Below, piece after piece: positions 1 through 64,000 of a DNA stretch of 64,000 nt. The notes beneath the pieces were generated by a model. The model had not been told where the DNA came from. It ran no database searches and saw nothing but the letters and a program-made list of their open reading frames with translations. The stretch covers positions 5,923,651-5,987,650 of the forward strand of contig NC_087388.1 in the NCBI RefSeq assembly GCF_963675165.1, written 5' to 3'. Position 1 is the first letter of the stretch, and each line of letters begins with the position of its first letter. The position numbers and the translations under genes were made by a program. The DNA is from Halichondria panicea (Eukaryota > Porifera > Demospongiae > Suberitida > Halichondriidae).

Positions 1-86
1 TCCATACAAGCGACTTCCTGTGCATGACGGCTGTGTTTGTTTAGTTATATAAAATTAGTAAATATGTGTTCTCACTGTAAAGTATA

Positions 87-2461
87 ATGTGTGAGTCAGC
101 TGAGTACAAAGCATTCAAGGACTGTCATAACAGTCTTCTTACTTGTATTAAGCAGTCTCCTAAAGATGTCTGTGATCATTTACTCCCTTTCGAGATCCTA
201 GCACCGAACGATCGAGATTATCTTAAGAATGACCACCATGATGATGGTGACAAAACTCGACGAATACTTGATGCTGTGCTACTCCAGATAAAAAATGATC
301 CACAGGTTTTCCATTCATTCGTTAGTGCTCTTGAAGCAGCTGGTGGCTTTACGAAGGCTGGTGTACAAGAACTCAAGGATGCATTACAGAGACAACATCA
401 GCAGTGCGATCAAAGTCAAAGAATGGAAGAGAACCGTGAGTTGTAATGCCCCCCAAAAAACCCAACTCATGGTCCATTTGATTGCCATTTGATTGCCATG
501 TGATATAGCCAGTACCTGCATGGATGACATCGTAGATATTGAGTTACATCATGTAGGAGGACCAGCTGCAGGAAGTTATGTGGCCAATTATGGCTTCATA
601 TGCTTTATGTGGTTGCATAACTTTTACCTGGTTGAAGTTTAATATCGCCTCTAAAGCATAACTTTTAATAGTACTTAACAACATTATTATGGAGGCCTAA
701 CTCAACTCATGGTTCGAAAATCTTTGCAGGCTATGAGAACAGTCCAATGAGCCTACTACAACCATTACCCGGGTTAGCTGTGACTGAAGAAGCTGGGTCA
801 GGTATTATAACTATCTCAAACCAAGTGTTAGAGTCCGTTCTTTTCTTCTTGTGTAGTTTTTGAGTTACCTACCATGGACGATGGAGATGGAGGGACACTA
901 CTTGATCCATTAGAGCACCCTCCTGATGACACTGAAGTGGGAGCGGACCTCAGAGCAGCTGCAACAAGTCGACAAGTAGCACCTACTGGTATGTGATACT
1001 ATATAACAATTATGACTGATGTATTATTTACAGTTGATTCATTTGGAGGACGATTGCTACAAACTTTCCAAAGTGAAGAAATTGAACTAGTCATTAAGCT
1101 TCTATCCCAGGCTGAAAGTCAGTCCATTGATCTGATAGGTGTGTCTGATGCAGACGGCAAAACTCTCCTTCATCTTGCTTGTCGCAAAAACTGGATGGAC
1201 TGGCATGGCATTGTGGGTAGCCTTGTCGAAAATCACCATTGTGATGTTGCAGCAGTGGATGAAGATGGGAACACACCCCTTCATGAGGCATATCAATGTG
1301 GCAATCTCCCATCCGTAGAGTACCTGCTTAGCTTACCGACTTGTAATCCTGATGCAGTCAACAAGCACGAGTACACTGTACTGAGAATGGCCCTTGAAAA
1401 GAATGACAGAAAGTCTGTAAGAAATCTTTTAGCGACAGGACGAGTCAATCCTAGGAAAGGTAGCTCATGTGGTCATACATATCCAGAACTACTTGCAATA
1501 AATCAGCTTCAACCACAACCACAAAATTACGATGGCTCAGCTCTTCAAATGGTGACTCAGTTTGCAAAATGTATGGAGAGTAGCAAATGCAGTATTTGCC
1601 CGCCTTTCACTTCTTATTGCTTGCGAGATACCCTCCATAAAATCTTGAAGAATCGTAATCAAGTTTCAATCCCTAAAATAGTAGATTGTATTAAAGAGAA
1701 CATGTTGCCTCTTCCAGCAAACCCAGACGAGATTCATGATTTGCTTGTGGATATTCAAAGCTTGTCAGACGACTTTAACATACGTACTAATGAATTAGGG
1801 GAACTTCAAGTTCAAAGAAGAGACACAGCTTTAAGTATGTTACAGTAGCTCTATTGCATTATAACTATAACTGTGTCATAATTATGTATACAGGATATGA
1901 GAGCTATCCAGTGAGCCTGCTACAACCATTTCCTATGATGTCTGGATTTGTCATAGCTAATGAAACTATATCAGGTACTTATGTTATACAGAAGGCTATG
2001 TAGGAAATTATAACTATGCTGATACAGCTCTTGTGCCAAATATAGTTAGCTATGATGCAGTGCTAGTACTTCTTCTTTTCTTGTGTAGTTCTTGAGTTAC
2101 CTACCATGGGCGATGGGGATGGAGAGACACTACCTGATCCATTAGAGCACCCTCCTGATGACGCTGAAGTGGGAGCGGACCTAAGAGCAGCTGCAACAAG
2201 TCGACAAGAAGCCCCCACTGGTATGTGACTGTATAGTACTTGTGCGATAATTATGACGGATGTATTAACACAATTGCAGTTGATTCATTTGAAGGACGAT
2301 TGCTGCAAACCTTCCAAAGTGGAGAATTTTACCAAGCCATTGAGATTCTATCTAAAGCTGAATGTCAGTCCATTGATCTGAGGAGTGTGTCTGATGCAGA
2401 TGGTAAAACACTCCTTCATCTTGCATGTCGCAAAGGCGGAGTGGACTGGCACCACATCGTG
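87..2461 (+). pseudogene. Broken CARD-ankyrin receptor gene (copy of the first half of the gene at 55069)
   Basis: Inferred exons: 87-435 (CARD), 730-801, 857-988 (acidic linker), 1034-1834 (ankyrin), 1894-1974, 2089-2220, then 2280-2461 cut off. Every junction is phase 1. The CARD exon has the helical pattern ending in VFHSFVSALEAAG. The ankyrin exon holds about three repeats (GKTLLHLAC, GNTPLHEAY, then a degenerate one), followed by a conserved tail with a C-x5-C-x2-C cluster (ESSKCSICPPF). Exons and introns are nearly identical to 55069-58000, so the duplication is recent. The second ankyrin exon stops mid-codon at 2461, where an antisense CARD exon begins; no transmembrane exon follows. 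As it stands it could only give a soluble CARD-ankyrin protein or nothing. Domain calls are by pattern only. Confidence 0.75.
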
Positions 2462-2608
2462 TCATTCTTAAGATAATCTCGATCGTTTTAGTGCTAGAAT
2501 CTCGAAACGGAGTAATCAATCGCTGACATCTTTAGGAGACTGCTTAATACAAGTAAAAAGACTGCTGTGACAATCCTTGAATGCTTTGTACTCATTTGAG
2601 TCAGACAT
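2461..2608 (-). pseudogene. Inverted fragment of CARD exon 1
   Basis: On the minus strand an ATG at 2608 opens MSDSNEYKAFKDCHSSLFT, clearly the family's first CARD exon. An in-frame TGA after the DVSD motif breaks it, and it ends abruptly against the sense ankyrin exon at 2461. The sequence behind it (2609 to about 3150, minus strand) is the usual CARD-gene upstream region, so exon and promoter were inverted together. Confidence 0.75.
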
Positions 2609-5356
2609 GATGCTTGACATTAAATGAACAATCAGCTTTTAGCATTAGCTTTGCGAATGAGCCCACCCCCAATGTGAGAGCCTGAGGTGGTATGACAACC
2701 TGACTATTGGAGCAAAACTATTCATGATCTCTTATACCCTATACACAACCCCTCCTGTACTATTAAATATTCATCAGCCCAATCTCAAAGCGACTTTGTA
2801 CCTCTCAAACAGCTGATGCATTGTGTGATCACTGCATATTGCATCATAACCCACTCCACGCCCACACACTACCCGCCCCCACACGCTCCATCTCAACCTC
2901 ACTGCTCGTAACAAACAGCAGAGATATCGGCAAATCTCGACTGGTTAAGAAGAAGGAAAAAGAACAATAGAAATCCTGAATCTGTCTCTGCCATGCATGA
3001 CCATATAGATAACTCAGCCAGTACAGAGATGTATGAGTACCTCTATGTATATTTACATCACACATTGTGCCACGGTATAGCTCCCTGCTAAAAAAGCAGC
3101 TGGTTTCTTGTGAATAATATTCATAGTGGGGAAGTTGTGTTTGTGTTCAGCTAATGAATGTAATTCTAATTATCCCAGGTGTGGCATCTGGTACATTGCT
3201 GTAGCCAGGGGGAGTCTGGCCTTGAGACTCTACTCTCACACTCAATCTCAACCGACTCAATCTCATTACAGTGCATGACATGTGACCTTGTAATGAATAG
3301 CTCTTTTTGGGGTATACTAAGAAGTTTAAGTTGCATTATTGATACAAATTCTTAGCTAGCAATGTTCTATGTAGCTAATTATGTGTAGCGATTTTCATGC
3401 AATGTGAGTTAATAACTTATCCGTAAAAACGTATGTTATACACATGCTGCTGCAGAATCAAAGTCAGAGCATGGCCTGTCCAGGAATAGCTATATAGCTA
3501 GAGTATAAGTACGACGAGCAAGTATATAATAAGAGTTTAGATAATGAGATATCACAGAGAAGCACACACTGACTCACAAAGAACATGCAATGCATGCACT
3601 GGTATAGGAACAGAGATTCGCAGGCCCTCTTTACAACAATGAGTATAATTATTGTTTTTATTATATACACGAAGCACAAAGTTTACTTACTCTTAGGCCA
3701 TATAGATATATCTATACGGCCAAATCTACAAAGATAGCTAATAAACTCCAATTAACACTAAACAAGTGTCATTAATTAGCTAATAATTATTATTATTCTA
3801 CACATGCAATCAATGTTAAGACTTAACTTAAGTTAAGTGCACTATCCACCACACCGACTAGAAAAATTAGGACTAAGTCCATTCTGGTTTCTGTGAGCCT
3901 AAGACCATCAAAAGTGGATGGATTATATCATTTGTGCCACAATGGTAAGTACCAACAAGTGAATAGCCATCGTACATGCAGTAGATCAAATTGGAAAAAG
4001 CAACCCGCAATAAGTATAAGGAGTAAACGATATTTTGCTTCAAATGTTCACATTTAGACATACATTGAATTCATACGGAGCCTTTATGCAACGTGCATGT
4101 GCAGTGCAGGTGTAGCAGTGAATAAGCTCTCACACTCAATCTCATGACTGCATGACATGTGACCTTATATCCTTTGTAATGAATAATATAGCTGCTCTTT
4201 TTGGGGTAACTATTGCAATGTATGTTCAAGACATGCCAATTAAGGTCTAAACAAACGCAAATTACGAGTTTACAGTGCATTATAATCAGCCCATGTGCAT
4301 GTGACATCTGGCCATGGTACATTGCTGTAGCAACTACAATTCATCTGCACAGTCATGAGGGATGGAGTGTCTTACTATGCGGATTCTGTATCGTTTAGCT
4401 ATGTACAACTCATGCCATACAATATGTCAAACCGCTAAGTGCCTACATTATGATGTATTAGCCGCACATGTACAGAGCACTTAGTACATTACAAACAAGG
4501 AACTACTGTGGTTAAGACAATTATAGTGAATCCACAGTAAGACGCTCCATCCCCTCATGCATGTGTACTATTGATAGGCCACATGTCTTAATTGAATTCC
4601 ATAATTTGGAGCCTTTATGCAACATGCATGTGCAGTGCAGGTGTAGCAGTGAATAAGCTCTCACACTCAATCTCATGACTGCATGACATGTGACCTTATA
4701 TCCTTTGTAATGAATAGCTATTTTTGGGAAAGAACAACACGGAGAGGAAGCCACCAATGAATATTATTCACACGACCACCTCATGCGTAAAGAACTACTA
4801 TGACAATGTCAAGTACCCTACCACCCTAACAGTATATGTTTAGCAAAGAGTTATACGTAATGTGTGTATACATGTGTACAGAGCTAGAGGGGGACTCACA
4901 CATCTCTGTACTGGCTGAATTAATTACCTGGTCATACATGGCAGAGACAGTTTTCAAGGAATTTCTTTCCTTGATGCTTTTGCTTCTTTGGTTTGTCTTC
5001 TTGACCAGTCGAGATTTGCCGGCATCTCCTCTGTTTGATACTAGCAAGTGAGGTTGAGATGGAGCGTGTGGAGGTTGGTATAGTGTGGGGGCGGGTAGTG
5101 TGTGAACATGGAGTGGGTTAATAGAACAATGACCGTACAATCCATTGGCTGCTTGAGTGGTACAAAAGCCCCTTAATTTGATTGGATGGATGAAAGTTAG
5201 GACAGGAGGAGTTGTGCAGATACAAGAGCTAGTTTTAGTTACTTAATTAATCATAATCATGAATAATTTAGTGAGTAGCACCTCAGGCTCTGCTATAAGA
5301 TTGGGGGTGGGGCTCATTCACTAAAAGCTTATTGTTCATTTTAACTGTCAAGCATC
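2609..5356. other. Mosaic of duplicated CARD-gene upstream regions, no gene seen
   Basis: About 2609-3150 (minus orientation) and 4810-5356 (plus orientation) are two copies of the spacer that precedes CARD exon 1, forming an inverted pair around about 1.7 kb. Within it, about 4079-4197 and 4610-4725 are a near-identical direct repeat of roughly 115 bp that also matches part of the spacers at 25.7, 43.9 and 54.1 kb. Small open frames here repeat in both orientations and look like conserved noncoding sequence. Confidence 0.6.
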
Positions 5357-8300
5357 ATGTCTGACTCAGCGGAGTACAAAGCATTCAAGGATTGTCATGA
5401 CAGTCTTTTTACTTGTATTAAGCAATCTCCTAAAGATGTCAGCGATCGATTAGAGATCCTAGCACCAGCCGATCGAGATTATCTTAGGAATGACTCTCAT
5501 GATGATGGTGACAAAGCCCGGCGAATAATAGATGCTGTGCTGCTCCAGATCGAAAATAATCCACTGGTTTTCCAATCATTCATTAGTGCTCTTGAAGCAG
5601 CTGGTAGTTTTACGAAAACTACAGTGCCAAAACTCCATGATGCATTACTAATACAGAGACAAAATCAAGAACAGTGCGATCAAACTACAAAAATAGAAGA
5701 GAGTGGTAGGTTGTATAAGTATAAAAGCTTTCAATCCCTCAGATTGCATTATGAAAACCCAACTCATGGATTACTATGTATACAGCCAATACCCGTAAGA
5801 TATTATTAACTGACCTATTTTTATGATGCATGAGTGTTAATATACATAAACTGCTACAACTCTTCCCTAGCTGTTTGGGTTTGTTATGGCTGATGAAATT
5901 TATACAATAGTTTGTACCCCAATGCATGATTGTAGAATAGTGAGCCAATAAATGGTCACTTCGTCATTGCAGATAACGGAGGTCAGGCAGGTGAAGAGTT
6001 ACAACCAATATCCGTCAGTACAAGCTCTTCTGGATTTGAATCACTCACGGCTTCTGACTTTAATACAGATGGAAAATTCTTTAGCTTCCAATGCGGCTGT
6101 GGAAAGTGTACCATCTTGGGTCATGTCACTGGCAGGGATAAGTGTTTAAGCTCCAAGCCACCTCAAATTAAAAGAATTACTCGTGATACTGCTTGTAGTG
6201 AAAATAGAATATCAGCCACAGAAATCTCTTATAAGAAGTTCATGACAGCCCTACTTGATGAAACACGACACATTCATTCGAAGTTTTGTAGCTTACTCAC
6301 AAACACGATTACGAATCTGGAAAATCAATATGACATCACTAAAGTGAAGCAGTACGTCCAGGCGCTTTTAACACCACGAGAATCGTATTACAGCCCAGTG
6401 TATCGTAGACCTTCTTCTGAACAGATTCTGTTCCGTGATGTTACCAGCTTTAGAGATTTGTCAGTCTTCCTACAGAATAATTTCTGCTCTTGGTTCAATT
6501 ACTCACTGATTTCCGTAATGCGAGAAGAATTTCTTTTCCCATATGAAAATGATCAAGCATTACTGAGATACGAGCATTTGTTTCGGCAGTATGTTAATCG
6601 ACGATGTTTCTTATTTGTTGATGACTTTGGCCCTCAACCGTCTCATATTCAATCAGTGGAGATAACATGTAAGATTGATGTTGACTTTCAAACAATCACT
6701 TATGATCAAATTCAACAATTGGAGCTAGTTTTTATGAAATGCTGGGAACAAATAATACCACACCAAGTTCTGAATTTGAAGAATGTTCGAGAAGGCTGTA
6801 CAGAGCTGGTGTTTCGAGTTCCAGCTTATTTTAAGCATATTTACAGCCAGTTGAGTCCTGAACAGATGCAGTACCTGAAGGAAAATGCATTCATTGAGGT
6901 CAAAATTGGTCAACAAGTAATATTGAAGGTAATAATCATATTCACGTTAGACTTGTATAAAGTGGTAGGTATCTTGTTTTATACTCTGATGCAGCTAGCT
7001 GTACTTCCAAACAATGTATCCGTATTCTATTCTAACACGCACACTTTACAGGCAGAAGATAATTCAACAAAGAAACTGCTAAAAGCGTTTGGCCAAGATG
7101 GTGGTGACCCGACTTCTGCCGTAACCTTACTGATAGGGCTTGATCCGACAGTTGATGTCAGTTCAATCAGGGACAGTGATGGAATGACCCTCCTCCATCT
7201 TGCTTGTCGCTGGGATTGGTCAAAATGGGGACTCTTAGTCACCCAATTGGTCGAAACACACCATCATAATGTCTCAGTTGTGAATGAGGATGGAGACACA
7301 CCTCTTCACATAGCTGCTCGATTCAACAACAGAGGAGCTGCGGAATATCTTCTTGAGCCCAGTGATGCCAACGCTAGAAACAATGTTGGGTTAACTGCCT
7401 TTGACATTGCAGATCAAAAGCAACATCAAGAAGTTTTGAGAGTGTTGGTCGAGTGCGATGAAATATTTGCCAACATTCCAATAATAAGCGTTCCAATAAT
7501 CAGCACTCACGACGATTCTCAGTCAGACGAACCCATACATGGGACAAGCAGTGACTCAGATACATTGCCAATGTCTCCCAGTGCAGGTAAAACATACGTC
7601 AATGATTTTGACCGCACATGCATGCATGTATATTGTGCTCACAGATGAATCCACAAGCACTCAAGAGGACGGTTGGAATTCAACGACTAGTGCATCTACA
7701 GTAGAAGGTGCCTCATCAGCATTGAGTACCAGCTTAACATGTAGGTTACATACACTATCACTATGCAGTATACTTATAGCATACAATGTAATATCAGTAT
7801 ATATATCCGACTCCCATGCACTTCATAGTAATGCACAAGAAACGGTTACAAAAACCTAAACCCATGCATGATCAACAGCCTTCTTTGAGTGAGCATGTTA
7901 CTTGACAAACGTACTACGTGAGCGTAACTGCTGTGTCTGCTTTTCCTCAGGTAATTCTGTAATGGAAGATGTGTGCTTGAATACGGAAGTACAAAGTCAT
8001 GTTCATGATCAGCGCATTACATCTGGTAAGCTGTATCACTTTTTAATAGGATTATGTAATGGAGCATGTGTAAGTAGTAGAGAAGTTCTAACAGGTTATT
8101 TTAAGGTCTATTTGCGTTGAGTTTGCCCTCATAATGTACTTTATCATACTTCGTATACCTTTACACGGATTCCTTAAAATAAAGGCACTTTTGTATTGTC
8201 CATAATTATGCTTTAATATGCTTTAGAGGTAAAAAGTTTCAACCATGTGAAGTTCCTGCGAAGCTAAATTGACATGCACTGTGGCTAAACTCTACGCAAA

Positions 8301-10415
8301 TATTTTAATGAAACATTGATCTAGTGCTTAACATTTTCTTCAGATGAATTGTCCTCTGTTACAGTAATGGAAGATGTGTGTAAGAAGACTGGAGTGAGGG
8401 ACCAACAACTCAAGCAAGAAATCTCTGAGAGTGACATCATCCTATTAGCGGATAAATCTTCTCACCTGGACAAGGTATATAGTCAGTAATTAGTTTTATC
8501 ATCCTAGCTGGCCTTTTAAGGGAGGCTAATGATGCAAAATAATTATGTATAGAGGGGGGTGACATACATGTATCTAGAGGGTTCGTGGCATGCATCCCAG
8601 TACTATACTTACACAACAAAAACACATATGTTATATGGGATGCATCATCGTATTTTAGTGTTAAAATGACAGAAATTTATGTCATTTCTACATTAAATTT
8701 CAAATGATGCATTTTATTTGAGATGTTTTATGTTATTATAACATATCTGTTTTTACTGTGTACATATAAGAAATGTCACCAGTACCACTCAATTTTATTC
8801 TATGAATTATTTCCGAGAGGGGTAATTTTCTCTCTCCTCCCAACGAAACTCAGGCTACAGTGAAAAAACTCAATGATGCATTACAGAGACAACATCAACA
8901 GTGCGATCAAACTCCAAAATTCGAAGAGAGTGGTAGGTTGTATAAATATAAAAGCTTTCAATCCTCAGATTGTATTATGAAACCCAACTCATGGATTACT
9001 ATGTATACAGCCAATACCCGTAATCATAATATCCGTAAGACAATGTTGCATGACTGTCTGCAGTTGAGTTATGCTAGCATTATTGATAGGTGTTCATCAT
9101 ACGTAACTGCATGTGGGACTGTCCCACCTATAACTATTGAAGTTAGTGACATAAAAACCTATTTTTATGATGCCTTTAACCATATATTGAATAGGGGAGA
9201 GGGATTGGAAACGGAAGTTACCTCGAATTATATCCGCGCTACACCGGGGTTTAATCGAAGAAAGTATGGAGGATGACATTCATATTCAAGGCCTGCCAGA
9301 CGAGTTTTACATATCTGGGGGGCCTACTAATGAATTAGAGGATTTTCGTGTTCGAAGAACAGGTATACGTTTTCAAGTGTGTGCAACTTAAGTTTTATGC
9401 CCTTTATCCACAGTGGATAGACTTGCAGCAGATATTTCTGAACGTGATGTTCAACAGCAGAGTATAGAGTTGGTACCAATACTCTCTAAAACTTCTGAAG
9501 TATCAGTACCTGCTGTTAATGACCCTAGTAATGATAAAGATGAATCATCCCCCTTAATTAAATCACCATCTACTAAGTCTAAGGTATGGTAATAATTATT
9601 ATTGTGATCTCTGAATGGTGAGAGTATCCTCACACAATCAATGCTACATACGATCCTTATGACAATCCAGTATTTTGTACTGTATTTACCTAATGCTCCA
9701 ACCTTAACAGGGAGCTCTACGTCTTCGCAGTCTAAAGCGTCTTATTTATAAATTCATTTTAATTATATTATTATTTTTCTTGTTCTTGTTTACACTGGGC
9801 TCGTTCGGTTCACTATTATTCGGTTCACTATTGTACGATAGCTATTCACTCGTCGTTGGTACTACCAATGTGGCACAAATTCACCGGCAATCTGTGCCAC
9901 TAATTGGAATACCTGATAATCCATCAACTTTTGATAGTCTTAGCTTCTCAGAACCAACCAACGGAACAGACTTTGTCCCCATTAGCTTCTATACATTGTG
10001 GAATTGCTTTTATGATGATGCATTTATAGACGTTGAGATCACTGAGACATTGAATGTAAACTTTGACTCTCCAACTGACAAGAGCAAGCCTGTTACTGAG
10101 TTGTATCTCCTTGGAAACACTACACTTACTGTAGATATTACCACCGAAATCGTCCCTAACTATTTAACCAATTCTTGTATTGCATTTCTCCTTGTTTTTG
10201 ATAATTTTAATAAGTTCTGGAACTTCAATTCAAACCCTTTTTTAGTTGAAGATTTCTATTACAAAGAATGTATTGAGAACAACAAATCACAAACGATGAA
10301 TATAACATTCGTCAAACGGTCGTACTACTATATTGGTGTGTACACAGACATTCCCACTGAAGCTACTACCTTCTCTTTACACTTTCTCAGAACCAACTCA
10401 CGTAGTTTCCATTAG
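5357..10415 (+). CDS. CARD / Cys-motif domain / ankyrin receptor-like gene, ectodomain truncated
   Basis: Exons fit as 5357-5705 (CARD), 5973-6928, 7052-7586 (ankyrin), 7645-7740, 7951-8025, 8344-8474 and 9711-10415, with compatible phases (1,1; 0,0; 1,1; 1,1; 1,1; 0,0). The second exon carries a Cys motif (CGCGKC) and then about 280 residues of a domain I do not recognise, also present at 42.7-43.6 kb. The ankyrin exon has GMTLLHLAC and GDTPLHIAA repeats. Exon 8344-8474 (EISESDIILLADK) resembles the start of a Death domain. The last exon encodes a Leu/Phe-rich transmembrane segment and the ectodomain, but stops at 10415 after FSLHFL, about 90 residues short of gene 39719, with no second hydrophobic segment. 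Relic exons of another copy lie inside its last intron (8855-9583), so two genes collapsed together is an alternative reading. Confidence 0.6.
8855..9583 (+). pseudogene. Relic exons of a further CARD-ankyrin gene
   Basis: About 8855-8931 matches only the 3' end of the CARD exon (LNDALQRQHQQCDQ, then the usual donor). About 9270-9361 matches the last 30 residues of the ankyrin exon (TNELEDFRVRRT). 9414-9583 matches the exon just before the transmembrane exon (DISERDVQQQSIELVP) and ends in phase 0, so it could splice to 9711. Most of the CARD and all ankyrin repeats are deleted. The block lies in the last intron of the gene starting at 5357. Confidence 0.55.
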
Positions 10416-11356
10416 CTTCTATACAATTCATTGCTCTTTATTCGATACACTGTTTGATTTGTGGACGGTTTTTTGGTGTGGCATAAATTGTGATACTATC
10501 ACACTATCACAATTATCATGATATATTGCTATAAGGACTGGTGAAGAATCTACCTGAACTTGAGTTGTCTCCAATTCTCTATAGCCTATATATATAGTGC
10601 TATTATGCAAACTGATATAGACATGTGTAGTCTATATATATATATAGCGTATTAGGGTCTAAAAAAACGAAGTTGACTTTTTTTTTAGAAAAACTGCCAC
10701 TATAATTATACTCGGAGTAAATGAAAAATATATGAACTCAGAGTATAATAAGTCCTCCATTTATATCATTATGTGTATGATAAATACGTCATGCATATAG
10801 ATCTCTATTGCATGAAAGTAATATTATGTAGAAAATTCAACATTTTCCATTTATTATTATGCGTTCACAATTGACAGAATGTTCAAAAAATTAATTAGTT
10901 TCTATTTGTGGAATCATGTAAGGTATATACGTTTGATATAAGCGTTCTCACAATTGACAGAATGTTCACACATTAATTTTTAGTTTATACTATAATTATA
11001 TAATTATAGTTTATACTATATATACAGTATACGTTTGATATAAGCGTTCACAATTGACAGAATGATCACACAAATTTAGTTTATACCATATATATATATA
11101 GTATATATACCTTTGATATAGTATATGTTTGATATAGCTATTATAACATTTCTGTGTGATTAGTTCCCTAATCTTGTGTGACGTGCTCCGCTTCAGATCA
11201 CAGCCCTGTACATTGTATACTTACTGTATCTGTGTACAGTACTTTTAGTGCACCGATTAGCTTTATCATGTATTTGCATTATGTACATGTACATGTAATC
11301 TCCCTAAGTATGTTTATCCTGTCTTACACGTACACCTTTGCCCCTTGTGTCCGTAG
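10416..11356. repeat. AT-rich spacer with three copies of a ~90-100 bp unit
   Basis: The string CACAATTGACAGAATG recurs at about 10867, 10950 and 11047, each preceded by GCGTTC and followed by related AT-rich sequence with TATATA runs. The three units start near 10861, 10941 and 11042. No coding sequence was seen before the lamin-like exon at 11357. Confidence 0.6.
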
Positions 11357-12330
11357 ATTGAAAAGCTAGAGTGTGCTCTGCGTGACAAGGACGATGAGCT
11401 GGGCCGTGTGCGTCGCCAGCACACCGATGAAATGGGCCGTGTGCGTCGCCAGCACACCGATGAAATGTCACAGATGATGGACGAGCTGCGTACCACTCGA
11501 AAGAGCTACGAGGTCAAAATACACGAGTACGAGCAACTCATGGACCTCAAGGTCCAGCAGGACCAGGAGATTGCCACCTACAGGGCACTACTGCAGGAGG
11601 ACACCAGGTGAGGCTCTATTTAAAGCACACTGGGGGGTTTGACCTGGCTTTGCGTAGTTTTATAACCTGTTTTGATGTGTGCAACTGCTTGGGAATTTGA
11701 ATACTGAATCTTTCCCCCACCAGGGGGAATGTGCTGAGGTATGGTCAAATCCCCCATATTACCCTTCCCCCTCCTGGGGGGGGGGCAACACTTTGATAGG
11801 TGCATTACATGTGCAGCACTGTATTACATCAGGGGCTTAGAGAAGAGGGTATGCAACTCAGTCAGAATCAGCACCCTTCATCTGTTACTATTTTTACTTG
11901 ACTTTTGTACAGTACAGTACTGGGATTCTATTTATAGTAAATCCTGCCTCTGATATGAACTATGGTGATTACATAGGGTAGATAGTGCTATGTAGTACCA
12001 GGAGCGCATCCTCACATGCTCCTGATAGTACCAAGTGCATGTATGTGCTGTGTATCTATTACTTGTATGTTCATACAATGTGTAGTCAATTTTTAGGCAA
12101 TGACATGTATCCTAATTCATGTACCATCAGCATTTTTCCATTAATTTTTATACCGCTATGCACATGTGTGTTTGCATGCTCTTACTTTCATTCTCTGTAG
12201 ACTAAACCTGACCCCTACCCCCCGTGAGAAGCGCACCCGCACTCGCACCCAGACTGGGGGAGAGCCTGTCCCCATCCCCAAGAAGATGCGTCTGGAGACC
12301 CCCACACCCATGCAGGCCAAAAAGTCCTCA
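11357..12330 (+). pseudogene. Lamin gene fragment (end of the rod and start of the tail)
   Basis: Two exons, 11357-11607 and 12201-12330, join in phase 2. The first ends with the intermediate-filament rod-end signature: YEQLMDLKVQQDQEIATYRA then LLQED. The second starts RLNLTPTPRE, matching the lamin post-rod Ser/Thr-Pro phosphorylation site, and continues to a basic PIPKKMRLE, a likely nuclear localisation signal. A donor follows at 12331. No head, coil 1, Ig-like tail or CaaX exon lies nearby; upstream is AT-rich repeat and downstream an antisense coiled-coil gene fragment. I read it as a displaced internal piece of a nuclear lamin gene. Coding triplets are GC-rich compared with the neighbours. 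Confidence 0.7.
11401..11466 (+). repeat. Perfect 33-bp tandem duplication in the lamin-like rod
   Basis: 11401-11433 and 11434-11466 are identical and encode GRVRRQHTDEM twice. The added 11 residues correspond to a hendecad step, which a coiled coil can absorb. Confidence 0.9.
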
Positions 12331-12344
12331 GTGAGCTGACATTG

Positions 12345-13136
12345 TCGAACTCAAGAGATGATACTGCTTCCTTAAGTTTTTTAACTTCAGTGCGAAGTTC
12401 GTTTATTTTAGTTGAATTACCATGTTTAATGCCTCCAATTTTTGACTTCCAATAACTAGCGCGATGATTTACTCTACCTAATTCTGCCTTCAATTTAGAT
12501 AAACGGCACTCAGTCCTATCAATTTGCTTTTGGTACGCAGTAATGTTTTTTTTTTGAGAAATAAGTTGTTGTTTTTGATCTTCAATGATTTGATCGCGAC
12601 GTCTTATTCTTTTATTAGTATTTCGAGCAATAGCATATAGTTTTTGTTGATATTCACGAGTTTTCATGTTTTTCTTAGCACCAGCCTTATCTTCCTTTCC
12701 TTCCTCTACAACGATCTGTTTCACTGGACTAAAATGCAGTACTCGGCCCCTTTGGACACCAAACTTGGGGAGAGTATAGTTTTCCCTGAGAAATCCAGAT
12801 ATAGCAACTTCCTTGTCAGAGCTCGAGTGCTGCTTCTTGAGTTTAGCCAATTTTGCTTTCAAACGCTCAACACTTTTGGTAAATGCTTGTAAAGTTGGTG
12901 GGTTTTCTTCAGGCCATGTTTCTCCAAACAAACTTTGAATCCACCCATAAAATGTTCGAAACGTACACCCGGGGTTTTGATCCTTGAACATTTCCAATTC
13001 GAAAATTAGTTTGATCGATACTGGGACTTGTGGTAACTGTTGCTTATCGTCAATTCGTGGCACATTATGACAAGAGCATTGACGCACTGATTCCATTTGC
13101 TTGACACTCAGGTCCAAGAGATGTGTTAGTGTTCTG
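12345..13136 (-). pseudogene. Coiled-coil gene fragment, C-terminus missing
   Basis: Reading runs from a likely acceptor near 13137 to about 12345 without a stop (TLTHLLDLSVKQMESVRQ onward). The first part has a CSCHNVPR cluster. The second half is a long charged coiled coil (KRIRRRDQIIEDQKQQL, then RVNHRASYWKSKI). From memory, coils of this type occur at the N-terminus of large sponge/cnidarian families related to the gene at 16781-19364; I cannot confirm this. It is cut where it meets the antisense lamin fragment, so it is probably a partial copy. No ATG lies at the proposed exon start, so an upstream exon is missing or unseen. Confidence 0.5.
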
Positions 13137-13427
13137 CATAGAGTATAATAAGCATAGAATAATGTACTTGTTTTAACTAATGCCCCACCTCCGGGAATAG
13201 GTGGGGAATAGACGCTTCTCTACCGGTAGATACTTAGATTTGGGTATAAAAGTTACTTGCAGATCACGTGATACACACATGGGGTACAATCATCCGCAGT
13301 ACAAGCAGTACAAGGTTTTTCGCATCATACATGCACACAGCCCCTATCGGTTGTACAATAGGGGCTACCAGGGGATTCGACCAGATAACATGCCCATGCA
13401 AAGGTAAGAGAATAGATCATGTGACTA

Positions 13428-13594
13428 GGTAAATTTGGCAGCGAATAAATTTTGGTGATTTATCGAATCAAGGTGAGGGTCGCCATAATTAAAAATCGCT
13501 AATCAGTCGTACAAGATCAATAATGCCATGCAGCATGATCATCAAATTAAAAATCGCCAATAATAGTTCACTTGCCTTGTTTGCCAAATTTACC
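13428..13594. repeat. Possible short inverted-repeat element
   Basis: GGTAAATTTGGCA at the left end is matched by TGCCAAATTTACC at the right. The interior repeats AATCGCCA/AAAATCGC motifs and has no open frame. Termini and target duplication are not certain. Confidence 0.35.
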
Positions 13595-14106
13595 CTGGTA
13601 TGGGGGAGGTGGGGAATGAGTTTGACAAGCACATAATTACAATATCATCAAATGTAGTGTACGACAAGCTCTAGTTAGGATCCAGCTGATGAGATCAGTT
13701 ACCTACTGTTACAGTATAGGCATAAATAGACGACACCTAGACGACACCAAAATATTATTATAGTAGGCGTGGCTCAAGCACAGATTCCAATCGACTGGAC
13801 ATGTTCACATCCGGCCAGATACATTCAAAAATTACTCCTTGCTCAGAATTGATCTTCCCTACCGTACATAAAATGTTTGCGCTTTTGCACCTATCAATGG
13901 TAAGCCCCACCTCGATCCCCCAGTATGTGTATAAGTGAGGCCATAGGTAGGGATTTGATCTTGAACTTTGTCCCAGAGACAGGGAAATTGATTTGACATA
14001 ATTGCGCATGCGCATTAACTACTGATCATTGCACTTATACATGGGGATTTGACATCGAGGTTGCGCCCAAATGTGGTACAGTTAAATTATGTATGTTGTA
14101 AATCCC

Positions 14107-14423
14107 TAGTTGGGCGGAGCCCGACCGTCCCTGACAGGAGGTCGGGTTGCAAGCCTATCTGGAATTTGTTCTGCGCATTATGTAGTACTGCTATGAATAT
14201 TATTATTCTCAAGTGGGTGTTAACCGACTTGATGACGTGTAAACCACAGGATGGCACAGCAATACTGCATGCGGTGTTGCAACTAGATGCAAGCGGAAGT
14301 GTAACCAAGCCACGTGAAAAATGCTGCAATCTGATAGGGCGCCACTATAGTGGCGCTAGAACAAATCCCAGATAGGCTTGCAACCCGACCTCCCGTCAGG
14401 GACGGTCGGGCTCCGCCCAACTA
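14107..14423. mobile_element. Nonautonomous MULE-like element, 317 bp
   Basis: Long terminal inverted repeats of roughly 65 bp begin TAGTTGGGCGGAGCCCGACC and end with the complement. A perfect 9-bp direct repeat GTAAATCCC flanks it at 14098-14106 and 14424-14432. A 9-bp target duplication with long inverted ends is typical of Mutator-like elements. No transposase is encoded. Confidence 0.8.
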
Positions 14424-14921
14424 GTAAATCCCGTACTGTACTGGGGGAAGACTCTTACATAGCTGTACAGAACTCACTCTGTCACTTCCCTCTGCCATTG
14501 AGTCAATTATTCCCTCACTGCAGCAGCTGAAGTGGCATAGATTTTTGTAATACTCATAGCAACACTTAAAACAACGCTAAAACAATTGTAATTTCTTCAA
14601 TTTTACCAGTCACAGCTAAATAATATTAAATATTGATTTCTACTTGTTGCAAGATTTGAGACCTATAAAATGCGACTATAGTGGTACATTTTCGATAGAA
14701 ACTAAGTAAAAAATCAAGCTTAGCATGTTCTCTTACCTATATAACCGTATGAAAAGTAAAATCTGTTTGCTGCACTGGCGACAACTGATCAGTAATTGTG
14801 CCACTTTTGGCTTCAATTATAAGGAGAAAAAATATTGAAAAAAAATCCGGAAGTGACATCACTAATGACAGGAAGTAGCTAAACATAGTAGTACAGTTCT
14901 ACAGCGGTTTTCAGAGTAACT

Positions 14922-15746
14922 TCAGGATGATTGAATGCCTTCAAATTACGTTTCAAAAAGATTTAGCAGGCTGCTGGACTTCTCTGATTCTAGGCCCCAA
15001 CTCATAACTCATTGCTTGAGAAAACGTAGATTCTCTTGATGTCTCTGAGCTACCCAGCAACGCTCGAATGAGCAGGTCATACTCCAGTCCTGTGTCTGTG
15101 AGTATAGGACAATATTAAAAGAAACCAAAGACGGTTAAACCCTTACCTCAAACTGTCCAGTCTCGTCCGTTAGTATAGCCAAGAGGAGCACTGTTGGGAC
15201 AGCTGGATATTAGCCATTGCTCCTGTACAGAGAAGTAGACATTTTAAATACGTGTAGAAATTTCTCGGTTATAGTGTCATTGTCGACGAGCTGATGATGG
15301 CAGCACCAAGTTCTCTAGCTCACACTCTTCACTTGATCCACTATATTAATGATGAAACTATAGTCTACCTACATTCTTGCCAAACATGAACAAGACTTGA
15401 TAGCATAGCCGGCCATAGGGCCCACACAAAAATATCTGACCTTAACAAGCTTGACAAAGCTTTATACCTCTTCCCTTGTTGTTCAGTCTTCAGAATAAGC
15501 TTCAGAGAAGAGAGAAGCTTCAGCTAAGAGCCATTCCAATCGATTCCAATCGATTCCAATAATGATAAAACGGGAACTGACTTCTAGTACACGATAGTAC
15601 ACGAATATAAATGTCACGAAAGTGAACGAGAATATCCATTTGTCAGAATCTGACAAACGACTGACGCATGCGCAGACAACTAGTACCAGGCCCAGTTGTT
15701 CGCCTAACCGTTATAAAAGCGAAAACTCGGCCTGGGATCGAGGCTA
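14922..15746. mobile_element. 5'-truncated copy of the MULE-like element at 37211-38312
   Basis: Nearly identical to the right three quarters of the element at 37211-38312, from TCAGGATGATTGAATGCC to the shared terminus ending in GATCGAGGCTA. The left inverted end is absent. Its minus strand carries exon-like pieces (LEYDLLIRALLGSSETSRES near 15000-15090, and EQWLISSCPNSAPLGYTNG near 15160-15240), each beside plausible splice sites. Confidence 0.75.
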
Positions 15747-16780
15747 CCACAGTACAAAAGAAGACAAAATATGACTTTTCAACACTGGAGAGAGCTTGAG
15801 CAAGAGCAGAACAGAAGTAGAAGCCATCACAACAAAACTAGTCACTAGTCTAGGTCGTAAATATTGTAAGTAGCTGTGTTATTTTATTAAAACTGCTGTG
15901 ATTTGTACAATGACATCATTGTAAAATATACAATAATTATACTGACTAATTTACTAAGATATCTCGATCCCCAAGAATCTTGGGGCAACTGACGCATGCG
16001 CAGACAGTGTATACCAGGCCGTCTTTCTCAACTGAGAGCGGCCTGGAATCGAGGCTATCCGATGGGCTAGAAACCTTCAATCGAACTTTCTATCTACCAT
16101 TGCCAGCAATGACTGGACACCAATTAAAATATGTCAGTAAATCAGTTAGTAATTTTCTGTATATTACGGTATGATTTTATATGTGTTCTTATGAGACCAA
16201 AGGCTATGCTTCCCTTTTTCCCTTGTAGGGAGCTACTTTCAGTTGATTTGCCGATACAAAGAAGAAGAAATACACCTTAGCTAACCTTGGAATCCCACAA
16301 GAAGCTAGCCAGCCAGCTTGTATAAGTTCCCTAACTGCTTTTGTTGATCAATGTTTCAGCGCTTGTCTCGTGTATTGTATTGTAAAATTTGATTATTTTG
16401 TATTTTTGTGTTTGATTTGCGGCATTCTTACACATATATTTTCATTTTTGCCGATTGCCAGCAAAAATATACGGCCTACTCTGCTGCTTAAAGCGGCTGC
16501 TGCTCGATATAAAGTGGACTAAGCGGTTCCAAAATGTGTCCAGTTTTGTCAAAAAATCCACAATTATCAATGACGTATCGCATTATCTACACATACCCAA
16601 GAGCTGCGTAGAGCCACTAATTTGGGGAATTCCCCATTAATCGCAATGTACCAGCAATGTAAAGTGAGTGTATATGGCTGCAAGTAAGTATAGGCTAGCA
16701 GTCATTTACTTGAAGATAGTAAATGTGTACAATCTATCAGGATATATAGTATACTATATTATTATGTTGGGTAGAATTAA
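15747..16780. other. No gene seen; related inverted-repeat end at 15988-16056
   Basis: 15988-16056 (ACTGACGCATGCGCAGACAG to GAATCGAGGCTA) resembles the terminal repeat of the MULE-like elements, without a visible partner end. The rest shows no open frame or domain that I trust. Confidence 0.4.
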
Positions 16781-19364
16781 TCATGATTCAGAGTCAAGTC
16801 GTGGCTGTTTGTTCATGTCTACTAAATCTAATGGAGTTTTTCGTATGTACTTTCGTTTCTTTCGCTTAAATTGTGATGTCTCGTCTATTCTCGCTTCAGC
16901 TTTCAGAACCTCCCCCACTGGGTCATGCAGATTACTGGAGAAGTAGTGTCTCTTGGCGTCATCATTATTTTTCTCCACCCCTAGAGAAAAAGGTGATTAA
17001 AATGTTATCTCTTTACACTCGAACTCACCTTGTCCACTAAACATCTTGACATTTCCGTATTTTGAAATAAAGTAAGGGAAGTGAAAGACCAGTGTGTGCA
17101 TATAGGGCGTAATATTCTTTTCCTGAAACCCTTGACACTTGTGCTTCAAGCTCAAGAAAAGCCTTATCCAGTCTTTCGCCTATCATGATAGATTATAGTA
17201 AATTAGATACAATGGTTCTCCCTACTAGTAAACTAACACTATACCTTTTGCTCAACCACTTCACTGGGAGGTGGAGTCCAGCTAGAAACCATCTTATACA
17301 AAGAGAGAAATTCCTATAGAGCCAGACCATATAAATAATTATGTTTGTAAAATGCGAAGGGAAATTTAATTAGTACTCACTGTCCAAAGTTGGGCCATTT
17401 TAGCTTGAATTTCTTCCTTCAGTAGGTCAGCAAACCTCACTGGGAGACGTTCCAGAAACTTCTTGGTGTCGTTCCCCTGCAGTGATGTCCATTCGTAATG
17501 TCCAGAAGCTTTGCCATCTGGACCCCTTGCTTCCCATACCCTGAACGTGATACCACAGTCTTTAACGATCGTCTGTAGTGTTTGTAGGTGAGTGAGTATA
17601 TGTGCGTTTCCTTGTCTGTCTTGTTTAGCAGATGCCACTATCTCTAGAATGAGATTTCTTGTTAAAACGTCAGCTATACGTAGGAGTAGGTGTAGCTCAT
17701 CGGGTATTATATGGTCTGGCTCTATGTTCAGTAGTGGTGTTGTAATTGATCCTAGTCGTACACTTGCTGGTTTACTGCTGGGAAGTGCGCCTTTTGCTTG
17801 TAGGGAACTCAATGTTCTTGCATTTGTTACGGTGTAGTCAGCCCTATCCTTTGACATATCCCACCTATAGCGGCAAATGGGGAAGCTAGGTTTAAGCATA
17901 ATTATAATAATTATAGATATACCTTTCATCCTTCTTGATGGTACACCAGACACAAGCGTACATAGAGGTTGCTTTGTTGAGGCCCATACTCAGTAAAAGA
18001 AACTAATAATGCAATTTTTATAGTCAGTAATTAACTATACATTCTCACCTTGTAATCACTACCCAGGAAAAACTCAAGGCGGTACTCTGTTTCATCAACA
18101 GTGAGTAGTGGGTGTGAAATGATGTCGTTCAACTCCTTCAATACCTCAGATAGTCCTGAACTAATTGTTTCATACGACTCTTCGGCTTTTAGGCCAGCAA
18201 AAGTATGATTGCCTGTATGAATGTCAATATAAAAATATTTTCACCACTTTCTCGTTTAATATTTTTATTGTTAAGCTTACCCATGCCTGATAAAACATTG
18301 TCTTGAATTTCTGGAAATGCAAATGAGAGAAGTATGATATTGGATGATCTTGTGAATCTGGCTCCGTCACCACTGAGTTTTACTTTTACTGGTTGGGTGA
18401 TAGCTTTCCCTGAATGAACCTAAAATAATAATCCATAATAATAATGTATAATTTCTTCTTTACTTACGATCTTAGCTAGCTCTTCCTGGATTGCAGCTTT
18501 CGGTGGTCTATAAGCACCAGGATAAGGACCTTCGAGATGTCGGATGTCGAGAGAGTTGTTAATTGAGAGGCGAGCATCCTTGATTCGGTACAGTGGTGGT
18601 AAATCAGATGCGACGCTCAATTCATGATAAGCTTCGTCACTCACAGCAAACCTGTCAAGTACATAAAGAGCTTGCTGTACCCTCGCAGAATCGTTTGGTG
18701 AAAGAGCTGGCGTTTGATGTTGTGGCTTGTGAGATGGGCTAGATAAAAAATTGAATTTGATGGGAGATCCTGTCTGTTTGCGTAGCTCTAAAGATTCTGG
18801 CTGAAGACCGAATGATTCACAAAACCAAAGCGCTTGCTCTGCAGAGCTCTTACAGTGTGGTAGCTTTCGTTTTACCTGTCGTGGTGATACCTCGTGAACT
18901 TTTTTGCCTTTGTTGATGTGTGCTGTGGTAGGTCTACTTGTTTCGGGGATTGTTGTTGGCTGTGGAGATTCAGTGGATAGTTGCTGCTCAATTTCAGAAT
19001 ACGATTCTGCTTCTCCATCAAGCACGAAGAGGTTGTATTCTCCAGCAAGTACGGCATACCTCCTTCTTCCTTTTAGCCCCCGTATCCTTCTTGCTACCTT
19101 GCTAGCTTGTTCTGCAAGCCTTTTCTCCAGACGATCGCTTTGTGCTAGTTTAACTATTGTTACCATGCTATTAACTAAGCTAATGAATGTCTCTTCTGCC
19201 TTCTTGTTCATGTACCAATGATGCAGCAACTCGATAGGAATAGAGAGAGAGAAGTTTGGCTGTACTTGTGGTTCTGTGTGGCTGAAGTCAGAGTACTTCT
19301 TTGCTGAATTTGAGATGGTGATGGACAGGCTCTCTGCTCTTCTGGACTGCTTGTTTACTGCCAT
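16781..19364 (-). CDS. Intact 8-exon gene of unknown function (DELHLLLR family)
   Basis: Exons (minus): 19364-18468, 18419-18281, 18212-18049, 18002-17923, 17864-17381, 17313-17245, 17179-17029, 16980-16781. All junctions keep frame and give about 727 residues from MAVNKQSRRAES to a TGA after PRLDSES. The N-terminal third is basic and Ser/Pro-rich. Then come VLDRFAVSDEAYHELS, KVKLSGDGARFTRSS, YACVWCTIKKDERW, HIIPDELHLLLRIADV, TPYMHTLVFHFPYF, KMFSGQGVEKNNDDAKRHYF and a basic KRKKRKY tail. I recall this motif set in expanded families of sponges and cnidarians with no assigned function. Conserved Asp/Glu in SGDG and PDELH could be a nuclease or transposase-like core, but that is a guess. It is divergent from the kinase-like gene at 19579, with 214 bp between the start codons. 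Confidence 0.8.
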
Positions 19365-19578
19365 AGCTAGGAGGCCCGGGATAATGGAACAAAAGGTCCC
19401 TTGAGCTGTTATGTAACAAAATTAATTAGCCATGTCAATATGAGTGGGCGGGTGAATAGGCTGCGGTGTTATCACCCACTAAATTAACCACAGTACTCAT
19501 TCAATAGCATGATAACACTTCTCAGATGCATTATGGCGGGTATTTTGCGACCTCTGGTTCTCTTAGACTTATTACAAA
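19365..19578. promoter_or_regulatory. Probable shared promoter of two divergent genes
   Basis: 214 bp separate the minus-strand ATG at 19364 from the plus-strand ATG at 19579, so both genes must start transcription within or very near this space. No clear TATA box was picked out. Confidence 0.4.
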
Positions 19579-20709
19579 ATGGCTGACCAGACATTCTCAA
19601 GATCCAAGCTCAAGAGGCTCAATCGAAAAGCTAGAGTTGACAAAATTGGCAAGCAGCTGTGTATGGAGAAGAAGAGCCTTGAATGTGCCGAGAAAAATGT
19701 TCAGAATTGGAAGAAGAAGGCAATAGATTATAAACTGTAAGTTGCTGATTAACAGCCAGTAAATAATATTGTTCATACAGGGAACTCAACGTGTATCGAG
19801 CTAAGCAATTACGGACAGGAACTCTGGGAACATCCTGCAGTCACCAACGACCACTAAAGTTACTAACAGCAGCCATGAAGACGAGTGCAATCAGTCTACC
19901 CAAGGCAACTCCAAGAATGTGTACGAATGCTGATATTATGCGAGGAGTTACTGTAGTTCCAGAGATAAGTGAGAAATGTTTAGCAGATGGGGGTGGTGAT
20001 GTTCATATAGGAAATGGTCGGTTTGGAACATGCTCTCGTATGATTTTTAAAGAGTGTTTTGACGTCTGTGTCAAAACATTTACTTCCGACTCCTCAATCG
20101 AATCGATTAGGCATGAAGCCAGTATATTACTTACATTAAATTCCAGCCCTTATATACCACACTGTTTTGGTATTTGTTCCACCAGGAGAGCTTTAGTAAT
20201 GTCTAATGTAAGCGTGAAGCAGCAACAAGTTTCATTATAATTATTCTGCCTTGTATTCGACTAACGAAATTAAATTAAGCCCTAAGACATGGATGCAAAT
20301 ACTGATCCAAATTTGTGATGGTCTATCATACATGCACAAGCTGAGTATTCTTCACAATGATCTTAAAGTAGACAACGTAGTATTAGGGACTACTTTGTTA
20401 GAATGTATCCGGCCATGTATTGTGGATTTTGGAAAGGCATGTAAAGAAAAGCATGCTAAGAAGTACTGCCTGACCGAGGAACAGAAAGTTATTTACATAA
20501 AAGAACACACTCAAGTAGCTCCAGACCTCCGCGATGGGCTTGTTTTACAGAGCACACAGAGCGATATATACTCATTAGGTAGAATAATGAAGAAGATGAA
20601 CTCCATTGTAATTAAGTCAACTGAACTTGCCCATGTAATTAAGGAATGTCTTTCTTATCATGCTCATGACCGTCCTAGCTTAGAAACCATTTCTCTTAAT
20701 GTTGAATGA
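19579..20709 (+). CDS. Protein-kinase-like gene with a frameshift or unusual intron
   Basis: Exon 19579-19736 gives MADQTFSRSKLKRLNRKARV and a short coiled coil, joining in phase 2 to 19781. A kinase domain follows: glycine loop IGNGRFGTC, lysine in VCVKTF, helix-C glutamate in RHEASIL, catalytic loop ILHNDLKVDN (Asn replaces Arg of HRD, Asp kept), DFGKA, VAPDLRDG in place of APE, and SDIYSLG. Catalytic residues are therefore present. The frame changes between about 20205 and 20250: the first part runs into a TAA at 20238, while the rest is open from there in another frame. Either one base was lost or gained, or an intron from GTAAGC at about 20210 to CCTAAG at about 20286 (both phase 0, with a CTAAC branch-like site) removes the hinge. 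A damaged copy of a lineage-specific kinase family is likely. Confidence 0.65.
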
Positions 20710-20997
20710 CTATGTGACTAATTATGTCTTACATTCATTCGTTCATGTTTAAATCTGGTGCTAGCTTTAACTATGACATAGTCTATGTATAATTGTAGGC
20801 AAATCCGTGCTCTCTAATGGAAGGCTGACAAGGTTAGCTGTAAGTCGGGATGCGTGTTGACCCAGCCATTTGTTTGAGAGTCATTAAAAGCATTATGGTA
20901 GAGAATTGGCCTGAAGCAGTTAGTTATGAGTCACATAGTGCGTATTGGCTGCTCAGGTTGGGCCATGCATGCATTAACAATTAACAATTAACAATGA

Positions 20998-21822
20998 TCA
21001 ACAACGTTTTTTCACCAGATTTACACATACAATTTCAGATAGTAGTCTAGGTGACTCTAACATTTCACCATTGCTATTTCTATATGTTTTCGGTCCATAC
21101 TTAATTCTAGGACATACTACAATAGGAAAATCTACTGTGCAGCCATTGCCATATCTATCATACAAAATATACCAACTACCTATAAAATATTCATCGTTAA
21201 AATCAGTTTGTTGAAGTTGGAGCTTTCCGCGGGTCATTTGGGTTCCTCGATCTTTAAATAGGTAACGAAATACATCTAGCCGGAAATCTATAGTTAAATT
21301 ACAGGATTTTACAGTACCTAAATTTAAACTACATTGAATGGACAGAACAAATCTTCTTGTTGCGTCGCTTATAAGCTCGGTATGTGGTGCTTGTGGTGTA
21401 TTGTATGATCTGAAAGGGGGGAAATGTGCAGATATAATTATAGTAATACACAGTGCACTGCCATGCCATACTTAATAATCTTACTGGATAGTAGAGATAG
21501 TCACATCTTCCTTAGCGACCCATGAAGACTGTTCCAATGAGTAACCAGCCCACTTTACCAAATACTCCGTTTTCCCCTAGAAATAGAATCAATCGTATAG
21601 GGCTATATATCATAAAATGTTACGTACCTTAGTTAGTCGATGATGAATTATCCTCTCAACAAGGAAGACCCCTTCTGGCAGACTGTCATCAGACTTACAG
21701 CTCAGAGTGGTTCTCACATCTCGTGCTTCCCGCATGCTAGATAAGTCCATGTCAGCCGAGCTTATATTATGGAGGTAGGAATAGTATCCTTTCTCAGGTC
21801 GTTGCCTCTTTGACGAGTCCAT
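20998..21822 (-). CDS. Chromodomain protein gene, 3 exons
   Basis: Exons 21822-21628, 21576-21485 and 21409-20998 join in phases 0 and 2 to give about 232 residues. MDSSKRQRPEKGYYSYLHNI opens it. The middle holds a chromodomain: VFLVERIIHHRLTKGKTEYL, then VKWAGYSLEQSSW, with the aromatic YLVKWAGY strand and the terminal Trp. The C-terminal 140 residues (from SYNTPQAPHTELISDATRRF) are not recognised. A chromodomain suggests binding of methylated histone tails, so a nuclear reader role is inferred. No polymerase or integrase motifs are nearby, so it is not obviously part of a retroelement. A plus-strand reading frame starts 166 bp upstream. Confidence 0.7.
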
Positions 21823-21987
21823 AACAGGTCGATCTGCATGAACAGGTCTGCTGGAAGATTAATAATTAGTGACCATAAAGATTTTATCTCTATTCATTTG
21901 ACACACTTTACTACCATTGATTGCATGCTATTACTGTCATGTGAATCAGTAAATTACTATACAAAAAAGAACAGAGAAAGAATTGAG

Positions 21988-22365
21988 ATGGGAAATTGCT
22001 GCCACTTCCACCCGTACCCGTACTACATCGACTCCGACTTACGAGAGATCAGGCACCACAGGAACTCCTTTCCTATTGGGTCGCTAGTAAAGATGGGAAC
22101 TGAGGGAAAACAATTTTATTTTACAACAGCAGATGATACTGGAACACATTATTTTCCGATGGGGTCTCAGAAAAAGGCCCAGAACTATTTAAAGAAAGTT
22201 GTGAGGCTCAGCCAAACATACGATGTCCAGGTGTCAGAAGTTTTAAATCCAGACTACACGTTGCTAGGATTTAGAGCCAAAAAAACAAAAGAAGAAAGCA
22301 CAAAAGAAGCGGACAACAAAGAGCCAAGAAAGAAAGTTAAATTTAATTTAGTAAAAGTGTTGTAA
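21988..22365 (+). CDS. Small hypothetical protein beginning MGNCC
   Basis: From the ATG at 21988 the product is about 125 residues; the same frame is open upstream to an ATG at 21838. I prefer 21988 because MGNCC matches an N-myristoylation site followed by two palmitoylatable cysteines, which would anchor it to membranes; this is inference. The body (PIGSLVKMGTEGKQFYFTTA, HYFPMGSQKKAQNYLKKVV) is not recognised. The tail is Lys-rich. It is divergent from the chromodomain gene (ATG at 21822) and may share its promoter. Confidence 0.5.
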   Translation: MGNCCHFHPYPYYIDSDLREIRHHRNSFPIGSLVKMGTEGKQFYFTTADDTGTHYFPMGSQKKAQNYLKKVVRLSQTYDVQVSEVLNPDYTLLGFRAKKTKEESTKEADNKEPRKKVKFNLVKVL

Positions 22366-22435
22366 CTAGAACAGGACTGAGAAGAATATGACTGAGAACT
22401 GACTACTATACTGTACTGTTCTATATAATTATTTA

Positions 22436-22571
22436 CTGTGGTAGATCTCTCTAGTCACTGTTACAGGCCGGTAAAAGTAATAACAAAATACTGAGCTGGC
22501 AGTACTGCATGCTCAGTATTTTGTTATTACTTGTACCGGCCTGTAACAGTGACTAGAGAGATCTGCCACAG
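22436..22571. repeat. Near-perfect 60-bp-arm hairpin
   Basis: The left arm 22436-22495 (CTGTGGTAGATCTCTCTAGT onward) is the inverse complement of 22512-22571 with only a few mismatches. The 16-bp loop is itself partly palindromic (GCAGTACTGC). It lies about 70 bp after the stop codon of the MGNCC gene. It is probably a very short foldback element. Confidence 0.85.
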
Positions 22572-23095
22572 GATAGAATCTACCACAGAAGTCTACATGA
22601 GCTCAACCAACAGGTAAACAATAATATTACTCACCAGCACCAGTGCAGTGAACGTAGCTAGTTCAGCGAAGATCTTGCGCACGCACTACAATAGTCTATA
22701 GTAGCATTTATTTCCGCAGTAGTTAAAATGATTGAGTAATATTTGAATTTTCATATAAATAGAACAAATATTTAGACAGGATGCTAGAACAATAGTGTCC
22801 AAAATACAATGGCAATTGCTGGCAATGTCCTTCAATCCACTTCCTTTCGTTGTGATGTCATAGTTTTACTGAGCATTTACGATGTTATCCAAAGCCCCCA
22901 GATACCGGGGGTAGAATATACGCCCACCCGCGGCCTCAAATCGAGGTTTACACTTTGCTCTCTTTATTATGTGTATTTTCATTTTAATACACATAGTATG
23001 AACATTTTATTGACAACACAACAATGTTATAAACTAATGCATGAGTATGATTAAAGCATGACAAGAGAATGAACATGAAGAAGTGGACTCTGGCT
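22572..23095. other. No gene seen
   Basis: AT-rich spacer. GATACCGGGGGTAGAATA near 22910 hints at an inverted-repeat element, but no partner end was found. Confidence 0.3.
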
Positions 23096-23209
23096 CTATT
23101 CGTTGCTTGTTGATGTTAGATGTAGCAGAAACTTCTCGAAGGATGGTAGGTCATACTCATACAGAGCAGCTATCAGGTACTTTGTTTCAGAAAACCAAGG
23201 CAAGGTAAC
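23096..23209 (-). CDS. Orphan terminal exon of an unknown gene
   Basis: After a good acceptor (TTTTTCAG) 38 in-frame codons (VTLPWFSETKYLIAALYEYD to TSNE) end in TAG. Composition looks protein-coding. No partner exon was found on either side; foldback elements begin about 440 bp away on the 5' side, so the gene may be displaced or broken. Confidence 0.4.
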   Translation of the reverse strand, partial: VTLPWFSETKYLIAALYEYDLPSFEKFLLHLTSTSNE

Positions 23210-23841
23210 CTGAAAAATTAGCCTGTGTGATAACTTTCTTAGACTTTGTGTTTCCTTTCTCAGCATATAGGACTACTTGTTCCCTACATATACATCTTCA
23301 GGGGCAAACAGATCCATACAGAGAAAGTTATAAAAATATGCGGCATTCAGCTACTGCGCATGCTCAACTTCTTACTCTGGGTGGGCTTATAATCGTGTGA
23401 AAATACCCTCATGCAAGCTAGAACTTCGAAGCAAAAGGGGGATGGGCATTTATTCAAGATGGGCTTATTTTCGCGAGGGTACGGTACTAGTGTGTATGTT
23501 TGTGTTTAACTATTATAATTATCTTATAGCTGCACTTACTAGTGTTCTTCAGTTTCTGCAATTATTAATTGTGCTACTGCGTAAACGATTTACACCAAGA
23601 GTTCATTAGGAAGAGTACTCAATTCCAATAGTATAAGGAACGCCAATAGGTCAAAAATACATCCCACTCATTCGGGTGTCCCACACATCTATCGGCTACT
23701 TTGCACACATCGATCTCTACCCACGTGTACACTACTAGCTTGACATCTATCGACTACTGGACTTTACATTTATCAACTACTTGACATCTATATATCAACT
23801 ATACTTGACATCTGTCGGCTACTTGACATCTATCTTGACTA

Positions 23842-24154
23842 GTCTCATGAATCAGCCGCACCTTTGGTGTCCGTCTGAGCACTCTTTATGTGAAGTCATT
23901 TCACAATGGAATGTATTACGTCACTGTACAAGCTAACAAAACCATAAAAATGCAACCACATCCGCTATCTCTGCTCAGCCACATCACTGCTTGCTGCTCA
24001 ACCGCATGTAAAGTTTCACTATTTGCTGCCTCCTATTCAAGTCACCTGATGCTTGTGAGCAATCTCATTGGTCACGTTGGAAATCCACCGTGGCCCATGA
24101 GTTCACGTAAAGAGTGCTCAGATGGACACCAAAGGTGCGGCTGATTCATGAGAC
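23842..24154. mobile_element. Inner foldback element 1
   Basis: GTCTCATGAATCAGCCGCAC at the left is matched by its complement at the right end, with arms of about 50 bp and a TA on both outer sides. It lies wholly inside the element 23649-24914. Confidence 0.8.
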
Positions 24155-24195
24155 TATATCTTGACGTCTATAGCTCTACCGTCGACGCTATAATA

Positions 24196-24471
24196 CTGTA
24201 GGACACACCCAGCTGTTCTTAGTAGGGCATGGATTGGTCCAACTTCTTTTAAGTCATGTGACATTCCAACACCACGTGGAGGCTTTATCTATGGTAGAGG
24301 AAAAGAGAAATGACTATGGCTAGCAAGGATATAGAGCTTAAAAAACAGTTCTTCCTTTTCTCTTTTGAAATAGACATTTCTTACTGTAGATAAAACTTCC
24401 ACGTGATGCTGGTATGTCACATGACTTAAAGTTGGGCCATGCCCAACTAAGAACAGCTGGGTGTTCTACAG
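24196..24471. mobile_element. Inner foldback element 2
   Basis: CTGTAG plus CCCAGCTGTTCTTAGT on the left is matched by ACTAAGAACAGCTGGG plus CTACAG on the right. Pairing continues inward for more than 100 bp with mismatches. A TA flanks each end. Confidence 0.75.
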
Positions 24472-25163
24472 TAATAGTAGAGCTATATCAAGAGAGTAAG
24501 AGTGTTGAACTGCTAATAACAGCATTTGCTTGATAATAATCATCCCAGAAACCACACATGCTGATTGCGCAGTTCCTGATATGCAGGTGCTACAAACCAC
24601 AGACCATGGTTTACTCAAGAACACTCGAATAGTGCGACAGCTATGACGCAACTTAAGGCAAATGCAAATGCGATTCCACGTTTACTACAAGAGTTTAACA
24701 CTCTTACTCTCTTGTCTATATCTATACAGAGACGTCAAGCTAGTAGTTGATAGATGTCAAGTAGCTGATAGATCAAGTATATGTAGTTGATAGATGTCAA
24801 TAGTCCAGTAGTCGATAGATGTCAAGTAGTGTACATGGGTAGAGATCGATGTGTGCAAAGTAGCCGATAGATGTGTGGGACACCCGAATGAGTGCATGGT
24901 ATGTATTTTTGACCTATATATTTGTCGTTCCATACACTAGACTGTACACAAAAGGCATTGTCTGGCCGCAATGAGTAACTATGTTATTCATTGCCTTTCC
25001 TACTGGCAGTTGTAAATGAGTGGTAATTATCACAATCATCATTGTAAATTTGATTTCACTTTATACAACAGCTGAGCATGCATGTGGTTATGATGTAGGT
25101 TGGACGGAACGTCTACTATGAGTTGCGTAACTCTTCCGAATGATCTCTAGATTACACACATAC

Positions 25164-25503
25164 CTGCTGAGTTTGCTTGATCCACAGCTTCTAACTCCTT
25201 GTACTTATCTGTAAGCACTGAGAGAAGGAGGTCATCATGTCGCTCGTTCCTTTCCCGAAGTATTGCAATGAATTCATCATAAGTTCCCGGAAAACTTTTG
25301 ACTTTTGCCTGCAATTCTATCACTAGCATCCTGGCTTTATCCGTGTTTGTCTTGTGAAGCTGAATGATTTTCTGATTTGTTTCGTCTGATATCAGACGGT
25401 TTTGGAACATAACTCCAGCGTTTCCTCCAGGATCTGAAGCGAAGTCAGCAACCAGCTGCTGGTTGCAGCTCACCAATACATTGTAGCCAATATTTGTTGT
25501 CAT
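25164..25503 (-). pseudogene. Lone CARD exon of a CARD-Death receptor gene
   Basis: MTTNIGYNVLVSCNQQLVAD opens at 25503 and the exon stays open to a donor at 25163 (QANSAG then GTATGT, phase 1). The fold pattern (six amphipathic segments, FPGTYDEFIAILRERN) fits a CARD and matches the damaged CARDs at 53.8 and 63.9 kb. No Death, transmembrane or ectodomain exon follows; the next 250 bp are unremarkable and then foldback elements start. It may be the best-preserved CARD of this subfamily in the window, but it is an isolated exon. Confidence 0.7.
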
Positions 25504-26769
25504 ATTGCACCTCTCACAGACCTGCCATGCAAGTGAAGCATTATTATACCAATGTTGTCTCAATATTAATAACTTACTTATGCACACAGTCTTTGCCAGA
25601 GTCAGTAGATTGATACAATTATAGTTGAAGTAAGTTGCAGCAGCTAATCTGTAATGCTTCATGTACACTGGCATCAAATTCTTACTCCCAAAAAGCACAC
25701 TTTACAGGTAGATCTATGTAAGGTCACATGCATGTCAGTTATGTATTAAGGTCACATGCATGAGATTGAGTGACCACTGTTGTCCCACACACAGGCATGC
25801 ACTGCACATGCCTGTTGCATAAAGGCTTCATGGAATGGCACAATTCAATTAAGACATATATCAGCCTATTAGTGACAGGCTCTGGGAAAAAGGCCATATT
25901 GGAGCAGGCTACAATTGTTGAGATTTAAATACCAGATGATAGAGCAAAGAATTATCTATGCATTGATACGTTTAGTTTGCACATACCTCTTTTCATGCCT
26001 GAGTTATGTAGATAACTAACTATAAGCCAAGAAAAATTATTATGAGATTATACAGTGTAGTCCATAAATCTGGCTATTGCTCAATACCAATATCTGCTCC
26101 AATATGGCATTTTTCCCAGAGCCTGTCATTATAACAGTTAGCTGACAACGTCCATTCCAATTGGATTGTTCGATTCTTAGAGATTTTTGGAACTTCTGTA
26201 CACGCACGCTCTTTGAATAGAGACGGCAGTTTAGGTGGGGTCAAAGTTCACTCTGAGGTGCTTGTAAAAACCGAAATATGATGTATGCATGACTGTGCAG
26301 ATAGTTGCTACACTATACAGCAACATACTAAATGCCCACCTGGGCTGATTTAATAACAAAAAACGACATTCATTAGCTAAACATGCACAAACACAACTCC
26401 CTCATATAGCCGCTATGAGTATTATTCTCAGACCTAGTCTACAATGCCAACAGCTAGTATTTCAGGGAGTTATAGCAGCACAATCAATGTGTGTACATAC
26501 AGGTACTCACACATCTCTGTATGCTGGCTGAGTTACCTGCATGGAGGCTTGAGTGGTACAAAAGTTGTTTGATTGGACAGATAAATGTTAGGACAGGAGG
26601 GTTGTGTATGGTATTATAAGAGCTATAGTTACTTAATGAGATCATGAATAATTTTGGTCCAATAGTCAGGTTATCACACTACTTCAGGCCCTCTGCTATA
26701 AGATTGGGAGTGGGGCTCATTCTCATGCACAAAGCTTAGTATTAATTGTTCACTTTCTGACAAGCATCA
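25504..26769. promoter_or_regulatory. Divergent spacer between CARD-Death and CARD-ankyrin gene starts
   Basis: This spacer lies between the minus CARD start at 25503 and the plus CARD start at 26770. It matches 53833-55068 in order and orientation over most of its length. It includes TGAGATTGAGTG near 25760, a CAATCAGATTGTTCG-like stretch near 26160, and AGATTGGGAGTGGGGCTCAT just before the plus start. Both genes probably start here; exact promoters are not identified. Confidence 0.5.
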
Positions 26770-26985
26770 TGTCTGGGTCAGCAGAGTACAAAGCATTCAA
26801 GGACTGTCACAGCAACCTTGTTACTTGCATCACACAGTCTCCTAAAGATGTCAGCGATCATTTACTCCCTTTTGAGATCCTAGCACCAAACAATCTGCCT
26901 TGATCGCACTGTTCTTGATTTCATCTCTGTAATGCATCACATCATTGAGTTTTGTACAACAGCCTTCGTAAAACTATGGAGTCCA
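26770..26985 (+). pseudogene. CARD exon 1 folded back on itself
   Basis: 26770-26897 reads MSGSAEYKAFKDCHSNLVTC on to FEILAPNN and then breaks. 26898-26985 is the 3' end of the same exon in reverse orientation (complement of the CNQEQCDQ-type end and the GSFTK segment). No downstream exons of this gene are present before the retrotransposon. Confidence 0.65.
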
Positions 26986-27490
26986 ATCAGATTGTTCGAT
27001 TTCTGTACACACTTTTTGAATACAGTATAGACTCGCTATTCTGGCTCTCTAAAGTATGGCCACCTCGATATACCTGCCATTTGGTTTGGCACGGATTGCT
27101 ATAGCTCCTAATTTTATGCAGTTGCTAGGATATGCCCATGCAGTGGTATCACTGTGATAATTCCCTCTGATATTTCTCCAGACATAATTATTTGGTAAGC
27201 AATAAAGACAGCATTGCTGTTTATACGAATAAAGATCAAATAGTTTGATACCATCAGGCATGCATGTACAGCACAAATAACTCCATATTGAAATAACAAT
27301 AGAACATAAAATGAGTGGGCATATATTTGTAGAGTGGGATGTCATTTTCAAATTCAATGGACATCAAAGGAAGGCGAATATTTTCTGCCATATATATGTA
27401 AACTACTTTGTTGCTTTGAAAACGTATATATAGAAACCAGCATAGAAACCCTTGCTGCATATAGACCTATATTACAATTGGTAAACGATA

Positions 27491-27682
27491 CAGTATATAT
27501 TGCGTATGTATTTTGTGGGTATTAATGTTTGCGGTTCGCTGATTAAGCATGCAGCGTGAACATTATGCCCACAGATTTAATATCGCATGCATGCTGCAGA
27601 AAGGCTGCTATTCTGCGAAAATCTTTCTAACAGTTAATCTGCGAAAGTTTATATATACCCGAAATATACCCGCTATATACGG
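27491..27682. mobile_element. Diverged copy of the MITE at 57252-57521
   Basis: The right end (GAAATATACCCGCTATATAC then GG, followed by TA) is almost the same as that of the intronic MITE at 57.5 kb. The left end (CAGTATATATTGCGTATG) is a diverged match, followed by the shared GCGGTT segment. The LTR retrotransposon inserted a few bases to its right. Confidence 0.6.
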
Positions 27683-27690
27683 TATGTAAT

Positions 27691-27980
27691 TGTCATGAGC
27701 CCCCGGCTGCGCCAAGGCTCGCAGTTGACTTAAACAGAACACGATCCAAGTAAATAGGAGTCTTCTATAACTTTAACATGAGAACAGAACTGAACATAAC
27801 TCCTTCTCTAGCTATTTTATACAGACACATGCACCAAAGATCTAGATTGTTCTACAACACCCACAAAGTTCTAGAATACTGAACCTCTGGAAGGTTCTTA
27901 ACACATAAAGTTCTGGTCCTTTACCACGGAATGTTCTAGTTCTTAATTAAACCAGTCACGGAATGTTCTAGTTCACCACA
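27691..27980 (-). repeat. 3' LTR of the retrotransposon
   Basis: Starts TGTGGTGAACTAGAAC on the minus strand and ends CTCATGACA. It contains repeated GAACATTC-type motifs: the 18-bp CACGGAATGTTCTAGTTC (plus strand) occurs twice. A TATTTTATA box is near 27816. Confidence 0.95.
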
Positions 27981-30900
27981 TTCCTCTCCCCTTCTCCTGC
28001 GACATTCATGTCGGGGTGAGAAATAGGCAATCGGGAGAGGGCGTCTGCGTTTTGGTTGTCTTTGCCCTTCCGATAGCGGACAGAAAAGTTGAATGGTTGC
28101 AAGGCCAGGCTCCATCGGATGAGACGATTGTTGTTCTCTTTCATTCGCTCCATCCATTCCAGGGAGTGATGGTCCGTCTGGATTACAAAGGGTCGTCCTA
28201 GGAGGTAGACTCGGAAAGCTTCAACAGCGAGTTTAATTGCCAGGCACTCCTTCTCCACGGTCGAGTAGTGTTCTTCTCGGTTAAGGATTTTTCGACTAAA
28301 ATATCCTACTGGGTGTTCAGCGCCATCCCCATCAGTTTGGCTGAGGACTGCCCCTACACCTCGCTGGGATGCATCGGTTTGGAGGACAAAGGCTCTCGAA
28401 AAGTCTGGATTGTGCAATATCGGCTGTGACAACATCTGCTTCTTCAGGGTCTGGAATGCTGTCTCACAAGCTGGTGTCCATATTACTGTTGAGGGTAAAT
28501 TCTTTCGGGTGAGGTCGGACAGGGGGGCGGCAATGGAGGCGAAATCCGGGATAAACCTCCTGTAATATCCAGTTAATCCAAGGAAACAACGCACTTCTTT
28601 TTTCGTTTTTGGTCTTGGAAATTCCCTCATTGCCTCTAGTTTTGTTTCCTCTGGTTTCACCACTCCACTCCCAACGACATGGCCTAGGTATATACAGTGG
28701 GCCATCCCAAACTGACATTTGCTGAGCTTCATGGTTAGGCCGGCATCTTGGATCCGCTCCAGCACCTGACGTAAATGGTAGAGGTGGTCCTTCCAATTGG
28801 AGCTGTAGATTACAACATCATCTAGGTATGCTGCAGCATATTCTTCCAGTCCTTGCAGTACCCGGTCCATTAGCCTCTGGAAAGTTGCCGGTGCGCCTTG
28901 CAAGCCAAATGGCATAACATTGAAGTGATAAAGACCAAAAGGGGTTACAAATGCCGTCTTCGTCTGGGCTTTCTTGGTGAGGGGTACCTGCCAGTATCCT
29001 TTTGTCAGATCCAAAGTGGTGATGTACTTAGCTTGGCCTAGTCTGTCGATCATCTCGTCAATGCGGGGCATTGGGTATGCATCTGCCTCAGAAACTCCAT
29101 TTAGACGTCGATAGTCAACGCAGAATCGCATAGTACCATCTTTCTTCTTCACCAATACAATAGGGGCTGACCATTCACTTGTCGAAGGCTCGATCACTCC
29201 ATGTTCTAGCATTTCCGCAATTTCTTTCTTCACTGTCTCTCGATAGGCATGAGGTAAGCGGTAAGGAGGCAACCTGATTGGGCGTGCCGTTCCGGTTTCA
29301 ATGTCGTGCTCAATGATTGCTGTCCGTCCTGGGGTGTCTCGCATAGCTTCTACGAATTCGTTGGTTAGCTGACGGAGGTCATACTGTTGGGTCTTTTCCA
29401 GTCGCTTGTCCATGACAATCTTCTTTGTGATACCGTCACTTTCTTTCCACAACGGGAGTTCATCCGTTAATTCTCCTCTCTCTTCCTCCGCCAAGAGGTT
29501 TGGGATCGTGGGGGTATTCCACTTTCGCAACATGTTGATGTGGAAGACTCTTCTCCGCTTCTTGTGATCGAACATGCCCACTTCATATGTCACCGGTGAA
29601 ATCACTTTCTTCACGGGGTAGGGACCTTGCCACTTCGCTAGGAGTTTGTTGGTCGAGGAAGGTAGAAGGACTAGTACGTTGTCCTCTACCTGCAGCTTCC
29701 TCTCTCGTGCATTTCGATCATACCACTTCTTTTGGGTTGTTTGGGCCTTCTTCAGATTCTCACAAGCTAGCTCCGACATCTTGGCGAGTTTTTCTTGAAT
29801 CGTCAGGACATAAGAAACGACACTCTCTGTAGATTTCTTGCTAGATTCCCACGTTTCTTTGAGCACATCAAGAGGTCCTCGCACCTGCCTTCCATACATT
29901 AGTTCGAAGGGAGAAAATCCGGTTGATGACTGGGGTACTTCACGGTAGGCAAACAGCAAATACGGAATTAGTTGGTCCCAGTCTTTTCCTTCTTCATTGG
30001 CGGTTTTGCGAAGCATGGACTTCAAGGTTTGATTGAAACGTTCTACTAATCCGTCCGTTTGAGGGTGGTAAGGGCTGGTCTTGATCGGCTGTATCTTCAA
30101 CAAGCGGTAGAGCTCTGCTAGCAATCCAGATGTGAAATTAGCTCCTTGATCAGTCAGGATCTCTCGGGGTATGCCTACTCTTGAGAAAAACATTATCAGC
30201 TCCTTGGCTACGTGCTCAGCATCTATGGTTCGTAGGGGGACAGCTTCTGGGTACCTTGTACTATAGTCGCAAATCACCAGGATGTAGCGGTTTCCCGTGC
30301 GGCTACGAGGAAGAGGACCCACGATATCCATAGCAATACGTTCAAACGGCTCTCGAATGATGGGTAGGGGAATCATTGGTACACGCTGCTTTTTCCCCTT
30401 TGATGTCCTCTGACACTCTTCGCACGATTGGCATAGCTTCTTCACATCTTCGAATACTGTCGGCCAATAGAACCGCTGGAGAATCCGTTCTACGGTCTTT
30501 CGCTGCCCCATGTGGCCAGCCATTGGAATATGGTGAGCAAGGGACATCACTAGGCTACGGCACGACTCTGGTAGCACCAACTGCTGTATCGGGCTGCTGT
30601 CTTCGCCATGGGGTGAGATCCATTGACGGTAAATCAGTCCATTTTCTTCGTGAAAGACCATCTTGCTGGCTCCAGTAGCACCGTTCATTGCTTCTCGAAT
30701 ACCTTTAAGCGTGACATCTTCTTGCTGCATTCGTCGCAACTCAATGGGGGACAGGTCCAAGGGGTGTGTCTGCTTGTTTTGAGCCACTTCACGTCTCTGC
30801 TGCCTCTTCTCTCTCCTAGTTAGTTGCTGGTGTTTCTTTACTTCGAGAAAAAGATCTGGGTCCATCTCTGCGCCAATTGGCATCTCAGCAATTTGGTCAT

Positions 30901-32557
30901 CGGTTACGTCCAAGTCCATTAGCATCTCGGCTTGTTGGTCATCAGGAGTGTTGGGAGTGTTTGGAACCATCTTGGCCACTTGGTCATCAGGCATCTCATC
31001 AGTGGATGTGTCGGACGTGGTAGTAGGCTGTTTGATTCCCTCCTGTTGTTGTATCTTCTCCAGTTCCACTCTTTCTTCTTCGTTTTTCTTGGCCTGGGCT
31101 CTGGTCATTACGGCAAGGGCTTCTTCAGTCCGAACTGTCCCTTCCTTATTCTGTAACATTTCGAGTAGGCCTGCCACATCTCGTCCGAGTAGCACTGGTA
31201 CTGGGAGGGTCTTTGAAATTGCTGCTTCGATTTGGTGTCTTCCTTCTCCGAGGCCAATTTCTACCCTTACGAGTGGATATTCTCGAACGTCTCCGTGAGC
31301 ACATCGGATGCGAACTCGTCCTAGTTGCTTCTTCTGTGGTAGCAGATCACTTCTCACCATCGAACGGGCACAACCGGTGTCAAGGACAATCTCGTCTACT
31401 GCTTTTCCCTCCACTGTGCCGGATCGTGTAATCTGGGGGTTGATTTTCTTCTCCAACTTGTCCTCATTCATGTACACCAATTCAGTTTCTTCTGTGAATA
31501 GATTTGACTTGCTAGGGCAATTTGCGGCAATATGTCCGGTCTCTTGGCAGTTGTAGCATTTGATTTTGTTCCATTCCATCTTTGTTTGGTTGGCCTCCCT
31601 CCGTCCTTTCTCTGTCCTTCGATCAGCCATAGCCTTCCTACAGTCTTTGGCAATATGGCCCTTTATCTTGCAGTAGTGGCACGTTTTGGTTGCTCCGCTC
31701 TCACTGCTGGGCCGACGAGTCTCTCGTGGCGGTAACTCCTTAGGATCAAGTTGACGGGAATGAACATAGCTGTCGGCCAGTCTTCCCGCTTCTTCTCCGG
31801 TAGTGGGCTTTCGGTCGCCCAACCAAATTCTCAGGTCTCTAGGCATCCCCTCCATCAGTTGCTCCACTACAATTTTCTCCTTGAGTGCTTCCATCGTGGT
31901 GCAGCCTGCTGTCCATTTCTCCAGGAGGTCTCTCAGTTTTGTTGCGAGCTCCAGGTACGCCTCCCCTTCGGCCTTCTTCGTAGTTCGGAAGCGTTTGCGG
32001 TACGTTTCTTCGCTAATATCATAGCGTTGCAGTATAGCTCTTTTCACGTCCTCATAGTTCTTAGCTTTCTCTACATCCATTGCAGCAAAGGCCTGCTGGG
32101 CTCTCCCCGTAAGTTGTGGCGCTAACTTATGGGCCCAGTGCTCTTCTTTCACTTCAAAGGCTGTCATCAGTCGCTCAAACGTAGTCAAGTATGCCTCAAT
32201 GTCTTCGTTTTCCGTGAGTTTGGCTAGGTTCAAATGTCGTAGATCTTCCGCTCGTTTCGCCTTGATCTCCTCTCGACTCTGATTTAGGTCCATCCAGTTT
32301 CTCATCATCTCCACCTGACTTTGCATCATTTGCATTCTTTGTTCACTTTCTCTCTCTCTACGTTCCTGTTCTTCTGCTCGTTCTCGCTCTCGTTGTCTGT
32401 TCTCTTCTTCTCTTGCTCTGGCCCTTTCCGTTTCTGCCTCGTCACGGCTCCGGCGATCTTCCAGCAGCATCTGTAGAAGTTCAGTCACTCCAGTTCCTGT
32501 CTCTGCCATCGTTATTACAGCTTGGTCACTCTCCACGTCTTGTTCTGTTTCGTTCAC
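27968..32557 (-). CDS. Single-frame gag-pol polyprotein, 1529 residues
   Basis: A charged coiled coil (about 30-110) and a gag capsid-like region come first. Two CCHC knuckles follow (CHYCKIKGHIAKDC at 293-306, CYNCQETGHIAANC at 334-347). Protease DTG is at 393-395. Integrase follows: HHCC zinc finger about 675-715, catalytic Asp 744, Asp 803 and Glu 839, and a GPY/F-type module (KWQGPYPV) about 975. Reverse transcriptase comes after it (about 1100-1260, YLDD at 1244-1247), then RNase H (DAS at 1395-1397) to about 1510. Integrase before reverse transcriptase is the copia-like order, yet the polymerase reads as gypsy type. The stop codon lies 13 bp inside the 3' LTR. No frameshift or stop interrupts the frame, so it may be active. 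Confidence 0.93.
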   Translation of the reverse strand: MNETEQDVESDQAVITMAETGTGVTELLQMLLEDRRSRDEAETERARAREEENRQRERERAEEQERRERESEQRMQMMQSQVEMMRNWMDLNQSREEIKAKRAEDLRHLNLAKLTENEDIEAYLTTFERLMTAFEVKEEHWAHKLAPQLTGRAQQAFAAMDVEKAKNYEDVKRAILQRYDISEETYRKRFRTTKKAEGEAYLELATKLRDLLEKWTAGCTTMEALKEKIVVEQLMEGMPRDLRIWLGDRKPTTGEEAGRLADSYVHSRQLDPKELPPRETRRPSSESGATKTCHYCKIKGHIAKDCRKAMADRRTEKGRREANQTKMEWNKIKCYNCQETGHIAANCPSKSNLFTEETELVYMNEDKLEKKINPQITRSGTVEGKAVDEIVLDTGCARSMVRSDLLPQKKQLGRVRIRCAHGDVREYPLVRVEIGLGEGRHQIEAAISKTLPVPVLLGRDVAGLLEMLQNKEGTVRTEEALAVMTRAQAKKNEEERVELEKIQQQEGIKQPTTTSDTSTDEMPDDQVAKMVPNTPNTPDDQQAEMLMDLDVTDDQIAEMPIGAEMDPDLFLEVKKHQQLTRREKRQQRREVAQNKQTHPLDLSPIELRRMQQEDVTLKGIREAMNGATGASKMVFHEENGLIYRQWISPHGEDSSPIQQLVLPESCRSLVMSLAHHIPMAGHMGQRKTVERILQRFYWPTVFEDVKKLCQSCEECQRTSKGKKQRVPMIPLPIIREPFERIAMDIVGPLPRSRTGNRYILVICDYSTRYPEAVPLRTIDAEHVAKELIMFFSRVGIPREILTDQGANFTSGLLAELYRLLKIQPIKTSPYHPQTDGLVERFNQTLKSMLRKTANEEGKDWDQLIPYLLFAYREVPQSSTGFSPFELMYGRQVRGPLDVLKETWESSKKSTESVVSYVLTIQEKLAKMSELACENLKKAQTTQKKWYDRNARERKLQVEDNVLVLLPSSTNKLLAKWQGPYPVKKVISPVTYEVGMFDHKKRRRVFHINMLRKWNTPTIPNLLAEEERGELTDELPLWKESDGITKKIVMDKRLEKTQQYDLRQLTNEFVEAMRDTPGRTAIIEHDIETGTARPIRLPPYRLPHAYRETVKKEIAEMLEHGVIEPSTSEWSAPIVLVKKKDGTMRFCVDYRRLNGVSEADAYPMPRIDEMIDRLGQAKYITTLDLTKGYWQVPLTKKAQTKTAFVTPFGLYHFNVMPFGLQGAPATFQRLMDRVLQGLEEYAAAYLDDVVIYSSNWKDHLYHLRQVLERIQDAGLTMKLSKCQFGMAHCIYLGHVVGSGVVKPEETKLEAMREFPRPKTKKEVRCFLGLTGYYRRFIPDFASIAAPLSDLTRKNLPSTVIWTPACETAFQTLKKQMLSQPILHNPDFSRAFVLQTDASQRGVGAVLSQTDGDGAEHPVGYFSRKILNREEHYSTVEKECLAIKLAVEAFRVYLLGRPFVIQTDHHSLEWMERMKENNNRLIRWSLALQPFNFSVRYRKGKDNQNADALSRLPISHPDMNVAGEGERNVVN
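27981..27998 (-). other. Polypurine tract
   Basis: AGGAGAAGGGGAGAGGAA on the minus strand directly abuts the 3' LTR. It overlaps the last codons of gag-pol (GEGERN). Confidence 0.85.
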
Positions 32558-32637
32558 CGATTCTCCTAGGTTGTAGATTACAGATCTACCATTCGCTTCT
32601 CAAATTTGTGGGTCTCGAAAAACCACTGTCTTCGACT

Positions 32638-32655
32638 ATCCCACCGCTGCCACCA
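32638..32655 (-). other. Primer binding site complementary to tRNA-Leu
   Basis: TGGTGGCAGCGGTGGGAT on the minus strand, two bases inside the 5' LTR, is the exact complement of the 3' end (with CCA) that I recall for animal tRNA-Leu of the AAG type. Confidence 0.75.
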
Positions 32656-32657
32656 AT

Positions 32658-32947
32658 TGTCATGAGCCCCCGGCTGCGCCAAGGCTCGCAGTTGACTTAA
32701 ACAGAACACGATCCAAGTAAATAGGAGTCTTCTATAACTTTAACATGAGAACAGAACTGAACATAACTCCTTCTCTAGCTATTTTATACAGACACATGCA
32801 CCAAAGATCTAGATTGTTCTACAACACCCACAAAGTTCTAGAATACTGAACCTCTGGAAGGTTCTTAACACATAAAGTTCTGGTCCTTTACCACGGAATG
32901 TTCTAGTTCTTAATTAAACCAGTCACGGAATGTTCTAGTTCACCACA
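32658..32947 (-). repeat. 5' LTR of the retrotransposon
   Basis: 290 bp; no difference from the LTR at 27691-27980 was found by eye. It should carry the promoter for gag-pol. Confidence 0.95.
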
Positions 32948-33445
32948 GTAATATTGCATGGAACCATGCATGCATGTATGCTGCATAGCAAACTTCCCAC
33001 AGGAACCATAAATACCTTAGAAAGAGTCCCTATATAAAGCAATCTTTTGCAGTTTTGGGTGGAGGTCTCAAAAGGTCAGTATATTGCAGTCTGGACAAGT
33101 GACCTTTTTGATATATGCAGCAAATGAGTTTCAAGGCAACAAAGTAGAAGTTACATAATTTCATGTACAACTAATAGCTACATAATAATATTATTATTGT
33201 AAAAATTAAACAAAAATGTATACAAATCACTGAAACTAATTATTGATGTTCGAACATACGTACAATGCACATGAAATAATTATTATGGCATGGGTATTGG
33301 CCAATCCTGTACTTTAAGGTAGGGTCATTGATTTTCCATAATTTAACATGAATAATTAGTTTCAGTGATTTGTATAACATTTAATGTGAATGTGGTGAGC
33401 AAATAGCTATATACGTTTGTGTAAAATGTATTTCTACATACCTAC

Positions 33446-34685
33446 ATGCAGATCAAGCTGACACTGGTTCTTCTCGCTGGTGTATGTCTTGTACAACAAT
33501 TAGCCAATGGTGCCAAAGAACAGGAAAGCTTTCAATGTCTGGCTGAAAAAATATCAAACTGTAGTGAGGCGGCATTCAAGGAAAGCACATTAATTTATTG
33601 CTTATATCATGCTTATAATAATTATTTATAGTGTGGAAATCAAACATGCTCCGAAGAAACAGTTCATATTCAAAGTCTAATATCAAACTTTAACAAAACA
33701 ATCGGGGAATGCAGGAATGTCTCATTAGTAAGTTAATTCATCGTATAGAATTTATACTGATCATGCATGCATGCATATATAGTCTCGTTCCCAGGCCGAT
33801 TTGTCTCTAAAATAACGCTAGGGACAAATCTAGCTGGGGACGAAGCTAGCATGCATGCCTGCCATATATTAAATTGTTGAGTGTTCATATTATATATAGG
33901 AGACAAATGAAACTTCATTTATCAACTGCATGTGTACCAATGAACAAGACGGCCTTTCCTGTCTGGCTAAAAGGATACCAAGCACTGATAAAAAATTCAA
34001 GGATTGCAGGGCTCTCGGAATAGTATGTGAATTAGCTATAATTATTTTCGAATTATATTTTACTTATCGTGTATATATAATGCTTTATTGCAGCTAGATG
34101 GGCAAACACAATTCTGCGATAATGACACATGTCTAATGTATTTTTCATCAGCCTACACATACTGTGGCCTATGCAATCCATTTGAGTTAGGTATAAGCCC
34201 ATGCATGCATGCATCATAAAATAATTTTCATTATATCAATTTGTACAGCATGCAATGAAACCGCAAACCTAATCAATTCGAGGTATACTAACTTGACATG
34301 CTTGTTTGAGGAAGCTGCTGGGGATGGCTTGGAAGAGTGCCAAAAAAAAAGATCAGTGAGTTACGAGCTATTTTTAAATATCAGTAACATACCTTCAATA
34401 GGATGAAGGCATCGAAGCATACTGTCTGGATGAGAGTTGCTATTTTGTTGAGGAAGCCTACAACAAGTGCGGGTTTGCTTGGCATGAGTGTAATCCTGTT
34501 CGAGAGAGTAAGTGGAAAATTAAATGAAACATATAATTAATTTCATACTATAATTTTAAACAGCTTGCAATAAGCATTTCAAATCTAGTTCTGTGCTGCA
34601 TCAACAATGCAGCAGTGGAGGAAAACCAGTCACTACAATAACAGTTGTCATGATTCTGGTCATTTGCTCCGTGCTCATGATTTAA
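33446..34685 (+). CDS. Cys-rich cell-surface or secreted protein, 7 exons
   Basis: Exons: 33446-33631, 33632-33727 (see below), 33900-34022, 34094-34190, 34249-34355, 34402-34507, 34564-34685, in compatible phases. A signal peptide opens it (MQIKLTLVLLAGVCLVQQLA, cleavage after NGA). Repeated small Cys modules follow (CGNQTC, CDNDTC with YTYCGLC, CLDESC with YNKCGFAWHEC) with several N-glycosylation sequons. The C-terminus is hydrophobic (TTITVVMILVICSVLMI) with nothing after it, fitting a GPI signal or a tail anchor. Family not recognised. At 33629-33631 an in-frame TAG precedes exon 2: it is either a nonsense codon or lies in a 63-bp GC-AG intron (33569-33631). Neighbours give no functional hint. 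Confidence 0.65.
33780..33848. repeat. Short foldback element in an intron
   Basis: TAGTCTCGTTCCCAG and CTGGGGACGAAGCTA are inverted arms, with GATTTGTC/GGGACAAAT inside. Its termini resemble those of the MULE-like elements (TAGCCTCGATCCCAGG). Confidence 0.6.
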
Positions 34686-35436
34686 GGATATGCATGCCCA
34701 AACTTTGGAAGAACAGTTCAAAATTACTGTAACAATAATTATATCTTAGCATTGTGCATGCATCAAGAACTATAGTATAGACAATTAATTTTAGTTGTTG
34801 GCATACATATTTTAATTACATATTTGTACTTTGCTGAACGGGGAGCATTAATTTCATAGTTGAATGCCTATACAAGTTTCCAGGAAGTGCACCAAATCTC
34901 TATAATAGTTAGACACTGTTTAAGAAGTTTCTATGATTTAGAAGTCCAAAGGGCTGTTTGTAGTATCCCGAACGTAGTGCTTGGCTTGTGTGATCTGCAT
35001 TCATCAGTGCATGCACTGCTATGGCCACCGCCAATTGTACACTATGGTAACCCCTTATTGCCTGGCCGTTATATACCAGTCAGGTGTTCACATCAATCAA
35101 GTTAACGCTGTATACTTTTTACTTTGTCTTGCTTGCCATGCAGGGAATGTTCTGAAGCCTGCTGAGGTAGTCATACTTTTATAGTTAATGTACTGCTACA
35201 TATGTACCGTATAGGTATCCAAGCACTTATGGCATAAGATAGCGTGGGAGTCAGCACACGCAGGGGGTGGGGTTATTTATGTTATGTATTATGTATATTA
35301 TAGATAAGCAAAACAGTTTAAACCACTTATAGGAGTATTAATCAGGATACTTAGACATAATTATTTTGTTGCTCACTGACTCACATTGTATAATAAAAGC
35401 AAATCGCTATAAGTTATACTTAAGTATAATTATGAG
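34686..35436. other. Spacer matching other 3' flanks of minus-strand receptor genes
   Basis: GGGAATGTTCTGAAGCCTGC occurs here near 35147 and, exactly or with small changes, near 47829, 48640 and 50966. GATAGCGTGGGAGTCAGCAC at about 35240 recurs near 51140. These are copies of the region downstream of CARD-Death genes. No gene seen. Confidence 0.5.
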
Positions 35437-37155
35437 CTATATCCAATTGTACATTATTGGGGGTACCAAAACAAAGAAATTAGCAGTGCACTGTTTACAA
35501 TTGTTAGGGGGAGTACAAGTAGGAGCAAGAGGAGATAGTCTCGGAGATACCAGAGCAACAACACACAGTTCATCGTTTTTCTGGTACACATCAGAGAGCG
35601 AATTTATAGTACAGGTGTTGATGTAGTGATGGATAACGGTGCACCTGCTCAATGATTTCTCCGCAATCGCAAGGATATTATATTGGTGAGAAATTCCAGA
35701 GATGCGTAGATTGATGGTATAGTAGGCACAATAGTGGTACAGATCACCAGACCAGCGTATAAATAGGAGTTTTTATCAACAATTATTTTTGTAGACAGCT
35801 CGTCTCGATTGAAGCAAAAGTCAAAGATAAAACCAGTTTGTATACCAGTTTTCTGATTCAGAAACTCGGTATATATTTCCAGGTCATCATATATCGCTAT
35901 AGTAACTGGGCAATCACATGAGCTGGACACATTTGCTTGAGATGGGGTAATTGAATATGTTAGACTGGACCCATCCAAATAATAGCTTTCGTCAACGTGT
36001 TGTATGGTCCAGTCACATCCAAATTATTCACTAATGTATGGTCAACATCTAATTTTTGACAATCGTTGACCGTAAAGTCAATGAAAGCCCTTCGAGGAAG
36101 CCAGCTCCCTCCGAATATAGTAAGGAATCAAAGGTATGTTTGATAAATGAGTCAACGAAGATTGCTGACACTTTAGGCAGTTGATATATGCTGTTTAAAT
36201 TGATGGGTAGGTCTGATGCAGGATTAATTAGAGTTGTGCCACCTGCTACGGTGACGTCTATTGTAGCTGTAGGAAATGTGCTCTCTGAATTAATTGTCCA
36301 TGGGTATTCAGAAAAAGTAGTGGGCGGAGTTGATGTTGGCAATATAATTATATATGATGGGTGGAGGTGAAGTTGACGTATCAGAATGAGATAGCTCTAG
36401 TTTGAGAACAGGCAGTAAGACTGCTAAGACCACCACTGTTAGTACCACAATGACAACCAATAAGATTATTATCGTTAACAACCACGACCATTTACAACGC
36501 CTTGAATGCTGATGAAGAAAGTGAATTTTGCATTCACACGAAAATGTATAGCTCAGTCAATTGGCTGTCCTGCATGCACAGCCATGCACATGAGAGTAAC
36601 TTACCATTGTCACCAGATATTGATTGTCAATGCTGGTGTGCATGCATGTCAGCTTGTTTTCATGATCTACGATAATAATAAAGTTAACTTATGTTTTTTG
36701 TATAGTTAACTTACTTGTAGTGATATCAAGCTGACTTCTCTGATCCACCTCACTGATGTTGGTCATTTCCATTATGCCGCTATCAGATCCTGAGATATAA
36801 TTGCATGCAGGTATATATAATACATACATCCATGGACAAACCATTAATCGCCAGTGAAGATGAACTCAGTCTGTACTCTGTATTTCCGGTAGCTTTAGTA
36901 AAACGTCTTTCGACCACCTTAGCGAGATCATTGTGCCCAACACTAGAGCGTGAGAGAGCCTCAAACACGTCTGTCCAGCTTCTCTCACAACCTCTTAACC
37001 ACTCTGATAGACCCTCAAGATAGCAGTTATCAGGATCTTCACGACATCTTATATTGATAGTTTCAAATAGTAGCATTGTTAACTTGCAGAGCTAACAACA
37101 TCTGCTTCCATTTGGCTCTAGCTTGAAATGTTGCTTCATAGACTGCACTAAGATT
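35437..37155 (-). pseudogene. Death-TM-ectodomain receptor pseudogene
   Basis: Death exon (about 37155-36842), 36789-36715, 36666-36605 and a transmembrane/ectodomain exon from about 36508 match gene 51355-53131. An extra T in the Death exon (ATTTGAAAC where relatives have ATTGAAAC), a frameshift in the stalk after PPPII, another after the FIKH segment and a 2-base insertion before the SISYA-equivalent segment destroy the frame. Motifs of the family remain (YLEGLSEWLRGCERSW; GSSLTYSITPSQ; SYLYAGLVICTT). The MULE-like element at 37211-38312 lies just upstream, where a CARD exon would be expected. Confidence 0.8.
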
Positions 37156-37210
37156 ATTGGTGATTATTTATATCTATAGCTACAAACTGATCCTTTGCAT
37201 GTGAATAAAT

Positions 37211-38312
37211 TAGCCTCGATCCCAGGCCGAGTTTTCGCTTTTATAACGGTTAGGCGAACAACTGGGCCTGGTACTAGTTGTCTGCGCATGCGTCAAATTT
37301 TCATTGTATATTTGTGGTCGGCAAAAATATTTAATAAATCAATAATAGAAATTTGTACACAGAAAATGCACAGAGTGAGTACACAAAAGATGCACATAGA
37401 GAGCTGCTTCACAAAGGCCTGGGGAGTTGCCAGTTGTGCTGCAGCACAATTACAGTGACCCAGGGCAACTCAGGATGATTGAATGCCTTCAAATTACGTT
37501 TCAAAAAGATTTAGCAGGCTGCTGGACTTCTCTGATTCTAGGCCCCAACTCATAACTCAGTTAAATTTTACTTGAGAAAACGTAGATTCTCTTGATGTCT
37601 CTGAGCTACCCAGCAACACTCGAATGAGCAGGTCATACTCCAGTCCTGTGAGTATAGGACAATATTAAAAGAAACCAAAGACGGTTAAACCCTTACCTCA
37701 AACTGTCCAGTCTCGTCCGTTAGTATAGCCAAGAGGAGCACTGTTGGGATAGCTGGATATTAGCCATTGCTCCTGTACAGAGAAGTAGACATTTTAAATA
37801 CGTGTAGATCTATACATATTAAATTTCTCGTATTAAACAGGTTAGTGTCATTGTCGACGAGCTGATGATGGCAGCACCAAGTTCTCTAGCTCACACTCTT
37901 CACTTGATCCACCATATCAATGATGAAACTATACTCTACCTACATACCGGTAGATCTTGCCAAACATGAACAAAACTTGATAGCATAGCCATAGGGCCCA
38001 CACAAAAATATCTGACCTTAACAAGCTTGACAAAGCTTTATACCTCTTCCCTTGTTGTTCAGTCTTCAGAATAAGCTTCAGAGAAGAGAGAAGCTTCAGC
38101 TAAGAGCCATTCCAATCGATTCCAATAATGATAAAACGGGAACTGACTTCTAGTACACGATAGTACACGAATATAAATGTCACGAAAGTGAACGAGAATA
38201 TCCATTCGTCAGAATCTGACGAACGACTGACGCATGCGCAGACAACTAGTACCAGGCCCAGTTGTTCGCCTAACCGTTATAAAAGCGAAAACTCGGCCTG
38301 GGATCGAGGCTA
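37211..38312. mobile_element. Full-length nonautonomous MULE-like element carrying exon-like fragments
   Basis: Inverted ends of about 83 bp start TAGCCTCGATCCCAGGCCGA and close with the complement. A 10-bp direct repeat GTGAATAAAT flanks it at 37201-37210 and 38313-38322. There is no transposase. On the minus strand near 37570-37650 the exon-like stretch LEYDLLIRVLLGSSETSRES continues to a donor (TCTCAA then GTAAAA). A second piece lies near 37705-37775. These look like captured host exons. Confidence 0.85.
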
Positions 38313-38389
38313 GTGAATAAATGTGTTGCAATTGACCCAGTATAAACAGATCCCTAATTAAAGACACAACACAAGCCACACAACCATCA

Positions 38390-39508
38390 TGCAAGCGGTG
38401 GGAGTTAGCTTCGATTACAGGCCACAAAGCATCACAGCTCCTCTCGTCTCTCTAATCCTGGTCCAATCTCACACATACCATAAGGAGGCTTTGGCCTCCT
38501 TATGAACAACTCAATGCCAAGAAAAAAGCAGTAAAAATACGCAAACAATCAGACTCACAAGCAGCGGCAGAGCTGGAAAGCAAGCTATCGAACAACATGA
38601 AGAGGGCAATGCAAGTTTCAACGGAGAAGGGAGCATCAAGTTGGCTCACCACCCTACCCATTGATGAACATGGGTTTGCCCTCCACAAAGGTGCATTTCG
38701 AGATGCCCTCTGTCTACGTTATGGCTGGCAATCTTCAAATCTACCATCACACTGCATCTGTGGTCACCAATTCACAGTCGAGCACTCACTAATATGCAGT
38801 CGTAGGATTCCCTTCAATCCGCCACAACGAACTGAGGGACATTACAGCGGGTTTCCTCACTGAGGTTTGCCACAACGTTGGAACTGAACCACCACTCCAA
38901 CCTCTCTCAGGAGAACAACTCAGACTTAGAACGGCAAACAGAGAGGAAGGAGCCCGCCTAGATATTGCAGCAGATAATTTCTGGGGAAGAGATCGGAACC
39001 GCGCATTTTTTGACATAAGGGTGTTCAGCCCCTTCGCGCAGAGTCATCGACAAACCTCCCTCAGTCAATGCTACAAGAAGAACGAACTAGAGAAGAAAAG
39101 AGCTTACAATGAACGTATAAGAGAAGTGGAGCATGGATCCTTCTCCCCCCTTGTCTTCTCAACGTCAGGAGGAATGGGCCCAATTGCAAATGTAGTCTAC
39201 AAAAGAATAGCCTCAATGACAGCTCAGAAACAAAACAAGACATACAGCAAGATAGTCCATTGGATCAGATGCAAACTGAGCTATTCTCTACTACGCTCAG
39301 CTACAATGTGCCTAAGAGGTGCAAGATCAAGCATTCACAATCCAATAACATCCATCGACACAATGGACCTGGCATGCCAAGAGGGCAGAGTGCCACTGAA
39401 CTGAAGTGAAGCTGAACTAGCAGCAACTCTCAATAACAATAATTATTTACATGACTGTATATATGCATTGATAGCTAGTTGCTTATATAACTTTATAAAA
39501 AAAAAAAA
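38390..39508 (+). mobile_element. 3' end of a retroelement, broken coding region and poly(A) tail
   Basis: Coding similarity runs from about 38390 to a TGA at 39402-39404. A Cys/His cluster (CICGHQFTVEHSLIC) resembles the zinc-binding end of reverse transcriptase proteins. Then LDIAADNFWGRDRNRAFFDI and RVFSP have the look of a nuclease core (FFDIRVF). One frameshift near 38804 separates the two halves. A run of A at about 39497-39508 ends it. The reverse transcriptase itself is absent, so it is a 5'-truncated copy. I recall this C-terminal domain from many sponge and cnidarian retroelements but cannot name its clade. Confidence 0.6.
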
Positions 39509-39540
39509 TTACAGGCCACCGGCGCTGCAGTCCGCGCGCG

Positions 39541-39582
39541 TAGCCTCGAATCCAGGCTGATTACGGCCTGGATTCGAGGCTA
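39541..39582. repeat. 42-bp palindrome made of MULE-like ends only
   Basis: TAGCCTCGAATCCAGGC, a 7-base centre, then the complement ending GGATTCGAGGCTA. GCGCG lies on both sides. It is a minimal derivative of the terminal repeats seen at 37211 and 15746. Confidence 0.75.
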
Positions 39583-39659
39583 GCGCGACACACTCTTCAT
39601 TATTTGGCACGCCCACTTTCTAAGGTCTCTGGCCCCCCCCCCCTTCTCTACTGCAGCAC

Positions 39660-39674
39660 GAGCCCCACCCCCAA
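39660..39674. promoter_or_regulatory. GC box shared with other CARD genes
   Basis: GAGCCCCACCCCCAA, 45 bp before the ATG at 39719, is the inverse complement of TTGGGGGTGGGGCTC found before the CARD starts at 5357, 26770 (one change) and 55069. It resembles a CACCC/KLF-type site. Confidence 0.5.
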
Positions 39675-39718
39675 AAGTTAAATGTTTGTTTGTCTAAGTT
39701 GATCTAATACCACAATTT

Positions 39719-41669
39719 ATGGCCCAATTGAAATTAGGTTATGAAGCTCTTGTGAGCTGTCATGAAAAGCTGGTCTCTGAAATTGCTCAAGACCCAAAGC
39801 AGATGGCTGTCTCATTATTCCAGCATCGCTTTATATTTGAAGATACGAAAGCTAAAATCAATGAGCTTGACAGAACCAGAAGAGATAAAGCTATATTGCT
39901 AGTGGATGACATTGAAAGCAAAGTCAAGTGTTATCCAGAGTTCTACGAAAAATTTCTGCTAATTCTCGGTAAAAATGAATTGCTGTATTGCGACCTTGTG
40001 AAGTCGCTCCGGGAGGAGTATGAAAAGATTGAAGCTGAGTCTAAATACGGTGATTTGAATGCCTACCATCACATGCCGGCATGTATACTATGCATCTACT
40101 TCATATAGCTATAGACTACAGTGTGTATAGCTACTACTGCATGAGCTCACTAGATTAGATTTTATGGATGCTATATAAAAACTTTATAATTATACATGCA
40201 ATCACTAATCAACTTTAGCCCCAGTGTATATCACACATTTATGCAGGATACGAAAGCTATCCATTGAGCCTGCTACAACCATTACCTGGATTTGTCATGG
40301 CTGAGGGAACTGGTACAGGTATTTTCGCTATTATTATTATGATAAAAGTCATAAATACAGAACTCAGCATTATTTCTTGTAGGCCTTCCTGAGTTACCCT
40401 CCAGGGACGATGATGATGGAGATAAACTAATCAGAGCAGCTGCAACAAGTCGGCAAGGAGCCCCTACTTGTATGATGTACAGTATATCTGCTATTGATGA
40501 CCCTGGTAATGATATAGATGAGGGAGGACCTGACCATAATACCGATGCAAGTTATTCAGACCCTCATCTGCATAGGTATGGTAATTCAGTGTAACTGATG
40601 ATAATCCAGTATCTAATTAATCTCCAGCATTAACAGGGAGTTCAACATCCAAGTAAACGTGAAAATAAGAAGCCAAACAAAACCTCAACAAAAGCGTGAA
40701 ATTACAAAGCCAAAAGAAAAGCTAACCCATAAAAACAAATGTTACAATTGTTTCTTAAGCTTATTTGTTGGATTCTTGTTCTTGTTTGTACTGGGCTTTT
40801 TAGGTTCACTATTGTACGATGGCTATTCACTCATTAATACTACAATTGTGGCACAAATTCACCGGCAATCTGTACCACTAATTGGAATACTCGACAATCC
40901 ATCAACTTTTGATAGTCTTAGATTCTCAGAACCAACCAACGGAACAGACTTTGTCCCCATTAGCTTCTATACATTGAGGAATTGCTCTTCTTCAGCTTCG
41001 TTCATAGATGTTGATATCAATGAGATTGTGACTGCAAGCTTTGACTCTCTGACTGAAAAGAGCAAGGCTGTTACTAAGTTGTATCTGGCAAGTAATACTA
41101 CACTTACTGTAGATATCACCACTGAAGTCCTCTCAAACTATTCAGTCGGTCATTGTAATGCATTTCTCCTCGTTTTTGATGATTTTAACAATTTCTTAAA
41201 CTTCATTTCAAGCTCTTCTTTAGTCGAAAATTTCTATTACAAAGGATGTATTGAGAACAACAAATCACAAGCTATGATCATGACATTCGACAAACCATCA
41301 TACTACTATATCGGTGTGTACACAGACATTCCGATTGAAGCTACTACTTTCTCTTTACACTTTCTCGGAACATATCTTCAATACAACATTTCAAACGAGA
41401 ATGCTGGTTGCTCTATAGACTCTCGTGACGATTTAAGTTGTGAAATAAAATTATATCCGAATACCAACCAGCAAACCTGTATTGTTGGTTCTGTACCACC
41501 TAGTACTACATTACTTGGAATAAAAGTAACAGCTGTAGACTTTTACGCCGCTGTTAACTCAGACACCAGCATTAATTTTTATTTTTATCTTCCTCTAATA
41601 TTCCTTACGATTGTTATTTGTATTGTGTTTTTTGTTTACTGCTATCCAAAGTTTAGGCTTTTGCACTAA
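39719..41669 (+). CDS. CARD receptor without ankyrin repeats, intact, 542 residues
   Basis: Exons 39719-40049, 40247-40318, 40383-40575 and 40637-41669 (phases 1, 1, 2). Residues 1-105 form a CARD (GYEALVSCHEKLVSEIAQDP, then YEKFLLILGKNE) closest to the minus-strand CARD type. Two short linker exons follow (YESYPLSLLQPLPG, then an acidic stretch). A Lys-rich segment leads to transmembrane segment 1 at about 238-258. The ectodomain opens VAQIHRQSVPLIG and holds about seven Cys and many NxT/S sequons (about 265-510), followed by a second hydrophobic segment at about 512-533 and a short basic tail. With no signal peptide the N-terminus is probably cytosolic. The role is unknown; CARD implies recruitment of a CARD partner. 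The upstream GC box matches other CARD genes. Confidence 0.8.
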
Positions 41670-41991
41670 CTGTCCATTATCATGCACCCTATGTTAATTG
41701 GTTCTTAAATTGGTTCATGTTGAGAAAAATATACATTTGCATCTATAGTGAATTAAGTATTAGTTGCAGCTAATATAGCTACTATATATATACGGCTGTA
41801 CTGTCACTAAGTTAAACGAAAATTAATTTCTCCTTCATGCATGTTGGGGTTGGAGGTGAGTCCACTGGACTAATGAAAGCCCCCATTGAACGGGTAGTCA
41901 ATCTACAGCAGAGAGATAATATACTTATAGGAGACTAGCTGTTCTATATATTCAGGTGGATGTGTACTGACTGGTGTATGTACACACATAC

Positions 41992-42400
41992 CTTTTCTTC
42001 CTTGATCTGGAATCAATTCCTGGGCTGGATTTGAGCAGTTCTGATAATTCCTCTGTGCCCCCCAACACTGGAGACCAAGAGTCACTGAGCCTGCAGAGCC
42101 TGAGGGAGAGTATTGCATGGGCATATATTATCAATACCATGCATGCAGTACAAGATTGATACATGTATATATGGCGACAAGATACACTGTATGAAGGTGA
42201 AAATTGTAGTCAACTATATAGAGCCTATAGCTATAGGTGTTTAATAAAGTGATCTGCTGATGGCCAGTATAATTATGGCTCACTCAGAGCTTGACTTGCT
42301 GTCTGTGACCCGGAGTTGAGAGGGAACGTGTGCACGAGCCGGCACAGCTCTAACTCTTGGATACAGAATCTCCTCTGTCGTCTCGCCGAGTCTATCCCAG
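41992..42400 (-). other. Possible orphan exons of an unknown gene
   Basis: A minus-strand stretch at about 41992-42090 (LSDSWSPVLGGTEELSELLK onward) lies between CTGCAG and GTATGT, a good acceptor and donor. Another at about 42289-42400 reads ELCRLVHTFPLNSGSQTASQ. Neither matches the receptor families. Confidence 0.25.
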
Positions 42401-42402
42401 CG

Positions 42403-43560
42403 ACAAGCATTGTCAAGGTTCATTCCATCACTATCCTCGATTGAACTCACATCAACTGTCGGATCAAGCCCCCAGTAAGGCTGAGGCAGAAGTTGGGTCA
42501 CCACCATCTTGGCCAAACGCTTTGAGCAGCTTCTTTGTTGAATTACCTTCTGCCTGTAAAGTGTACGAGTTAGACTACGAATATACATGGCCATAGAAGT
42601 ACATCTATATAGCTGCACAGGAAAGCAATTAATAGGTACCACTTTAGTACAAACTACTGTAAATGAGTCTACAATGTATAAAATCCTAATATAGTTATCA
42701 CCTTAAGTAATACTTGTTGACCAATTTTGACCTCAATGAATGCCTTTTCTTTCAGGTACTGCATCTGTTCAGGACTCAATTGGCTGTAGACATTACTTAA
42801 ATATGCTGGAACTCGAAACACCAGCTCTGTACAGCCTTCTCGAACATGCTTCAAATTCAGAACTTGGTGTGGTAGTAGTTGTTCCCAGCATTTCATGAAA
42901 ACTAACTTCAATTGTTGAATTTGATCGTAGGTGATTGCATCAAAGTCAACATCGATCTTACATGTTATCTCCATTGATTCAATATGAGACGGTTCAGGGC
43001 CAAAGTCCTTAACAAATAGAAAACATCGTCGATTAACAAATTGCTGAAACAAACGCTCATAACTCAGTAATGCTTGATCATCATCCTTACATGGAAAAAG
43101 AAATTCTTTTCGTATTGCGGAAATGAGTGAATAATTGAACCAAGAGCAAAAATTATTCTGTATGAAGTCAGATAATTCGCTAAAGCTGGTAACATCACGG
43201 AATAGAATCTCTTCAGAAGTTCTATGATAAATTGGGCTGTAATACGATTCTCGTGGTATTAAAAGCGCCTTGACGTACTGCAATACTTTGGAAATGTCAC
43301 AACGGTTTTCCAGATTCGTAATCGTGTTAGTGAGTAAGCTACAAAACTTCGAATGAATGCGTCGTGTTTCATCACGTAGGGCCTCCATGAACATACTATA
43401 AGAGATTTCTGTGGCTGATATTCTGTTTTCACTACAAGGAGTGTCACGAGTGAATCTTTTAATTTGAGGTGGTTTGGAGCTTAAACACTTATCTCTGCCA
43501 GTGACATGACCCAAGATGGTACACTTCCACAGCCGCATTGAAAGCTAATGAAATCTAGTT
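42403..43560 (-). pseudogene. Inverted fragment of the Cys-motif/ankyrin receptor gene
   Basis: 43540-42705 (minus) matches exon 5973-6928 of the gene at 5357 (HVTGRDKCLSSKPPQIKR, then about 260 residues at high identity). A lost A in the CGCGKC codons (GGAAGTG for GGAAAGTG) frameshifts its start, and the exon's first 90 bp are missing. A degenerate ankyrin exon follows (about 42556-42415, DVSSIEDSDGMNLDNACRWD), with the LLHLAC core lost. No CARD, transmembrane or ectodomain exon is attached. Confidence 0.75.
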
Positions 43561-43799
43561 ACTGCATTGTGTTAACTCTCCACCTGCTTGACCTTTGTAG
43601 TCCGCTAAATGATAGCGACAGAATGCATTTTGAAAGAATGTAGAGGCATGTTATAGTAAATATAGAGGCGATCTCACAATTTATATAGATGCACTCACTG
43701 CATGGTTGGAAGATTCCTCTGTTGTTTGTTGTCTCAATACGTACCTTATGCAGTTTTGTCTGAATGTAGAAGTTTTAAGCGGTTTTGCAGCTAGTCTAA

Positions 43800-44700
43800 T
43801 GCTATATATACATGCACAAATTCTTAAGTGCATCCCCCATGCAAAAAGAGCTCATATAGTATTCATCAGGGAGTTGTAAGGTCACTGTCATGCAGCTCAT
43901 GAGATTGAGTGGCTGGATTGAGTGTGAGAGCTTACTCACTGCTGCATGCCACACATGCACTGCACATACACGAAAGGCTCCTGGAACACATAATTCAATA
44001 AAGACATTTCTCAGCCTATCAGCAGTATCACTACACAATATTCTTAGCTGACAACGTCCAATCAGATTGTTCGATTCTTGAAACTTCTGTATATACACTA
44101 TAGATCCACATATCTGACGTCAGTTGAAGTATAGGGTTAAAGTTCACTCCGAGCCTGATGCTTGTCAAAGCCAAGTCTGTATATATAAGAGAAACACAGT
44201 GTGTGCATGACAATACTTTACAGTTGGTACAAGCAATTACACTACACAAAGAAATGCTCCAACACAAACATTTGTAGACTCCTCCATGCCGGTATAGATC
44301 ATGCATTCATCATGAATATGATTTAAGATTACCGTGGGTACACTAACATTTAACAGGGGAGGAAATGTGGTATCCTTACCATATGGAACTATAACATTAA
44401 GATAAAGACTGTGATTCCGTACATACTGTGTTGTGTAGTCCATAATTATAATTATGCAATTTTAAAAACCTGACAAGTATAATGTCTAAACCATGCATTA
44501 GTCCTACAAGGCCTACTGTCACAGCATTTTTAGCAGGAAGTTATTATACATACATAAATTATAGTATACATGTGTATACACACACACATGCACATCTGCA
44601 TGTGCATTAGCTGAATTACCAGATCACTGATGGCATGCAGATATACAGTTTTGAAAGTTCTTTCTCTTTGATGCTTTTGCTTCTCACTGTTCTCAGATTA
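43800..44700. promoter_or_regulatory. Relic copy of the divergent CARD-gene spacer
   Basis: Matches 25700-26470 and 53990-54720 in order, including the GAGATTGAGTG stretch, the CAATCAGATTGTTCGATTC stretch and the TTTGATGCTTTTGCTTCT stretch, but no CARD exon remains directly at either end. Confidence 0.5.
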
Positions 44701-45332
44701 CATGGAGCCGGGAGTGGCTCATAAAGTAACACGATACTGGAGTGCATACATGTCTGTGCATAGTTTCGAAGCCTAATATTAACGTACTTTAAGTATTATG
44801 CTTGTTAATTGAGCAGCAGCCTGGAGCTAGTGCATGAATACACTCTTCATACCACTCTCCTGAAACCACATGCCTTAGAGTGCATGCATGTGTATACCTA
44901 GAGCACTAAAGTGCAAACCCTCGGCTGGTGACGTGACATGACTATAAGAAACCAGAAGAGTGATATAATACAGCAATGTAGTAATGAAATATCATGTATG
45001 GCTTAACTGTCTAGCACAGCAACTCAGGAGCTAAACCAGACTGGAGGCATGCTAAAACATTTGAGAACAGGGTTTTAGTGGCACATATATATATGCACTG
45101 TGGACTAGGGTCACAGCAAAGAAGCCTGGAGTCTCATGCAGAGAAGTATGGCTCCTGGAATAGGATCCCAGAGTCAGCTAACAGAGACAAACCAGACACA
45201 CAATTCTAGTTTTCTATTGTATCGACCCTGTTCCACATAAAAATAATGAGATTCATAATGCTACTGCGTAACAAAGTTATTGTTTGCTTGGTTTAGGTGC
45301 AAGCTATAGCTAGTTGATTTAATAATTATACC
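44701..45332. other. Spacer upstream of the damaged CARD gene, no gene seen
   Basis: No convincing open frame. The GC box seen near other CARD starts was not found here. Confidence 0.3.
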
Positions 45333-47042
45333 ATGGCCGAATTGAACATAGGTTATGAAGCTCTTGTGAGCTGTCATGAAAAGCTGGTCTCTGAAATTGC
45401 TCAAGACCCAAAGCAGATGGCTGTCACATTATTCTAGCATCGCTTCATATTTGAGGATACAAAAGCTATAATCAATGAGCTAGACCGAACCAAAAGAGAT
45501 AAAGCGATATTACTAGTGGACAACATTGAAAGCAAAGTCAAGTCTTATCCAGAATTATATGAAAAATTCCTGTTCATTCTCGGTGAAAACAAATTGCTGT
45601 ATTGCGACCTTTTGAAATCGCTCCAAGAGGAGTATGAAATTATTGAAACCGAGTTTAAAGAAGGTAATTTGATTGCATAGACTAGGACTTGTGTGTAGAC
45701 TATGTATCTACTTAATGCATAGCTACTAAAAAGTGTGTGCACAAGCTACTACATTATGTACAGTCATGTGATCACTCATTTAGCCCCAGTTTATATTTTA
45801 CTTTGTGCAGGATATGACCCATTAAGCCTGCTACAACAATGCCATTTTGATTGTGGTTTTCACAGTATAAATATTTATATAGGCTTTGGGGAGCTATATT
45901 ACATTAGTATACAGTGCTGAAATTGTGTGTTCGTCTATATAGAAGTACCTATCATGGACGATGGAGATGGAGGGACACTACCTGATCCACTAGAGCACCC
46001 TCCTGATGACACTGAAGTAGGAGCGGACCTCAGAGCAAAAAACCAACAAAAGATTGAAAAGAAGGAAAACAAAAGGACCACTCTATGTCTCATCTTTTTG
46101 TTTGGGGTAACCTTATTGGGTGTAATGAGCACTTTTGGTTTAGTACTGCATTACAACAATCGGTATTTGCTCGTTGGTACTACCAATGTGGCACAAATTC
46201 ACCGGCAATCTGTGCCACTGATTGGAATACTTGACAATCCATCAACTTTTGATAGTGTTAGATTCTCAGAACCAACCAACGGAACAGACTTTGTCCCCAT
46301 TAGCTTCTATACATTGAGGAATTGCTCTTCTTCAGCTTCGTTCATAGATGTTGATATCAATGAGACAATGATTGGAAACTTTGGCTCCTCAACTGATAAG
46401 AGCAAGGCTGTTACTGAGTTGTATCTGGCAAGTAATACTACATTGACAGTAGATATAACCACTGACGTCATCCCAACCTATGCGACCAATCACTGTGTTG
46501 CATTTCTCCTTGTTTATGACGATTTTAGCAACTATATAAACTTTGTTTCCAATTCTTCAGAATTGGAAAATAATTTTTATCACAAAGAATGTATTGTTAA
46601 TGAAGATTCACAAACGATGAATATATCATTCGACACCCCATCGTACTACTATATTGGTGTGTATACAGATATTCCAACTGAAGCTACTACTTTCTCTTTA
46701 CACTTTGTTGGAAATTTTTTTCGATACGACATTTCAAACAGGAACGCTGGTTGCTCTATAGACTCTATTGTTGCTTTTTTAAGCTGCGAATTTTCTCCAA
46801 ATACTAATTCCATGTCCAAGGAAACTTGTATTGTTGGTTCTGTACCACCTAGTATTACATCATTAGGAATAAAAGGATCAAGTGTAAACTTTTACACTGC
46901 TGTCGTTTCAGCCACAAAAAGTGTGATCTATTCTAGTCTTCCTATAATTATTGTTGTTTGCATTATTTGCATTGTGAGTTCCATCTATTGTTGTTGTTTG
47001 TGTTATCAAACGAAGACCAAAGACCGTTATTTTGTACACTAG
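45333..47042 (+). pseudogene. CARD receptor copy with nonsense codon in the CARD; ectodomain intact
   Basis: The ATG at 45333 opens MAELNIGYEALVSCHEKLVS, close to gene 39719, but TTATTCTAGCATCGC puts TAG at 45435-45437 where the relative has CAG. The rest of the CARD exon is otherwise open to about 45662. A linker exon lies near 45811-45868 and the last exon runs from about 45943 to TAG at 47042. That exon runs straight from the acidic linker (GADLRA) into KNQQKIEKKENKRTTLC and transmembrane segment 1 with no intron. Ectodomain (VAQIHRQSVPLIG, PSYYYIGVYTDIPTE, ETCIVGSVPPS) and second hydrophobic segment are complete. An ATG at 45954 could start a CARD-less membrane protein of about 362 residues. 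Confidence 0.7.
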
Positions 47043-47259
47043 TTAACATTATTATGTATTGTATATTGCTTATGTTGAATTGATTCATGAATGTAGTTGT
47101 ATTCTTCAATTGGTAACAAAGAATTTATGACATGAATTAGTATTAAATCAAGTTATCTAGTGACTGTTAACTCTCAAAGCATATGTCTCATCTTATCTAT
47201 ACAGTAGGCCTATTACTACTTAATATCCAATATCCCTTTTCATTTTACCTTATCAACAT

Positions 47260-47480
47260 GCAGAGAGAGTTTCGGAATTTCTTTGTATTTGATGCTTCTG
47301 CTTTTTCGGTTCGTCTTCTTGACCAGTCGAGATTTGTGTCTGTTTGCTATTAGCAGTGAGGTTTAGGAGGGTGTGGGGGCAGGTAGTGTGTGGGCGTGGA
47401 GTGGGTTATGATGGAACTGTGATCATATTATACGATCTATCAACTGCTCGAGTGGTACGAACTTCGTTTGATATATTTGA
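47260..47480 (+). repeat. Relic of the CARD-gene upstream region
   Basis: TCTTGACCAGTCGAGATTTG, GGCAGGTAGTGTGTGGGCGTG and the CTCGAGTGGTACGAA stretch match 4990-5170 and 54700-54870. No CARD exon follows. Confidence 0.55.
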
Positions 47481-47939
47481 ATTTGCGTTATGGTGACGAG
47501 TGAATAGTATAGGACATGACAAGTAACAAAAGGATGGTATAGTATGATATTGACCTCTAAACTTCTGGTACAATAAAGGGTGCACCATGTACCTTCTGCT
47601 TTGTTGCTAGGTATTATTCCCTATAGCCTGCATGGGTATACTACACATTTCCCTGGTACAAAAGATTCTTGTAGAATACATGATATATATAATATATAGA
47701 TGAAATGTGCATGGATGAAGTTTAAATTTTGACCAAGAATCCACACACACAAGCCCAGATTTTTATTATTCAGTCTATTATAAGGGCAGTGCTACCATAA
47801 TTACTCTTTTTTTATTTTTTTTCTCTGCAGGGAATGTTCTGAAGCCTGCTAAGGCAGTCATGCTTTGCGGCTTATATGCAATTATGCAATTACATTGCCA
47901 AAAGGCATTCAGTATTTTAAGCACTGCTACTGTAACATC

Positions 47940-48300
47940 TGGTACGACTATTTGCAACGCCTTGAATGCTGGTGAAAAAGTTGAATACATGATACATTCA
48001 ATGCATTGCTAGTTTAGGCTTATCGTTGTCATTAGAGACTAATTGCCAGTGCTCTATGATTGGATGTGTTGTCAGCTTAATTGGCTTGTGTGATCTGCAA
48101 TATAAAAGTGCCTCGAGTTAAGATACCTTTGGTGGGATCAATGAAATTTCTTCACTTCACTGAATTGATGCTGGTCATTTCCATTATATTACCGCTATTG
48201 CTCAGTAACTTGCAGAGCTAACAACATCTGCTTCCATTTGGCTCTAGTTTTTCATAGACTGCACTAAGATCATCTAAAGCTGAGAACTTGGAGTCCATGA
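47940..48300 (-). pseudogene. Relic of a CARD-Death receptor gene (small exons only)
   Basis: In minus order it keeps a piece of the Death exon start (about 48300-48205), the two small juxtamembrane exons (about 48190-48140 and 48100-48030, degenerate), and the CATTCAAGGCGTTGC start of the transmembrane exon at about 47970-47955. All are reduced and out of frame, and most of the Death and ectodomain sequence is deleted. Confidence 0.55.
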
Positions 48301-48849
48301 CAGTTTTTATTAGACTGTCTATAGCTATAATTGTTCACGATTTTCGGCATCATGTGAATACATAATGCATGTGTTTACCCAGTGTACACAGAGCCCTAAT
48401 GTAAAAGGGCAAAAATTGTCAATAGATATACTTATATAGCTGCTACTCAGCACATGGCCAGGGTGTAAACACTCTAAGGGTACAAACTAAAGTAATGGAA
48501 TGTTTATTAATGAAGTTTTGTTGAAATTCCACACACACAAGCCCAATAATAGTTGTGTATACTGCAGACTTTAGGGGGATTATTATAAGAACAGCGTTGC
48601 CAACTTGCCATTTGTTTTGCTGCTTGCTCCACATAAAGGGAGTGTTCTGAAGCCTACAAAGGTATATATAGTCATGCCTTGAGGCTTACATGCGGCTATG
48701 TGGATATAGGTATAGCACACTTCCTTGTGGAAAGTCATTGACTCACATTGTATATGCATGCATAAAAATCGCTTCATATAATTATACATGCATACAACAT
48801 TGTACTGGAGAAACTACTAAAAAATGTTTATCATGAAATGGAAGTTATA

Positions 48850-50641
48850 CTATGTATATGCAATAATAATTATGATTGCAAATACCAAAACAAAGAAATT
48901 TGGAGTGCACTGTTTTCTATTGCTACTTGGAGTGGGAGGTACTATAGCAACAACACACAATTCATCGTTTTCCTCAGTCATAGAAATACTAGATAGTGAA
49001 ACAGTACATTGCCTGATGTTGTCGTCATATAATATAACCGTGCACGTACTTATAGATTTCTCTGCAATCTCATGGATATTATATTGATGAGAAATTCCAG
49101 AGATGCGTAGATTGATGGTAGTAGGTACCATAGTAGTACAGATCACCAGACCAGCGTATAAATAGGAGTTTTTATTGAGCACTATCATCGCAGACAACCG
49201 ACTTCGGTTTAAACAAAATTTAAACAAAAAACCAGTTTGTATGCCAGTCTTCTGATTCAGAAACTCGGTATAATTATACTTCCAGGTCATCATATATCGC
49301 TAGAATAACTGGGCAATCACATGAGCTGGACACAATAGCTTGAGATGGGGTAATTGAATATGTTAGACTGGACCCATTCAAATAATAGCCTTCGTCAACG
49401 TGTTGTATTGGTCTAGTTACGCTGAAAGAGATCGGTTTATTCACAGCAACATGGTCAACATCCAGTTCTTGACAATCGTTGACTGTGAAGTCAATGAGAA
49501 ATCCTCGAGAAAGCTGGTTCTTTTCAATTACAGTGAGACTTATCGAGTCATGTGTACTCTTGATAAATGAGTTAACAAAGATTGCAGACATTTCAGGAAG
49601 TTGACATATGCTGTTTACATTGATGTTTAGGGGTGATGCAGGAAGAACAGTATTCATGTCTGTTGTAGAAAATGTAGGCTCTTCAAAACCAGTAGTGGGC
49701 TGAGTGGGCGGAGTTGACGTTATTGTCCATGGAGATTCAGAAACATTAGTGGGCAGAGTTGATGTTGTCCATGGAGGTTCAGAAACAGTAGTAGTTGGAA
49801 ACACTAAAGAATTTTCAGAACCAGTAGTGGGCGGAGTTGACGTATCAGTATGAGATAGCTCTAGTGTGAGAACAGGCAGTAAGACTGCTAAGACCACCAC
49901 TGTTAGTACCACAATGACAACCAGTAAGATTATTATCGTCAAGAGCCACGACCATTTGCATCGCCTTGAATGCTGATGAAAAAAGTTGAATAAATAATAC
50001 ATTAAATATAATGCTAGTTAAGGCTTACCGTTGTTACTAGAGACTGATCGCCAGTGCTGGATATGTCTCCATGATTGGTGTCAGCTTTGCTTGTGTGATC
50101 TGCATTCAGTGCATTCATGTTGTGAATAATTATATAGAAGTGTCTATATAGAGTTAATTTACCTTTGGTGGGATCAATGGAATTTTTCTGCTTCACTGTA
50201 TTGATGCTGGTCATTTCCATTGTGCCGCTATCAGACCCTTAATAGAGTATAATATAATGATTGTAATTCCGAGCAGGTATAGCACTAACCATTAGTAGCC
50301 AGCTGCAGTGAAGAGGAACTCAGTCTGTACTCTGTATTTCCGGTAGCTTTAGTAAGACATCTTTCGACCACCTTTGCGAGATCATTGTGCCCAACACTAG
50401 AACGTGAGAGAGCCTCAAACACGTCTGTCCAGTTTCTCTCACCACCTTTTAGCCACTCTGATAGACCCTCAAGATAGCAGTTATCAGGATCTTCACGACA
50501 TCTTATATTGATAGTTTCAATAGTAGAATTATTAACTTGCAGAGCTAACAGCATCTGCTTCCATTTGGCTCTAGCTTGCAATGTTGCTTCATAGACTGCA
50601 CTAAGATCATCTAAAGTTATTGAGAGTTTGGAGTCGGCCAT
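48850..50641 (-). pseudogene. Death-TM-ectodomain receptor with one frameshift
   Basis: Exons 50641-50290 (Death, starting MADSKLSITLDDLSAVYEAT), 50237-50163, 50099-50029 and 49972-48850, phases 1, 1, 0. The Death domain shows WKQMLLALQV, CYLEGLSEWLKGGERNW and VGHNDLAKVVER. A strong transmembrane segment (LLTIIILLVVIVVLTVVVLA) follows, then a long Thr/Pro/Ser-rich stalk, the ectodomain (YYLNGSSLTYSITPSQ) and a hydrophobic tail (FFVLVFAIIIIIAYT). Near 49275-49285 relatives have GAAATATATACCGAG but this copy has GAAGTATAATTATACCGAG, a 4-base gain that breaks the frame mid-ectodomain. There is no CARD exon upstream; the Death exon has its own ATG. Confidence 0.8.
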
Positions 50642-51354
50642 AACAATAATTATATAGCTAAAATTAATGATTCACTGTTTCTCTCAGTATGCATGTGGTT
50701 GGCTAACTGTACACAAAGATGTATAAAAAAGGGCATCAGATACAACACAAGCCACACCAAGGCATAACCAGTATACAGTGGCCCAGATGGTCACCCGCCA
50801 CTGCTATGGCCACTGCTATGGCTACTGCCAATTGCAAAGAATCACCATGCATATGGCAGCCCGGCCCCCTTATCTCCTGGCGGTATACCAGTCATGCAGG
50901 TGTTCACATCAATCAAGTTAACGCTGAATATACTTTTAACTTTGTTTTGCATGCTTGCCCTGCTGGGAATGTTCTGAAGCCTGCTAAGGTAGTCATATAC
51001 TTAATAATCGAGTTAAGTACTGCTATACATGCATATGTACTATATAGGTATCCAAGCATGTAGCCGTAACTTATGGCTACATAATTTATGGCATAAGATA
51101 GCGTGGGAGTCAGCAAACGCGGGGAACAGCATGTAGCCATAGGATAGCGTGGGAGTCAGCACACGCAGGGGATGCATAGTCTATAGATAAGCAAAACAGT
51201 TTGTGAAACCACTTATAGGAGTATTAATCAGGATACTTAGACATAGTTATTTTGTTGCTCACTGACTCACATTGTAATAAAAGCAAATTGCTATAAATTA
51301 TACTTACAACTATAATTAGTATACATTATAATGAGCTATACCATAATTAATTAA
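50642..51354. other. Spacer, 3' flank type; no gene seen
   Basis: Repeats the 34.8-35.4 kb flank. TAGCGTGGGAGTCAGCA occurs twice in tandem near 51099 and 51145. Confidence 0.45.
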
Positions 51355-53131
51355 TTAAACTGTAAATAATAGCGTTATTGCAGATACTAAAACAAAGAAA
51401 TTAGCAGTGCACTGTTTGCCGTTGTTAGGGGGAGTACAAGTAGGAGCAAGAGGAGATAGTCTCGGAGATACCAGAGCAACAACACACAGTTCATCGTTTT
51501 CCTGGTACACATTAGAGAGCGAATTTATAGTACAGGTGTTGATGTAGTGATGGATAACGGTGCACCTGCTCAAGGGTTTCTCCGCAATCGCAAGGATATT
51601 ATATTGGTAAGAAATTTCAGAGAGGCGTAGATTGATGGTAGTATGTACAATAGTGGTACAGATCACCAGACCAGCGTATAAATAGGAGTTTTTATCAACC
51701 ACTATTTTTGTAGACAGCTCGTCTCGATTGAAGCAAAAGTCAACGATAAAACCAGTTTGTATACCAGTTTTCTGATTCAGAAACTCGTTATATATTTCCA
51801 GGTCATTATATATCACTAGAATAACTGGGCAATCACATGAGCTGGACACAATATCTTGAGATGGGGTAATTGAATATGTTAGACTGGACCCATCCAAATA
51901 ATAGCCTTCGTCAACGTGTTGTATTGGTCCAGTTACATCCAAAGACAACGACTTATTCATTACTGTACGTTCAACATCCAATTTTTGACAATCGTTGATC
52001 GTGAAGTCAATGAAGGCCCCTTGAGGCAGCCAGCTCCCTCCGAATATAGATAAAATTAAGAAATCGATTGTATGTTTGATAAATGAGTCAACGAAGATTG
52101 CTGACACTTTAGGCAGTTGATATATGCTGTTTACATTGATGGGTAGGTCTGATGCAGGAGTCGTGCCACCTGCTACGGTGACGTCTATTGTAGCTGTATG
52201 AAATGTACTCACTGTTGGAGTCGATTCAGAAACAGTAGTATATACGATGGGTGGAGGTGAAGTTGACGTATCAGAATGAGATAGCTCTAGTTTGAGAACA
52301 GGCAGTAAGACTGCTAAGACCACCACTGTTAGTACCACAATGACAACCAATAGGATTATTATCGTCAACAGCCACGACCATTTGCAACGCCTTGAATGCT
52401 GAAGAAAGTTAAATTAAATTCGCATTCATTGTCATGCATGCACAGCCACATGCATCTGCACATGCACATGAGTACATGAAAGTAACTAGTTTAAGCTTAC
52501 CATTGTCACCAGAGATTGATCGCCAATGCTGGATACTTCTTCGTGATTGGTGTCAGTTTGGTTTTCATGATCTGCATTCATGCAATGTTGTTATAAAATT
52601 ATGTGGCTCCTGATAGTTTGGAGTGTATTTATATACCTGTAGTGATGTCAAGCTGACTTTTCTGCTTCACCTCACTGATGTTAGTCATTTCTATTATGCC
52701 GCTATCAGACGCTTAAGGAGTATAATAATGATTGTAACTCCGAGCAGGTATATGTACCACTAACCATTAGTAGCCAGTGAAGATGAACTCAGTCTGTACT
52801 CTGTATTTCCGGTAGCTTTAGTAAGACGTCTTTCGACCACCTTAGCGAGATCACTGTGCCCAATACTAGAGCGTGAGAGAGCCTCAAACACGTCTGTCCA
52901 GTTTCTCTCTTCACCTTTTAACCACTCTGATAGACCCTCAAGATAGCAGTTATCAGGATCTTCACTACATCTTATATTGATAGTTTCAATAGTAGTATTA
53001 TTAAGTTGCAGAGCTAACAACATCTGCTTCCATTTGGCTCTAGCTTGAAATGTTGCTTCATAGACTGCACTAAGATCATTCAAAGTTATTGGATTTTGGA
53101 GTCCTTCACGATGGTTAGAGCGATTATGCAT
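51355..53131 (-). CDS. Intact Death-domain transmembrane receptor, 518 residues, no CARD
   Basis: Exons 53131-52765, 52711-52637, 52571-52501 and 52398-51355 (phases 1, 1, 0). From the first usable ATG the product has a Death domain (about 15-115: LSAVYEATFQARAKWKQMLL, YLEGLSEWLKGEERNW), two short acidic juxtamembrane exons, and an RRCKWSW start-transfer flank. Transmembrane segment 1 is at about 180-205, a short Thr/Pro stalk follows, then the ectodomain with paired Cys (SCDCPVILVIYNDLEIY, FCFNRDELSTK, SYLYAGLVICTT) and a C-terminal hydrophobic stretch (FFVLVSAITLLFTV) with nothing after it. No signal peptide, so the Death end is probably cytosolic. Upstream lies its former CARD exon, split by a MITE. 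Death domains recruit partners of the same fold; which signal it passes is unknown. Confidence 0.8.
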
Positions 53132-53832
53132 ACCTGCTGAGTTTGCTTGATCCACAGCTTCTAAGGCCTTGCAAAGTCAATTTGTAGTTTCTCAGGCCCT
53201 GCGCTTGGAAATTGACAGCTTTAAAAAAAAGTTAAATATCACGTGACCTCAAATTAAAGGCACTAAAAGAAAAGAAAAGGAAAAATGTTTATGGGTTTTT
53301 GATCATGAATAATTATAATTATGACTAAAATTAATTAATGAAAATTATGCACTTCTGCTTATTAAGGAAGTTAGGGGTGTGTTTTCAATTAAAATTCTAT
53401 GAATATCATTATCATTAATATTTATCAAATGCCTCTTGCTATTTTAGAAATAATAGCTTGAGAAACTACAAATTGACTTTGCTTGGCCTAACTCCTTGTA
53501 CTTCATCCACAGCTTCTAACTCCTTGTACTTATCTGTAAGCACTGATAAGAGGAGGTCATCATGTCGCTCGTTCCTTTCCCGAAGTATTGTAATGAATTT
53601 ATCATAAGTTCCCTGAAAACTTTTGACTTTTGCATGCTTGCAATTTTAGCACTAGTATTCTGGCTTTATCCGTGTTTGTTTTGTCAAGCTGATTGATTTC
53701 CTGATTCGTTTCGTATGGTATTAAATGGTTTTGAAACATAACTCCAGCATTTCCTCCCGGATCTGAAGCAAAGTCAGCAACTAGCTGCTCGTTGCAGCTC
53801 ACCAATACATTGTAACCAACATTTGTTGTCAT
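53132..53832 (-). pseudogene. Former CARD exon of the Death receptor, broken
   Basis: The ATG at 53832 opens MTTNVGYNVLVSCNEQLVAD. A 4-base insertion (GCATGCAAAAG where relatives have GCAAAAG) frameshifts it to a stop at about 53602. A MITE splits the remainder, and about 20 bp (CACAGCTTCTAACTCCTTGT) are duplicated beside it. The end (GVDQANSAG-type) is fused in frame to the Death exon, with the usual intron apparently lost. Confidence 0.75.
53165..53488. mobile_element. Harbinger-like MITE inserted in a CARD exon
   Basis: Ends are GGCCTTGCAAAGTCAATTTG and its complement with one or two changes, about 30 bp each. The 3-bp TAA lies on both sides (53162-53164, 53489-53491), as expected for PIF/Harbinger elements. 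324 bp, no open frame. Confidence 0.8.
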
Positions 53833-55068
53833 ATTGCACCACTCACAGACCTGCCATGCAATAAATGTATAGCATTCTTATACCAATGTTGTCTCAATAC
53901 TTACAGTCTTTGCCAGAGTGTAGATTGAAATAGAGATTCTACTGAGGTTTTAAGTTGCAGCTAGCTTCATATGCACACTGGCGTAACATTTTTAATTAAT
54001 GTATCCCAAAAAGAGCTATAGTATTCATTACAGGGGATTTTTCTTTTCAGTACATGCAGTCATGAGATTGAGTGTGAGAGCTTATTCATGCACTGTTACA
54101 CTTGCACTGCACATGTTGCATAAAGGTTCCATATGGAATGCACAGAATTCAAGTTAAGACATCATGTCTCAGCCTATCAACAGTATTATAACACTCCTAG
54201 CTGACAACGTCCAGTCAGATTGTTGGAACTCTTCAGTCTGTACACATTCTTTGAATAGAGACGTCAGTTGAGGTGGGATAAAAGTTTACTCCGACGGAAT
54301 TTCTCTGTCAAATTATGTATGCGGACACCGAGGTGCTTGTCAAGACCGGAAACACGATCATGGCTGCATGTGCAGATAACTTGCTACAGCAGATGCCACA
54401 CCTGCATGCATGGGATGATTAGAATGACATTCATTAGCTGAACAAACACACAACTCCCCCAGAGCCACTATGAATATTATTCACAGGACCACCATGCTAC
54501 TACGATTTTAATAAAGAACGTGACAATGTTAACTTGTCTACACCATTATCCCTACAACGCCAACAGTATTTTCAGGGAGTTATAGCAGCACAGTGTGTGA
54601 ACATAGACTCACACATTTCTGTACTAGCTAGCTGAGTTACCTGGTAATGTGGCAGAGACAGTTCAGTGCAGGATTTCTTTCTCTTTGATGGCTTTTGCCT
54701 CTTCGGTTTGTCTTCTTGACCAGTTGAGATTTGCCGACATCTCCTCTGTTTGTTACTAGCAGTGAGGTTGAGATGGAGTGTGTGGGGGCGGGTAGTGTGT
54801 GGGCGTGGAGTGGGTTAGGAACAGTGACCGTACAATCTCTATTGGCTGCTTGAGTGGTACAAAAGTCGTTTGATTGGACGAATGAATGTTGGAACAGGAG
54901 GGATTGGGTATATACCAGAGTTAGTTTTAACTTAATGAGATCATGAATAATTTTGCTCTAATTAGTCAAGTTATCACACCACCTCAGGCTCTGCTATAAG
55001 ATTGGGGGTGGGGCTCATTTTCATAATAATAATGCTAAAAGCTTATTGTTCACTTACTGTCAAGCATC
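53833..55068. promoter_or_regulatory. Divergent spacer between CARD-Death and CARD-ankyrin genes
   Basis: It lies between the minus CARD start (53832) and the plus CARD start (55069). It is colinear with 25504-26769. Near the plus end GATTGGGGGTGGGGCTCATT is followed by AAAGCTTATTGTTCACTT and TGTCAAGCATC just before the ATG, as at 5357. Confidence 0.5.
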
Positions 55069-58000
55069 ATGTCTGAGTCAGCTGAGTACAAAGCATTCAA
55101 GGACTGTCACAGCAGTCTTATTACTTGCATCAAGCAGTCTCCCAAAGATATCTGTGATCATTTACTCCCTTTTGAGATTCTAGCACCAAACGATCGAGAT
55201 TATCTCAAGAATGACACTCATGATGATGGTGACAAAGCACGACGAATACTTGATGCTGTACTGCTCCAGATGGAAAATAGTCCACTGGTTTTTCATTCAT
55301 TCGTTAGTGCTCTTGAAAAAGCTGGTAGTTTTACGAAGGCTGGTGTACAAAGACTCAAGGATGCATTACAGAGACGAAATCAAGAACAGTGCGATCAAAG
55401 TCAAAGAATAGAAGAGAGTGGTAGGTTGTATAAATATAAATCCTAGATTGTATTATGAAAACCCAACTCATGGATTACTATGTATGCAGCCAATATCCGT
55501 AAGACATTGTTAACTGACCTATTTTTATGATGCCTATACTGGACTATAGCGGGTTCCGAATTAAAGAAGCGTATGAAAGGATTGAAGCCCAGATCTAGAG
55601 TCAGCGATGCATGAAAGCATACCCAACCAATCAAATAACTGTATAATTATATTATAGACTCTATATAATTATATCTAAATCTACAACAATTTTCACCTCA
55701 CTAGTCTAGCTGGAATTAAAAGGAGAAATCAGAGTACACTAATTGACCTTACGTGCCAATGTGTATATAGAATAGTGTATAGAGCAATCTCACTTCACAC
55801 TCTGTATAGTAGTTGATTTTAATAATTTAAGGCTTACAAAGGCTTGCATTTCACGTGAGTTGAAAAGTGACTTAAGTGTGTGAAAAGCAAATTAATCTCA
55901 GTTCACTGATTTTGTATATACAGGATATGAGAGCTATCCAATAAACCTGCTACAACCATTTCCTATGCCGTTTGGATTTGTCATGGCTGACGAAACTATA
56001 TCAGGTACTTTCTTTATAATTATAAAGGCTCTATTTATAATAGGAACTGTACTGTAACACAATAGTGGTACTGGCTTCTTTTCTTCATACATGTACTGTA
56101 CTACTATATACATAGGCATTCTTGAATTACCCTCCGTGGATGATAAAGAGACACTACCTAATCCATTAGAGCACCCTCCTGATGACGCTGAAGTAGGAGC
56201 AGACCTCAGAGCAGCTGCAACAAGTCGACAAGAAGCCCCTACTGGTATATATGTGAATGGAATTAACAGTTGTGCTATAATGTGTGTTTACTAATTGCTA
56301 CAGTTGATACATTTGAAGGACGATTGCTACAAACCTTCCAAAGTAGAGAATTTGAACAAGCCATTGAGCTTCTATCTCAGGCTGAAAGTCAGTACATTGA
56401 TCTGAGAGGTGTGTCTGATGCAGATGGCAAAACTCTCCTTCATCTTGCATGTCGTAATGACTGGATGGACTGGCATGGCATTGTGTGTAGCCTCATCGAT
56501 AAACACCATTGCGATGTCACAGCAGTAGATGAAGATGGGAACACACCTCTTCATGAGGCATATCAATGTGGCAATCTCTTATCAGTAAAGTATCTGCTTA
56601 GCTTACCGACTTGTAATCCTGATGCAGTCAACAAGCACGAGTACACTGTGCTGAGAATGGCCCTTGAAAAGAATGACAGAAAATCTGTAAGAAATCTTTT
56701 AGCGACAGGACGAGTCGATCCTAGGAAAGGTAGCTCATGTGGTCATACATATCCAGAACTACTTGCAATAAATCAGCTTCAACCACAACCACAAAATTAC
56801 GATGGCTCAGCTCTTCAAATGGTGACTCAGTTCGCAAAATGTATGGAGAGTAGCAAATGCAGTATTTGCCCGCCTTTCACTTCTTATTGCTTGCGAGATA
56901 CCCTCCATAAAATCTTGAAGAATCGTGATCAAGTTTCAATCCCTAAAATAGTAGATTGTATTAAAGAGAACATGTTGCCTCTTCCAGCAAACCCAGACAA
57001 GATTCATGATTTGCTTGTGGATATTCAAAGCTTGTCAGACGAGTTTAACATATGTACTAATGAATTAGGGGAACTTCAAGTTCAAAGAAGAGACACAGCT
57101 TTAAGTATGTTACAGTAGCTCTATTGCATTATAACTATAACTGTGTCATAATTATGTATACAGGATATGAGAGCTATCCAGTGAGCCTGCTACAACCATT
57201 TCCTATGCCGTCTGGATTTGTCATAGCTAATGAAACTATATCAGGTACTTACCGTATAGCGGGTATATTTCGAGGGTACAAATGTTCGCGGTTTTCGCGG
57301 ATTGAGTCTGTACCGCGAAAATTTATACCCACGAAAATTTATGAATAGTAGGCGTGTTCAGTATTATGGATTCGAGGCTAACGGTGTGGCGGTACAGCTG
57401 CATGTTGATGTGCGCATGCGCCAAAAGGCTGGAACTCAGACCACGAAAATAAAATCTGCGAAATCCTTTGTAGAGGTCCATCCGCGAAAATTTATACCCT
57501 AGAAATATACCCGCTATACGGTATGTTATACAGAAGGCTATGTATAGGAAATTATAACTATGCTGATACAGCTCTTGTGCCAAATATAGTTAGCTATGAT
57601 GCAGTGCTAGTATCTCTTCTTTTCTTGTGTAGTTCTTGAGTTACCTACCATGGGCGATGGGGATGGAGAGACACTACCTGATCCATTAGAGCACCCTCCT
57701 GATGACGCTGAAGTGGGAGCGGACCTCAGAGCAGCTGCAATAAGTCGACAAGAAGCCCCCACTGGTATGTGACTGTAGTACTTGTGCGATAATTATGACG
57801 GATGTATTAACACAATTGCAGTTGATTCATTTGAAGGACGATTGCTGCAAACCTTCCAAAGTGGAGAATTTTACCAAGCCATTGAGATTCTATCTAAAGC
57901 TGAATATCAGTCCATTGATCTGAGGAGTGTGTCTGATGCAGATGGTAAAACACTCCTTCATCTTGCATGTCGCAAAGGCGGAGTAGACTGGAAGAGCATT

Positions 58001-61000
58001 GTGTGTAGCCTCATCGATAAACACCATTGCGATGTTGCAGCAATGGATGAAGATGGGAACACGCCCCTTCATGAAGCATATCAATATGTCAATCTCTCAA
58101 TAGTAGAGTACCTCCTTAGTTTACCGACTTGTAATCCTGATACCATAAACAAACAGGAGTACACTGTACTGAGAATGGCCCTTGAGTTAAATGACAAAAG
58201 GACTGTGAGAGATCTTCTAGCGACAGGACAAGTCGATCCTAGAAAAGGTAGCTCACGTGGTCATACATATCCAGAACTACTTGCAATGAATCAGCTTCAA
58301 CCACACAATTACGATGGCTCAGCTCTTCAAATGGTGACCCAGTTTTCAGAGTGCATGGAGAGTAGCAAATGCAGTATTTGCCCGCCTTTCACTTCTTATT
58401 GCTTGCATGATACACTCCACAAGATCTTGAAGAATCGTGATCAAGTTTCAATCACTGAAATAGTGAATTGTATTAAAGAGAACATGTTACCTCTTCCAGC
58501 AAACTCAGACAAGATTCATGATTTGCTTATGCATATTCAAAGCTTGTCAGACGAGTTTGACATACGTACTGACGAATTAGGGGAACTTCAAGTTCAAAGA
58601 AGAGATACGGCTTTAAGTATGTAGCTCTATATTGTGATTATATGTCCATATAATTATATACAGGATATGAGAGAAATCTGCTACAACCATTTCCTATGCC
58701 GTCTGGATATGTCATGGCTGATCAAACTACATCAGGTACTTTCGTTATATCGAAGGCTCTATACAATTGTACTGTATGATATAACTCCTGCGTCAAATGT
58801 AGGCAGTCATGCATATATACACATGCAGTGCTGGTTTCTCTTCTTTTCTTGTAGACATTCTTGAGTTACCTACCACGGACGATGGAAAGACACTACCTGA
58901 TCCATTAGAACACCCTCCCGATGACGCTGAAGTGGGAGCGGACCTCAGAGCAGCTGCAACAAGTCGACAGAAAGCACCTTCTGGTATGTTTACAGTATAC
59001 TTGTGCAATATAATGGATATATTTAAACAATTGCAGTTGATTCATTGCTGCAAACCTTCCAAAGTGGAGAATTTGAGCAAGTCATTGAACTTCTATCGCA
59101 GGCTGAAAGTCAGTCCATTGATCTGAGAGGTGTGTCTGATGCAGACGGCAAAACTCTCCTTCATCTTGCATGTCGCAAAAACTGGGTGGAATGGCACCAC
59201 ATCGTGTGTAGCCTCGTCGATAAACACCATTGCGATGTCGCAGCAGTGGATGAAGATGGGAACACACCCCTTCACGAGGCATATCAATGTGGCAATCTCT
59301 TATCAGTAGAGTACCTACTTAGTATACCGACTTCTAATCCTGATGCAATCAACAAACACGAGTACACTGTACTGAGAATGAGCCTAGAGGCAGATGACAG
59401 AAAAACTGTAAGAGATCTTTTAGCGACAGGACGAGTCGATCCTAGAAAAGGTAGCTCACGTGGTCATACATATCCAGAACTACTTGCAATGAATCAGCTT
59501 CAACCACAAGATTATGATGGCTCAGCTCTTCAAATGGTGACCCAGTTTTCAGAGTGCATGGAGAGTAGCAAATGCAGTATTTGCCCCCCTTTCACTTCTT
59601 ACTGCTTGCGTGACACCCTCCATAAAATCTTAAAGAATCGTAATCAAGTTTCAATCACTGGAATAGTGAATTATATTAAGAAGAACTTGTTACCTCTTCC
59701 AGTAATCCCAGATGAAATTCATGGTTTACTTCTTGCCTTGTCAGACGAGTTTGACATGTGTGGGGAGCCTACTAACAATTTTGGAGGAATTCAAGTCAAA
59801 AAGAAAGGTATTAAAGTGGGTATATATTTCATGTGCACAGGCATGTATAGCAATTGTTACACGCTTATAATTATATTCCACAGGAGCTAGATCTGCAGCA
59901 GCACACTTTCAACATGATATTCAACAGCAGAGGGCAGGGCAATCTCCTGGGAATTTCGAATTGCTTGCAGCTAGCAGCTTCACTGAAGTTGAGGTGCCAG
60001 CTGCAGCCAAAAATATCACTGAAGATGAAGAAACACCTGACTACCACTCCGATGCAAGTGACGCAGTGCCCCTTTTGCAACAATCACATACAGAGGTATA
60101 TAATACCAATACTAGCTATGGCAAAAAGGCAAAAAGGCATACTAAACGAAATTCTAGCCACGCATCTTCTGATAGGAGCTTAGTACTTTAATACGTGTAC
60201 ATTTTAGAACCTATATTTTCTTAAACAGGTGCAGAAATCAACACGAAGTTGTAATATAGATGAGTCCGACGTTTACTGTGCATATACAATGTGCTTATTT
60301 TGTTACTTTTGTTGGTTTGTTGTCTTCTTGATTCTCGGAATATGTGGTGCAGTATTGTACAATGGCTATTCATTTGTTGGTACTACTGATGTGGTACAAA
60401 TTCACCGGCAATCTGTGCCACTAATTGCTATTCATAATTTATCAGCTAATTTCATTCGGCTCACAGAGATCAATGAAACAGACTTAGTCCCCATTAGCTT
60501 CTACATGTTAAACGATTGCTCTTCTAAAGATGTATTTATAGACATTAAGATCAATGAGATTGTGACTGTAAGCTTTGACTCTTCGACTGACAAGAGCAAG
60601 GCTGTTACTGAGTGGTATCTCCTTGGAAACACTACACTTACTGTAGATATCACCACTGTTGTCATTTCTAACTTTTCAACCAATCATTGTATTGCGTTTT
60701 TTCTTGTTTTCGACAGTGTCAACAAGTTCTCAAACTTCATTTCAAGTTCTTCTTTAGATAAAGAATTCTATTACAAAGAATGTATTGCAAATGAAAAATC
60801 ACAAACGATGAATATAACATTCAACAAACCATCATACTACTATATTGGTTTGTACACAGACATTCCCACTGAAGCTACTACTTTCTCTTTACACTTTCTC
60901 GGGACATATCTTCAATATGAAATTTCAAACGGGAACGCTGTCTGTACTATAGACTCTCTTGATAATTTAAATTGTGATTTTTCTCCAAATATACTAAATA

Positions 61001-61209
61001 CCAACCAGCAAAGTTGTATTGTTGGTTCTGTTCCACCTATATATACTGATACACAATTTGGAGTAAAAAGAGCAACTGTAGCCCTTTACACTGCTGCTAA
61101 CTCAGACGCAGCAATAGATGCGTATTTTTTTATTCCTCTGTTATTGTCTGTTTTCTCATTTTGTACTGTGACTATATGTTTTTGTTCCAAATTTTTTTAT
61201 GATAGTTAG
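55069..61209 (+). CDS. Intact 12-exon CARD / triple ankyrin-cassette / TM / ectodomain receptor, 1511 residues
   Basis: Exons: 55069-55420, 55924-56004, 56116-56244, 56304-57104, 57164-57244, 57633-57764, 57822-58616, 58664-58735, 58855-58983, 59037-59807, 59884-60095, 60229-61209. All add up to 1512 codons. Exon 1 is the CARD. Exons 2-4, 5-7 and 8-10 are three copies of one cassette: a YESYPxxLLQPFP exon, an acidic PLEHPPDDAEVGADLRAA exon, and an ankyrin exon with about three repeats plus a Cys-cluster tail. Introns 1-10 are all phase 1. Exon 11 is a linker. Exon 12 has a Cys-rich transmembrane segment 1 (about 1200-1222), the ectodomain (VVQIHRQSVPLIA, SYYYIGLYTDIPTE, SCIVGSVPP) and a second hydrophobic segment near the C-terminus. 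No signal peptide, so CARD and ankyrin parts are probably cytosolic. It is the most complete family member here. Confidence 0.85.
57252..57521. mobile_element. TA-flanked MITE in intron 5 of the receptor gene
   Basis: CCGTATAGCGGGTATATTTC at the left is matched by GAAATATACCCGCTATACGG at the right, with TA on both sides. The paralogous intron at 1975-2088 lacks it and has a single TA at the site. The interior has further inverted CGCGAAAATTTATACCC segments. 270 bp, no transposase. Confidence 0.9.
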
Positions 61210-62007
61210 TGATTTATGATTCATGTTTTGAAATTATTGATCTCGCTAATATTGGTCTTATAACACGGACAATATTTTTAATTTATACTTATAATTATAT
61301 ACGATGCATGAATGAATTAATATAGATCAGTACTGACCCTATAGTACATAATTATTGTGCTGCACATGCACGTACAAGTGCATATCATTGTTATATGTAC
61401 CCTGTACTCCCCCTATGCAATGAGCCCTTATCATTCTCCCAAAAAATGTGACATAATAATTTTAAGACGTAGACATAAGACGGTAATCTTCTATTGAATA
61501 TCCACTATCAGTGAAACAATCAATTCATAATAATCACAGAAGATCACAGTTCTGCGAAAACACTTCTAAGTGTTTACGATATAGAGAAGATTGCCGTCTT
61601 ATAAATACAACTGACACAAGCATGATTCTCTTATGACAAGCCATTTTTGTGATTATGTAAAACTTAATGTAATTGTTCTTTAATTAGAATTATTTTCTAT
61701 AAGTGCAAAGATTAAAGGCGTGGCTTCCGGTAAGCAGTCATTTCCATGAACATTGTGCAACGAAATGCTTTTAGAGGCCATGATAATGCATTCCATGAAA
61801 TATAAGTGCCTCAAAAACTTTGCGCTATACTGTATATATAGTTGCTATGCCAATTTTTAAACAAAACAGTTAGTCGGCTATAATTTAATATAATTATATA
61901 TGAAAAGTATGGGCATGTAACACAATATGACATTTCCTTGTATAAATCATTGACTCACATGGCATGAAAATCTCAGTCTAACATATATAATTTTAACGTA
62001 TACATAA
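61210..62007. other. Convergent 3' spacer; small inverted-repeat element at 61475-61602
   Basis: ATAAGACGGTAATCTTCTAT and ATAGAGAAGATTGCCGTCTTAT are inverted ends of a segment of about 128 bp at 61475-61602. The rest separates the 3' ends of two convergent receptor genes and shows nothing else. Confidence 0.5.
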
Positions 62008-63980
62008 TTATAGTATATACAACAGTATCTTAGCAACTACCATGAAGTTGAATATTGCACACACCAAAGCAAATAAGTTTGGAGTGCTCCGTTTGCCATT
62101 GCTGACACTCACACCAATTACACTAGTAAGATTAACAGGAAATACTATAGCAACAACACACAGTTCATCATTGTCCTCAGTCATAGTGATACTAGTAGAT
62201 AGTGAAATGGTACATTGCTTGATGTTATTGTCATATAAAATGAAGCAGGATTTCTCACTAATCACATGGATATTATACTGGTGAGAAATTCCAGAGATGC
62301 GTAGATTGATGGTAGTAGGTACAATAGTAGTACAGATCACCAGACCAGCGTATAAATAGGAGTTTTTATCGACCACTATTTTTGTAGACAGCTCGTCTCG
62401 ATTGAAGCAAAAGTCAACGATAAAACCAGTTTGTATACCAGTTTTAAGAAACTCGGTATATATTTCCAGGTCATCATATATCACTAGAATAACTGGGCAA
62501 TCACATGAGCTGGACACAATATCTTGAGATGAGGTAATTGAATATGTTAGACTGGACCCATTCAAATAATAACCTTCATCAACGTGTTGTATTGGTCTAG
62601 TTACATTCAGGGAGATCGATTTATCCACAGCAATACGGTCAACATCCAGTTCTTGACAATCTTTGACTGTGAAGACAATGAGAGATCCGTGAGAAAACCG
62701 GATTTTTTCGAATACAGTGAAAGTTATTGAGTCGTATGCATGCTTGATAAACGAGTTAACAAAGATTATATACCCCCCAGGCAGTTCGTATATGCTGTTT
62801 ACAGTGATGTTTAGGTTTTTTTCTGATACAGGAAGGACAGTAGTCATGTCTGTTACAGCAATTGCAGGAAACACTAAAGAATCGTCAGAAACATTAGTGG
62901 GCGGAGTTGATGTTGTCCATGGAGATTCAGAAACAGTGGTGTATACGATGGGTGGAGGTGAAGTTGACTTATCAGTATGAGATAGTTCTAGTGTGAGAAC
63001 AGGCAGTAAGACTGCTAAGACCACCACTGTTAGTACCACAATGATGACCAATAAGATTATTATCGTCAACAGCCACGACCATTTGCAACGCCTTGAATGA
63101 TGATGAAAAAGGTTGAATACATGTATACATTCAAGTTTAGGCTTACCATTGTCACCAGAGACTGATCGCCAGTGCTGGATATTTCCCCATGATTGGATGT
63201 TTTAGCTTGGCTTGCGTGATCTGCATACATCAGTGCATGTTGTAAATAGAATTGGTCCCTCGGTGCATTAACTTACCTTTGGTGGGATCAAGCTGACTTC
63301 TCTGATCCATCTCACTGATGTTGGTCATTTCCATTATGCTACCAGACCCTTAATAATTATGATCAAAATTATTGCTTATACATGCAGGTACCACTAACCA
63401 TTTGTTGAACTCAGCCTGTACCCTTTAGATACTGTATGTCCAGCATGTCCACTAAGACGTCTTTCGACCACCTTAGCGAGATCACTGTGCTCGACACTAG
63501 AGCGTGAGAGAGCCTTAAATACGTCTGTCCAGCTTCTCTCTTCACCTTTTAGCCACTCTGATAGACCCTCAAGATAGCAGTTATCAGGATCTTGACGACA
63601 TCTTATGTTGATAGTTTCAATGTTAACTTGCAAAGCTAACAACATTATGCATACCTGCTGAGTTTGCTTGATCCACAGCTTCTAATTTCTTCTGTAAGCA
63701 CGGAGATGAGGAGGTCATCATGTCGCTCATTCTTTTCCTGAAGTATTGTAATGAATTTATCATAAGAAAACTTTTTACTTTTGCTTGCAATTCTAGCACT
63801 AGCATCCTGGCTTTATCCGTATTTATCGTGATAAGCTGATTGATTTTATGATTCATTTCGTCTGATATCAGATGGTTTTGAAACAAAACTCCAGCATTTC
63901 GTTTTAAATCGAAAGCGGTGAGTAACTATATCTTCTCGTTGCAACTCACCAATACATTGTAACCAATATTTGTTGTCATA
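62008..63980 (-). pseudogene. CARD-Death receptor copy with damaged 5' half; ectodomain open
   Basis: The CARD exon opens at 63980 (MTTNIGYNVLVSCNEKI) and meets a stop at once. Further on a 7-base deletion follows AKVKSF. The end of the CARD exon is fused to a Death exon that has lost its first third (it resumes at MLLALQV, 63645). Small exons 63348-63277 and 63220-63147 are intact. The acceptor of the last exon is changed from CATCAGCATTC to CATCATCATTC, removing the AG used by relatives. The last exon (stop at 62008) is otherwise open: transmembrane segment LLVIIVVLTVVVLAVLL, Thr/Pro stalk, ectodomain with SCDCPVILVIYDDLEIYTEF, and a hydrophobic tail. Confidence 0.75.
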
Positions 63981-64000
63981 TTGCACCTCTTATACAGACC

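Follow-up and report, generated by a model that had tools for sequence, protein, structure and literature searches.

Does one extracellular domain serve genes whose signalling modules differ? The question is raised by a window (the whole stretch of sponge DNA analysed here, 64,000 nucleotides) with two sets of CARD-associated ectodomain proteins, one on the plus strand (PL) and one on the minus strand (MI). Sponges reject foreign tissue and sort microbes, and to our knowledge the receptors coupling surface recognition to cell death in these animals are poorly known.

Homology of the two ectodomains

The first-pass annotation held that the PL and MI ectodomains follow the same motif order. In an alignment of 35 ectodomains, all four of its quoted motif pairs share columns, with one spelling to be corrected (gene 39719 has DIPIE, not DIPTE). 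The late Cys residues listed there belong to six cysteine columns common to all five ectodomain classes described below; MI ectodomains have two further class-specific cysteine columns. Among the 1107 window ORFs of at least 30 aa, blastp matched PL with MI at E 7.7e-7 to 3e-3 and 24-28% identity, and hhalign of the window sequences (3 PL, 2 MI) gave a probability of 95 and an E of 2.7e-8. The profile-profile check with 16 PL and 9 MI sequences confirmed the match (hhalign probability 96.7, E 4.2e-10); the highest probability in 100 column shuffles was 5.4 and the lowest E 7.2e-3. A whole-genome search with a PL protein query reached MI copies directly (E 2e-8). Judged from sequence, the PL and MI ectodomains are homologous, as originally observed. 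It is scarcely credible that two unrelated beta-rich, Ser/Thr/Tyr-rich extracellular regions align by chance, through composition or convergence: PL-MI identity is only about 25% and the modelled fold, a jelly-roll, is widespread and has numerous structural neighbours that are unrelated, but the shuffles never approached the observed score, the six cysteine columns coincide across five classes and intermediate classes bridge PL and MI (E down to 1e-27), and on these grounds chance and convergence are regarded as refuted at the sequence level.

Table 1. Features identified, with positions in the 64,000-nt window
Feature	Position	Strand	Basis
CARD type b, TRADD-N-like domain and ankyrins in class-C3 order	5345..7645	+	upstream of truncated PL copy
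Truncated PL copy (ectodomain part 9870-10388)	9708..10415	+	blastp, tblastn
Open CARD type m, no ectodomain assigned	25150..25701	-	PF00619 E 0.0016, under cut-off
Broken MI copy	35440..36556	-	blastp, tblastn
Death remnant of the preceding copy, two frames	36840-37167	-	tblastn
CARD type a of gene 39719	39719..40039	+	PF00619 E 2.8e-5, 24.5 bits, cut-off 23.9
PL ORF: TM1, ectodomain (40848-41555), TM2, short tail	40617..41669	+	open frame, hydrophobic segments, family alignment
TRADD-N-like and ankyrin fragment, class-C3 type, with stops	42394..43544	-	tblastn
CARD type a 5' of ORF 45921, one in-frame stop (same-frame ORFs 45318-45434, 45438-45677)	45333..45653	+	tblastn 84% to CARDa
PL TM-ectodomain-TM ORF (ectodomain 46188-46904)	45921..47042	+	family alignment, hydrophobic segments
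MI ectodomain copy in two frames (ORFs 48853-49299, 49277-50017)	48850..50017	-	blastp, tblastn
Death-like segment upstream of split MI copy	50288..50620	-	tblastn 90%
MI ORF: TM1, S/T/P-rich stalk, ectodomain (51406-52134), C-terminal hydrophobic end	51355..52413	-	family alignment, hydrophobic segments
Death-like segment of gene 51355	52763..53092	-	PF00531 E 0.051, under cut-off
CARD type m of gene 51355, in two frames	53532..53835	-	tblastn pieces
CARD type b upstream of ORF 60208	55066..55383	+	PF00619 E 1.2e-4, 22.5 bits, under cut-off 23.9; PF16739 E 0.0018, under cut-off
Ankyrin stretch 1 of 3 upstream of ORF 60208	56267..57115	+	PF00023 E 4.4e-14, 52.3 bits
Ankyrin stretch 2 upstream of ORF 60208	57779..58621	+	tblastn 82% to stretch 1
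Ankyrin stretch 3 upstream of ORF 60208	59027..59887	+	tblastn 77% to stretch 1
PL TM-ectodomain-TM ORF (ectodomain 60391-61098)	60208..61209	+	family alignment, hydrophobic segments
MI ORF (ectodomain 62083-62802)	62008..63201	-	family alignment, hydrophobic segments
Death-like segment of gene 62008, no match over the first 23 of 110 positions	63397..63645	-	tblastn 24-110/110
CARD type m of gene 62008, in two frames	63690..63982	-	tblastn pieces

Ectodomain classes and the array

The shared ectodomain stands, but a division into two receptor sets proved too simple, and five classes were found. Four of them (PL, MI, C3 and C4) lie in an array of about 305 kb on contig C12, which extends far past the coordinates given earlier; the fifth is a single gene on contig C6. 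In hhalign all 10 class pairs match (probability 93.6-99.5, E 2e-7 to 2.4e-23, 65 to 207 columns), column-shuffle controls covering 4 of the 10. Whole-genome searches with the C6 query reached C3 at E 1.4e-28, MI at 6e-13 and PL at 1.7e-8, and the C4 query matched MI at 1.9e-27. By these comparisons all five classes are one family, and the isolated C6 gene may resemble its founder. No Pfam match above cut-off was obtained for the ectodomain; compared with Pfam, the PDB and the subject literature searched, the domain and its layout appear new. The genome also carries serine-type silicateins, which indicate a siliceous sponge.

In the ectodomain tree the PL, MI and C3 sequences fall into a single group per class, and the labels as a whole need the minimum possible number of changes; deeper joins are weak (75/53), with long branches. 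Median pairwise dN/dS is 0.50 for PL, 0.57 for MI, 0.29 for C3 and 0.19 for CARDa. Diversifying selection across whole ectodomains left no sign, pairwise dN/dS exceeding 1 in 1 of 104 PL, 0 of 42 MI and 0 of 28 C3 comparisons.

Modules upstream of the ectodomains

Each module was assigned to the nearest downstream ectodomain of its own strand, up to 7 kb away, and 48 ectodomain places were mapped in the array. A Death-like stretch precedes the TM-ectodomain ORF at all 18 MI places, and the TRADD-N-like module (TRADDx) precedes all 8 C3 places. CARDb lies upstream of PL, C3 and C4 at 5, 3 and 2 places, and CARDm upstream of MI, PL and C3 at 6, 1 and 1. No CARD is within reach at 12 of the 18 MI, 4 of the 8 C3 and 4 of the 20 PL places. 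Ankyrin and TRADD-N-like modules add further combinations in the array. The homology, the cysteine columns and the 48-place map support the proposal that a common ectodomain is combined with alternative modules (CARD, Death and ankyrin). The upstream CARD, Death-like, TRADD-N-like and ankyrin stretches are probably exons of the ectodomain genes, whose limits are set by position.

Alternatively, the array may consist mostly of decaying duplicates, the seeming module swaps being debris of segmental duplication beside unrelated genes. Broken or partial ectodomains at 14 of the 48 places would agree with this, as would the near-identical blocks (the ORF of gene 39719 has two further copies, at 97 and 98%) and the broken upstream modules of the window, at least four in number (the Death remnant at 36840 and three CARDs, those belonging to genes 45921, 51355 and 62008). 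We consider it unlikely: the other 34 ectodomains are full-length and stop-free, with median dN/dS in the classes of 0.29-0.57, the upstream order recurs at every MI and C3 place, and the Death-TRADDx-Ank-ectodomain order stands by itself on C6.

The CARD label stands for the PL module of gene 39719, which passes the Pfam cut-off, but the Death segment of MI falls under it (PF00531, 14.1 bits for MI and 13.1 for C6 against 22.6, most of the profile being covered), and the MI copy at 50288-50671 gave no Death match in the Pfam scan. Against PF00619 (cut-off 23.9), CARD type b reaches at most 22.5 bits, with no Pfam match for its copy L009, and type m 18.9-21.7; type a is 46% identical to type m over 79 residues and 23% identical to type b over 78. 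The best natural PDB match of a Death-like profile built from four segments was FADD (E 0.016-0.17); two designed repeat proteins ranked above it (E about 1e-3). Ankyrin repeats pass the PF00023 cut-off at 56267-57115 (52.3 bits) and the PF12796 cut-off at 5936-7645 (75.6 bits) and in the C6 gene (62.6 bits). PF13820 (TRADD-N, NCOA6) matched nowhere in the genome, and neither did its control. PF20694 (TRADD-N) matched weakly in one of six copies scanned, L058, which lies outside the array (E 0.02, 15.1 against 23.7 bits, profile positions 3-68 of 69), and a PDB profile search with nine TRADD-N-like copies gave no match at E up to 10.

Predicted membrane layout and structure

TM1, ectodomain and tail had been placed in one terminal exon. 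They do share one open frame in most copies, and this frame is probably the terminal exon. At the threshold used, both hydrophobic segments are found in 31 of the 35 ectodomain ORFs. PL, C3 and C6 show TM1, a large Cys-containing loop and TM2; MI and C4 proteins finish at a C-terminal hydrophobic segment. Hydropathy suggests that the ectodomain is extracellular. C3 ectodomains carry more sequons than expected from shuffling (7.5, expected 3.7), PL ectodomains slightly more (4.6, expected 3.5) and MI ectodomains fewer (1.4, expected 2.6); the single C4 row has no excess (3.0, expected 3.0).

AlphaFold models of the PL and MI ectodomains, made from shallow alignments (mean pLDDT 63.7 and 52.6), are jelly-roll sandwiches resembling PPC and GOLD domains. 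Their strand order is alike, but the alignments behind both models contained the same eight sequences, so the two form no independent test of the fold. Residues of about 54-176 of the PL model superimpose on 1nqj, 5sv5, 9fow and 5azw with Z 8.2-8.8, rmsd 2.7-3.3 and 10-15% identity. GOLD, PPC and GPR180 domains score Z of about 8-9 and tie with SEC14-like, calpain, DeCLIC and virus capsid domains. In the models, the likeness to PPC and GOLD is not clearly above that to unrelated jelly-rolls.

Such a fold could also belong to an internal membrane, where a GOLD-like lumenal domain between two spans would sort cargo or sense stress, with the CARD and Death modules in the cytosol. GOLD-type domains of p24/TMED and GPR180 are indeed among the best Foldseek matches of the PL model (E 3e-4 to 2e-3), and GOLD-type matches recur for the MI model (2e-3 to 4e-3); however, GOLD is not singled out, because PPC, collagen-binding, PliG, SEC14-like and virus capsid jelly-rolls score about equally. 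An array of about 305 kb with so many broken places would also fit recognition better than trafficking genes, and we regard the internal-membrane role as improbable. It is very doubtful that the proteins with two spans act as pore formers or ligand-gated channels of P2X/ASIC-like layout under the control of Death-fold modules. The layout of PL, C3 and C6 is suggestive of this, and DeCLIC, a bacterial ligand-gated channel, supplies the top entry for the MI model with an N-terminal domain (Z 9.7, rmsd 3.4, 107 aligned), tied with other jelly-rolls; but Pfam channel families went unmatched at E up to 1, P2X and ASIC were absent from the PDB sequence matches of one PL and one MI protein at the same limit, and MI and C4 proteins terminate at their hydrophobic segment.

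A candidate receptor family

The reading that we favour, and think fairly probable, is that of one membrane-receptor family of a siliceous sponge, in which an ectodomain is carried on alternative Death-fold outputs and upstream exons have been exchanged. The N-terminal modules would be cytoplasmic, with TM1 spanning the membrane and a predicted beta-sandwich of roughly 220 residues outside the cell; PL, C3 and C6 proteins would re-cross the membrane via TM2, and the hydrophobic tail of MI and C4 could serve either as another anchor or as a signal for GPI attachment. A putative ligand or binding partner, carried by another cell or a microbe, would cluster the ectodomains and bring CARD or Death domains together, seeding a Death-fold assembly whose output may be inflammation-like or cell death. 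The choice of partners may fall to the ankyrins and the TRADD-N-like domain, and tandem duplication with exchange of upstream exons would rewire the same ectodomain to different outputs.

Some fifty related gene copies, which seem to pair one surface domain with interchangeable signalling parts, make the family a good candidate sponge recognition system. In a single mapped array, one ectodomain family has Death-fold and related modules of several kinds as neighbours; the array would show in-place exchange of output modules within a receptor family, and it gives named stretches for work on expression, polymorphism and partner binding in grafts. More speculatively, and with a rather small chance in our estimate, the array may be a histocompatibility-like or microbe-recognition locus, whose ectodomains are wired by ongoing upstream-exon swaps to CARD, Death or TRADD-N-like modules for adaptor-free Death-fold signalling on contact. 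Individuals would then differ in the pairing of ectodomain and output.

Comparison with known systems

TNFR-type death receptors are type I proteins with TNFR cysteine repeats and a C-terminal cytoplasmic Death domain. The clustering of ectodomains coupled to a cytoplasmic Death-like domain, as proposed for the sponge, is common to both, but the sponge modules lie upstream of the TM, the ectodomain is a predicted beta-sandwich, and TNFR had no Pfam match at E up to 1 in the ORFs scanned. At the allorecognition loci Hydractinia Alr and Botryllus fuhc, membrane receptors are clustered and duplicated, and some copies are broken; the candidate receptors of the sponge array, known from one assembly, share these traits, but Ig-like Pfam domains had no match in the ORFs scanned. 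With GOLD, PPC and GPR180 N-terminal domains the modelled sandwich is similar, without sequence match and in a tie with unrelated jelly-rolls. Tetherin/BST-2 consists of an N-terminal cytoplasmic part, TM, ectodomain and C-terminal hydrophobic end, the topology proposed here for MI and C4; no sequence relation was seen.

An expanded family of Crassostrea virginica has the order Cys-rich ectodomain-TM-DED-TRADD-N, with the ectodomain N-terminal and the signalling part C-terminal (PMC8195603). Both families tie a Cys-containing domain, extracellular by prediction in the sponge, via a membrane helix to Death-fold and TRADD-N or TRADD-N-like modules, but the sponge order is reversed, with signalling parts upstream, the ectodomain C-terminal and usually a second hydrophobic segment. 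In Amphimedon queenslandica, TRADD-N of the NCOA6 clade shows a large lineage-specific expansion, in the order of one to three Death-like domains, TRADD-N and variable C-termini, ankyrins being among the commonest (PMC8195603); the section of that text on sponge proteins mentions no membrane spans or ectodomain. PL, MI and C4 places differ from this expansion in being without the TRADD-N-like module, apart from one truncated PL place. The internal signalling parts resemble known sponge Death/TRADD-N expansions, and the C3 and C6 genes keep the Death-like/TRADD-N/ankyrin order that the text gives for A. queenslandica.

Homology of the plus- and minus-strand ectodomains

The likeness between the plus-strand (PL) and minus-strand (MI) ectodomains, noted in the first-pass annotation, is part of a larger array in which one ectodomain family occurs with exchanged upstream modules. 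In a search among the 1107 open reading frames (ORFs) of the window, the MI ORFs were matched by PL queries with E values of 7.7e-7 to 3e-3, and the reverse was also true; the PL and MI sets of the window alone gave an hhalign probability of 95 (E 2.7e-8).

Open frames of the PL and MI classes in the window, and serine-type silicatein exons elsewhere in the genome
Feature	Position or locus	Strand or contig	Reading
Complete PL-class ORF	40617-41669	plus	open frame
Complete PL-class ORF	45921-47042	plus	open frame
Complete PL-class ORF	60208-61209	plus	open frame
Complete MI-class ORF	51355-52413	minus	open frame
Complete MI-class ORF	62008-63201	minus	open frame
Serine-type silicatein exons	L074, L076, L077, L078	contigs C2 and C6	cathepsin active site read

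The ectodomain alignment comprises 35 sequences of five classes (PL 16, MI 9, C3 8, C4 1 and C6 1), leaving out the broken C4 copy in locus L010 and further copies from the genome searches. In this set, all 10 class-versus-class profile pairs matched, with probabilities of 93.6-99.5. The PL and MI profiles matched significantly, at E 4.2e-10, whereas the best of 100 column shuffles of MI gave E 7.2e-3 and a probability of 5.4; such controls covered four of the 10 class pairs, with a best shuffled E of 1.8e-3 overall. Six cysteine columns are common to the five classes, although one of them lacks the cysteine in 1 of 8 C3 sequences and two others lack it in 2 and in 1 of the 16 PL sequences, respectively; MI carries two extra cysteine columns in 9 of 9 sequences. 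The proposal that PL and MI ectodomains can be aligned is thus borne out by profile matches, shuffle controls and shared cysteines, and their convergence is rejected at sequence level by the column shuffles together with the intermediate classes. In the maximum-likelihood tree, PL (100/100), C3 (99/99) and MI (80/93) each form one group, and MI joins C4 with support of 99/99; deeper joins are weakly supported, and the tool issued a warning on long branches.

Extent and relatives of the family

The source assembly contains 131 Mb in 39 contigs, and the window corresponds to C12:5923651-5987650. Genome searches with five family members as queries placed the ectodomain family on contig C12, from about 5.874 to 6.180 Mb, and at C6:5882282-5883190 on contig C6; match counts from these searches are lower bounds. 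One row on contig C4 (E 0.3), covering query residues 11-104 around TM1, was excluded from the count. The ORF of gene 39719 and its two further copies, which have protein identities of 97 and 98% to it, lie at C12:5902038, 5964267 and 6003563, pointing to a recent segmental duplication.

Pfam and PDB searches for relatives of the ectodomain ORFs returned weak rows only, far under the cut-off and read as chance; for example, the ORF P0001 matched a bacterial penicillin-binding protein at E 0.016 and Psg1 at E 0.056, and P0005 matched TNFSF18 at E 0.9. Among IMG/VR contigs, none of 243 pattern matches was confirmed. In the accessible part of the open-licence literature on the subject, no paper was recognised as describing this ectodomain family.

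Combination of ectodomains with upstream modules

The module map covers 258,014 of the 310,501 bases of the array, window included, and rests on tblastn matches with E values of at most 1e-6; each module was paired with the first same-strand ectodomain that follows it, up to a distance of 7 kb. It contains 48 ectodomain places (PL 20, MI 18, C3 8, C4 2), 34 of which are stop-free over at least 90% of the reference (PL 15, MI 10, C3 8, C4 1). CARD type a (CARDa) lies upstream of 10 PL places; CARDb upstream of 5 PL, 3 C3 and 2 C4 places; and CARDm upstream of 6 MI, 1 PL and 1 C3 places. The Death-like segment precedes all 18 MI places, and a TRADD-N-like domain precedes all eight C3 places and one truncated PL place. 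By this rule 4 PL, 4 C3 and 12 MI places have no CARD, and the mapped modules include some broken copies. In the lone class C6 gene, the order is Death-like, TRADD-N-like, ankyrin, TM, ectodomain and TM. Since modules were assigned by DNA position, these are pairings on the DNA and not in transcripts: different outputs occur beside one ectodomain family, and a single CARD subtype occurs beside more than one class of ectodomain.

If cassettes had been swapped, the intron phase at the 5' boundary of the TM ORF would be expected to be conserved. A simple acceptor scan found no acceptor for any of the three PL ORFs, and the phases it gave for other ORFs were mixed; therefore no swapped-cassette claim is made from intron phase.

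Several local arrangements were also seen. Upstream of ORF 60208, three tandem cassettes were read by eye at window 55896-59887, each with two small open stretches and an ankyrin stretch, and the three ankyrin stretches are found again at C12:6100672-6104187. On the minus strand at window 48850-53877, one CARD is followed by two Death-TM-ectodomain units, a layout also present at C12:6093356-6098201, which could allow alternative ends to be spliced to a single CARD. Between the ankyrins and TM1, one to three PPxY motifs occur in each of five of the eight C3 loci (L002, L003, L005, L006 and L008); two others lack them, and the L004 linker could not be located. These motifs could be putative sites for WW-domain ubiquitin ligases. 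No RNA family scored above threshold in the window.

Identity of the upstream modules

CARDa and the ankyrins lie above their Pfam cut-offs; CARDb and CARDm fall under the Pfam CARD cut-off, yet are related to CARDa. The Death segment is also under the cut-off, and its profile matches FADD at E 0.016-0.17, below two designed repeat proteins whose matches, with E of about 1e-3, cover a short helix.

The domain of about 290 residues preceding the C3 ankyrins had no above-cut-off Pfam match in the copies scanned, and a UvrD-helicase row in the L008 copy (E 0.0098, under the cut-off) was read as chance. A PDB profile search of this part found no relatives. The PF13820 search of the genome also gave no match and was uninformative, as the control likewise had none. 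Copies elsewhere in the genome, read by eye at four loci (L055-L058, on contigs C10, C1 and C6), stand after a Death-like segment and before a Roc-type GTPase; Pfam gave Death in the flank of L056 (E 0.069) and Roc in that of L057 (E 2.7e-11), one locus each. Genome searches found no ectodomain there. The L058 copy aligned with 66 of the 69 positions of PF20694 (TRADD-like_N), with an E value of 0.02, under the cut-off. The domain is accordingly best termed TRADD-N-like, not TRADD-N.

The comparable sponge and oyster expansions are treated by Kaur et al. 2021 (PMC8195603). The available text lists 357 TRADD-N proteins in Amphimedon, mostly with Death-like domains followed by TRADD-N and variable C-termini that include ankyrins, and an oyster expansion carrying a Cys-rich ectodomain and TM (PMC8195603). 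These Amphimedon expansions mean that the intracellular vocabulary was already known; for the sponge proteins, the same portion of text describes no such ectodomain or layout. In the main text of the Amphimedon graft transcriptome (PMC5450542), a word search found neither CARD, ankyrin nor receptor. We infer a receptor function for the present proteins with reserve, above all in its reading as allorecognition.

Predicted membrane layout and fold

Hydrophobic segments flank the ectodomain on both sides in 31 of 35 ORFs. PL, C3 and C6 have a tail beyond the second segment; MI and C4 stop inside or just past it, and MI has an S/T/P-rich stalk following TM1. Compared with shuffled expectation, sequons are above it in C3, slightly above in PL and C6 (3.0 vs 2.2 in C6, from one row), equal in C4 and below in MI, and this class-dependent excess is thus only partial help for the membrane layout.

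AlphaFold2 models of the PL ectodomain (mean pLDDT 63.7, confident core about 51-177) and the MI ectodomain (mean pLDDT 52.6, core 57-173) both show eight strands and one helix in identical order. Because both models were built on the same eight window sequences, their agreement is a matter of consistency and not independent proof. In Foldseek and VIA-align comparisons, PPC, GOLD and GPR180 score like many unrelated jelly-rolls, and a search of the literature on GOLD domains with CARD listed nothing relevant. The predicted fold class is a jelly-roll beta-sandwich, with no nameable family.

Selection and decay

Pairwise dN/dS was calculated for stop-free copies in pairs with dS of 0.01-1. Ectodomain medians were 0.50 for PL (104 pairs), 0.57 for MI (42) and 0.29 for C3 (28); those of the other modules were 0.19 for CARDa (54), 0.41 for CARDb (75), 0.57 for Death (51), 0.35 for ankyrin (63) and 0.44 for TRADD-N-like (20). 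The stop-free frames look constrained, with PL and MI ectodomains apparently looser than CARDa. Diversifying selection on ectodomains was not seen in these pairwise values, which exceeded 1 in one PL pair; they did so in 6 of 51 Death pairs, whose copies are very close (median dS 0.07).

Decay is visible in several units. The CARD upstream of 45921 has an in-frame stop, the CARDs of 51355 and 62008 each lie in two frames, and broken MI copies occur in the window at 35440-36556 and 48850-50017. Gene 51355 had been offered as the exemplar of a CARD-Death receptor: its ectodomain is open, but because its CARD is split over two frames it is probably not a working receptor of this kind.

Silicateins and a retroelement

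In silicateins, the spicule proteins of marine sponges, Ser26 replaces the cathepsin cysteine (PMC6233156). Of 11 fetched silicatein-like exons, four have the serine site, five have cysteine and two have no readable site; ten other silicatein-like loci include seven with cysteine, three without a readable site and none with serine. The serine-site exons support an origin of the DNA from a sponge and make a siliceous sponge probable.

The minus strand of the window carries, at 27968-32599, a 1543-aa ORF of an LTR-type retroelement. GC content is raised here, at 0.494 over 28001-32000 vs 0.36-0.42 elsewhere. By eye, the integrase region of the element lies ahead of the reverse transcriptase, an unusual order for gypsy-type elements.
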